From the NCBI GenBank assembly GCA_963920705.1, contig CAWUCO010000268.1:6138001-6202000 (forward strand): a stretch of 64,000 bases of DNA, read 5' to 3'. Made by a program: the position numbers and the translations under genes. This DNA is from Odiellus spinosus (lineage: Eukaryota > Arthropoda > Arachnida > Opiliones > Phalangiidae). The notes beneath the pieces were generated by a model. The model was not told the origin of the DNA. It worked only from the letters and a program-made list of their open reading frames with translations, and searched no databases. Each line of letters opens with the position of its first letter. Position 1 is the first letter of the stretch. This document shows, one piece after another, positions 1 through 64,000 of the stretch.

Positions 1-1149
1 GAGCTATTAATGGACAGTCTAAATAATAAGAGTTTTCAAAAATCCGTTGAAAAACAAGAAAAATATGGCCAATTCAAGAAATCATAGAATATCAAAATAG
101 TCAAATTTCAGATTTTCAAAATTCGCTTTTTGATATTAGATGCTTTTTGAATTGTCCATATTTTCCATGTTTTTCAACGGATTTTCCAAAACTCTTGTTT
201 TTTAGATAGACCAATATTTGCTCTTTCGAGTGGTCTTAATTTTGTCTAAATCGCTTAAAAATCAAAAGTTTTGTGTCCATTTGAATCCAATAATCTTGGA
301 TTTTTAAGTGTTTTTGCTTAATTTTAACCAATTTTATATTTGTCACAATTTTGCAATTTAGACAAAACCAAAATCATTCGAAAGAGCAATTAATGGACAG
401 TCTAAATAACAAGAGTTTTCAAAAATCCGTTGAAAAACAAGAAAAATATGGCCAATTCAAGAAATCATACAATATCAAAATAGTCAAATTTCAGATTTTA
501 AAAATTCGCTTTTTGATATTAGATGTTTTTTGAATTGTCCATATTTTTCTTGTTTTTCAACGGATTTTTGAAAACTCTTGTTATTTAGACTGTCCATTAA
601 TTGCTCTTTCGAATGACTTTGGTTTTGTCTAAATTGCAAAATTGTGACAAATATAAAATTGGTTAAAATTAAGCAAAAACACTTAAAAATCCAAGATTAT
701 TGGATTAAAATGGACACAAAACTTTTGATTTTTAAGCGATATAGACAAAATTAAGACCACTCGAAAGAGCAAATATTGGTCTATCTGAAAATCAAGAGTT
801 TTGGAAAATCCGTTGAAAAACAGGAAAAATATGGCCAATTCAAGAAATCATACAATATCAAAATAGTCAAATTTCAGATTTTCAAAATTCGCTTTTTGAT
901 ATTAGATGCTTTTTGAATTGTCCATATTTTCCATGTTTTTCAACGGATTTTCCAAAACTCTTGTTTTTTAGATAGACCAATATTTGCTCTTTCGAGTGGT
1001 CTTAAATTTGTCTAAATCGCTTAAAAATCAATAGTTTTGTGTCCATTTGAATCCAATAATCTTGGATTTTTAAGTGTTTTTGCTTTATTTTAACCAATTT
1101 TATATTTGTCACAATTTTGCAATTTAGACAAAACTAAAGTCATTCGAAT
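1..1149 (+). repeat. 1149-bp higher-order repeat, copy 1 (three dimers)
   Basis: Three monomers form one repeating unit: A-forward/B-reverse, A-forward/A-reverse, B(A)-forward/B-reverse. The unit starts with the variant GAGCTATTAATGG, which replaces the usual GAGCAATTAATGG, and carries the variant CATAGAATATC. Both markers recur at exactly 1149 bp. Copies 1 and 2 differ at only a few positions by eye, for example an AAAATCA to AAAATCAG change and TTGTTATT versus TTATTATT. Confidence 0.9.
170..820. repeat. ~650-bp near-perfect palindrome where A faces A
   Basis: The sequence left of about 495 is repeated in inverted orientation to the right of it. The left arm includes the B-reverse segment with GTGGTCTTAATTTTGTC, the CCAATAATCTTGG dyad and the full A half; the right arm carries the same elements in mirror order. 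Over the central A halves only isolated mismatches are visible, for example AAAATC versus AAAGTC. Such a palindrome could extrude a cruciform, and any transcript through it would fold on itself. Confidence 0.85.
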
Positions 1150-2298
1150 GAGCTATTAATGGACAGTCTAAATAATAAGAGTTTTCAAAAATCCGTTGAA
1201 AAACAAGAAAAATATGGCCAATTCAAGAAATCATAGAATATCAAAATAGTCAAATTTCAGATTTTCAAAATTCGCTTTTTGATATTAGATGCTTTTTGAA
1301 TTGTCCATATTTTCCATGTTTTTCAACGGATTTTCCAAAACTCTTGTTTTTTAGATAGACCAATATTTGCTCTTTCGAGTGGTCTTAATTTTGTCTAAAT
1401 CGCTTAAAAATCAGAAGTTTTGTGTCCATTTGAATCCAATAATCTTGGATTTTTAAGTGTTTTTGCTTTATTTTAACCAATTTTATATTTGTCACAATTT
1501 TGCAATTTAGACAAAACCAAAATCATTCGAAAGAGCAATTAATGGACAGTCTAAATAACAAGAGTTTTCAAAAATCCGTTGAAAAACAAGAAAAATATGG
1601 CCAATTCAAGAAATCATACAATATCAAAATAGTCAAATTTCAGATTTTAAAAATTCGCTTTTTGATATTAGATGTTTTTTGAATTGTCCATATTTTTCTT
1701 GTTTTTCAACGGATTTTTGAAAACTCTTATTATTTAGACTGTCCATTAATTGCTCTTTCGAATGACTTTGGTTTTGTCTAAATTGCAAAATTGTGACAAA
1801 TATAAAATTGGTTAAAATTAAGCAAAAACACTTAAAAATCCAAGATTATTGGATTAAAATGGACACAAAACTTTTGATTTTTAAGCGATATAGACAAAAT
1901 TAAGACCACTCGAAAGAGCAAATATTGGTCTATCTGAAAATCAAGAGTTTTGGAAAATCCGTTGAAAAACAGGAAAAATATGGCCAATTCAAGAAATCAT
2001 ACAATATCAAAATAGTCAAATTTCAGATTTTCAAAATTCGCTTTTTGATATTAGATGCTTTTTGAATTGTCCATATTTTCCATGTTTTTCAACGGATTTT
2101 CCAAAACTCTTGTTTTTTAGATAGACCAATATTTGCTCTTTCGAGTGGTCTTAAATTTGTCTAAATCGCTTAAAAATCAATAGTTTTGTGTCCATTTGAA
2201 TCCAATAATCTTGGATTTTTAAGTGTTTTTGCTTTATTTTAACCAATTTTATATTTGTCACAATTTTGCAATTTAGACAAAACTAAAGTCATTCGAAT
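1150..2298 (+). repeat. 1149-bp higher-order repeat, copy 2
   Basis: Direct tandem copy of 1-1149, recognised by GAGCTATTAATGG at 1150 and by the same order of half-units. Near identity to copy 1 indicates recent amplification of the three-dimer block as one piece rather than monomer by monomer. Confidence 0.9.
1319..1969. repeat. ~650-bp palindrome, second higher-order copy
   Basis: Equivalent of the palindrome centred at 495, shifted by 1149 bp (centre near 1644). The two arms again contain facing A halves, flanked by B segments in mirror order. Confidence 0.8.
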
Positions 2299-3447
2299 GA
2301 GCTATTAATGGACAGTCTAAATAATAAGAGTTTTCAAAAATCCGTTGAAAAACAAGAAAAATATGGCCAATTCAAGAAATCATAGAATATCAAAATAGTC
2401 AAATTTCAGATTTTCAAAATTCGCTTTTTGATATTAGATGCTTTTTGAATTGTCCATATTTTCCATGTTTTTCAACGGATTTTCCAAAACTCTTGTTTTT
2501 TAGATAGACCAATATTTGCTCTTTCGAGTGGTCTTAATTTTGTCTATATCGCTTAAAAATCAAAAGTTTTGTGTCAATTTTAATCCAATAATCTTGGATT
2601 TTTAAGTGTTTTTGCTTAATTTTAACCATGTTTATATTTGTCACAATTTTGCATTTTAGACAAAACCGAAGTCATTCGAAAGAGCAATTAATGGACAGTC
2701 TAAATAATAAGAGTTTTCAAAAATCCGTTGAAAAACAAGAAAAATATGGCCAATTCAAAAAACATCTAATATCAAAAAGCGAATTTTTAAATTCTGAAAT
2801 TTGACTATTTTGATATTGTATGATTTCTTGAATTGGCCATATTTTTCTTGTTTTTCAACGGATTTTTGAAAACTCTTGTTATTTAGACTGTCCATTAATT
2901 GCTCTTTCGAAAGACTTTGGTTTTGTCTAAATTGCAAAATTGTGACAAATATAAAATTGGTTAAAATTAAGCAAAAACACTTAAAAATCCAAGATTATTG
3001 GATTAAAATGGACACAAAACTTTTGATTTTTAAGCGATATAGACAAAATTAAGACCACTCGAAAGAGCAAATATTGGTCTATCTGAAAATCAAGAGTTTT
3101 GGAAAATCCGTTGAAAAACAGGAAAAATATGGCCAATTCAAGAAATCATACAATATCAAAATAGTCAAATTTCAGATTTTCAAAATTCGCTTTTTGATAT
3201 TAGATGCTTTTTGAATTGTCCATATTTTCCATGTTTTTCAACGGATTTTCCAAAACTCTTGTTTTTTAGATAGACCAATATTTGCTCTTTCAAGTGGTCT
3301 TAAATTTGTCTAAATCGCTTAAAAATCAATAGTTTTGTGTCCATTTGAATCCAATAATCTTGGATTTTTAAGTGTTTTTGCTTTATTTTAACCAATTTTA
3401 TATTTGTCACAATTTTGCAATTTAGACAAAACTAAAGTCATTCGAAT
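2299..3447 (+). repeat. 1149-bp higher-order repeat, copy 3 (variant)
   Basis: Third tandem copy, beginning with GAGCTATTAATGG at 2299. Its middle dimer differs: the forward A half (from about 2651) has a B-type end (CAATTCAAAAAACATC) and carries GCATTTTAGAC instead of GCAATTTAGAC. It is therefore a chimera exchanged after the shared box. The phase of the repeat is kept, and the next unit starts at 3448 with the same marker. Confidence 0.85.
2468..3118. repeat. ~650-bp palindrome, third copy with chimeric left arm
   Basis: Facing A halves centred near 2793, worked out from GCATTTT at 2651 and its partner at 2929-2935. The left arm ends as B type near the centre, so the innermost 40 bases follow the B-A pattern while the outer arms remain A against A. 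Confidence 0.7.
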
Positions 3448-3616
3448 GAGCTATTAATGGACAGTCTAAATAATAAGAGTTTTCAAAAATCCGTTGAAAA
3501 ACAAGAAAAATATGGCCAATTCAAGAAATCATAGAATATCAAAATAGTCAAATTTCAGATTTTCAAAATTCGCTTTTTGATATTAGATGCTTTTTGAATT
3601 GTCCATATTTTCCATG

Positions 3617-4267
3617 TTTTTCAACGGATTTTCCAAAACTCTTGTTTTTTAGATAGACCAATATTTGCTCTTTCGAGTGGTCTTAATTTTGTCTAAATCG
3701 CTTAAAAATCAAAAGTTTTGTGTCCATTTGAATCCAATAATCTTGGATTTTTAAGTGTTTTTGCTTTATTTTAACCAATTTTATATTTGTCACAATTTTG
3801 CAATTTAGACAAAACCAAAATCATTCGAAAGAGCAATTAATGGACAGTCTAAATAACAAGAGTTTTCAAAAATCCGTTGAAAAACAAGAAAAATATGGCC
3901 AATTCAAGAAATCATACAATATCAAAATAGTCAAATTTCAGATTTTAAAAATTCGCTTTTTGATATTAGATGTTTTTTGAATTGTCCATATTTTTCTTGT
4001 TTTTCAACGGATTTTTGAAAACTCTTATTATTTAGACTGTCCATTAATTGCTCTTTCGAATGACTTTGGTTTTGTCTAAATTGCAAAATTGTGACAAATA
4101 TAAAATTGGTTAAAATTAAGCAAAAACGCTTAAAAATCCAAGATTATAGGATTCAAATGGACACAAAACTTTTGATTTTTAAGCGATTTAGACAAAATTA
4201 AGACCACTCGAAAGAGCAAATATTGGTCTATCTGAAAATCAAGAGTTTTGGAAAATCCGTTGAAAAA
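3617..4267. repeat. ~650-bp palindrome, fourth copy
   Basis: Facing A halves centred near 3942. The outer right arm runs into a true B half (GGACAATTCAAAAAGCATC) instead of the B/A chimera seen in copies 1 and 2. Confidence 0.7.
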
Positions 4268-6269
4268 CATGGAAAATATGGACAATTCAAAAAGCATCTA
4301 ATATCAAAAAGCGAATTTTTAAAATCTGAAATTTGACTATTATGATATTGTATGATTTCTTGAATTGGCCATATTTTTCTTGTTTTTCAACGGATTTTTG
4401 AAAACTCTTGTTATTTAGACTGTCCATTAATTGCTCTTTCGAATGACTTTGGTTTTGTCTAAATTGCAAAATTGTGACAAATATAAAATTGGTTAAAATT
4501 AAGCAAAAACACTTAAAAATCCAAGATTATTGGATTAAAATGGACACAAAACTTTTGATTTTTAAGCGATATAGACAAAATTAAGACCACTCGAAAGAGC
4601 AAATATTTGTCTATCGGAAAATCAAGAGTTTTGGAACATCCGTTGAAAAACAGGAAAAATATGGCCAATTCAAGAAATCATACAATATCAAAATAGTCAA
4701 ATTTCAGATTTTCAAAATTCGCTTTTTGATATTAGATGCTTTTTGAATTGTCCATATTTTCCATGTATTTCAACGGATTTTCCAAAACTCTTGTTTTTTA
4801 GATAGACCAATATTTGCTCTTTCGAGTGGTCTTAAATTTGTCTAAATCGCTTAAAAATCAAAAGTTTTGTGTCCATTTGAATCCAATAATCTTGGATTTT
4901 TAAGTGTTTTTGCTTAATTTTAACCAATTTTATATTTGTCACAATTTTGCAATTTAGACAAAACCAAAGTCATTCGAAAGAGCAATTAATGGACAGTCTA
5001 AATAACAAGAGTTTTCAAAAATCCGTTGAGAAACAAGAAAAATATGGCCAATTCAAGAAATCATACAATATCAAAATAGTCAAATTTCAGATTTTAAAAA
5101 TTCGCTTTTTGATATTAGATGTTTTTGAATTGTCCATATTTTTCTTGTTTTTCAACGGATTTTTGAAAACTCTTATTATTTAGACTGTCCATTAATTGCT
5201 CTTTCGAATGACTTTGGTTTTGTCTAAATTGCAAAATTGTGACAAATATAAAATTGGTTAAAATTAAGCAAAAACACTTAAAAATCCAAGATTATTGGAT
5301 TAAAATGGACACAAAACTTTTGATTTTTAAGCGATATAGACAAAATTAAGACCACTCGAAAGAGCAAATATTGGTCTATCTAAAAAACAAGAGTTTTGGA
5401 AAATCCGTTGAAAAACATGGAAAATATGGACAATTCAAAAAACATCTAATATCAAAAAGCGAATTTTTAAAATCTGAAATTTGACTATTTTGATATTGTA
5501 TGATTTCTTGAATTGGCCATATTTTTCTTGTTTTTCAACGGATTTTTGAAAACTCTTATTATTTAGACTGTCCATTAATTGCTCTTTCGAATGACTTTGG
5601 TTTTGTCTAAATTGCAAAATTGTGACAAATATAAAATTGGTTAAAATTAAGCAAAAACACTTAAAAATCCAAGATTATTGGATTAAAATGGACACAAAAC
5701 TTTTGATTTTTAAGCGATATAGACAAAATTAAGACCACTCGAAAGAGCAAATATTGGTCTATCTAAAAAACAAGAATTTTGGAAAATCCGTTGAAAAACA
5801 TGGAAAATATGGACAATTCAAAAAACATCTAATATCAAAAAGCGAATTTTTAAAATCTGAAATTTGACTATTTTGATATTGTATGATTTCTTGAATTGGC
5901 CATATTTTTCTTGTTTTTCAACGGATTTTTGAAAACTCTTATTATTTAGACTGTCCATTAATTGCTCTTTCGAATGACTTTGGTTTTGTCTAAATTGCAA
6001 AATTGTGACAAATATAAAATTGGTTAAAATAAAGCAAAAACACTTAAAAATCCAAGATTATAGGATTCAAATGGACACAAAACTTTTGATTTTTAAGCGA
6101 TTTAGACAAAATTAAGACCACTCGAAAGAGCAAATTTTGTCCAATCTAAAAAACAAGAGTTTTGGAATATCCGTTGAAAAACATGGAAAATATGGACAAT
6201 TCAAAAAGCATCTAATATCAAAAAGCGAATTTTTAAAATCTGAAATTTGACTATTTTGATATTGTATGG

Positions 6270-6370
6270 TTTCTTGAATTGCCATATTTTTCTTGTTTTT
6301 CAACGGATTTTCCAAAACTCTTGACTTTCAGATAGACCAATATTTTCTCTTTCGAGTGGTCTTAATTTTG
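6270..6370 (-). repeat. Chimeric half-unit, A inner part joined to B outer part
   Basis: Near the dyad this reverse half-unit is A type (GGTTTCTTGAATTG...TTTTTCTTG), but beyond the box it becomes B type (TTTTCCAAAACTCTTG followed by GATAGACCAATATTTTC). The switch falls at the box shared by A and B (ATTTTTCAACGGATTTT region), which is where recombination or gene conversion between halves would be expected. The same chimera is present near 13170 and 13935, so it was copied afterwards. Confidence 0.8.
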
Positions 6371-9300
6371 TCTAAATCGCTTAAAAATCAAAAGTTTTGT
6401 GTCCATTTGAATCCAATAATCTTGGATTTTTATGTGTTTTTGCTTTATTTTAACCAATTTTATATTTGTCACAATTTTGCAATTTAGACAAAACCAAAGT
6501 CATTCGAAAGAGCAATTAATGGACAGTCTAAATAATAAGAGTTTTCAAAAATCCGTTGAAAAACAAGAAAAATATGGCCAATTAAAAAAACATCTAATAT
6601 CAAAAAGCGAATTTTTAAAATCTGAAATTTGACTATTTTGATATTGTATGGTTTCTTGAATTGGCCATATTTTTCTTGTTTTTCAACGGATTTTTGAAAA
6701 CTCTTATTATTTAGACTGTCCATTAATTGCTCTTTCGAATGACTTTGGTTTTGTCTAAATTGCAAAATTGTGACAAATATAAAATTGGTTAAAATTAAGC
6801 AAAAACGCTTAAAAATCCAAGATTGTTGGATTCAAATGGACACAAAACTTTTGATTTTTAAGCGATTTAGACAAAATTTAGACCACTCGAAAGAGCAAAT
6901 ATTGGTCTATCTAAAAAACAAGAGTTTTGGAAAATCCGTTGAAAAACATGGAAAATATAGCCAATTCAAAAAACATCTAATATCAAAAAGCGAATTTTTA
7001 AAATCTGAAATTTGACTATTTTGATATTGTATGGTTTCTTGAATTGGCCATATTTTTCTTGTTTTTCAACGGATTTTTGAAAACTCTTATTATTTAGACT
7101 TTCCATTAATTGCTCTTTCGAATGACTTTGGTTTTGTCTAAATTGCAAAATTGTGACAAATATAAAATTGGTTAAAATAAAGCAAAAACGCTTAAAAATC
7201 CAAGATTATTGGATTAAAATGGACACAAAACTTTTGATTTTTAAGCGATTTAGACAAAATTAAGACTACTCGAAAGAGCGAATATTGGTCTATCTAAAAA
7301 ACAAGAGTTTTGGAAAATCCGTTGAAAAACATGGAAAATATAGCCAATTTAAAAAGCATCTAATATCAAAAAGCGAATTTTTAAAATCTGAAATTTGACT
7401 ATTTTGATATTGTATGGTTTCTTGAATTGGCCATATTTTTCTTGTTTTTCAACGGATTTTTGAAAACTCTTATTATTTAGACTGTCCATTAATTGCTCTT
7501 TCGAATGACTTTGGTTTTGTCTAAATTGCAAAATTGTGACAAATATAAAATTGGTTAAAATAAAGCAAAAACACTTAAAAATCCAAGATTATAGGATTCA
7601 AATGGACACAAAACTTTTGATTTTTAAGCGATTTAGACAAAATTAAGACCACTCGAAAGAGCAAATTTTGGTCAATCTAAAAAACAAGAGTTTTGTAAAA
7701 TCCGTTGAAAAACATGGAAAATATGGACAATTCAAAAAACATCTAATATCAAAAAGCGAATTTTTAAAATCTGAAATTTGACTATTTTGATATTGTATGA
7801 TTTCTTGAATTGGCCATATTTTTCTTGTTTTTCAACGGATTTTTGAAAACTCTTATTATTTAGACTTTCCATTAATTGCTCTTTCGAATGACTTTGGTTT
7901 TGTCTAAATTGCAAAATTGTGACAAATATAAAATTGGTTAAAATAAAGCAAAAACGCTTAAAAATCCAAGATTATTGGATTAAAATGGACACAAAACTTT
8001 TGATTTTTAAGCGATTTAGACAAAATTAAGACTACTCGAAAGAGCGAATATTGGTCTATCTAAAAAACAAGAGTTTTGGAAAATCCGTTGAAAAACATGG
8101 AAAATATAGCCAATTCAAAAAGCATCTAATATCAAAAAGCGAATTTTTAAAATCTGAAATTTGACTATTTTGATATTGTATGGTTTCTTGAATTGGCCAT
8201 ATTTTTCTTGTTTTTCAACGGATTTTTGAAAACTCTTTTTATTTAGACTGTCCATTAATTGCTCTTTCGAATGACTTTGGTTTTGTCTAAATTGCAAAAT
8301 TGTGACAAATATAAAATTGGTTAAAATAAAGCAAAAACACTTAAAAATCCAAGATTATTGGATTAAAATGGACACAAAACTTTTGATTTTTAAGCGATTT
8401 AGACAAAATTAAGACCACTCGAAAGAGCAATATTGGTCTATCTGATAATCAAGAGTTTTGGAAAATCCGTTGAAAAACATGGAAAATATGGACAATTCAA
8501 AAAACATCTAATATCAAAAAGCGAATTTTGAAAATCTGAAATTTGACTATTTTGATATTCTATGATTTCTTGAATTGGCCATATTTTTCTTGTTTTTCAA
8601 CGGATTTTTGAAAACTCTTGTTATTTAGACTGTCCATTAATTGCTCTTTCGAATGACTTTGGTTTTGTCTAAATTTCAAAATTGTGACAAATATATAATT
8701 GGTTAAAATAAAGCAAAAACACTTAAAAATCCAAGATTATTGGATTCAAATGGACACAAAACCTTTGATTTTTAAGCGATTTAGACAAAATTAAGACCAC
8801 TCGAAAGAGCAAATATTGGTCTATCTGAAAATAAAGAGTTTTGGAAAATCCGTTGAAAAACAAGAAAAATATGGCCAATTCAAGAAATCATACAATATCA
8901 AAATAGTCAAATTTCAGATTTTAAAAATTCGCTTTTTGATATTAGATGCTTTTTGAATTGTCCATATTTTCCATGTTTTTCAACGGATTTTCCAAAACTC
9001 TTGTTTTTTAGATAGACCAATATTTGTTCTTTCGAGTGGTCTTAATTTTGTCTATATCGCTTAAAAATCAAAAGTTTTGTGTCCATTTTAATCCAATAAT
9101 CTTGGATTTTTAAGTGTTTTTGCTTAATTTTAACCAATTTTATATTTGTCACGTTTTGGCAATTTAGACAAAACCAAAGTCATTCGAAAGAGCAATTAAT
9201 GGACAGTCTAAATAATAAGAGTTTTCAAAAATCCGTTGAAAAACAAGAAAAATATGGCCAATTCAAAAAACATCTAATATCAAAAAGCGAATTTTTAAAA

Positions 9301-12300
9301 TCTGAAATTTGACTATTTTGATATTGTATGATTTCTTGAATTGGCCATATTTTTCTTGTTTTTCAACGGATTTTTGAAAACTCTTATTATTTAGACTGTC
9401 CATTAATTGCTCTTTCGAATGACTTTGGTTTTGTCTAAATTGCAAAATTGTGACAAATATAAAATTGGTTAAAATTAAGCTAAAACGCTTAAAAATCCAA
9501 GATTATAGGATTCAAATGGACACAAAACTTTTGATTTTTAAGCGATTTAGACAAAATTAAGACCACTCGAAAGAGCAAATATTGGTCTATCTAAAAAACA
9601 AGAGTTTTGGAAAATCCGTTGAAAAACATGGAAAATATGGACAATTCAAAAAACATCTAATATCAAAAAGCGAATTTTTAAAATCTGAAATTTGACTATT
9701 TTGATATTGTATGATTTCTTGAATTGGCCATATTTTTCTTGTTTTTCAACGGATTTTTGAAAACTCTTATTATTTAGACTTTCCATTAATTGCTCTTTCG
9801 AATGACTTTGGTTTTGTCTAAATTGCAAAATTGTGACAAATATAAAATTGGTTAAAATAAAGCAAAAACGCTTAAAAATTAAGATTATTGGATTAAAATG
9901 GACACAAAACTTTTGATTTTTAAGCGATTTAGACAAAATTAAGACTACTCGAAAGAGCGAATATTGGTCTATCTAAAAAACAAGAGTTTTGGAAAATCCG
10001 TTGAAAAACTTGGAAAATATAGCCAATTCAAAAAGCATCTAATATCAAAAAGCGAATTTTTAAAATCTGAAATTTGACTATTTTGATATTGTATGGTTTC
10101 TTGAATTGGCCATATTTTTCTTGTTTTTCAACGGATTTTTGAAAACTCTTATTATTTAGACTGTCCATTAATTGCTCTTTCGAATGACTTTGGTTTTGTC
10201 TAAATTGCAAAATTGTGACAAATATAAAATTGGTTAAAATTAAGCAAAAACGCTTAAAAATCCAAGATTATAGGATTCAAATGGACACAAAACTTTTGAT
10301 TTTTAAGCGATTTAGACAAAATTAAGACCACTCGAAAGAGCAAATATTGGTCTATCTGAAAATCAAGAGTTTTGGAAAATCCGTTGAAAAACATGGAAAA
10401 TATGGACAATTCAAAAAGCATCTAATATCAAAAAGCGAATTTTTAAAATCTGAAATTTGACTATTTTGATATTGTATGATTTCTTGAATTGGCCATATTT
10501 TTCTTGTTTTTCAACGGATTTTTGAAAACTCTTTTTATTTAGACTGTCCATTAATTGCTCTTTCGAATGACTTTGGTTTTGTCTAAATTGCAAAATTGTG
10601 ACAAATATAAAATTGGTTAAAATAAAGCAAAAACACTTAAAAATCCAAGATTATTGGATTAAAATGGACACAAAACTTTTGATTTTTAAGCGATTTAGAC
10701 AAAATTAAGACCACTCGAAGGAGCAATATTGGTCTATCTGAAAATCAAGAGTTTTGGAAAATCCGTTGAAAAACATGGAAAATATGGACAATTCAAAAAA
10801 CATCTAATATTAAAAAGCGAATTTTGAAAATCTGAAATTTGACTATTTTGATATTCTATGATTTCTTGAATTGGCCATATTTTTCTTTTTTTTCAACGGA
10901 TTTTTGAAAACTCTTGTTATTTAGACTGTCCATTAATTGCTCTTTCGAATGACTTTGGTTTTGTCTAAATTGCAAAATTGTGACAAATATATAATTGGTT
11001 AAAATAAAGCAAAAACACTTAAAAATCCAAGATTATTGGATTCAAATGGACACAAAACCTTTGATTTTTAAGCGATTTAGACAAAATTAAGACCACTCAA
11101 AAGAGCAAATATTGGTCTATCTGAAAATAAAGAGTTTTGGAAAATCCGTTGAAAAACAAGAAAAATATGGCCAATTCAAGAAATCATACAATATCAAAAT
11201 AGTCAAATTTCAGATTTTAAAAATTCGCTTTTTGATATTAGATGCTTTTTGAATTGTCCATATTTTCCATGTTTTTCAACGGATTTTCCAAAACTCTTGT
11301 TTTTTAGATAGACCAATATTTGTTCTTTCGAGTGGTCTTAATTTTGTCTATATCGCTTAAAAATCAAAAGTTTTGTGTCCATTTTAATCCAATAATCTTG
11401 GATTTTTAAGTGTTTTTGCTTAATTTTAACCAATTTTATATTTGTCACGTTTTGGCAATTTAGACAAAACCAAAGTCATTCGAAAGAGCAATTAATGGAC
11501 AGTCTAAATAATAAGAGTTTTCAAAAATCCGTTGAAAAACAAGAAAAATATGGCCAATTCAAAAAACATCTAATATCAAAAAGCGAATTTTTAAAATCTG
11601 AAATTTGACTATTTTGATATTGTATGATTTCTTGAATTGGCCATATTTTTCTTGTTTTTCAACGGATTTTTGAAAACTCTTATTATTTAGACTGTCCATT
11701 AATTGCTCTTTCGAATGACTTTGGTTTTGTCTAAATTGCAAAATTGTGACAAATATAAAATTGGTTAAAATTACGCAAAAACACTTAAAAATCCAAGATT
11801 ATTGGATTAAAATGGACACAAAACTTTTGATTTTTAAGCGATATAGACAAAATTAAGACCACTCGAAAGAGCAAATATTGGTCTATCTAAAAAACAAGAG
11901 TTTTGGAAAATCCGTTGAAAAACATGGAAAATATGGACAATTCAAAAAACATCTAATATCAAAAAGCGAATTTTTAAAATCTGAAATTTGACTATTTTGA
12001 TATTGTATGATTTCTTGAATTGGCCATATTTTTCTTGTTTTTCAACGGATTTTTGAAAAATCTTATTATTTAGACTGTCCATTAATTGCTCTTTCGAATG
12101 ACTTTGGTTTTGTCTAAATTGCAAAATTGTGACAAATATAAAATTGGTTAAAATTAAGCAAAAACACTTAAAAATCCAAGATTATTGGATTAAAATGGAC
12201 ACAAAACTTTTGATTTTTAAGCGATATAGACAAAATTAAGACCACTCGAAAGAGCAAATATTGGTCTATCTAAAAAACAAGAGTTTTGGAAAATCCGTTG

Positions 12301-12930
12301 AAAAACATGGAAAATATGGACAATTCAAAAAACATCTAATATCAAAAAGCGAATTTTTAAAATCTGAAATTTGACTATTTTGATATTGTATGATTTCTTG
12401 AATTGGCCATATTTTTCTTGTTTTTCAACGGATTTTTGAAAACTCTTATTATTTAGACTGTCCATTAATTGCTCTTTCGAATGACTTTGGTTTTGTCTAA
12501 ATTGCAAAATTGTGACAAATATAAAATTGGTTAAAATTAAGCAAAAACACTTAAAAATCCAAGATTATTGGATTAAAATGGACACAAAACTTTTGATTTT
12601 TAAGCGATATAGACAAAATTAAGACCACTCGAAAGAGCAAATATTGGTCTATCTAAAAAACAAGAGTTTTGGAAAATCCGTTGAAAAACATGGAAAATAT
12701 GGACAATTCAAAAAACATCTAATATCAAAAAGCGAATTTTTAAAATCTGAAATTTGACTATTTTGATATTGTATGATTTCTTGAATTGGCCATATTTTTC
12801 TTGTTTTTCAACGGATTTTTGAAAACTCTTATTATTTAGACTGTCCATTAATTGCTCTTTCGAATGACTTTGGTTTTGTCTAAATTGCAAAATTGTGACA
12901 AATATAAAATTGGTTAAAATTAAGCAAAAA

Positions 12931-13695
12931 CGCTTAAAAATCCAAGATTATAGGATTCAAATGGACACAAAACTTTTGATTTTTAAGCGATTTAGACAAA
13001 ATTAAGACCACTCGAAAGAGCAAATATTGGTCTATCTGAAAATCAAGAGTTTTGGAAAATCCGTTGAAAATCATGGAAAATATGGACAATTCAAAAAGCA
13101 TCTAATATCAAAAAGCGAATTTTTAAAATCTGAAATTTGACTATTTTGATATTGTATGGTTTCTTGAATTGCCATATTTTTCTTGTTTTTCAACGGATTT
13201 TCCAAAACTCTTGACTTTCAGATAGACCAATATTTTCTCTTTCGAGTGGTCTTAATTTTGTCTAAATCGCTTAAAAATCAAAAGTTTTGTGTCCATTTGA
13301 ATCCAATAATCTTGGATTTTTAAGTGTTTTTGCTTTATTTTAACCAATTTTATATTTGTCACAATTTTGCAATTTAGACAAAACCAAAGTCATTCGAAAG
13401 AGCAATTAATGGACAGTCTAAATAATAAGAGTTTTCAAAAATCCGTTGAAAAACAAGAAAAATATGGCCAATTAAAAAAACATCTAATATCAAAAAGCGA
13501 ATTTTTAAAATCTGAAATTTGACTATTTTGATATTGTATGGTTTCTTGAATTGGCCATATTTTTCTTGTTTTTCAACGGATTTTTGAAAACTCTTATTAT
13601 TTAGACTGTCCATTAATTGCTCTTTCGAATGACTTTGGTTTTGTCTAAATTGCAAAATTGTGACAAATATAAAATTGGTTAAAATTAAGCAAAAA
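12931..13695 (-). repeat. 765-bp two-monomer tandem duplication, copy 1
   Basis: Begins at CGCTTAAAAATCCAAGATTA and includes the variants GAAAATCATGG, TTGAATTGCCATA and CAATTAAAAAAACATC. The next 765 bases repeat the same variants in the same order. The content also matches the region near 6.1-6.8 kb, about 6890 bp upstream. Confidence 0.88.
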
Positions 13696-14460
13696 CGCTT
13701 AAAAATCCAAGATTATAGGATTCAAATGGACACAAAACTTTTGATTTTTAAGCGATTTAGACAAAATTAAGACCACTCGAAAGAGCAAATATTGGTCTAT
13801 CTGAAAATCAAGAGTTTTGGAAAATCCGTTGAAAATCATGGAAAATATGGACAATTCAAAAAGCATCTAATATCAAAAAGCGAATTTTTAAAATCTGAAA
13901 TTTGACTATTTTGATATTGTATGGTTTCTTGAATTGCCATATTTTTCTTGTTTTTCAACGGATTTTCCAAAACTCTTGACTTTCAGATAGACCAATATTT
14001 TCTCTTTCGAGTGGTCTTAATTTTGTCTAAATCGCTTAAAAATCAAAAGTTTTGTGTCCATTTGAATCCAATAATCTTGGATTTTTAAGTGTTTTTGCTT
14101 TATTTTAACCAATTTTATATTTGTCACAATTTTGCAATTTAGACAAAACCAAAGTCATTCGAAAGAGCAATTAATGGACAGTCTAAATAATAAGAGTTTT
14201 CAAAAATCCGTTGAAAAACAAGAAAAATATGGCCAATTAAAAAAACATCTAATATCAAAAAGCGAATTTTTAAAATCTGAAATTTGACTATTTTGATATT
14301 GTATGGTTTCTTGAATTGGCCATATTTTTCTTGTTTTTCAACGGATTTTTGAAAACTCTTATTATTTAGACTGTCCATTAATTGCTCTTTCGAATGACTT
14401 TGGTTTTGTCTAAATTGCAAAATTGTGACAAATATAAAATTGGTTAAAATTAAGCAAAAA
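13696..14460 (-). repeat. 765-bp two-monomer tandem duplication, copy 2
   Basis: Direct copy of the preceding 765 bp. The following monomer at 14461 starts the same way but changes to GATTGTTGGATTC, so the tandem series ends there. Confidence 0.88.
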
Positions 14461-15663
14461 CGCTTAAAAATCCAAGATTGTTGGATTCAAATGGACACAA
14501 AACTTTTGATTTTTAAGCGATTTAGACAAAATTTAGACCACTCGAAAGAGCAAATATTGGTCTATCTAAAAAACAAGAGTTTTGGAAAATTCGTTGAAAA
14601 ACATGGAAAATATGGACAATTCAAAAAGCATCTAATATCAAAAAGCGACTTTTGAAAATCTGAAATTTGACTATTTTGATATTCTATGGTTTCTTGAATT
14701 GGCCATATTTTTCTTGTTTTTCAACGGATTTTTGAAAACTCTTATTATTTAGACTGTCCATTAATTGCTCTTTCGAATGACTTTGGTTTTGTCTAAATTG
14801 CAAAATTGTGACAAATATAAAATTGGTTAAAATAAAGCAAAAACGCTTAAAAATCCAAGATTATTGGATTAAAATGGACAAAAAACTTTTGATTTTTAAG
14901 CGATTTAGACAAAATTAAGACTACTCGAAAGAGCAAATATTGGTCTATCTAAAAAACAAGAGTTTTGGAAAATCCGTTGAAAAACATGGAAAATATAGCC
15001 AATTCAAAAAACATCTAATATCAAAAAGCGAATTTTTAAAATCTGAAATTTGACTATTTTGATATTGTATGGTTTCTTGAATTGGCCATATTTTTCTTGT
15101 TTTTCAACGGATTTTTGAAAACTCTTATTATTTAGACTGTCCATTAATTGCTCTTTCGAATGACTTTGGTTTTGTCTAAATTGCAAAATTGTGACAAATA
15201 TAAAATTGGTTAAAATAAAGCAAAAACACTTAAAAATCCAAGATTATAGGATTCAAATGGACACAAAACTTTTGATTTTTAAGCGATTTAGACAAAATTA
15301 AGACCACTCGAAAGAGCAAATTTTGGTCAATCTAAAAAACAAGAGTTTTGGAATATCCGTTGAAAAACATGGAAAATATGGACAATTCAAAAAGCATCTA
15401 ATATCAAAAAGCGAATTTTTAAAATCTGAAATTTGACTATTTTGATATTGTATGATTTCTTGAATTGGCCATATGTTTCTTGTTTTTCAACGGATTTTCC
15501 AAAACTCTTGATTTTCTGATAGACCAATATTTGCTCTTTCGAGTGGTCTTAATTTTGTCTAAATCGCTTAAAAATCAAAAGTTTTGTGTCCATTTGAATC
15601 CAATAATCTTGGATTTTTAAGTGTTTTTGCTTTATTTTAACCAATTTTATATTTGTCACAATT

Positions 15664-16427
15664 TTGCAATTTAGACAAAACCCAAGTCATTCGAAAGAGC
15701 AATTAATGGACAGTCTAAATAACAAGAGTTTTCAAAAATCCGTTGAAAAACAAGAAAAATATGGCCAATTCAAGAAACCATACAATATCAAAATAGTCAA
15801 ATTTCAGATTTTAAAAATTCGCTTTTTGATATTAGATGCTTTTTGAATTGTCCATATTTTCCATGTTTTTCAACGGATTTTCCAAAACTCTTGTTTTTAG
15901 ATAGACCAATATTTGCTCTTTCGAGTGGTCTTAATTTTGTCTAAATCGCTTAAAAATCAAAAGTTTTGTGTCCATTTGAATCCAATAATCTTGGATTTTT
16001 AAGTGTTTTTGCTTTATTTTAACCAATTTTATATTTGTCACAATTTTGCAATTTAGACAAAACCCAAGTCATTCGAAAGAGCAATTAATGGACAGTCTAA
16101 ATAACAAGAGTTTTCAAAAATCCGTTGAAAAACAAGAAAAATATGGCCAATTCAAGAAACCATACAATATCAAAATAGTCAAATTTCAGATTTTAAAAAT
16201 TCGCTTTTTGATATTAGATGCTTTTTGAATTGTCCATATTTTCCATGTTTTTCAACGGATTTTCCAAAACTCTTGTTTTTAGATAGACCAATATTTGCTC
16301 TTTCGAGTGGTCTTAATTTTGTCTATATCGCTTAAAAATCAAAAGTTTTGTGTCCATTTTAATCCAATAATCTTGGATTTTTAAGTGTTTTTGCTTAATT
16401 TTAACCAATTTTATATTTGTCACAATT
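15664..16427 (+). repeat. Plus-oriented island: two tandem 382-bp monomers
   Basis: Two consecutive monomers have the A half on the plus strand, opposite to the surrounding copies, and share the variant AAAACCCAAGTC and a shortened GTTTTTAGATAG. They repeat at exactly 382 bp. The same pair occurs again at 26380-27143. Single plus-oriented copies with the same variant are at 19109 and 21787. To the left the island is bounded by a chimeric half-unit with CCATATGTTTC; to the right, by a facing A-A pair. Confidence 0.85.
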
Positions 16428-17341
16428 TTGCAATTTAGACAAAACCAAAGTCATTCGAAAGAGAAATTAATGGACAGTCTAAATAATAAGAGTTTTCAAA
16501 AATCCGTTGAAAAACAAGAAAAATATGGCCAATTCAAAAAACATCTAATATCAAAAAGCGAATTTTTAAAATCTGAAATTTGACTATTTTGATATTGTAT
16601 GATTTCTTGAATTGGCCATATTTTTCTTGTTTTTCAACGGATTTGTGAAAACTCTTGTTATTTAGACTGTCCATTAATTGCTCTTTCGAATGACTTTGGT
16701 TTTGTCTAAATTGCAAAATTGTGACAAATATAAAATTGGTTAAAATAAAGCAAAAACGCTTAAAAATCCAAGATTATTGGATTAAAATGGACACAAAACT
16801 TTTGATTTTTAAGCGATTTAGACAAAATTAAGACTACTCGAAAGAGCGAATATTGGTCTATCTAAAAAACAAGAGTTTTGGAAAATCCGTTGAAAAACAT
16901 GGAAAATATAGCCAATTCAAAAAACATCTAATATCAAAAAGCGAATTTTTAAAATCTGAAATTTGACTATTTTGATATTGTATGGTTTCTTGAATTGGCC
17001 ATATTTTTCTTGTTTTTCAACGGATTTTTGAAAACTCTTATTATTTAGACTGTCCATTAATTGCTCTTTCGAATGACTTTGGTTTTGTCTAAATTGCAAA
17101 ATTGTGACAAATATAAAATTGGTTAAAATTAAGCAAAAACGCTTAAAAATCCAAGATTATAGGATTCAAATGGACACAAAACTTTTGATTTTTAAGCGAT
17201 TTAGACAAAATTAAGGCCACTCGAAAGAGCAAATATTGGTCTATCTGAAAATCAAGAGTTTTGGAAAATCCGTTGAGAAACATGGAAAATATGGACAATT
17301 CAAAAAACATCTAATATCAAAAAGCGAATTTTGAAAATCTG

Positions 17342-19915
17342 AAATTTGACTATTTTGATATTCTATGATTTCTTGAATTGGCCATATTTTTCTTGTTTTT
17401 CAACGGATTTTTGAAAACTCTTGTTATTTAGACTGTCCATTAATTGCTCTTTCGAATGACTTTGGTTTTGTCTAAATTGCAAAATTGTGACAAATATAAA
17501 ATTGGTTAAAATAAAGCAAAAACACTTAAAAATCCAAGATTATTGGATTCAAATGGACACAAAACCTTTGATTTTTAAGCGATTTAGACAAAATTAAGAC
17601 CACTCGAAAGAGCAAATATTGGTCAATCTAAAAAACAAGAGTTTTGGAAAATCCGTTGAAAAACATGGAAAATATGGACAATTCAAAAAGCATCTAATAT
17701 CAAAAAGCGAATTTTTAAAATCTGAAATTTGACTATTTTGATATTGTATGATTTCTTGAATTGGCCATATTTTTCTTGTTTTTCAACGGATTTTTGAAAA
17801 CTCTTATTATTTAGACTTTCCATTAATTGCTCTTTCGAATGACTTTGGTTTTGTCTAAATTGCAAAATTGTGACAAATATAAAATTGGTTAAAATTAAGC
17901 AAAAACGCTTAAAAATCCAAGATTATAGTATTCAAATGGACACAAAACTTTTGATTTTTAAGCGATTTAGACAAAATTAAGACCACTCGAAAGAGCAAAT
18001 ATTGGTCTATCTGAAAATCAAGAGTTTTGGAAAATCCGTTGAAAATCATGGAAAATATGGACAATTCAAAAAGCATCTAATATCAAAAAGCGAATTTTTA
18101 AAATCTGAAATTTGACTATTTTGATATTGTATGGTTTCTTGAATTGGCCATATTTTTCTTGTTTTTCAACGGATTTTCCAAAACTCTTGATTTTCAGATT
18201 GACCAATATTTTCTCTTTCGAGTGGTCTTAATTTTGTCTAAATCGCTTAAAAATCAAAAAATTTGTGTCCATTTGAATCCAATAATCTTGGATTTTTAAG
18301 TGTTTTTGCTTTATTTTAACCAATTTTATATTTGTCACAATTTTGCAATTTAGACAAAACCAAAGTCATTCGAAAGAGCAATTAATGGACAGTCTAAATA
18401 ATAAGAGTTTTCAAAAATCCGTTGAAAAACAAGAAAAATATGGCCAATTCAAAAAACATCTAATATCAAAAAGCGAATTTTTAAAATCTGAAATTTGACT
18501 ATTTTCATATTGTATGATTTCTTGAATTGGCCATATTTTTCTTGTTTTTCAACGGATTTTTGAAAACTCTTATTATTTAGACTTTCCATTAATTGCTCTT
18601 TCGAATGACTTTGGTTTTGTCTAAATTGCAAAATTGTGACAAATATAAAATTGGTTAAAATTAAGCAAAAACGCTTAAAAATCCAAGATTATTGGATTAA
18701 AATGGACACAAAACTTTTGATTTTTAAGCGATTTACACAAAATTAAGACCACTCGAAAGAGCAAATATTGGTCTATCTGCAAATCAAGAGTTTTGGAAAA
18801 TCCGTTGAAAAACATGGAAAATATAGCCAATTCAAAAAACATCTAATATCAAAAAGCGAATTTTTAAAATCTGAAATTGGACTATTTTGATATTGTATGA
18901 TTTCTTGAATTGGCCATATGTTTCTTGTTTTTCAACGGATTTTCCAAAACTCTTGATTTTCTGATAGACCAATATGTGCTCTTTCGAGTGGTCTTAATTT
19001 TGTCTAAATCGCTTAAAAATCAAAAGTTTTGTGTCCATTTGAATCCAATAATCTTGGATTTTTAAGTGTTTTTGCTTTATTTTAATCAATTTTATATTTG
19101 TCACAATTTTGCAATTTAGACAAAACCCAAGTCATTCGAAAGAGCAATTAATGGACAGTCTAAATAACAAGAGTTTTCAAAAATCCGTTGAAAAACAAGA
19201 AAAATATGGCCAATTCAAGAAACCATACAATATCAAAATAGTCAAATTTCAGATTTTAAAAATTCGCTTTTTGATATTAGATGCTTTTTGAATTGTCCAT
19301 ATTTTCCATGTTTTTCAACGGATTTTCCAAAACTCTTGTTTTTAGATAGACCAATATTTGCTCTTTCGAGTGGTCTTAATTTTGTCTATATCGCTTAAAA
19401 ATCAAAAGTTTTGTGTCCATTTTAATCCAATAATCTTGGATTTTTAAGTGTTTTTGCTTAATTTTAACCAATTTTATATTTGTCACAATTTTGCAATTTA
19501 GACAAAACCAAAGTCATTCGAAAGAGCAATTAATGGACAGTCTAAATAATAAGAGTTTTCAAAAATCCGTTGAAAAACAAGAAAAATATGGCCAATTCAA
19601 AAAACATCTAATATCAAAAAGCGAATTTTTAAAATCTGAAATTTGACTATTTTGATATTGTTTGATTTCTTGAATTACCATATTTTTCTTGTTTTTCAAC
19701 GGAATTTTGAAAACTCTTGTTATTTAGACTGTCCATTAATTGCTCTTTCGAATGACTTTGGTTTTGTCTAAATTGCAAAATTGTGACAAAAATAAAATTG
19801 GTTAAAATAAAACAAAAACACTTAAAAATCCAAGATTATTGGATTCAAATGGACACAAAACTTTTGATTTTTAAGCGATTTAGACAAAATTAAGACCACT
19901 CGAAAGAGCAAATAT
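17342..19915. repeat. 2678-bp seven-monomer higher-order unit, copy 1 (matched core)
   Basis: This stretch matches 20020-22593 at a constant offset of 2678 bp. Shared rare variants are AAAACCTTTG, GATTATAGTATTC, TTTTCATATTG, GATTTACACAAAATT, CCATATGTTTC, AAAACCCAAGTC and GACAAAAATAAAATTGG. It includes both minus- and plus-oriented monomers, so the orientation switch was duplicated along with the rest. Confidence 0.88.
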
Positions 19916-20019
19916 TGGTCTATCTAAAAACAAGAGTTTTGGAAAATCCGTTGAAAAACATGGAAAATATGGACAATTCAAAAAGCATCTAATATCAAAA
20001 AGCGAATTTTTAAAATCTG

Positions 20020-22593
20020 AAATTTGACTATTTTGATATTGTATGATTTCTTGAATTGGCCATATTTTTCTTGTTTTTCAACGGATTTTTGAAAACTCTT
20101 GTTATTTAGACTGTCCATTAATTGCTCTTTCGAATGACTTTGGTTTTGTCTAAATTGCAAAATTGTGACAAATATAAAATTGGTTAAAATAAAGCAAAAA
20201 CACTTAAAAATCCAAGATTATTGGATTCAAATGGACACAAAACCTTTGATTTTTAAGCGATTTAGACAAAATTAAGACCACTCGAAAGAGCAAATATTGG
20301 TCAATCTAAAAAACAAGAGTTTTGGAAAATCCGTTGAAAAACATGGAAAATATGGACAATTCAAAAAGCATCTAATATCAAAAAGCGAATTTTTAAAATC
20401 TGAAATTTGACTATTTTGATATTGTATGATTTCTTGAATTGGCCATATTTTTCTTGTTTTTCAACGGATTTTTGAAAACTCTTATTATTTAGACTTTCCA
20501 TTAATTGCTCTTTCGAATGACTTTGGTTTTGTCTAAATTGCAAAATTGTGACAAATATAAAATTGGTTAAAATTAAGCAAAAACGCTTAAAAATCCAAGA
20601 TTATAGTATTCAAATGGACACAAAACTTTTGATTTTTAAGCGATTTAGACAAAATTAAGACCACTCGAAAGAGCAAATATTGGTCTATCTGAAAATCAAG
20701 AGTTTTGGAAAATCCGTTGAAAATCATGGAAAATATGGACAATTCAAAAAGCATCTAATATCAAAAAGCGAATTTTTAAAATCTGAAATTTGACTATTTT
20801 GATATTGTATGGTTTCTTGAATTGGCCATATTTTTCTTGTTTTTCAACGGATTTTCCAAAACTCTTGATTTTCAGATTGACCAATATTTTCTCTTTCGAG
20901 TGGTCTTAATTTTGTCTAAATCGCTTAAAAATCAAAAAATTTGTGTCCATTTGAATCCAATAATCTTGGATTTTTAAGTGTTTTTGCTTTATTTTAACCA
21001 ATTTTATATTTGTCACAATTTTGCAATTTAGACAAAACCAAAGTCATTCGAAAGAGCAATTAATGGACAGTCTAAATAATAAGAGTTTTCAAAAATCCGT
21101 TGAAAAACAAGAAAAATATGGCCAATTCAAAAAACATCTAATATCAAAAAGCGAATTTTTAAAATCTGAAATTTGACTATTTTCATATTGTATGATTTCT
21201 TGAATTGGCCATATTTTTCTTGTTTTTCAACGGATTTTTGAAAACTCTTATTATTTAGACTTTCCATTAATTGCTCTTTCGAATGACTTTGGTTTTGTCT
21301 AAATTGCAAAATTGTGACAAATATAAAATTGGTTAAAATTAAGCAAAAACGCTTAAAAATCCAAGATTATTGGATTAAAATGGACACAAAACTTTTGATT
21401 TTTAAGCGATTTACACAAAATTAAGACCACTCGAAAGAGCAAATATTGGTCTATCTGCAAATCAAGAGTTTTGGAAAATCCGTTGAAAAACATGGAAAAT
21501 ATAGCCAATTCAAAAAACATCTAATATCAAAAAGCGAATTTTTAAAATCTGAAATTGGACTATTTTGATATTGTATGATTTCTTGAATTGGCCATATGTT
21601 TCTTGTTTTTCAACGGATTTTCCAAAACTCTTGATTTTCTGATAGACCAATATGTGCTCTTTCGAGTGGTCTTAATTTTGTCTAAATCGCTTAAAAATCA
21701 AAAGTTTTGTGTCCATTTGAATCCAATAATCTTGGATTTTTAAGTGTTTTTGCTTTATTTTAATCAATTTTATATTTGTCACAATTTTGCAATTTAGACA
21801 AAACCCAAGTCATTCGAAAGAGCAATTAATGGACAGTCTAAATAACAAGAGTTTTCAAAAATCCGTTGAAAAACAAGAAAAATATGGCCAATTCAAGAAA
21901 CCATACAATATCAAAATAGTCAAATTTCAGATTTTAAAAATTCGCTTTTTGATATTAGATGCTTTTTGAATTGTCCATATTTTCCATGTTTTTCAACGGA
22001 TTTTCCAAAACTCTTGTTTTTAGATAGACCAATATTTGCTCTTTCGAGTGGTCTTAATTTTGTCTATATCGCTTAAAAATCAAAAGTTTTGTGTCCATTT
22101 TAATCCAATAATCTTGGATTTTTAAGTGTTTTTGCTTAATTTTAACCAATTTTATATTTGTCACAATTTTGCAATTTAGACAAAACCAAAGTCATTCGAA
22201 AGAGCAATTAATGGACAGTCTAAATAATAAGAGTTTTCAAAAATCCGTTGAAAAACAAGAAAAATATGGCCAATTCAAAAAACATCTAATATCAAAAAGC
22301 GAATTTTTAAAATCTGAAATTTGACTATTTTGATATTGTTTGATTTCTTGAATTACCATATTTTTCTTGTTTTTCAACGGATTTTTGAAAACTCTTGTTA
22401 TTTAGACTGTCCATTAATTGCTCTTTCGAATGACTTTGGTTTTGTCTAAATTGCAAAATTGTGACAAAAATAAAATTGGTTAAAATAAAACAAAAACACT
22501 TAAAAATCCAAGATTATTGGATTCAAATGGACACAAAACTTTTGATTTTTAAGCGATTTAGACAAAATTAAGACCACTCGAAAGAGCAAATAT
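20020..22593. repeat. 2678-bp seven-monomer higher-order unit, copy 2 (matched core)
   Basis: Copy of 17342-19915 with the same ordered set of rare variants and only isolated differences, such as CGGAATTTTG versus CGGATTTTTG near 19703 and 22380. After about 22593 the two diverge: here the array continues into a plus-oriented A half. Confidence 0.88.
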
Positions 22594-23421
22594 TGGTCTA
22601 TCTGAAAATCAAGAGTTTTGGAAAATCCGTTGAAAAACAAGAAAAATATGGCCAATTCAAGAAACCATACAATATCAAAATAGTCAAATTTCAGATTTTA
22701 AAAATTCGCTTTTTGATATTAGATGCTTTTTGAATTGTCCATATTTTCCATGTTTTTCAACGGATTTTCCAAAACTCTTGTTTTTAGATAGACCAATATT
22801 TGCTCTTTCGAGTGGTCTTAATTTTGTCTATATCGCTTAAAAATCAAAAGTTTTGTGTCCATTTTAATCCAATAATCTTGGATTTTTAAGCGTTTTTGCT
22901 TAATTTTAACCAATTTTATATTTGTCACAATTTTGCAATTTAGACAAAACCAAAGTCATTCGAAAGAGCAATTAATGGACAGTCTAAATAATAAGAGTTT
23001 TCAAAAATCCGTTGAAAAACAAGAAAAATATGGCCAATTCAAGAAACCATACAATATCAAAATAGTCAAATTTCAGATTTTAAAAATTCGCTTTTTGATA
23101 TTAGATGCTTTTTGAATTGGCTATATTTTCCAAGTTTTTCAACGGATTTTCCAAAACTCTTGTTTTTTAGATAGACCAATATTCGCTCTTTCGAGTAGTC
23201 TTAATTTTGTCTAAATCGCTTAAAAATCAAAAGTTTTGTGTCCATTTGAATCCAATAATCTTGGATTTTTAAGTGTTTTTGCTTAATTTTAACCAATTTT
23301 ATAATTGTCACAATTTTGCAATTTAGACAAAACCAAAGTCATTCGAAAGAGCAATTAATGGACAGTCTAAATAATAAGAGTTTTCAAAAATCCGTTGAAA
23401 AACAAGAAAAATATGGCCAAT

Positions 23422-26400
23422 TCAAAAAACATCTAATATCAAAAAGCGAATTTTTAAAATCTGAAATTTGACTATTTTGATATTGTATGATTTCTTGAAT
23501 TGGCCATATTTTTCTTGTTTTTCAACGGATTTTTGAAAACTCTTGTTATTTAGACTGTCCATTAATTGCTCTTTCGAATGACTTTGGTTTTGTCTAAATT
23601 GCAAAATTGTGACAAATATAAAATTGGTTAAAATAAAGCAAAAACACTTAAAAATCCAAGATTATAGGATTCAAATGGACACAAAACTTTTGATTTTTAA
23701 GCGATTTAGACAAAATTAAGACCACTCGAAAGAGCAAATATTGGTCTATCTGAAAATCAAGAGTTTTGGAAAATCCGTTGAAAAACATGGAAAATATAGC
23801 CAATTCAAAAAACATCTAATATCAAAAAGCGAATTTTTAAAATCTGAAATTTGACTATTTTGATATTGTATGGTTTCTTGAATTGGCCATATTTTTCTTG
23901 TTTTTCAACGGATTTTTGAAAACTCTTATTATTTAGACTGTCCATTAATTGCTCTTTCGAATGACTTTGGTTTTGTCTAAATTGCAAAATTGTGACAAAT
24001 ATAAAATTGGTTAAAATAAAGCAAAAACACTTAAAAATCCAAGATTATAGGATTCAAATGGACACAAAACCTTTGATTTTTAAGCGATTTAGACAAAATT
24101 AAGACCACTCGAAAGAGCAAATATTGGTCAATCTAAAAAACAAGAGTTTTGGAAAATCCGTTGAAAAACATGGAAAATATGGACAATTCAAAAAGCATCT
24201 AATATCAAAAAGCGAATTTTTAAAATCTGAAATTTGACTATTTTGATATTGTATGATTTCTTGAATTGGCCATATTTTTCTTGTTTTTCAACGGATTTTT
24301 GAAAACTCTTATTATTTAGACTTTCCATTAATTGCTCTTTCGAATGACTTTGGTTTTGTCTAAATTGCAAAATTGTGACAAATATAAAATTGGTTAAAAT
24401 TAAGCAAAAACGCTTAAAAATCCAAGATTATAGTATTCAAATGGACACAAAACTTTTGATTTTTAAGCGATTTAGACAAAATTAAGACCACTCGAAAGAG
24501 CAAATATTGGTCTATCTGAAAATCAAGAGTTTTGGAAAATCCGTTGAGAAACATGGAAAATATGGACAATTCAAAAAGCATCTAATATCAAAAAGCGAAT
24601 TTTTAAAATCTGAAATTTGACTATTTTGATATTGTATGATTTCTTGAATTGGCCATATTTTTCTTGTTTTTCAACGGATTTTTGAAAACTCTTGTTATTT
24701 AGACTGTCCATTAATTGCTCTTTCGAATGACTTTGGTTTTGTCTAAATTGCAAAATTGTGACAAATATAAAATTGGTTAAAATAAAGCAAAAACGCTTAA
24801 AAATCCAAGATTATTGGATTAAAATGGACACAAAACTTTTGATTTTTAAGCGATTTAGACAAAATTAAGACCACTCGAAAGAGCAAATATTGGTCTATCT
24901 GAAAATCAAGAGTTTTGGAAAATCCGTTGAGAAACATGGAAAATATGGACAATTCAAAAAACATCTAATATCAAAAAGCGAATTTTGAAAATCTGAAATT
25001 TGACTATTTTGATATTCTATGATTTCTTGAATTGGCCATATTTTTCTTGTTTTTCAACGGATTTTTGAAAACTCTTGTTATTTAGACTTTCCATTAATTG
25101 CTCTTTCGAATGACTTTGGTTTTGTCTAAATTGCAAAATTGTGACAAATATAAAATTGGTTAAAATTAAGCAAAAACGCTTAAAAATCCAAGATTATAGT
25201 ATTCAAATGGACACAAAACTTTTGATTTTTAAGCGATTTAGACAAAATTAAGACCACTCGAAAGAGCAAATATTGGTCTATCTGAAAATCAAGAGTTTTG
25301 GAAAATCCGTTGAAAATCATGGAAAATATGGACAATTCAAAAAGCATCTAATATCAAAAAGCGAATTTTTAAAATCTGAAATTTGACTATTTTGATATTG
25401 TATGGTTTCTTGAATTGGCCATATTTTTCTTGTTTTTCAACGGATTTTCCAAAACTCTTGATTTTCAGATTGACCAATATTTTCTCTTTCGAGTGGTCTT
25501 AATTTTGTCTAAATCGCTTAAAAATCAAAAGTTTTGTGTCCATTTGAATCCAATAATCTTGGATTTTTAAGTGTTTTTGCTTTATTTTAACCAATTTTAT
25601 ATTTGTCACAATTTTGCAATTTAGACAAAACCAAAGTCATTCGAAAGAGCAATTAATGGACAGTCTAAATAATAAGAGTTTTCAAAAATCCGTTGAAAAA
25701 CAAGAAAAATATGGCCAATTCAAAAAACATCTAATATCAAAAAGCGAATTTTTAAAATCTGAAATTTGACTATTTTCATATTGTATGATTTCTTGAATTG
25801 GCCATATTTTTCTTGTTTTTCAACGGATTTTTGAAAACTCTTATTATTTAGACTTTCCATTAATTGCTCTTTCGAATGACTTTGGTTTTGTCTAAATTGC
25901 AAAATTGTGACAAATATAAAATTGGTTAAAATTAAGCAAAAACGCTTAAAAATCCAAGATTATTGGATTAAAATGGACACAAAACTTTTGATTTTTAAGC
26001 GATTTACACAAAATTAAGACCACTCGAAAGAGCAAATATTGGTCTATCTGAAAATCAAGAGTTTTGGAAAATCCGTTGAAAAACATGGAAAATATAGCCA
26101 ATTCAAAAAACATCTAATATCAAAAAGCGAATTTTTAAAATCTGAAATTTGACTATTTTGATATTGTATGATTTCTTGAATTGGCCATATGTTTCTTGTT
26201 TTTCAACGGATTTTCCAAAACTCTTGATTTTCTGATAGACCAATATGTGCTCTTTCGAGTGGTCTTAATTTTGTCTAAATCGCTTAAAAATCAAAAGTTT
26301 TGTGTCCATTTGAATCCAATAATCTTGGATTTTTAAGTGTTTTTGCTTTATTTTAATCAATTTTATATTTGTCACAATTTTGCAATTTAGACAAAACCCA

Positions 26401-28013
26401 AGTCATTCGAAAGAGCAATTAATGGACAGTCTAAATAACAAGAGTTTTCAAAAATCCGTTGAAAAACAAGAAAAATATGGCCAATTCAAGAAACCATACA
26501 ATATCAAAATAGTCAAATTTCAGATTTTAAAAATTCGCTTTTTGATATTAGATGCTTTTTGAATTGTCCATATTTTCCATGTTTTTCAACGGATTTTCCA
26601 AAACTCTTGTTTTTAGATAGACCAATATTTGCTCTTTCGAGTGGTCTTAATTTTGTCTAAATCGCTTAAAAATCAAAAGTTTTGTGTCCATTTGAATCCA
26701 ATAATCTTGGATTTTTAAGTGTTTTTGCTTTATTTTAACCAATTTTATATTTGTCACAATTTTGCAATTTAGACAAAACCCAAGTCATTCGAAAGAGCAA
26801 TTAATGGACAGTCTAAATAACAAGAGTTTTCAAAAATCCGTTGAAAAACAAGAAAAATATGGCCAATTCAAGAAACCATACAATATCAAAATAGTCAAAT
26901 TTCAGATTTTAAAAATTCGCTTTTTGATATTAGATGCTTTTTGAATTGTCCATATTTTCCATGTTTTTCAACGGATTTTCCAAAACTCTTGTTTTTAGAT
27001 AGACCAATATTTGCTCTTTCGAGTGGTCTTAATTTTGTCTATATCGCTTAAAAATCAAAAGTTTTGTGTCCATTTTAATCCAATAATCTTGGATTTTTAA
27101 GTGTTTTTGCTTAATTTTAACCAATTTTATATTTGTCACAATTTTGCAATTTAGACAAAACCAAAGTCATTCGAAAGAGCAATTAATGGACAGTCTAAAT
27201 AATAAGAGTTTTCAAAAATCCGTTGAAAAACAAGAAAAATATGGCCAATTCAAAAAACATCTAATATCAAAAAGCGAATTTTTAAAATCTGAAATTTGAC
27301 TATTTTGATATTGTTTGATTTCTTGAATTACCATATTTTTCTTGTTTTTCAACGGATTTTTGAAAACTCTTGTTATTTAGACTGTCCATTAATTGCTCTT
27401 TCGAATGACTTTGGTTTTGTCTAAATTGCAAAATTGTGACAAATATAAAATTGGTTAAAATAAAGCAAAAACACTTAAAAATCCAAGATTATTGGATTCA
27501 AATGGACACAAAACTTTTGATTTTTAAGCGATTTAGACAAAATTAAGACCACTCGAAAGAGCAAATATTGGTCTATCTGAAAATCAAGAGTTTTGGAAAA
27601 TCCGTTGAAAAACAAGAAAAATATGGCCAATTCAAGAAACCATACAATATCAAAATAGTCAAATTTCAGATTTTAAAAATTCGCTTTTTGATATTAGATG
27701 CTTTTTGAATTGTCCATATTTTCCATGTTTTTCAACGGATTTTCCAAAACTCTTGTTTTTAGATAGACCAATATTTGCTCTTTCGAGTGGTCTTAATTTT
27801 GTCTATATCGCTTAAAAATCAAAAGTTTTGTGTCCATTTTAATCCAATAATCTTGGATTTTTAAGTGTTTTTGCTTAATTTTAAACAATTTTATATTTGT
27901 CACAATTTTGCAATTTAGACAAAACCAAAGTCATTCGAAAGAGCAATTAATGGACAGTCTAAATAATAAGAGTTTTCAAAAATCCGTTGAAAAACAAGAA
28001 AAATATGGCCAAT
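23422..28013. repeat. ~4592-bp twelve-monomer higher-order unit
   Basis: The monomers at 23422 and 23805 recur at 28014 and 28397 (offset 4592), and monomers at 19978, 21127 and 21787 recur at 24571, 25720 and 26380 (offset 4593). The unit contains the plus-oriented pair at 26380-27143. The copy starting at 28014 is cut by the foreign block at 28834. The mosaic of 2678-, 4593- and about 6890-bp offsets shows several rounds of unequal exchange. Confidence 0.75.
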
Positions 28014-28834
28014 TCAAAAAACATCTAATATCAAAAAGCGAATTTTTAAAATCTGAAATTTGACTATTTTGATATTGTATGATTTCTTGAATTGGCCATA
28101 TTTTTCTTGTTTTTCAACGGATTTTTGAAAACTCTTGTTATTTAGACTGTCCATTAATTGCTCTTTCGAATGACTTTGGTTTTGTCTAAATTGCAAAATT
28201 GTGACAAATATAAAATTGGTTAAAATAAAGCAAAAACACTTAAAAATCCAAGATTATAGGATTCAAATGGACACAAAACTTTTGATTTTTAAGCGATTTA
28301 GACAAAATTAAGACCACTCGAAAGAGCAAATATTGGTCTATCTGAAAATCAAGAGTTTTGGAAAATCCGTTGAAAAACATGGAAAATATAGCCAATTCAA
28401 AAAACATCTAATATCAAAAAGCGAATTTTTAAAATCTGAAATTTGACTATTTTGATATTGTATGGTTTCTTGAATTGGCCATATTTTTCTTGTTTTTCAA
28501 CGGATTTTTGAAAACTCTTATTATTTAGACTGTCCATTAATTGCTCTTTCGAATGACTTTGGTTTTGTCTAAATTGCAAAATTGTGACAAATATAAAATT
28601 GGTTAAAATAAAGCAAAAACACTTAAAAATCCAAGATTATAGGATTCAAATGGACACAAAACTTTTGATTTTTAAGCGATTTAGACAAAATTAAGACCAC
28701 TCGAAAGAGCAAATATTGGTCTATCTAAAAACAAGAGTTTTGGAAAATCCGTTGAAAAACATGGAAAATATGGACAATTCAAAAAGCATCTAATATCAAA
28801 AAGCGAATTTTTACAATCTGAAATTTGACTATTA

Positions 28835-28858
28835 GGATAAACACGTTCGTGTTTATCC
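28835..28858. repeat. Perfect terminal hairpin of the insertion
   Basis: GGATAAACACG, a TT spacer and CGTGTTTATCC form an 11-bp perfect stem with a 2-nt spacer, starting one base inside the left junction with the satellite. On the minus strand it precedes TAA-T, so it would be the 3'-terminal hairpin of a rolling-circle-type element. It is closer to the end than in classical Helitrons, where about ten bases separate hairpin and terminus. Confidence 0.9.
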
Positions 28859-28933
28859 CTTTATCTGAACTCGAATTTCATCAGAAACCGTAATGTCTTT
28901 TCCAATGGACCCGCGGCGCTTGATAACTGAAAG

Positions 28934-28957
28934 CGTCGTCGTCGTCGTCGTCGTCGT
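28934..28957 (+). repeat. (CGT)8 microsatellite
   Basis: Eight uninterrupted CGT units lie between GAAAG and TTTCCCTC. Its G+C content stands out against the AT-rich surroundings. It lies about 75 bp inside the hairpin end of the insertion. Confidence 0.97.
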
Positions 28958-29102
28958 TTCCCTCTTCCCACCGTCCACTGAATTCGAATTAATACAGACA
29001 AAGGTACTTTTGAAAAAATTTGATAAGACTTCGATCAGGTACAAGAGTATCTCTAGTTAAACACAGATTTCAATAATGAAATGTTGATTAAGTATACGAA
29101 GT

Positions 29103-29510
29103 AATAGAAAGTAAGGTACCTGAATGGGTTACAAAAGGGTGAAATCTTAAGCTTAGCCGAGCTTTACTAATTGCTTCAAAATGAATAAACAAAAATTTTA
29201 TTTCTTAAACAGTAGAATGATAAGGAATATCCATCGAATTCGAGTTAATAGAAAGTAAGGCGCCTGAATGGGTTACAAAAGGGTGAAATCATAAGCTTAG
29301 CCGAGCTTTATTAATTGCTTCAAAATGGTAAACAAAATTTTATTTCTTAAACAGTAGAATGATAATGAATATCCATCGAATTCGAGTTAATAGAGAGACA
29401 GATGCCTGTATGGGTGACGAAAAGGGTAAAACATATAACTAGCCGAGCTTTATTAATTGGCTTTAAATTGATAAACAAAAATTGATTTTATTAAACAGTT
29501 GATAAGTTTT
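29103..29510 (+). repeat. Three ~143-bp tandem repeats inside the insertion
   Basis: Copies start at AATAGAAAG (29103), AATAGAAAG (29247) and AATAGAGAG (29389), giving periods of 144 and 142 bp. Shared segments include CTGAATGGGTTACAAAAGGG, CTTAGCCGAGCTTTA, TAATTGCTTCAAAATG, TTAAACAGTAGAATGATAA and ATCCATCGAATTCGAGTTAA. The third copy is more diverged and ends about 20 bp short. A further decayed start may lie at about 28979 (GAATTCGAATTAATACAGAC). Confidence 0.92.
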
Positions 29511-29716
29511 TTTTAATGGCATTTTTTATCGTTAACGGAAAATTGCATTTATTGGGTTCTTTTACTAGGGTAGCCCTCTTCAGCCGTCTAATTTTGACTA
29601 TTATGTCATATCATGAGTATCCCATTATATTCACCCTAATTCACCGTAATTAAAAAGTTGGAATGATTTTCTTATCATTTGATTTTTTAACTTTAATAAT
29701 ATATCTCTTCTCGGCC

Positions 29717-29743
29717 TATATAAACGAAATTTGCATATTCAGT
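29717..29743 (+). promoter_or_regulatory. TATA box plus TCAGT initiator-like motif
   Basis: TATATAA at 29717-29723 is followed by ATTCAGTACT, in which TCAGT (29739-29743) matches the arthropod initiator consensus. The distance from the first T of the TATA box to the initiator A is 24 bases, slightly shorter than usual. The nearest downstream ATG is at 29752. It could be a remnant core promoter captured by the element, or a chance match in AT-rich DNA. Confidence 0.3.
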
Positions 29744-29830
29744 ACTCACAGATGCACCGTACCAATGCGTGGTTTACGTTAGCGTTTAAAATTGTGGGGA
29801 GCCCTCTCGTTTGTGCAATGGTGACGTCTT

Positions 29831-29941
29831 CGATTGTTTAGGCAATCGTTTCTCACCTATATTTCGGTGATAAGAGACTCATTTCTCACGATCTTTTGGG
29901 TAGAGTACTCGAATAAACCGAAGCGATTGAATGTAAATCGC
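29831..29941 (+). other. Cluster of three short perfect hairpins
   Basis: CGATTG/CAATCG with a 6-nt loop (29831-29848), TCACC/GGTGA with an 8-nt loop (29853-29870), and GCGATT/AATCGC with a 7-nt loop (29923-29941) lie within 111 bases, downstream of the TATA/initiator pair. This could mark a structured RNA, but the stems are only 5-6 bp and no known RNA family was recognised. Confidence 0.35.
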
Positions 29942-30164
29942 CTTACCTAGAAATGTGGCCAATATAATATAGTAAGTCACTGTAAAAACATTTCACTATG
30001 AGAGTTCTAGGGATTAAATATCACTCGAGTTGGACTTCATATCCTGCCAAGTGCTCGATTACACATGAAATTTATAGTTTAACGTTTTCAATCTCTACTT
30101 TATTTTTTAAAATACTTGAGTTTTGCGACTAGGATGTGCTTTAGATCCAATAGCTTCGTCATTA

Positions 30165-30197
30165 CAACTACGTAATAACGTTGCTATTAAGTAGTTG
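30165..30197. repeat. Imperfect 13-bp-stem hairpin
   Basis: CAACTAC-G-TAATA pairs with TATTA-A-GTAGTTG around the loop ACGTTGC, giving 12 paired bases and one G-A mismatch. Purpose unknown; it is not obviously a terminator, since no T-run follows. Confidence 0.7.
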
Positions 30198-30420
30198 ACC
30201 AATTATTGAAGTCTGTATCTAAATCACGTCTAACTCAATTATAATAAAAAATAAAGATTTAGAATTTTAAATAGGATATACGAAACGGAAATTGATGTCG
30301 GCGAGTTAAATAAACGGCCACATACTTCTGGCCTCCAGAATTATGTTCTCATGCTGCTTTAAAGAATTGTTTCGCTTTCCATGCTCATTTTTTGTCGATG
30401 CGATTCAATATTATAAATTT

Positions 30421-30880
30421 AATCTCTAGCTCGGTCTAGCCCGTCCCTCTTGTAATATTTTAGGTAAGGCTAGGTTAGTTAATCCCTCGACCTCCCCCGT
30501 CCATTTGGTAATCTTTAAGGTGAGGTTAGGTTAGTTAATCCCTCTAATTAGCCAATCCTTCCAACTAGTTAATCCTTAGCTCGGGCTATTTGTAATATTT
30601 TAGGTAAGGCTAGGTTAGGTTTGTTAATTCCTCGAATTAGCCCATCGTTCCAACTAGTTAATCCCTCGGGTTACCCATTCCATCAAGTAATCTTTAAGGT
30701 TAAATTAGGTTAATTAAACACTGGAAATAGCCCATCCCTCCAACTAGGTAATCCCTACAACTCGGGCTAACCCGTTCCTCTTGTAGTATTTTAGGTAAGA
30801 TTAGTTTAGGTTAGTTAATCAATTGAACTAGCCCATCCCTGTTTTACAACTTAGGTAAGGTTAGGTTAGTTAATCTCTGC
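30421..30880 (+). repeat. Degenerate TTAGG-like tandem repeats (about six units)
   Basis: Six segments contain variants of TAGGTAAGGTTAGGTTAGTTAATC, seen near 30460, 30518, 30600, 30697, 30792 and 30850. Two flavours tend to alternate: TGTAATATTTTAGGTAAGG and TAATCTTTAAGGTGAGG. Between them lie AGCTCGGGCTAACCCGT-type and AATTAGCCCATCC-type spacers and CCAACTAGTTAATCC. The GGTTAGGTTAG core is two units of the insect telomere repeat TTAGG, and such degenerate runs are common in insect non-coding DNA. The spacing is irregular (about 55-100 bp), so this is not a telomere. Confidence 0.85.
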
Positions 30881-31041
30881 CTTTCGAGATTTGTACCAGG
30901 GTCTCAATTACGAATAGATTGAAGCCTCAATTAAACGCTTTAATTTTTATTCAGCATTAGTAAGAATTAAAGTTCAATAAACCTATAAAGCAAAATAGTG
31001 AAATGTGGAAAAGGTGTATATTTTTGGAGAAAAAAGGACAG
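30881..31041. other. Short unique AT-rich stretch between repeat and palindrome
   Basis: About 160 bases with no tandem structure or open frame. Its end, GGACAGAAATTA (31036-31047), recurs as a 12-bp direct repeat at 31115-31126 inside the palindrome arm. Nothing else recognised. Confidence 0.6.
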
Positions 31042-31244
31042 AAATTATACAAAAAAGAGGTTGCTTCGCACCCTTAAAAAAACTCTTTATCTAACTCGAA
31101 TCAAACCCGTGAAGGGACAGAAATTATTTGTTAGAGAAAGAGCAATTTCATATCTTTAAAATTATAGTTAGTAGATTTAGTCTACTACTTCAAAGATTTT
31201 ATTACTATTATATATTTTCCAAAAAACGGATAAAGACGACCTAG
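31042..31244 (+). repeat. Perfect 203-bp inverted repeat, left arm
   Basis: Every one of the 203 bases is matched by the reverse complement of 31350-31552, checked base by base. The arm begins AAATTATACAAAAAAGAGG, includes CTTCGCACCC, CTCGAATCAAACCCGTGAAGG and ACGGATAAAGACGACCTAG, and has no frame of interest. The sequence outside it on the left (GGACAG) is not mirrored on the right. Confidence 0.97.
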
Positions 31245-31349
31245 TTAACCATCCTCTCCCATTGATGTTTATTTTAAATTCTATCAGTATCACTAATAAA
31301 ATTAGCTAAAGATGGAGTTCGTTTAATGTATATATATTTATCATTAGTC
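31245..31349. other. 105-bp loop between palindrome arms
   Basis: Unpaired spacer between the two identical 203-bp arms. It is AT-rich with a TATATATA run near its right end; no coding potential or recognised motif. An asymmetric loop argues against a simple mirror artefact of sequencing. Confidence 0.85.
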
Positions 31350-31552
31350 CTAGGTCGTCTTTATCCGTTTTTTGGAAAATATATAATAGTAATAAAATCT
31401 TTGAAGTAGTAGACTAAATCTACTAACTATAATTTTAAAGATATGAAATTGCTCTTTCTCTAACAAATAATTTCTGTCCCTTCACGGGTTTGATTCGAGT
31501 TAGATAAAGAGTTTTTTTAAGGGTGCGAAGCAACCTCTTTTTTGTATAATTT
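31350..31552 (-). repeat. Perfect 203-bp inverted repeat, right arm, at the insertion edge
   Basis: Reverse complement of 31042-31244 without a mismatch. It ends GTATAATTT; the last three or four bases are also satellite sequence, so the arm runs exactly to the right boundary of the foreign block. The two arms and loop (511 bp) could be a palindromic MITE or foldback element, or an inverted duplication of the end of the larger element. No clear target duplication flanks the 511-bp unit on its own. Confidence 0.95.
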
Positions 31553-31650
31553 TGATATTCTATGATTTCTTGAATTGGCCATATTTTTCTTGTTTTTCAA
31601 CGGATTTTTGAAAACTCTTATTATTTAGACTGTCCATTAATTGCTCTTTC

Positions 31651-31664
31651 GAATGACTAAATTG
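31651..31664 (-). repeat. 12-bp deletion in the first monomer after the insertion
   Basis: GAATGACT is followed directly by AAATTG, whereas other A halves have TTGGTTTTGTCT between them. The loss is flanked by a CT repeat that could have mediated slippage. It removes the usual reading frame from this copy and marks the monomer uniquely in the window. Confidence 0.85.
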
Positions 31665-34600
31665 CAAAATTGTGACAAATATAAAATTGGTTAAAATTAA
31701 GCAAAAACACTTAAAAATCCAAGATTATTGGATTAAAATGGACACAAAACTTTTGATTTTTAAGCGATATAGACAAAATTAAGACCACTCGAAAGAGCAA
31801 ATATTGGTCTATCTAAAAAACAAGAGTTTTGGAAAATCCGTTGAAAAACATGGAAAATATGGACAATTCAAGAAGCATCTAATATCAAAAAGCGAATTTT
31901 TAAAATCTGAAATTTGACTATTTTGATATTGTATGATTTCTTGAATTTACCATATTTTTCTTGTTTTTCAACGGATTTTTGAAAACTCTTGTTATTTAGA
32001 CTGTCCATTAATTTCTCTTTCGAATGACTTTGGTTTTGTCTAAATTGCAAAATTGTGACAAATATAAAATTGGTTAAAATAAAGCAAAAACACTTAAAAA
32101 TCCAAGATTATTGGATTCAAATGAACACAAAACTTTTGATTTTTAAGCGATTTAGACAAAATTAAGACCACTCGAAAGAGCAAATATTGGTCTATCTAAA
32201 AAACAAGAGTTTTGGAAAATCCGTTAAAAAACATGGAAAATATGGACAATTCAAAAAACATCTAATATCAAAAAGCGAATTTTTAAAATCTGAAATTTGA
32301 CTATTTTGATATTGTATGATTTCTTGAATTGGCCATATTTTTCTTGTTTTTCAACGGATTTTTGAAAACTCTTATTATTTAGACTGTCCATTAATTGCTC
32401 TTTCGAATGACTTTGGTTTTGTCTAAATTGCAAAATTGTGACAAATATAAAATTGGTTAAAATTAAGCAAAAACGCTTAAAAATCCAAGATTATAGGATT
32501 CAAATGGACACAAAACTTTTGATTTTTAAGCGATTTAGACAAAATTAAGACCACTCGAAAGAGCAAATATTGGTCTATCTGAAAATCAAGAGTTTTGGAA
32601 AATCCGTTGAAATTCATGGAAAATATGGACAATTCAAAAAGCATCTAATATCAAAAAGCGAATTTTTAAAATCTGAAATTTGACTATTTTGATATTGTAT
32701 GGTTTCTTGAATTGGCCATATTTTTCTTGTTTTTCAACGGATTTTTGAAAACTCTTATTATTTAGACTGTCCATTAATTGCTCTTTCGAATGACTTTGGT
32801 TTTGTCTAAATTGCAAAATTGTGACAAATATAAAATTGGTTAAAATTAAGCAAAAACGCTTAAAAATCCAAGATTATTGGATTCAAATGGACACAAAACT
32901 TTTGATTTTTAAGCGATTTAGACAAAATTAAGACCACTCGAAAGAGCAAATATTGGTCTATCTAAAAAACAAGAGTTTTGGAAAATCCGTTGAAAAACAT
33001 GGAAAATATGGACAATTCAAAAAGCATCTAATATCAAAAAGCGACTTTTGAAAATCTGAAATTTGACTATTTTGATATTCTATGGTTTCTTGAATTGGCC
33101 ATATTTTTCTTGTTATTCAACGGATTTTTGAAAACTCTTATTATTTAGACTGTCCATTAATTGCTCTTTCGAATGACTTTGGTTTTGTCTAAATTGCAAA
33201 ATTGTGACAAATATAAAATTGGTTAAAATAAAGCAAAAACGCTTAAAAGTCCAAAATTATTGGATTAAAATGGACACAAAACTTTTGATTTCTAAGCGAT
33301 TTAGACAAAATTAAGACTACTCGAAAGAGCAAATATTGGTCTATCTAAAAAACAAGAGTTTTGGAAAATCCGTTGAAAAACATGGAAAATATAGAAAATT
33401 CAAAAAACATCTAATATCAAAAAGCGAATTTTTAAAATCTGAAATTTGACTATTTTGATATTGTATGGTTTCTTGAATTGGCCATATTTTTCTTGTTTTT
33501 CAACGGATTTTTGAAAACTCTTATTATTTAGACTGTCCATTAATTGCTCTTTCGAATGACTTTGGTTTTGTCTAAATTGCAAAATTGTGACAAATATAAA
33601 ATTGGTTAAAATAAAGCAAAAACACTTAAAAATCCAAGATTATAGGATTCAAATGGACACAAAACTTTTGATTTTTAAGCGATTTAGACAAAATTAAGAC
33701 CACTCGAAAGAGCAAATATTGGTCAATCTAAAAAACAAGAGTTTTGAAAAATCCGTTGAAAAACATGGAAAATATGGACAATTCAAAAAGCATCTAATAT
33801 CAAAAAGCGAATTTTTAAAATCTGAAATTTGACTATTTTGATATTGTATGATTTCTTGAATTGGCCATATTTTTCTTGTTTTTTAACGGATTTGTGAAAA
33901 CTCTTGTTATTTAGACTGTCCATTAATTGCTCTTTCGAATGACTTTGGTTTTGTCTAAATTGCAAAACTGTGACAAATATAAAAATGGTTAAAATAAAGC
34001 AAAAACACTTAAAAATCCAAGATTATTGGATTCAAATGGACACAAAACTTTTGATTTTTAAGCGATTTAGACAAAATTAGACCACTCGAAAGAGCAAATA
34101 TTGGTCTATCTAAAAAACGTGAGTTTTGGAAAATCCCTTGAAAAACATGGAAAATATGGACAATTCAAGAAGCATCTAATATCAAAAAGCGAATTTTTAA
34201 AATCTGAAATTTGACTATTTTGATATTGTATGATTTCTTGAATTTACCATATTTTTCTTGTTTTTCAACGGATTTTTGAAAACTCTTGTTATTTAGACTG
34301 TCCATTAATTTCTCTTTCGAATGACTTTGGTTTTGTCTAAATTGCAAAATTGTGACAAATATAAAATTGGTTAAAATAAAGCAAAAACACTTAAAAATCC
34401 AAGATTATTGGATTCAAATGAACACAAAACTTTTGATTTTTAAGCGATTTAGACAAAATTAAGACCACTCGAAAGAGCAAATATTGGTCTATCTAAAAAA
34501 CAAGAGTTTTGGAAAATCCGTTAAAAAACATGGAAAATATGGACAATTCAAAAAACATCTAATATCAAAAAGCGAATTTTTAAAATCTGAAATTTGACTA

Positions 34601-36319
34601 TTTTGATATTGTATGATTTCTTGAATTGGCCATATTTTTCTTGTTTTTCAACGGATTTTTGAAAACTCTTATTATTTAGACTGTCCATTAATTGCTCTTT
34701 CGAATGACTTTGGTTTTGTCTAAATTGCAAAATTGTGACAAATATAAAATTGGTTAAAATTAAGCAAAAACGCTTAAAAATCCAAGATTATAGGATTCAA
34801 ATGGACACAAAACTTTTGATTTTTAAGCGATTTAGACAAAATTAAGACCACTCGAAAGAGAAAATATTGGTCTATCTGAAAATCAAGAGTTTTGGAAAAT
34901 CCGTTGAAATTCATGGAAAATATGGACAATTCAAAAAGCATCTAATATCAAAAAGCGAATTTTTAAAATCTGAAATTTGACTATTTTGATATTGTATGGT
35001 TTCTTGAATTGGCCATATTTTTCTTGTTTTTCAACGGATTTTTGAAAACTCTTATTATTTAGACTGTCCATTAATTGCTCTTTCGAATGACTTTGGTTTT
35101 GTCTAAATTGCAAAATTGTGACAAATATAAAATTGGTTAAAATTAAGCAAAAACGCTTAAAAATCCAAGATTATTGGATTCAAATGGACACAAAACTTTT
35201 GATTTTTAAGCGATTTAGACAAAATTAAGACCACTCGAAAGAGCAAATATTGGTCTATCTAAAAAACAAGAGTTTTGGAAAATCCGTTGAAAAACATGGA
35301 AAATATGGACAATTCAAAAAGCATCTAATATCAAAAAGCGACTTTTGAAAATCTGAAATTTGACTATTTTGATATTCTATGGTTTCTTGAATTGGCCATA
35401 TTTTTCTTGTTTTTCAACGGATTTTTGAAAACTCTTATTATTTAGACTGTCCATTAATTGCTCTTTCGAATGACTTTGGTTTTGTCTAAATTGCAAAATT
35501 GTGACAAATATAAAATTGGTTAAAATAAAGCAAAAACGCTTAAAAGTCCAAAATTATTGGATTAAAATGGACACAAAACTTTTGATTTCTAAGCGATTTA
35601 GACAAAATTAAGACTACGCGAAAGAGCAAATATTGGTCTATCTAAAAAACAAGAGTTTTGAAAAATCCGTTGAAAAACATGGAAAATATGGACAATTCAA
35701 AAAGCATCTAATATCAAAAAGCGAATTTTTAAAATCTGAAATTTGACTATTTTGATATTGTATGATTTCTTGAATTGGCCATATTTTTCTTGTTTTTTAA
35801 CGGATTTGTGAAAACTCTTGTTATTTAGACTGTCCATTAATTGCTCTTTCGAATGACTTTGGTTTTGTCTAAATTGCAAAACTGTGACAAATATAAAAAT
35901 GGTTAAAATAAAGCAAAAACACTTAAAAATCCAAGATTATTGGATTCAAATGGACACAAAACTTTTGATTTTTAAGCGATTTAGACAAAATTAGACCACT
36001 CGAAAGAGCAAATATTGGTCTATCTAAAAAACGTGAGTTTTGGAAAATCCCTTGAAAAACATGGAAAATATGGACAATTCAAAAAACATCTAATATCAAA
36101 AAGCGAATTTTTAAAATCTGAAATTTGACTATTTTGATATTGTATGGTTTCTTGAATTGGCCATATTTTTCTTGTTTTTCAACGGATTTTTGAAAACTCT
36201 TATTATTAAGACTGTCCATTAATTGCTCTTTCGAATGACTTTGGTTTTGTCTAAATTGCAAAATTGTGACAAATATAAAATTGGTTAAAATAAAGCAAAA
36301 ACGCTTAAAAACCCAAGAT

Positions 36320-36499
36320 TATTGGATTAAAATGGACACAAAACTTTTGATTTTTAAGCGATTTAGACAAAATTAAGACTACTCGAAAGAGCGAATATTG
36401 GTCTATCTAAAAAACAAGAGTTTTGGAAAATCCGTTGAAAAACATGGAAAATATAGCCAATTCAAAAAACATCTAATATCAAAAAGCGAATTTTTAAAA
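36320..36499 (+). repeat. Example B half-unit of the canonical monomer
   Basis: This is the B half of one ordinary monomer (36320-36702), given as a reference. It runs from the CCAAGATTATTGG dyad at 36313-36325 to the second dyad centre at 36500. Landmarks are the GACACAAAAC segment, CGATTTAGACAAAATT, CTCGAAAGAGC, a poly-A stretch before CAAGAGTTTTGG, the box TCCGTTGAAAAAC at 36431-36443, and CAATTCAAAAAACATC followed by ATATC. Compared with the A half read on the opposite strand, 86 of 104 bases from the TTTAGACAAAA landmark through CAATTCAA are identical in a hand alignment, so the two halves are homologous. Confidence 0.85.
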
Positions 36500-36523
36500 T
36501 CTGAAATTTGACTATTTTGATAT
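36476..36523. repeat. Dyad centre between B and A halves (potential cruciform)
   Basis: An imperfect palindrome in the reference monomer whose outer arms are ATATC-AAAA and TTTT-GATAT and whose inner arms are GAATTTTTAAAATC and its loose counterpart. It is centred near 36500. The same structure recurs in nearly every monomer of the window and is the point where A-A or B-B facing pairs form in the left 5 kb. The foreign block at 28834 entered within the equivalent segment of another monomer. Confidence 0.75.
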
Positions 36524-36702
36524 TGTATGGTTTCTTGAATTGGCCATATTTTTCTTGTTTTTCAACGGATTTTTGAAAACTCTTATTATTTAGACTGTCC
36601 ATTAATTGCTCTTTCGAATGACTTTGGTTTTGTCTAAATTGCAAAATTGTGACAAATATAAAATTGGTTAAAATAAAGCAAAAACACTTAAAAATCCAAG
36701 AT
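36500..36702 (-). repeat. Example A half-unit of the canonical monomer
   Basis: This is the A half of the reference monomer, in opposite orientation to the B half. Read on the minus strand it has TTTAGACAAAACC, TTCGAAAGAGCAATTAATGG, ACAGTCTAAATAATAAGAG, the box TCCGTTGAAAAAC (36557-36569 on the plus strand as its complement) and TATGGCCAATTCAAG. The box lies exactly as far from position 36500 as the B-half box does, which places the dyad. A differs from B mainly by CAGTCTAAAT versus CTATCTAAAA, TTTTCAAAAA versus TTTTGGAAAA, and AAGAAAAATATGGCC versus ATGGAAAATATGGAC. It is about 20 bp longer than the B half between the two dyad centres. Confidence 0.85.
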
Positions 36703-39700
36703 TATAGGATTCAAATGGACACAAAACTTTTGATTTTTAAGCGATTTAGACAAAATTAAGACCACTCGAAAGAGCAAATATTGGTCTATCTGAAAATCAA
36801 GAGTTTTGGAAAATCCGTCGAAAATCATGGAAAATATGGACAATTCAAAAAGCATCTAATATCAAAAAGCGAATTTTTAAAATCTGAAATTTGACTATTT
36901 TGATATTGTATGGTTTCTTGAATTGGCCATATTTTTCTTGTTTTTCAACGGATTTTTGAAAACTCTTATTATTTAGACTGTCCATTAATTGCTCTTTCGA
37001 ATGACTTTGGTTTTGTCTAAATTGCAAAATTGTGACAAATATAAAATTGGTTAAAATTAAGCAAAAACGCTTAAAAATCCAAGATTATTGGATTCAAATG
37101 GACACAAAACTTTTGATTTTTAAGCGATTTAGACAAAATTAAGACCACTCGAAAGAGCAAATATTGGTCTATCTAAAAAACAAGAGTTTTGGAAAATCCG
37201 TTGAAAAACATGGAAAATATGGACAATTCAAAAAGCATCTAATATCAAAAAGCGACTTTTGAAAATCTGAAATTTGACTATTTTGATATTCTATGGTTTC
37301 TTGAATTGGCCATATTTTTCTTGTTTTTCAACGGATTTTTGAAAACTCTTATTATTTAGACTGTCCATTAATTGCTCTTTCGAATGACTTTGGTTTTGTC
37401 TAAATTGCAAAATTGTGACAAATATAAAATTGGTTAAAATAAAGCAAAAACGCTTAAAAGTCCAAAATTATTGGATTAAAATGGACACAAAACTTTTGAT
37501 TTTTAAGCGATTTAGACAAAATTAAGACTACTCGAAAGAGCAAATATTGGTCTATCTAAAAAACAAGAGTTTTGGAAAATCCGTTGAAAAACATGGAAAA
37601 TATAGAAAATTCAAAAAACATCTAATATCAAAAAGCGAATTTTTAAAATCTGAAATTTGACTATTTTGATATTGTATGGTTTCTTGAATTGGCCATATTT
37701 TTCTTGTTTTTCAACGGATTTTTGAAAACTCTTATTATTTATACTGTCCATTAATTGCTCTTTCGAATGACTTTGGTTTTGTCTAAATTGCAAAATTGTG
37801 ACAAATATAAAATTGGTTAAAATAAAGCAAAAACACTTAAAAATCCAAGATTATAGGATTCAAATGGACACAAAACTTTTGATTTTTAAGCGATTTAGAC
37901 AAAATTAAGACCACTCGAAAGAGCAAATATTGGTCAATCTAAAAAACAAGAGTTTTGAAAAATCCGTTGAAAAACATGGAAAATATGGACAATTCAAAAA
38001 GCATCTAATATCAAAAAGCGAATTTTTAAAATCTGAAATTTGACTATTTTGATATTGTATGATTTCTTGAATTAGCCATATTTTTCTTGTTTTTTAACGG
38101 ATTTGTGAAAACTCTTGTTATTTAGACTGTCCATTAATTGCTCTTTCGAATGACTTTGGTTTTGTCTAAATTGCAAAACTGTGACAAATATAAAAATGGT
38201 TAAAATAAAGCAAAAACACTTAAAAATCCAAGATTATTGGATTCAAATGGACACAAAACTTTTGATTTTTAAGCGATTTAGACAAAATTAGACCACTCGA
38301 AAGAGCAAATATTGGTCTATCTAAAAAACGTGAGTTTTGGAAAATCCCTTGAAAAACATGGAAAATATGGACAATTCAAAAAAAATCTAATATCAAAAAG
38401 CGAATTTTTAAAATCTGAAATTTGACTATTTTGATATTGTATGGTTTCTTGAATTGGCCATATTTTTCTTGTTTTTCAACGGATTTTTGAAAACTCTTAT
38501 TATTAAGACTGTCCATTAATTGCTCTTTCGAATAACTTTGGTTTTGTCTAAATTGCAAAATTGTGACAAATATAAAATTGGTTAAAATAAAGCAAAAACG
38601 CTTAAAAACCCAAGATTATTGGATTAAAATGGACACAAAACTTTTGATTTTTAAGCGATTTAGACAAAATTAAGACTACTCGAAAGAGCGAATATTGGTC
38701 TATCTAAAAAACAAGAGTTTTGGAAAATCCGTTGAAAAACATGGAAAATATAGCCAATTCAAAAAACATCTAATATCAAAAAGCGAATTTTTAAAATCTG
38801 AAAGTTGACTATTTTGATATTGTATGGTTTCTTGAATTGGCCATATTTTTCTTGTTTTTCAACGGATTTTTGAAAACTCTTATTATTTAGACTGTCCATT
38901 AATTGCTCTTTCGAATGACTTTGGTTTTGTCTAAATTGCAAAATTGTGACAAATATAAAATTGGTTAAAATAAAGCAAAAACACTTAAAAATCCAAGATT
39001 ATAGGATTCAAATGGACACAAAACTTTTGATTTTTAAGCGATTTAGACAAATTTAAGACCACTCGAAAGAGCAAATATTGGTCAATCTAAAAAACAAGAG
39101 TTTTGGAAAATCCGTTGAAAAACATGGAAAATATGGACAATTCAAAAAGCATCTAATATCAAAAAGCGAATTTTTAAAATCTGAAATTTGACTATTTTGA
39201 TATTGTATGATTTCTTGAATTGGCCATATTTTTCTTGTTTTTCAACGGATTTTTGAAAACTCTTGTTATTTAGACTGTCCATTAATTGCTCTTTCGAATG
39301 ACTTTGGTTTTGTCTAAATTGCCAAGACGTGACAAATATAAAATTGGTTAAAATAAAGCAAAAACACTTAAAAATCCAAGATTATTGGATTAAAATGGAC
39401 ACAAAACTTTTGATTTTTAAGCGATTTAGACCAAATTAAGACTACTCGATAGAGCAAATATTAGTCTATCTAAAAAACAAGAGTTTTGGAAAATCCGTTG
39501 AAAAACATGGAAAATATAGCCAATTCAAAAAACATCTAATATCAAAAAGCGAATTTTTAAAATCTGAAATTTGACTATTTTGATATTGTATGGTTTCTTG
39601 AATTGGCCATATTTTTCTTGTTTTTCAACGGATTTTTGAAAACTCTTATTATTTAGACTGTCCATTAATTGCTCTTTCGAATGACTTTGGTTTTGTCTAA

Positions 39701-41435
39701 ATTGCAAAATTGTGACAAATATAAAATTGGTTAAAATAAAGCAAAAACATTTAAAAATCCAAGATTATAGGATTCAAATGGACACAAAACTTTTGATTTT
39801 TAAGCGATTTAGACAAAATTAAGACCACTCGAAAGAGCAAATATTGGTCTATCTAAAAAACAAGAGTTTTGGAAAATCCGTTGAAAAACATGGAAAATAT
39901 GGACAATTCAAAAAGCATCTAATATCAAAAAGCGAATTTTTAAAATCTGAAATTTGACTATTTTGATATTGTATGATTTCTTGAATTGGCCATATTTTTC
40001 TTGTTTTTCAACGGATTTTTGAAAACTCTTATTATTTAGACTGTCCATTAATTGCTCTTTCGAATGACTTTGGTTTTGTCTAAATTGCAAAATTGTGACA
40101 AATATAAAATTGGTTAAAATAAAGCAAAAACACTTAAAAATCCAAGATTATAGGATTCAAATGGACACAAAACTTTTGATTTTTAAGCGATTTAGACAAA
40201 TTTAAGACCACTCGAAAGAGCAAATATTGGTCAATCTAAAAAACAAGAGTTTTGGAAAATCCGTTGAAAAACATGGAAAATATGGACAATTCAAAAAGCA
40301 TCTAATATCAAAAAGCGAATTTTTAAAATCTGAAATTTGACTATTTTGATATTGTATGATTTCTTGAATTGGCCATATTTTTCTTGTTTTTCAACGGATT
40401 TTTGAAAACTCTTGTTATTTAGACTGTCCATTAATTGCTCTTTCGAATGACTTTGGTTTTGTCTAAATTGCCAAGACGTGACAAATATAAAATTGGTTAA
40501 AATAAAGCAAAAACACTTAAAAATCCAAGATTATTGGATTAAAATGGACACAAAACTTTTGATTTTTAAGCGATTTAGACCAAATTAAGACTACTCGAAA
40601 GAGCAAATATTAGTCTATCTAAAAAACAAGAGTTTTGGAAAATCCGTTGAAAAACATGGAAAATATAGCCAATTCAAAAAACATCTAATATCAAAAAGCG
40701 AATTTTTAAAATCTGAAATTTGACTATTTTGATATTGTATGGTTTCTTGAATTGGCCATATTTTTCTTGTTTTTCAACGGATTTTTGAAAACTCTTATTA
40801 TTTAGACTGTCCATTAATTGCTCTTTCGAATGACTTTGGTTTTGTCTAAATTGCAAAATTGTGACAAATATAAAATTGGTTAAAATAAAGCAAAAACATT
40901 TAAAAATCCAAGATTATAGGATTCAAATGGACACAAAACTTTTGATTTTTAAGCGATTTAGACAAAATTAAGACCACTCGAAAGAGCAAATATTGGTCTA
41001 TCTAAAAAACAAGAGTTTTGGAAAATCCGTTGAAAAACATGGAAAATATGGACAATTCAAAAAGCATCTAATATCAAAAAGCGAATTTTTAAAATCTGAA
41101 ATTTGACTATTTTGATATTGTATGATTTCTTGAATTGGCCATATTTTTCTTGTTTTTCAACGGATTTTTGAAAACTCTTGTTATTTAGACTGTATATTAA
41201 TTGCTATTTCGAATGACTTTGGTTTTGTCTAAATTGCAAAATTGTGACAAATATAAAATTGGTTAAAATAAAGCAAAAACACTTAAAAATCCAATATTAT
41301 TGGATTCAAATGGACACAAAACTTTTGATTTTTAAGCGATTTAGACAAAATTAGACCACTCGAAAGAGCAAATATTGGTCTATCTAAAAAACATGAGTTT
41401 TGGAAAATCCCTTGAAAAACATGGAAAATATGGAC

Positions 41436-41448
41436 AATTCAAAAAGCG
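41436..41448 (+). repeat. Monomer with a 17-bp deletion between AAAAAGC repeats
   Basis: CAATTCAAAAAGCG occurs here, whereas other B halves read CAATTCAAAAAGC, then ATCTAATATC, then AAAAAGCG. The 17 lost bases lie between two AAAAAGC direct repeats, the signature of slippage or single-strand annealing. The same lesion recurs near 46415, 4979 bp (13 monomers) away. Confidence 0.88.
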
Positions 41449-42149
41449 AATTTTTAAAATTTGAAATTTGACTATTTTGATATTGTATGGTTTCTTGAAT
41501 TGGCCATATTTTTCTTGTTTTTCAACGGATTTTTGAAAACTCTTATTATTAAGACTGTCCATTAATTGCTCTTTCGAATGACTTTGGTTTTGTCTAAATT
41601 GCAAAATTGTGACAAATATAAAATTGGTTAAAATAAAGCAAAAACGCTTAAAAATCCAAGATTATTGGATTAAAATGGACACAAAACTTTTGATTTTTAA
41701 GCGATTTAGACAAAATTAAGACTACTCGAAAAAGCAAATATTGGTCTATCTAAAAAACAAGAGTTTTGGAAAATCCGTTGAAAAACATGGAAAATATAGC
41801 CAATTCAAAAAACATCTAATATCAAAAAGCGAATTTTTAAAATCTGAAATTTGCCTATTTTGATATTGTATGGTTTCTTGAATTGGCCATATTTTTCTTG
41901 TTTTTCAACGGGTTTTTGAAAACTCTTATTATTTAGACTGTCCATTAATTGCTCTTTCGAATGACTTTGGTTTTGTCTAAATTGCAAAATTGTGACAAAT
42001 ATAAAATTGGTTAAAATAAAGCAAAAACACTTAAAAATCCAAGATTATTGGATTCAAATGGACACAAAACTTTTGATTTTTAAGCGATTTAGACAAAATT
42101 AGACCACTCGAAAGAGCAAATATTGGTCTATCTAAAAAACATGAGTTTT

Positions 42150-42191
42150 GGAAAATCCCTTGAAAAACATGGAAAATCCCTTGAAAAACAT
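42150..42191 (+). repeat. Local 21-bp tandem duplication in a B half
   Basis: GGAAAATCCCTTGAAAAACAT is present twice in direct succession (42150-42170 and 42171-42191), lengthening this monomer to about 403 bp. It duplicates the conserved box in its CCCTTG form. It is a single event in the window. Confidence 0.95.
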
Positions 42192-45100
42192 GGAAAATAT
42201 GGACAATTCAAAAAACATCTAATATCAAAAAGCTAATTTTTAAAATCTGAAATTTGACTATTTTGATATTGTATGGTTTCTTGAATTGGCCATATTTTTC
42301 TTGTTTTTCAACGGATTTTTGAAAACTTTTATTATTAAGACTGTCCGTTAATTGCTCTTTCGAATGACTTTGGTTTTGTCTAAATTGCAAAATTGTGACA
42401 AATATAAAATTGGTTAAAATAAAGCAAAAACGCTTAAAAATCCAAGATTATTGGATTAAAATGGACACAAAACTTTTGATTTTTAAGCGATTTAGACAAA
42501 ATTAAGACTACTCGAAAAAGCAAATATTGGTCTATCTAAAAAACAAGAGTTTTGGAAAATCCGTTGAAAAACATGGAAAATATAGCCAATTCAAAAAACA
42601 TCTAATATCAAAAAGCGAATTTTTAAAATCTGAAATTTGCCTATTTTGATATTGTATGGTTTCTTGAATTGGCCATATTTTTCTTGTTTTTCAACGGGTT
42701 TTTGAAAACTCTTATTATTTAGACTGTCCATTAATTGCTCTTTCGAATGACTTTGGTTTTGTCTAAATTGCAAAATTGTGACAAATATAAAATTGGTTAA
42801 AATAAAGCAAAAACACTTAAAAATCCAAGATTATTGGATTCAAATGGACACAAAACTTTTGATTTTTAAGCGATTTAGACAAAATTAGACCACTCGAAAG
42901 AGCAAATATTGGTCTATCTAAAAAACATGAGTTTTGGAAAATCCCTTGAAAAACATGGAAAATAAGGACAATTCAAAAAACATCTAATATCAAAAAGCGA
43001 ATTTTTAAAATCTGAAATTTGACTATTTTGATATTGTATGGTTTCTTGAATTGGCCATATTTTTCTTGTTTTTCAACGGATTTTTGAAAACTCTTATTAT
43101 TTAGACTGTCCATTAATTGCTCTTTCGAATGACTTTGGTTTTGTCTAAATTGCAAAATTGTGACAAATATAAAATTGGTTAAAATAAAGCAAAAACACTT
43201 AAAAATCCAAGATTATAGGATTCAAATGGACACAAAACTTTTGATTTTTAAGCGATTTAGACAAATTTAAGACCACTCGAAAGAGCAAATATTGGTCAAT
43301 CTAAAAAACAAGAGTTTTGGAAAATCCGTTGAAAAACATGGAAAATATGGACAATTCAAAAAGCATCTAATATCAAAAAGCGAATTTTTAAAATCTGAAA
43401 TTTGACTATTTTGATATTGTATGATTTCTTGAATTGGCCATATTTTTCTTGTTTTTCAACGGATTTTTGAAAACTCTTGTTATTTAGACTGTCCATTAAT
43501 TGCTCTTTCGAATGACTTTGGTTTTGTCTAAATTGCCAAGACGTGACAAATATAAAATTGGTTAAAATAAAGCAAAAACACTTAAAAATCCAAGATTATT
43601 GGATTAAAATGGACACAAAACTTTTGATTTTTAAGCGATTTAGACCAAATTAAGACTACTCGAAAGAGCAAATATTAGTCTATCTAAAAAACAAGAGTTT
43701 TGGAAAATCCGTTGAAAAACATGGAAAATATAGCCAATTCAAAAAACATCTAATATCAAAAAGCGAATTTTTAAAATCTGAAATTTGACTATTTTGATAT
43801 TGTATGGTTTCTTGAATTGGCCATATTTTTCTTGTTTTCCAACGGATTTTTGAAAACTCTTATTATTTAGACTGTCCATTAATTGCTCTTTCGAATGACT
43901 TTGGTTTTGTCTAAATTGAAAAATTGTGACAAATATAAAATTGGTTAAAATAAAGCAAAAACATTTAAAAATCCAAGATTATAGGATTCAAATGGACACA
44001 AAACTTTTGATTTTTAAGCGATTTAGACAAAATTAAGACCACTCGAAAGAGCAAATATTGGTCTATCTAAAAAACAAGAGTTTTGGAAAATCCGTTGAAA
44101 AACATGGAAAATATGGACAATTCAAAAAGCATCTAATATCAAAAAGCGAATTTTTAAAATCTGAAATTTGACTATTTTGATATTGTATGATTTCTTGAAT
44201 TGGCCATATTTTTCTTGTTTTTCAACGGATTTTTGAAAACTCTTGTTATTTAGACTGTATATTAATTGCTATTTCGAATGACTTTAGTTTTGTCTAAATT
44301 GCAAAATTGTGACAAATATAAAATTGGTTAAAATAAAGCAAAAACACTTAAAAATCCAATATTATTGGATTCAAAGGGACACAAAACTTTTGATATTTAA
44401 GCGATTTAGACAAAATTAGACCACTCGAAAGAGCAAATATTGTTCTATCTAAAAAACGTGAGTTTTGGAAAATCCCTTGAAAAACATGGAAAATATGGAC
44501 AATTCAAAAAACATCTAATATCAAAAAGCGAATTTTTAAAATCTGAAATTTGACTATTTTGATATTGTATGGTTTCTTGAATTGGCCATATTTTTCTTGT
44601 TTTTCAACGGATTTTTGAAAACTCTTATTATTAAGACTGTCCATTAATTGCTCTTTCGAATGACTTTGGTTTTGTCTAAATTGCAAAATTGTGACAAATA
44701 TAAAATTGGTTAAAATAAAGCAAAAACGCTTAAAAACCCAAGATTATTGGATTAAAATGGACACAAAACTTTTGATTTTTAAGCGATTTAGACAAAATTA
44801 AGACTACTCGAAAGAGCGAATATTGGTCTATCTAAAAAACAAGAGTTTTGGAAAATCCGTCGAAAAACATGGAAAATATAGCCAATTCAAAAAACATCTA
44901 ATATCAAAAAGCGAATTTTTAAAATCTGAAATTTGACTATTTTGATATTGTATGGTTTCTTGAATTGGCCATATTTTTCTTGTTTTTCAACGGATTTTTG
45001 AAAACTCTTATTATTTAGACTGTCCATTAATTGCTCTTTCGAATGACTTTGGTTTTGTCTAAATTGCAAAATTGTGACAAATATAAAATTGGTTAAAATA

Positions 45101-46414
45101 AAGCAAAAACACTTAAAAATCCAAGATTATAGGATTCAAATGGACACAAAACTTTTGATTTTTAAGCGATTTAGACAAATTTAAGACCACTCGAAAGAGC
45201 AAATATTGGTCAATCTAAAAAACAAGAGTTTTGGAATATCCGTTGAAAAACATGGAAAATATGGACAATTCAAAAAGCATCTAATATCAAAAAGCGAATT
45301 TTTAAAATCTGAAATTTGACTATTTTGATATTGTATGATTTCTTGAATTGGCCATATTCTTCTTGTTTTTCAACGGATTTTTGAAAACTCTTGTTATTTA
45401 GACTGTCCATTAATTGCTCTTTCGAATGACTTTGGTTTTGTCTAAATTGCCAAGACGTGACAAATATAAAATTGGTTAAAATAAAGCAAAAACACTTAAA
45501 AATCCAAGATTATTGGATTAAAATGGACACAAAACTTTTGATTTTTAAGCGATTTAGACCAAATTAAGACTACTCGAAAGAGCAAATATTAGTCTATCTA
45601 AAAAACAAGAGTTTTGGAAAATCCGTTGAAAAACATGGAAAATATAGCCAATTCAAAAAACATCTAATATCAAAAAGCGAATTTTTAAAATCTGAAATTT
45701 GACTATTTTGATATTGTATGGTTTCTTGAATTGGCCATATTTTTCTTGTTTTTCAACGGATTTTTGAAAACTCTTATTATTTAGACTGTCCATTAATTGC
45801 TCTTTCGAATGACTTTGGTTTTGTCTAAATTGCAAAATTGTGACAAATATAAAATTGGTTAAAATAAAGCAAAAACATTTAAAAATCCAAGATTATAGGA
45901 TTCAAATGGACACAAAACTTTTGATTTTTAAGCGATTTAGACAAAATTAAGACCACTCGAAAGAGCAAATATTGGTCTACCTAAAAAACAAGAGTTTTGG
46001 AAAATCCGTTGAAAAACATGGAAAATATGGACAATTCAAAAAGCATCTAATATCAAAAAGCGAATTTTTAAAATCTGAAATTTGACTATTTTGATATTGT
46101 ATGATTTCTTGAATTGGCCATATTTTTCTTGTTTTTCAACGGATTTTTGAAAACTCTTGTTATTTAGACTGTATATTAATTGCTATTTCGAATGACTTTG
46201 GTTTTGTCTAAATTGCAAAATTGTGACAAATATAAAATTGGTTAAAATAAAGCAAAAACACTTAAAAATCCAATATTATTGGATTCAAATGGACACAAAA
46301 CTTTTGATTTTTAAGCGATTTAGACAAAATTAGACCACTCGAAAGAGCAAATATTGGTCTATCTAAAAAACATGAGTTTTGGAAAATCCCTTGAAAAACA
46401 TGGAAAATATGGAC

Positions 46415-46427
46415 AATTCAAAAAGCG
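46415..46427 (+). repeat. Second copy of the 17-bp deletion monomer
   Basis: Same AAAAAGC-mediated deletion as at 41436, with the same accompanying TTTAAAATTTGAAATTTG variant. The shared rare lesion shows that this monomer was copied within a larger block. Confidence 0.88.
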
Positions 46428-49400
46428 AATTTTTAAAATTTGAAATTTGACTATTTTGATATTGTATGATTTCTTGAATTGGCCATATTTTTCTTGTTTT
46501 TCAACGGATTTTTGAAAACTCTTATTATTAAGACTGTCCATTAATTGCTCTTTCGAATGACTTTGGTTTTGTCTAAATTGCAAAATTGTGACAAATATAA
46601 AATTGGTTAAAATAAAGCAAAAACGCTTAAAAATCCAAGATTATTGGATTAAAATGGACACAAAACTTTTGATTTTTAAGCGATTTAGACAAAATTAAGA
46701 CTACTCGAAAAAGCAAATATTGGTCTATCTAAAAAACAAGAGTTTTGGAAAATCCGTTGAAAAACCTGGAAAATATAGCCAATTCAAAAAACATCTAATA
46801 TCAAAAAGCGAATTTTTAAAATCTGAAATTTGACTATTTTGATATTGTATGGTTTCTTGAATTGGCCATATTTTTCTTGTTTTTCAACGGATTTTTGAAA
46901 ACTCTTATTATTAAGACTGTCCATTAATTGCTCTTTCGAATGACTTTGGTTTTGTCTAAATTGCAAAATTGTGACAAATATAAAATTGGTTAAAATAAAG
47001 CAAAAACGCTTAAAAATCCAAGATTATTGGATTAAAATGGACACAAAACTTTTGATTTTTAAGCGATTTAGACAAAATTAAGACTACTCGAAAAAGCAAA
47101 TATTGGTCTATCTAAAAAACAAGAGTTTTGGAAAATCCGTTGAAAAACATGGAAAATATAGCCAATTCAAAAAACATCTAATATCAAAAAGCGAATTTTT
47201 AAAATCTGAAATTTGCCTATTTTGATATTGTATGGTTTCTTGAATTGGCCATATTTTTCTTGTTTTTCAACGAGTTTTTGAAAACTCTTATTATTTAGAC
47301 TGTCCATTAATTGCTCTTTCGAATGACTTTGGTTTTGTCTAAATTGCAAAATTGTGACAAATATAAAATTGGTTAAAATAAAGCAAAAACACTTAAAAAT
47401 CCAAGATTATTGGATTCAAATGGACACAAAACTTTTGATTTTTAAGCGATTTAGACAAAATTAGACCACTCGAAAGAGCAAATATTGGTCTATCTAAAAA
47501 ACATGAGTTTTGGAAAATCCCTTGAAAAACATGGAAAATATGGACAATTCAAAAAACATCTAATATCAAAAAGCGAATTTTTAAAATCTGAAATTTGACT
47601 ATTTTGATATTGTATGGTTTCTTGAATTGGCCATATTTTTCTTGTTTTTCAACGGATTTTTGAAAACTCTTATTATTTAGACTGTCCATTAATTGCTCTT
47701 TCGAATGACTTTGGTTTTGTCTAAATTGCAAAAATGTGACAAATATAAAATTGGTTAAAATAAAGCAAAAACACTTAAAAATCCAAGATTATAGGATTCA
47801 AATGGACACAAAACTTTTGATTTTTAAGCGATTTAGACAAAATTAGACCACTCGAAAGAGCAAATATTGGTCTATCTAAAAAACGTGAGTTTTGGAAAAT
47901 CCCTTGAAAAACATGGAAAATATGGACAATTCAAAAAACATCTAATATCAAAAAGCGAATTTTTAAAATCTGAAATTTGACTATTTTGATATTGTATGGT
48001 TTCTTGAATTGGCCATATTTTTCTTGTTTTTCAACGGATTTTTGAAAACTCTTATTATTAAGACTGTCCATTAATTGCTCTTTCGAATGACTTTGGTTTT
48101 GTCTAAATTGCAAAATTGTGACAAATATAAAATTGGTTAAAATAAAGCAAAAACGCTTAAAAACCCAAGATTATTGGATTCAAATGGACACAAAACTTTT
48201 GATTTTTAAGCGATTTAGACAAATTTAAGACCATTCGAAAGAGCAAATATTGGTCAATCTAAAAAACAAGAGTTTTGGAAAATCCGTTGAAAAACATGGA
48301 AAATATGGACAATTCAAAAAGCATCTAATATCAAAAAGCGAATTTTTAAAATCTGAAATTTGACTATTTTGATATTGTATGATTTCTTGAATTGGCCATA
48401 TTTTTCTTGTTTTTCAACGGATTTCTGAAAACTCTTGTTATTTAGACTGTCCATTAATTGCTCTTTCGAATGACTTTGGTTTTGTCTAAATTGCCAAGAC
48501 GTGACAAATATAAAATTGGTTAAAATAAAGCAAAAACACTTAAAAATCCAAGATTATTGGATTAAAATGGACACAAAACTTCTGATTTTTAAGCGATTTA
48601 GACCAAATTAAGACTACTCGAAAGAGCAAATATTAGTCTATCTAAAAAACAAGAGTTTTGGAAAATCCGTTGAAAAACATGGAAAATATAGCCAATTCAA
48701 AAAACATCTAATATCAAAAAGCGAATTTTTAAAATCTGAAATTTGACTATTTTGATATTGTATGGTTTCTTGAATTGGCCATATTTTTCTTGTTTTTCAA
48801 CGGATTTTTGAAAACTCTTATTATTTAGACTGTCCATTAATTGCTCTTTCGAATGACTTTGGTTTTGTCTAAATTGCAAAATTGTGACAAATATAAAATT
48901 GGTTAAAATAAAGCAAAAACATTTAAAAATCCAAGATTATAGGATTCAAATGGACACAAAACTTTTGATTTTTAAGCGATTTAGACAAAATTAAGACCAC
49001 TCGAAAGAGCAAATATTGGTCTATCTAAAAAACAAGAGTTTTGGAAAATCCCTTGAAAAACATGGAAAATATGGACAATTCAAAAAGCATCTAATATCAA
49101 AAAGCGAATTTTTAAAATCTGAAATTTGACTATTTTGATATTGTATGGTTTCTTGAATTGGCCATATTTTTCTTGTTTTTCAACGGATTTTTGAAAACTC
49201 TTATTATTAAGACTGTCCATTAATTGCTCTTTCGAATGACTTTGGTTTTGTCTAAATTGCAAAATTGTGACAAATATAAAATTGGTTAAAATAAAGCAAA
49301 AACGCTTAAAAACCCAAGATTATTGGATTCAAATGGACACAAAACTTTTGATTTTTAAGCGATTTAGACAAATTTAAGACCATTCGAAAGAGCAAATATT

Positions 49401-49900
49401 GGTCAATCTAAAAAACAAGAGTTTTGGAAAATCCGTTGAAAAACATGGAAAATATGGACAATTCAAAAACATCTAATATCAAAAAGCGAATTTTTAAAAT
49501 CTGAAATTTGACTATTTTGATATTGTATGATTTCTTGAATTGGCCATATTTTTCTTGTTTTTCAACGGATTTCTGAAAACTCTTGTTATTTAGACTGTCC
49601 ATTAATTGCTCTTTCGAATGACTTTGGTTTTGCCTAAATTGCCAAGACGTGACAAATATAAAATTGGTTAAAATAAAGCAAAAACGCTTAAAAATCCAAG
49701 ATTATTGGATTAAAATGGACACAAAACTTTTGATTTTTAAGCGATTTAGACCAAATTAAGACTACTCGAAAGAGCAAATATTGGTCTATCTAAAAAACAA
49801 GAGTTTTGGAAAATCCGTTGAAAAACATATAAAATATAGCCAATTCAAAAAACATCTAATATCAAAAAGCGAATTTTTAAAATCTGAAATTTGACTATTA

Positions 49901-52900
49901 TGATATTGTATGGTTTCTTGAATTGGCCATATTTTTCTTGTTTTTCAACGGATTTTTGAAAACTCTTATTATTTAGACTGTCCATTAATTGCTCTTTCGA
50001 ATGACTTTGGTTTTGTCTAAATTGCAAAATTGTGACAAATATAAAATTGGTTAAAATAAAGCAAAAACACTTAAAAATCCAAGATTATTGGATTCAAATG
50101 GACACAAAACTCTTGATTTTTAAGCGATTTAGACAAAATTAAGACCACTCGAAAGAACAAATATTGGTCTATCTAAAAAACATGAGTTTTGGAAAATCCC
50201 TTGAAAAACATGGAAAATATGGACAATTCAAAAAACATCTAATATCAAAAAGCGAATTTTTAAAATCTGAAATTTGACTATTTTGATATTGTATGGTTTC
50301 TTGAATTGGCCATATTTTTCTTGTTTTTCAACGGATTTTTGAAAACTCTTATTATTTAGACTGTCCATTAATTGCTCTTTCGAATGACTTTGGTTTTGTC
50401 TAAATTGCAAAATTGTGACAAATATAAAATTGGTTAAAATAAAGCAAAAACACTTAAAAATCCAAGATTATAGGATTCAAATGGACACAAAACTTTTGAT
50501 TTTTAAGCGATTTAGACAAAATTAAGACCACTCGAAAGAGCAAATATTGGTCTATCTAAAAAACAAGAGTTTTGGAAAATCCGTTGAAAAACATGGAAAA
50601 TATAGCCAATTCAAAAAACATATAATATCAAAAAGCGAATTTTTAAAATCTGAAATTTGACTATTTTGATATTGTATGGTTTCTTGAATTGGCCATATTT
50701 TTCTTGTTTTTCAACGGATTTTTGAAAACTCTTATTATTTAGACTGTCCATTAATTGCTCTTTCGAATGACTTTGGTTTTGTCTAAATTGCAAAATTGTG
50801 ACAGATATAAAATTGGTTAAAATAAAGCAAAAACACTTAAAAATCCAAGATTATTGGATTCAAATGGACACAAAACTTTTGATTTTTAAGCGATTTAGAC
50901 AAAATTAGACCACTCGAAAGAGCAAATATTGGTCTATCTAAAAAACATGAGTTTTGGAAAATCCCTTGAAAAACATGGAAAATATGGACAATTCAAAAAA
51001 CATCTAATATCAAAAAGCGAATTTTTAAAATCTGAAATTTGACTATTTTGATATTGTATGGTTTCTTGAATTGGCCATATTTTTCTTGTTTTTCAACGGA
51101 TTTTTGAAAACTCTTATTATTAAGACTGTCCGTTAATTGCTCTTTCGAATGACTTTGGTTTTGTCTAAATTGCAAAATTGTGACAAATATAAAATTGGTT
51201 AAAATAAAGCAAAAACGCTTAAAAATCCAAGATTATTGGATTAAAATGGACACAAAACTTTTGATTTTTAAGCGATTTAGACCAAATTAAGACTACTCGA
51301 AAGAGCAAATATTGGTCTATCTAAAAAACAAGAGTTTTGGAAAATCCGTTGAAAAACATGGAAAATATAGCCAATTCAAAAAACATCTAATATCAAAAAG
51401 CGAATTTTTAAAATCTGAAATTTGACTATTTTGATATTGTATGGTTTCTTGAATTGGCCATATTTTTCTTGTTTTTCAACGGATTTTTGAAAACTCTTAT
51501 TATTTAGACTGTCCATTAATTGCTCTTTCGAATGACTTTGGTTTTGTCTAAATTGCAAAATTGTGACAAATATTAAATTGGTTAAAATAAAGCAAAAACA
51601 CTTAAAAATCCAAGATTATTGGATTCAAATGGACACAAAACTCTTGATTTTTAAGCGATTTAGACAAAATTAAGACCACTCGAAAGAGCAAATATTGGTC
51701 TATCTAAAAAACATGAGTTTTGGAAAATCCCTTTGAAAACATGGAAAATATGGACAATTCAAAAAACATCTAATATCAAAAAGCGAATTTTTAAAATCTG
51801 AAATTTGACTATTTTGATATTGTATGGTTTCTTGAAATGGCCATATTTTTCTTGTTTTTCAACGGATTTTTGAAAACTCTTATTATTTAGACTGTCCATT
51901 AATTGCTCTTTCGAATGACTTTGGTTTTGTCTAAATTGCAAAAGTGTGACAAATATAAAATTGGTTAAAATAAAGCAAAAACACTTAAAAATCCAAGATT
52001 ATAGGATTCAAATGGACACAAAACTTTTGATTTTTAAGCGATTTAGACAAAATTAAGACCACTCGAAAGAGCAAATATTGGTCTATCTAAAAAACAAGAG
52101 TTTTGGAAAATCCGTTGAAAAACATGGAAAATATGGACAATTCAAAAAGCATCTAATATCAAAAAGCGAATTTTTAAAATCTGAAATTTGACTATTTTGA
52201 TATTGTATGGTTTCTTGAATTGGCCATATTTTTCTTGTTTTTCAACGGATTTTTGAAAACTCTTGTTATTTAGACTGTATATTAATTGCTCTTTCGAATG
52301 ACTTTGGTTTTGTCTAAATTGCAAAATTGTGACAAATATAAAATTGGTTAAAATAAAGCAAAAACACTTAAAAATCCAAGATTATAGGATTCAAATGGAC
52401 ACAAAACTTTTGATTTTTAAGCGATTTAGACAAAATTAAGACCACTCGAAAGAGCAAATATTGGTCTATCTAAAAAACAAGAGTTTTGGAAAATCCGTTG
52501 AAAAACATGGAAAATATAGCCAATTCAAAAAACATCTAATATCAAAAAGCGAATTTTTAAAATCTGAAATTTGACTATTTTGATATTGTATGGTTTCTTG
52601 AATTGGCCATATTTTTCTTGTTTTTCAACGGATTTTTGAAAACTCTTATTATTTAGACTGTCCATTAATTGCTCTTTCGAATGACTTTGGTTTTGTCTAA
52701 ATTGCAAAATTGTGACAAATATAAAATTGGTTAAAATAAAGCAAAAACACTTAAAAATCCAAGATTATTGGATTCAAATGGACACAATACTTTTGATTTT
52801 TAAGCGATTTAGACAAAATTAAGACCACTCGAAAGAGCAAATATTGGTCTATCTAAAAAACAAGAGTTTTGGAAAATCCGTTGAAAAACATGGAAAATAT

Positions 52901-55900
52901 GGACAATTCAAAAAGCATCTAATATCAAAAAGCGAATTTTTAAAATCTGAAATTTGACTATTTTGATATTGTATGATTTCTTGAATTGGCCATATTTTTC
53001 TTGTTTTTCAACGGATTTTTGAAAACTCTTGTTATTTAGACTGTCCATTAATTGCTCTTTCGAATGACTTTGGTTTTGTCTAAATTGCAAAATTGTGACA
53101 AATATAATATAGGTTAAAATAAAGCAAAAACACTTAAAAATCCAAGATTATTGGATTCAAATGGACACAAAACTTTTGATTTTTTAGCGATTTAGACAAA
53201 ATTAGACCACTCGAAAGAGCAAATATTGGTCTATCTAAAAAACATGAGTTTTGGAAAATCCCTTGAAAAACATGGAAAATATGGACAATTCAAAAAACAT
53301 CTAATATCATAAAGCGAATTTTTAAAATCTGAAATTTGACTATTTTGATATTGTATGGTTTCTTGAATTGGCCATGTTTTTCTTGTTTTTCAACGGATTT
53401 TTGAAAACTCTTATTATTTAGACTGTCCATTAATTGCTCTTTCGAATGACTTTGGTTTTGTCTAAATTGCAAAATTGTGACAAATATAAAATTGGTTAAA
53501 ATAAAGCAAAAACACTTAAAAATCCAAGATTATTGGATTCAAATGGACACAAAACTTTTGATTTTTAAGCGATTTAGACAAAATTAGACCACTCGAAAGA
53601 GCAAATATTGGTCTATCTAAAAAACATGAGTTTTGGAAAATCCCTTGAAAAACATTGAAAATATGGACAATTCAAAAAACATCTAATATCAAAAAGCGAA
53701 TTTTTAAAATCTGAAATTTGACTATTTTGATATTGTAAGGTTTCTTGAATTGGCCATATTTTTCTTGTTTTTCAACGGATTTTTGAAAACTCTTATTATT
53801 TAGACTGTCCATTAATTTCTCTTTCGAATGACTTTGGTTTTGTCTAAATTGCAAAATTGTGACAAATATAAAATTGGTTAAAATAAAGCAAAAATACTTA
53901 AAAATCCAAGATTATAGGATTCAAATGGACACAAAACTTTTGATTTTTAAGCGATTTAGACAAAATTAAGACCACTCGAAAGAGCAAATATTGGTCTATC
54001 TAAAAAACAAGAGTTTACGAAAATCCGTTGAAAAACATGGAAAATATGGACAATTCAAAAAGCATCTAATATCAAAAAGCGAATTTTTAAAATCTGAAAT
54101 TTGACTATTTTGATATTGTATGATTTCTTGAATTGGCCATATTTTTCTTGTTTTTCAACGGATTTTTGAAAACTCTTGTTATTTAGACTGTCCATTAATT
54201 GCTCTTTCGAATGACTTTGGTTTTGTCTAAATTGCAAAATTGTGACAAATATAATATAGGTTAAAATAAAGCAAAAATACTTAAAAATCCAAGATTATTG
54301 GATTCAAATGGACACAAAACTTTTGATTTTTTAGCAATTTAGACAAAATTAGACCACTCGAAAGAGCAAATATTGGTCTATCTAAAAAACATGAGTTTTG
54401 GAAAATCCCTTGAAAAACATGGAAAATATGGACAATTCAAAAAACATCTAATATCAAAAAGCGAATTTTTAAAATCTGAAATTTGACTATTTTGATATTG
54501 TATGGTTTCTTGAATTGGCCATATTTTTCTTGTTTTTCAACGGATTTTTGAAAACTCTTATTATTAAGACTGTCCATTAATTGCTCTTTCGAATGACTTT
54601 GGTTTTGTCTAAATTGCAAAATTGTGACAAATATAAAATTGGTTAAAATAAAGCAAAAACGCTTAAAAATCCAAGATTATTGGATTAAAATGGACACAAA
54701 ACTTTTGATTTTTAAGCGATTTAGACAAAATTAAGACTACTCGAAAGAGCAAATATTGGTCTATCTAAAAAACAAGAGTTTTGGAAAATCCGTTGAAAAA
54801 CATGGAAAATATGGACAATTCAAAAAGCATCTAATATCAAAAAGCGAATTTTTAAAATCTGAAATTTGACTATTTTGATATTGTATGATTTCTTGAATTG
54901 GCCATATTTTTCTTGTTTTTCAACGGATTTTTGAAAACTCTTGTTATTTAGACTGTATATTAATTGCTCTTTCGAATGACTTTGGTTTTGTCTAAATTGC
55001 AAAATTGTGACAAATATAAAATTGGTTAAAATAAAGCAAAAACACTTAAAAATCCAAGATTATTGGATTAAAATGGACACAAAACTTTTGATTTTTAAGC
55101 GATTTAGACAAAATTAAGACTACTCGAAAGAGCAAATATTGGTCTATCTAAAAAACAAGAGTTTTGGAAAATCCGTTGAAAAACATGGAAAATATAGCCA
55201 ATTCAAAAAACATCTAATATCAAAAAGCGAATTTTTAAAATCTGAAATTTGACTATTTTGATATTGTATGGTTTCTTGAATTGGCCATATTTTTCTTGTT
55301 TTTCAACGGATTTTTGAAAACTCTTATTATTTAGACTGTCCATTAATTGCTCTTTCGAATGACTTTGGTTTTGTCTAAATTGCAAAATTGTGACAAATAT
55401 AAAATTGGTTAAAATAAAGCAAAAACACTTAAAAATCCAAGATTATTGGATTCAAATGGACACAAAACTTTTGATTTTTAAGCGATTTAGACAAAATTAG
55501 ACCACTCGAAAGAGCAAATATTGGTCTATCTAAAAAACATGAGTTTTGGAAAATCCCTTGAAAAACATTGAAAATATGGACAATTCAAAAAACATCTAAT
55601 ATCAAAAAGCGAATTTTTAAAATCTGAAATTTGACTATTTTGATATTGTATGGTTTCTTGAATTGGCCATATTTTTCTTGTTTTTCAACGGATTTTTGAA
55701 AACTCTTATTATTAAGACTGTCCATTCATTGCTCTTTCGAATGACTTTGGTTTTGTCTAAATTGCAAAATTGTGACAAATATAAAATTGGTTAAAATAAA
55801 GCAAAAACACTTAAAAATCCAAGATTATTGGATTCAAATGGACACAAAACTTTTGATTTTTAAGCGATTTAGACAAAATTAGACCACTCGAAAGAGCAAA

Positions 55901-58900
55901 TATTGGTCTATCTAAAAAACATGAGTTTTGGAAAATCCCTTGAAAAACATGGAAAATATGGACAATTCAAAAAACATCTAATATCAAAAAGCGAATTTTT
56001 AAAATCTGAAATTTGACTATTTTGATATTGTATGGTTTCTTGAATTGGCCATATTTTTCTTGTTTTTCAACGGATTTTTGAAAACTCTTATTATTTAGAC
56101 TGTCCATTAATTGCTCTTTCGAATGACTTTGGTTTTGTCTAAATTGCAAAATTGTGACAAATATAAAATTGGTTAAAATAAAGCAAAAATACATAAAAAT
56201 CCAAGATTATAGGATTCAAATGGACACAAAACTTTTGATTTTTTAGCAATTTAGACAAAATTAGACCACTCGAAAGAGCAAATATTGGTCTATCTAAAAA
56301 ACATGAGTTTTGGAAAATCCCTTGAAAAACATGGAAAATATGGACAATTCAAAAAACATCTAATATCAAAAAGCGAATTTTTAAAATCTGAAATTTGACT
56401 ATTTTGATATTGTATGGTTTCTTGAATTGGCCATATTTTTCTTGTTTTTCAACGGATTTTTGAAAACTCTTATTATTAAGACTGTCCATTAATTGCTCTT
56501 TCGAATGACTTTGGTTTTGTCTAAATTGCAAAATTGTGACAAATATAAAATTGGTTAAAATAAAGCAAAAACGCTTAAAAATCCAAGATTATTGGATTAA
56601 AATGGACACAAAACTTTTGATTTTTAAGCGATTTAGACAAAATTAAGACTACTCGAAAGAGCAAATATTGGTCTATCTAAAAAACAAGAGTTTTGGAAAA
56701 TCCGTTGAAAAACATGGAAAATATGGACAATTCAAAAAGCATCTAATATCAAAAAGCGAATTTTTAAAATCTGAAATTTGACTATTTTGATATTGTATGA
56801 TTTCTTGAATTGGCCATATTTTTCTTGTTTTTCAACGGATTTTTGAAAACTCTTGTTATTTAGACTGTATATTAATTGCTCTTTCGAATGACTTTGGTTT
56901 TGTCTAAATTGCAAAATTGTGACAAATATAAAATTGGTTAAAATAAAGCAAAAACACTTAAAAATCCAAGATTATTGGATTAAAATGGACACAAAACTTT
57001 TGATTTTTAAGCGATTTAGACAAAATTAAGACTACTCGAAAGAGCAAATATTGGTCTATCTAAAAAACAAGAGTTTTGGAAAATCCGTTGAAAAACATGG
57101 AAAATATAGCCAATTCAAAAAACATCTAATATCAAAAAGCGAATTTTTAAAATCTGAAATTTGACTATTTTGATATTGTATGGTTTCTTGAATTGGCCAT
57201 ATTTTTCTTGTTTTTCAACGGATTTTTGAAAACTCTTATTATTTAGACTGTCCATTAATTGCTCTTTCGAATGACTTTGGTTTTGTCTAAATTGCAAAAT
57301 TGTGACAAATATAAAATTGGTTAAAATAAAGCAAAAACACTTAAAAATCCAAGATTATTGGATTCAAATGGACACAAAACTTTTGATTTTTAAGCGATTT
57401 AGACAAAATTAGACCACTCGAAAGAGCAAATATTGGTCTATCTAAAAAACATGAGTTTTGGAAAATCCCTTGAAAAACATTGAAAATATGGACAATTCAA
57501 AAAACATCTAATATCAAAAAGCGAATTTTTAAAATCTGAAATTTGACTATTTTGATATTGTATGGTTTCTTGAATTGGCCATATTTTTCTTGTTTTTCAA
57601 CGGATTTTTGAAAACTCTTATTATTAAGACTGTCCATTCATTGCTCTTTCGAATGACTTTGGTTTTGTCTAAATTGCAAAATTGTGACAAATATAAAATT
57701 GGTTAAAATAAAGCAAAAACACTTAAAAATCCAAGATTATTGGATTCAAATGGACACAAAACTTTTGATTTTTAAGCGATTTAGACAAAATTAGACCACT
57801 CGAAAGAGCAAATATTGGTCTATCTAAAAAACATGAGTTTTGGAAAATCCCTTGAAAAACATGGAAAATATGGACAATTCAAAAAACATCTAATATCAAA
57901 AAGCGAATTTTTAAAATCTGAAATTTGACTATTTTGATATTGTATGGTTTCTTGAATTGGCCATATTTTTCTTGTTTTTCAACGGATTTTTGAAAACTCT
58001 TATTATTTAGACTGTCCATTAATTGCTCTTTCGAATGACTTTGGTTTTGTCTAAATTGCAAAATTGTGACAAATATAAAATTGGTTAAAATAAAGCAAAA
58101 ATACATAAAAATCCAAGATTATAGGATTCAAATGGACACAAAACTTTTGATTTTTAAGCGATTTAGACAAAATTAAGACCACTCGAAAGAGCAAATATTG
58201 GTCTATCTAAAAAACAAGAGTTTACGAAAATCCGTTGAAAAACATGGAAAATATGGACAATTCAAAAAGCATCTAATATCAAAAAGCGAATTTTTAAAAT
58301 CTGAAATTTGACTATTTTGATATTGTATGATTTCTTGAATTGGCCATATTTTTCTTGTTTTTCAACGGATTTTTGAAAACTCTTGTTATTTAGACTGTCC
58401 ATTAATTGCTCTTTCGAATGACTTTGGTTTTGTCTAAATTGCAAAATTGTGACAAATATAATATAGGTTAAAATAAAGCAAAAACACTTAAAAATCCAAG
58501 ATTATTGGATTCAAATGGACACAAAACTTTTGATTTTTTAGCAATTTAGACAAAATTAGACCACTCGAAAGAGCAAATATTGGTCTATCTAAAAAACATG
58601 AGTTTTGGAAAATCCCTTGAAAAACATGGAAAATATGGACAATTCAAAAAACATCTAATATCAAAAAGCGAATTTTTAAAATCTGAAATTTGACTATTTT
58701 GATATTGTATGGTTTCTTGAATTGGCCATATTTTTCTTGTTTTTCAACGGATTTTTGAAAACTCTTATTATTAAGACTATCCATTAATTGCTCTTTCGAA
58801 TGACTTTGGTTTTGTCTAAATTGCAAAATTGTGACAAATATAAAATTGGTTAAAATAAAGCAAAAACGCTTAAAAATCCAAGATTATTGGATTAAAATGG

Positions 58901-61900
58901 ACACAAAACTTTTGATTTTTAAGCGATTTAGACAAAATTAAGACTACTCGAAAGAGCAAATATTGGTCTATCTAAAAAACATGAGTTTTGGAAAATCCCT
59001 TGAAAAACATGGAAAATATGGACAATTCAAAAAACATCTAATATCAAAAAGCGAATTTTTAAAATCTGAAATTTGACTATTTTGATATTGTATGGTTTCT
59101 TGAATTGGCCATATTTTTCTTGTTTTTCAACGGATTTTTGAAAACTCTTATTATTTAGACTGTCCATTAATTGCTCTTTCGAATGACTTTGGTTTTGTCT
59201 AAATTGCAAAATTGTGACAAATATAAAATTGGTTAAAATAAAGCAAAAATACATAAAAATCCAAGATTATAGGATTCAAATGGACACAAAACTTTTGATT
59301 TTTAAGCGATTTAGACAAAATTAAGACCACTCGAAAGAGCAAATATTGGTCTATCTAAAAAACAAGAGTTTACGAAAATCCGTTGAAAAACATGGAAAAT
59401 ATGGACAATTCAAAAAGCATCTAATATCAAAAAGCGAATTTTTAAAATCTGAAATTTGACTATTTTGATATTGTATGGTTTCTTGAATTGGCCATATTTT
59501 TCTTGTTTTTCAACGGATTTTTGAAAACTCTTGTTATTTAGACTGTATATTAATTGCTCTTTCGAATGACTTTGGTTTTGTCTAAATTGCAAAATTGTGA
59601 CAAATATAAAATTGGTTAAAATAAAGCAAAAACACTTAAAAATCCAAGATTATTGGATTCAAATGGACACAAAACTTTTGATTTTTAAGCGATTTAGACA
59701 AAATTAGACCACTCGAAAGAGCAAATATTGGTCTATCAAAAAAACATGAGTTTTGGAAAATCCCTTGAAAAACATTGAAAATATGGACAATTCAAAAAAC
59801 ATCTAATATCAAAAAGCGAATTTTTAAAATCTGAAATTTGACTATTTTGATATTGTATGGTTTCTTGAATTGGCCATATTTTTCTTGTTTTTCAACGGAT
59901 TTTTGAAAACTCTTATTATTAAGACTGTCCATTCATTGCTCTTTCGAATGACTTTGGTTTTGTCTAAATTGCAAAATTGTGACAAATATAAAATTGGTTA
60001 AAATAAAGCAAAAACACTTAAAAATCCAAGATTATTGGATTCAAATGGACACAAAACTTTTGATTTTTAAGCGATTTAGACAAAATTAGACCACTCGAAA
60101 GAGCAAATATTGGTCTATCTAAAAAACATGAGTTTTGGAAAATCCCTTGAAAAACATGGAAAATATGGACAATTCAAAAAACATCTAATATCAAAAAGCG
60201 AATTTTTAAAATCTGAAATTTGACTATTTTGATATTGTATGGTTTCTTGAATTGGCCATATTTTTCTTGTTTTTCAACGGATTTTTGAAAACTCTTATTA
60301 TTTAGACTGTCCATTAATTGCTCTTTCGAATGACTTTGGTTTTGTCTAAATTGCAAAATTGTGACAAATATAAAATTGGTTAAAATAAAGCAAAAATACA
60401 TAAAAATCCAAGATTATAGGATTCAAATGGACACAAAACTTTTGATTTTTAAGCGATTTAGACAAAATTAAGACCACTCGAAAGAGCAAATATTGGTCTA
60501 TCTAAAAAACAAGAGTTTACGAAAATCCGTTGAAAAACATGGAAAATATGGACAATTCAAAAAGCATCTAATATCAAAAAGCGAATTTTTAAAATCTGAA
60601 ATTTGACTATTTTGATATTGTATGATTTCTTGAATTGGCCATATTTTTCTTGTTTTTCAACGGATTTTTGAAAACTCTTGTTATTTAGACTGTCCATTAA
60701 TTGCTCTTTCGAATGACTTTGGTTTTGTCTAAATTGCAAAATTGTGACAAATATAATATAGGTTAAAATAAAGCAAAAACACTTAAAAATCCAAGATTAT
60801 TGGATTCAAATGGACACAAAACTTTTGATTTTTTAGCAATTTAGACAAAATTAGACCACTCGAAAGAGCAAATATTGGTCTATCTAAAAAACATGAGTTT
60901 TGGAAAACATGAGTTTTGGAAAATCCCTTGAAAAACATGGAAAATATGGACAATTCAAAAAACATCTAATATCAAAAAGCGAATTTTTAAAATCTGAAAT
61001 TTGACTATTTTGATATTGTATGGTTTCTTGAATTGGCCATATTTTTCTTGTTTTTCAACGGATTTTTGAAAACTCTTATTATTAAGACTGTCCATTAATT
61101 GCTCTTTCGAATGACTTTGGTTTTGTCTAAATTGCAAAATTGTGACAAATATAAAATTGGTTAAAATAAAGCAAAAACGCTTAAAAATCCAAGATTATTG
61201 GATTAAAATGGACACAAAACTTTTGATTTTTAAGCGATTTAGACAAAATTAAGACTACTCGAAAGAGCAAATATTGGTCTATCTAAAAAACATGAGTTTT
61301 GGAAAATCCCTTGAAAAACATGGAAAATATGGACAATTCAAAAAACATCTAATATCAAAAAGCGAATTTTTAAAATCTGAAATTTGACTATTTTGATATT
61401 GTATGGTTTCTTGAATTGGCCATATTTTTCTTGTTTTTCAACGGATTTTTGAAAACTCTTATTATTTAGACTGTCCATTAATTGCTCTTTCGAATGACTT
61501 TGGTTTTGTCTAAATTGCAAAATTGTGACAAATATAAAATTGGTTAAAATAAAGCAAAAATACATAAAAATCCAAGATTATAGGATTCAAATGGACACAA
61601 AACTTTTGATTTTTAAGCGATTTAGACAAAATTAAGACCACTCGAAAGAGCAAATATTGGTCTATCTAAAAAACAAGAGTTTACGAAAATCCGTTGAAAA
61701 ACATGGAAAATATGGACAATTCAAAAAGCATCTAATATCAAAAAGCGAATTTTTAAAATCTGAAATTTGACTATTTTGATATTGTATGGTTTCTTGAATT
61801 GGCCATATTTTTCTTGTTTTTCAACGGATTTTTGAAAACTCTTGTTATTTAGACTGTATATTAATTGCTCTTTCGAATGACTTTGGTTTTGTCTAAATTG

Positions 61901-64000
61901 CAAAATTGTGACAAATATAATATAGGTTAAAATAAAGCAAAAACACTTAAAAATCCAAGATTATTGGATTCAAATGGACACAAAACTTTTGATTTTTAAG
62001 CGATTTAGACAAAATTAGACCACTCGAAAGAGCAAATATTGGTCTATCTAAAAAACATGAGTTTTGGAAAATCCCTTGAAAAACATGGAAAATATGGACA
62101 ATTCAAAAAACATCTAATATCAAAAAGCGAATTTTTAAAATCTGAAATTTGACTATTTTGATATTGTATGGTTTCTTGAATTGGCCATATTTTTCTTGTT
62201 TTTCAACGGATTTTTGAAAACTCTTATTATTAAGACTGTCCATTCATTGCTCTTTCGAATGACTTTGGTTTTGTCTAAATTGCAAAATTGTGACAAATAT
62301 AAAATTGGTTAAAATAAAGCAAAAACACTTAAAAATCCAAGATTATTGGATTCAAATGGACACAAAACTTTTGATTTTTAAGCGATTTAGACAAAATTAG
62401 ACCACTCGAAAGAGCAAATATTGGTCTATCTAAAAAACATGAGTTTTGGAAAATCCCTTGAAAAACATGGAAAATATGGACAATTCAAAAAACATCTAAT
62501 ATCAAAAAGCGAATTTTTAAAATCTGAAATTTGACTATTTTGATATTGTATGGTTTCTTGAATTGGCCATATTTTTCTTGTTTTTCAACGGATTTTTGAA
62601 AACTCTTATTATTTAGACTGTCCATTAATTGCTCTTTCGAATGACTTTGGTTTTGTCTAAATTGCAAAATTGTGACAAATATAAAATTGGTTAAAATAAA
62701 GCAAAAATACATAAAAATCCAAGATTATAGGATTCAAATGGACACAAAACTTTTGATTTTTAAGCGATTTAGACAAAATTAAGACCACTCGAAAGAGCAA
62801 ATATTGGTCTATCTAAAAAACAAGAGTTTACGAAAATCCGTTGAAAAACATGGAAAATATGGACAATTCAAAAAGCATCTAATATCAAAAAGCGAATTTT
62901 TAAAATCTGAAATTTGACTATTTTGATATTGTATGATTTCTTGAATTGGCCATATTTTTCTTGTTTTTCAACGGATTTTTGAAAACTCTTGTTATTTAGA
63001 CTGTCCATTAATTGCTCTTTCGAATGACTTTGGTTTTGTCTAAATTGCAAAATTGTGACAAATATAATATAGGTTAAAATAAAGCAAAAACACTTAAAAA
63101 TCCAAGATTATTGGATTCAAATGGACACAAAACTTTTGATTTTTTAGCAATTTAGACAAAATTAGACCACTCGAAAGAGCAAATATTGGTCTATCTAAAA
63201 AACATGAGTTTTGGAAAATCCCTTGAAAAACATGGAAAATATGGACAATTCAAAAAACATCTAATATCAAAAAGCGAATTTTTAAAATCTGAAATTTGAC
63301 TATTTTGATATTGTATGGTTTCTTGAATTGGCCATATTTTTCTTGTTTTTCAACGGATTTTTGAAAACTCTTATTATTAAGACTGTCCATTAATTGCTCT
63401 TTCGAATGACTTTGGTTTTGTCTAAATTGCAAAATTGTGACAAATATAAAATTGGTTAAAATAAAGCAAAAACGCTTAAAAATCCAAGATTATTGGATTA
63501 AAATGGACACAAAACTTTTGATTTTTAAGCGATTTAGACAAAATTAAGACTACTCGAAAGAGCAAATATTGGTCTATCTAAAAAACAAGAGTTTTGGAAA
63601 ATCCGTTAAAAAACATGGAAAATATGGACAATTCAAAAAGCATCTAATATCAAAAAGCGAATTTTTAAAATCTGAAATTTGACTATTTTGATATTGTATG
63701 GTTTCTTGAATTGGCCATATTTTTCTTGTTTTTCAACGGATTTTTGAAAACTCTTGTTATTTAGACTGTATATTAATTGCTCTTTCGAATGACTTTGGTT
63801 TTGTCTAAATTGCAAAATTGTGACAAATATAAAATTGGTTAAAATAAAGCAAAAACACTTAAAAATCCAAGATTATAGGATTCAAATGGACACAAAACTT
63901 TTGATTTTTAAGCGATTTAGACAAAATTAAGACCACTCGAAAGAGCAAATATTGGTCTATCTAAAAAACAAGAGTTTTGGAAAATCCGTTGAAAAACATG
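49901..64000 (-). repeat. Array 2 right segment, highly homogenised higher-order repeats
   Basis: The marker AAAAATACATAAAAATCC occurs near 56190, 58100, 59250, 60397, 61560 and 62707, giving spacings of about 1912, 1148, 1147, 1164 and 1147 bp. The 1164 value is explained by a local 16-bp duplication. GTATATTAATTGCTCTTTCG, GAGTTTACGAAAATCC and AATATAATATAGGTT variants follow in a fixed order. Within blocks the copies look almost identical, which suggests the most recent amplification in the window. No gene seen. Confidence 0.85.
60891..60922 (+). repeat. Local 16-bp tandem duplication in a B half
   Basis: ACATGAGTTTTGGAAA is present twice in direct succession (60891-60906 and 60907-60922), giving a monomer of about 398 bp. 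It accounts for the one irregular spacing in the surrounding higher-order repeats. Confidence 0.95.

Follow-up and report, generated by a model that had tools for sequence, protein, structure and literature searches.

How inverted blocks originate in satellite arrays is an open question, and for the beetles of the genus Tribolium, ectopic recombination has only been hypothesized. The stretch of Odiellus spinosus DNA analyzed here (C261:6138001-6202000, 64,000 nt; hereafter the window) raises this question in a form that can be followed base by base. Its satellite monomer carries two opposed arms that differ at known bases, so that every inversion junction records the position of the exchange. 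Tandem Repeats Finder identified a 383-bp period across positions 356-64000, broken by an insertion. Genome-wide counts were made on an assembly copy of 286 contigs and 443,074,358 bases, slightly smaller than the published qqOdiSpin1.1, which the available text of its description gives as 310 scaffolds and 443,687,896 bp (PMC11503004). A 31-base spacer pattern with no more than two mismatches matched this assembly 61,221 times, which at 383 bp per match amounts to ∼23 Mb of satellite, or 5.3% of the assembly. All 15 ten-kilobase stretches of C261 outside the window (L036-L038 picked without regard to hits, and 12 picked for hits or because they adjoin the window) consisted entirely of satellite, and on chromosome 6 (C6) the satellite matches run from the first bases past 3.4 Mb. 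Among the best-matching papers on inverted satellites, Opiliones satellites and foldback origin, none describes the Odiellus 383-bp satellite in its title or the opening of its abstract, its absence from print being unproven.

Each 383-bp monomer consists of one imperfect palindrome (∼287 bp) and a 96-bp spacer. In a 52-monomer consensus, the palindrome spans positions 374-383 and 1-277, and its dyad lies at consensus 139, equivalent to window position 36500. Around this center, the left arm (A) occupies 36352-36466 on the plus strand (consensus 374-383 and 1-105), the central part 36467-36533 (unoriented), the right arm (B) 36534-36638 on the minus strand, and the spacer, which is without an inverted partner, 36639-36734 on the plus strand. 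Over the outer 105 bp, the B arm is ∼80% identical to the reverse-complemented A arm; the inner 33 bp are 37% identical without gaps, the central part containing a 10-bp inverted run with a one-base shift. A preliminary description of the window had counted 86 of 104 identical arm positions, in agreement with the consensus, where the arms differ at 18 of 104; the monomer that it named matches at 84 of 104. It had also proposed a 13-bp box symmetrical about 36500, and the boxes at 36431-36443 and 36557-36569 are indeed exact reverse complements with that center. Far from the A-to-B likeness being no better than that of shuffled sequence, the consensus aligned to its own reverse complement with a score of 269, against a mean of 30.7 and a maximum of 76 for 500 dinucleotide shuffles, and the 52 individual monomers scored 223-283, with 52 mononucleotide shuffles at 48 or less. 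Folded as single-stranded DNA, the 287-nt palindrome (36352-36638) gave -75.6 kcal/mol (z = -15 versus 200 shuffles), which supports the suggested hairpin potential for the single strand.

Across the 52 monomers, A arms share 96% identity with one another and B arms 98%, whereas A arms compared pairwise with reversed B arms share 70%, with a maximum of 72%. As the A arms, and likewise the B arms, resemble each other more than A resembles reversed B, the arms diverged before these copies spread, and an old inverted duplication within the monomer is supported. The repeat is a palindromic (inverted-subunit) satellite, with two inversely oriented related halves in each tandem monomer. The pairing does not extend to the spacer (consensus 278-373), which shows no significant self-inverse similarity (p = 0.21), resembles the arms in neither direct (p = 0.42) nor inverted (p = 0.21) orientation, and folds unremarkably (z = -0.08). 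A second dyad in the spacer was rejected, its self-inverse and folding tests both being null. These comparisons of A halves with reversed B halves, run as pairwise identities, retain the inverted duplication of the preliminary description and remove the full pairing: with the second dyad absent and 96 bp unpaired, the monomer is not a complete inverted dimer of a ∼190-bp unit, and a spacer lacking self-inversion, arm similarity and unusual folding does not bear out the tail-to-tail half.

Direction switches were located by Jump-Viterbi decoding against the 52-monomer consensus, on both strands and with any-to-any jumps at a fixed cost. The window contains 37 switches, all inside a mosaic of 383-bp monomers at 1-28009 and each at mirror positions of the palindrome. 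Uniform plus-strand monomers follow at 28010-28839, then the insertion at 28840-31548, and then a uniform plus-strand array at 31549-64000 in which zero switches were decoded. The plan of the array departs from that first proposed, in which half-units alternate direction across the array: within 1-28009 whole monomers also alternate direction, and 28840-31548 is not satellite. The insertion holds a 142-bp tandem repeat (29102-29499) and a perfect 203-bp inverted repeat (31042-31244 and 31350-31552), the last bases of which lie at the satellite border; a Pfam search of a single frame of it gave no match. Around the window, C261 runs in the minus direction for at least 16 kb (6,108,001-6,124,283), bar one 98-bp flip; a mosaic zone of about 42 kb up to 6,166,009 follows, and then a plus domain of 59 kb, including the insertion, from 6,166,009 to 6,224,926. 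This succession of minus, mosaic and plus, with opposed subarrays of kilobase size, is a macro-dyad array.

We extended the decoding to a sample of 294 kb in 16 units, comprising the window, neighboring stretches and other scaffolds. In total 83 switches were found, in six of the 16 units (C261 at 6.108-6.232 Mb, L027, L030 on C104, L031 on C215, L035 on C47, and L037), and the other 10 units had none. Every one of the 83 switches joins mirror positions of the palindrome (register sums of 277-280), 82 of them in exact base register: the sum is 277 in all 41 plus-to-minus switches, 279 in 41 of 42 minus-to-plus switches and 280 in one. The array therefore has recurrent, conserved inversion sites with two main junction types. 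The same decoder, applied in four simulations to an 80-kb plus-only array in which random segments had been inverted, recovered 294 of 294 breakpoints, only two of them in mirror register. Three of the inversions in the sample are short flips of the core only (98, 117 and 129 bp). Together these observations suggest that switch position is tied to the symmetry of the palindrome, and that it is this symmetry which enables the array to invert segments of its own sequence.

Between the consensus arms, positions 66-83 (18 bp), 87-95 and 97-104 are stretches of full identity, interrupted by differences at 84, at 86 and at the polymorphic site 96. The resulting 39-bp block (consensus 66-104; 36427-36465 on the plus strand in the A arm, mirrored by consensus 174-212 at 36535-36573 on the minus strand in the B arm) includes the 13-bp box and is the longest stretch of homology between the arms. 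All sampled switch points fall within this block or at its edges, at least 33 bp from the dyad; counted along the arm, the final base ahead of the switch is 64-65 (n = 20), 84 (n = 29), 96 (n = 32), or 105 or 106 (n = 2). Monomers at the junctions keep an ordinary core and are hybrids of the type A-A' or B'-B, the products to be expected if inverted arms exchange with one another. Hybrids were extracted for 82 of the 83 switches; six of 384-385 bp, which represent walks over neighboring switches, were excluded, and the 76 of 276-277 bp were clustered. In 74 of these 76 the outer 60 bp matched at 52-60 positions and the inner parts at 12-23 of 38; the corresponding consensus values are 47 of 60 and 17 of 38. 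The two exceptions, A-A' hybrids at C261 6,224,926 and 6,230,664, matched at just 23 of 60 positions when compared without gaps, possibly owing to a one-base shift.

The arm-specific bases narrow the exchange further. Among the plus-to-minus hybrids, 37 of 38 have A bases at 64/65 and B bases from 84, and one is already B at 64/65; among the minus-to-plus hybrids, 31 of 38 stay B up to and including 86 and have turned to A by 105, the remaining seven (six on C104, one on C261) having A bases already at 84/86. The junction haplotypes fall into at least three classes, with the exchange located in or next to 66-104, and positions recorded in this way point toward an exchange guided by homology inside the palindrome. 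At clustering cut-offs of 3, 6 and 10, the 38 A-A' hybrids fall into 17, 12 or 6 groups, the 38 B'-B hybrids into 14, 3 or 1; many switches are copies, and the 83 switches are accordingly not 83 independent events. The commonest pair in the mosaic zone combines an A-A' junction switching in 66-83 with a B'-B junction switching in 87-104; as the two are not strictly reciprocal, they must have arisen in separate events or else have had two mismatches converted. The main B'-B signature has 38 matches in the sample, 29 of them within 40 bp of a decoded switch, and the A-A' class reciprocal to the main minus-to-plus class occurs 1,047 times genome-wide and not at all in the sample. Single-base mirror alleles, found at 19 of 32 sites (59%; ten shifted controls gave 32-44%), were dropped as proof of conversion, the enrichment being weak at best.

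Within the sample, recombinant 37-mers track the junctions closely. The A-outer/B-inner form was counted 28 times, 27 of them at switches, and the converse B-outer/A-inner 37-mer five times, always at switches; the ordinary A 37-mer occurs 355 times and never at a switch. The genome-wide counts are 35,870 for the ordinary A-arm 37-mer, 8,853 for A-outer/B-inner and 7,105 for the converse. On C6, many of the recombinant 37-mers among the matches listed sit in register on the plus strand, so that these genome-wide counts mix inversion junctions with patch conversion. The 12-bp identical run at 22-33 was rejected as an exchange site, being almost unused, with 3 and 133 recombinants genome-wide and none of either kind in the sample.

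We infer, with a probability of roughly 0.7, that homologous exchange uses the two arms as inverted repeats and that the array inversions arise from it. An exchange inside one monomer would flip its core, and an exchange between arms of different monomers would flip the block between them; unequal exchange could then spread inverted blocks along the array by copying, with the mostly minus domain, mosaic and plus domain around the window as the expected outcome. Later copying is evident: in a search with a floor of 98.5% identity, long self-matches of 1.6-2.7 kb and 98.6-99.7% identity occur at lags of 2, 3, 4, 5, 7, 8, 12 and 18 monomers. One such copy, 2,683 bp long, 99.7% identical and offset by seven monomers, includes inverted blocks; since copied stretches carry inverted blocks, amplification came after inversion.

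The closest competitor, which overlaps with homologous exchange and which we consider possible but the less probable of the two, is template switching during replication. In that model a fork stalled at a monomer hairpin would use short homology to jump to the other arm and might then switch back, without a crossover between finished duplexes. It predicts the same mirror-register junctions, is in keeping with the strong single-strand folding and needs no reciprocity from the A-A' and B'-B pairs, and the 98-, 117- and 129-bp core flips resemble two nearby switches; the sequence holds nothing that separates it from crossover. The distance of at least 33 bp between the switch points and the dyad, where snap-back might be expected, argues against it.

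A single ancestral inversion at the 39-bp block, amplified and dispersed afterward with its junctions possibly kept as useful, appears unlikely. Such a founder would fit the recurrence of stretches at whole-monomer lags and the 31 of 38 B'-B junctions that fall into one cluster at a cut-off of 6, but it does not sit well with at least three breakpoint classes and three core flips, with classes on C104 that differ from those on C215 and most of C261, or with A-A' junctions that differ from each other at up to 23 alignment columns. It is more unlikely still that the palindrome is a putative centromeric element, forming cruciforms in place of CENP-B boxes, with its symmetry under selection. The satellite is abundant and its dyad strong, and the available text of one study describes harvestman chromosomes as usually monocentric and reports heteropycnotic blocks at the centromeres of some phalangiids, those from South Africa (PMC5904373). 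Yet arms that are 80% alike around an unmatched central 33 bp indicate that the symmetry is not tightly kept. Finally, an assembly or read artefact is highly improbable: satellites are difficult to assemble and C261, at 6,235,000 bases, falls short of even the smallest chromosomal scaffold (9.92 Mb), but an artefact should strike at random positions and not in exact mirror register in 82 of 83 cases, the junctions recur on several scaffolds that each have their own haplotypes, and the accessible part of the assembly report gives a consensus quality of QV 60.6 (PMC11503004).

Homologous exchange between the arms can be set beside what is known from Tribolium. In T. madens, T. castaneum and T. 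freemani, macro-dyad arrays consist of opposed blocks of kilobase size with recurrent, conserved inversion sites, an arrangement said in 2026 to have been documented in no other genus; the parts of this work available to us present ectopic recombination between similar subunits as the authors' hypothesis for TmSat2, and propose that the conserved inversion sites of T. madens are kept for their usefulness (PMC13081366). The Odiellus array has the same opposed kilobase blocks and recurring inversion sites. It differs in that the monomer itself is palindromic, the junctions are arm hybrids in exact register, the exchange can be placed in or beside a 39-bp block, and the host is an arachnid. T. 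brevicornis is reported to have a satellite with long, inversely oriented subunits (Mravinac 2005). Inversely oriented subunits are shared with the Odiellus monomer, which is shorter than the T. brevicornis monomer of about 1 kb. What is new relative to Tribolium is the resolution of the exchange site inside a palindromic monomer, the large-scale arrangement being already known. Macro-dyad arrays are thereby extended from beetles to an arachnid, and their origin becomes testable by sequencing individuals and relatives.

The satellite also occurs outside the long arrays. Among the matches listed, scaffolds C1-C5 hold at least nine satellite places, two of which show no inversion and were set aside, one being a lone monomer at C1:1.80 Mb and the other an array in a single direction at C5:1.80-1.90 Mb. 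The other seven, at C1:33.02, C2:2.55, C2:8.47, C3:23.31, C4:19.30, C5:7.09 and C5:18.27 Mb, are short clusters whose minus monomers lie to the left of their plus monomers. Judged by coordinates only, the junction register is 34 modulo 383 in all seven, versus 277-280 in the arrays; a phase step of 124-126 bp recurs in every cluster, and within each of two pairs the layout agrees to the base. The clusters are best explained as copies of a putative common dispersed inverted element, and they hint at a foldback-like mobile relative of the satellite. A broader reading, which we regard as doubtful, is that a self-inverting cassette with the 39-bp exchange block drives recurrent flips and that the satellite shares its ancestry with a dispersed foldback-like element; a single mobile source would then account for how the palindrome arose, why the arrays flip and how the satellite spread. 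The seven clusters, as seen in their coordinates, resemble the Drosophila virilis foldback transposon Tetris, a dispersed element with repeats inside its inverted termini; in the available text of its description, these tandem repeats, TIR-220, grew into satellite arrays (PMC4079207).

Over the first ~0.3 Mb of contig C6 of the Odiellus spinosus assembly, the matches listed include satellite steps of 341 bp besides those of 383 bp, and the bases that distinguish the left arm (A) from the right arm (B) of the palindrome at positions 64/65 and 84/86 occur there in all four of the four A/B combinations, on one strand and in register. The presence of every combination, together with the two step lengths, suggests heavy conversion between arms in a subfamily of the satellite. 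In two monomers of the window a short stretch is duplicated internally, 21 bp at 42149-42198 and 16 bp at 60888-60923; these duplications lie inside or just beyond the left-arm exchange block (consensus 66-104).

Dispersed inverted satellite clusters number seven among the matches listed (C1 at 33.02 Mb, C2 at 2.55 and 8.47 Mb, C3 at 23.31 Mb, C4 at 19.30 Mb, and C5 at 7.09 and 18.27 Mb). The junction register, the sum of the positions joined at a direction switch, is 34 modulo 383 in 7/7 and differs from that of the arrays (277-280); in two pairs the layout is the same to the base.

The satellite in the window is interrupted by an insertion of ~2.7 kb (28840-31548), which enters a monomer ~15-20 bp off its dyad and contains a 142-bp tandem repeat (2.8 copies) and a perfect inverted repeat of 203 bp (31042-31244 and 31350-31552, arms separated by 105 nt).

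Genome-wide, (TTAGG)6 gave 9,597 overlapping matches, with many interior places on contig C1 among the matches listed; the interior matches are interstitial telomere-like repeats. Mitochondrial COX1 is present as several nuclear copies on contig C17 (1.1-4.4 Mb), the longer of which contain in-frame TAG codons.
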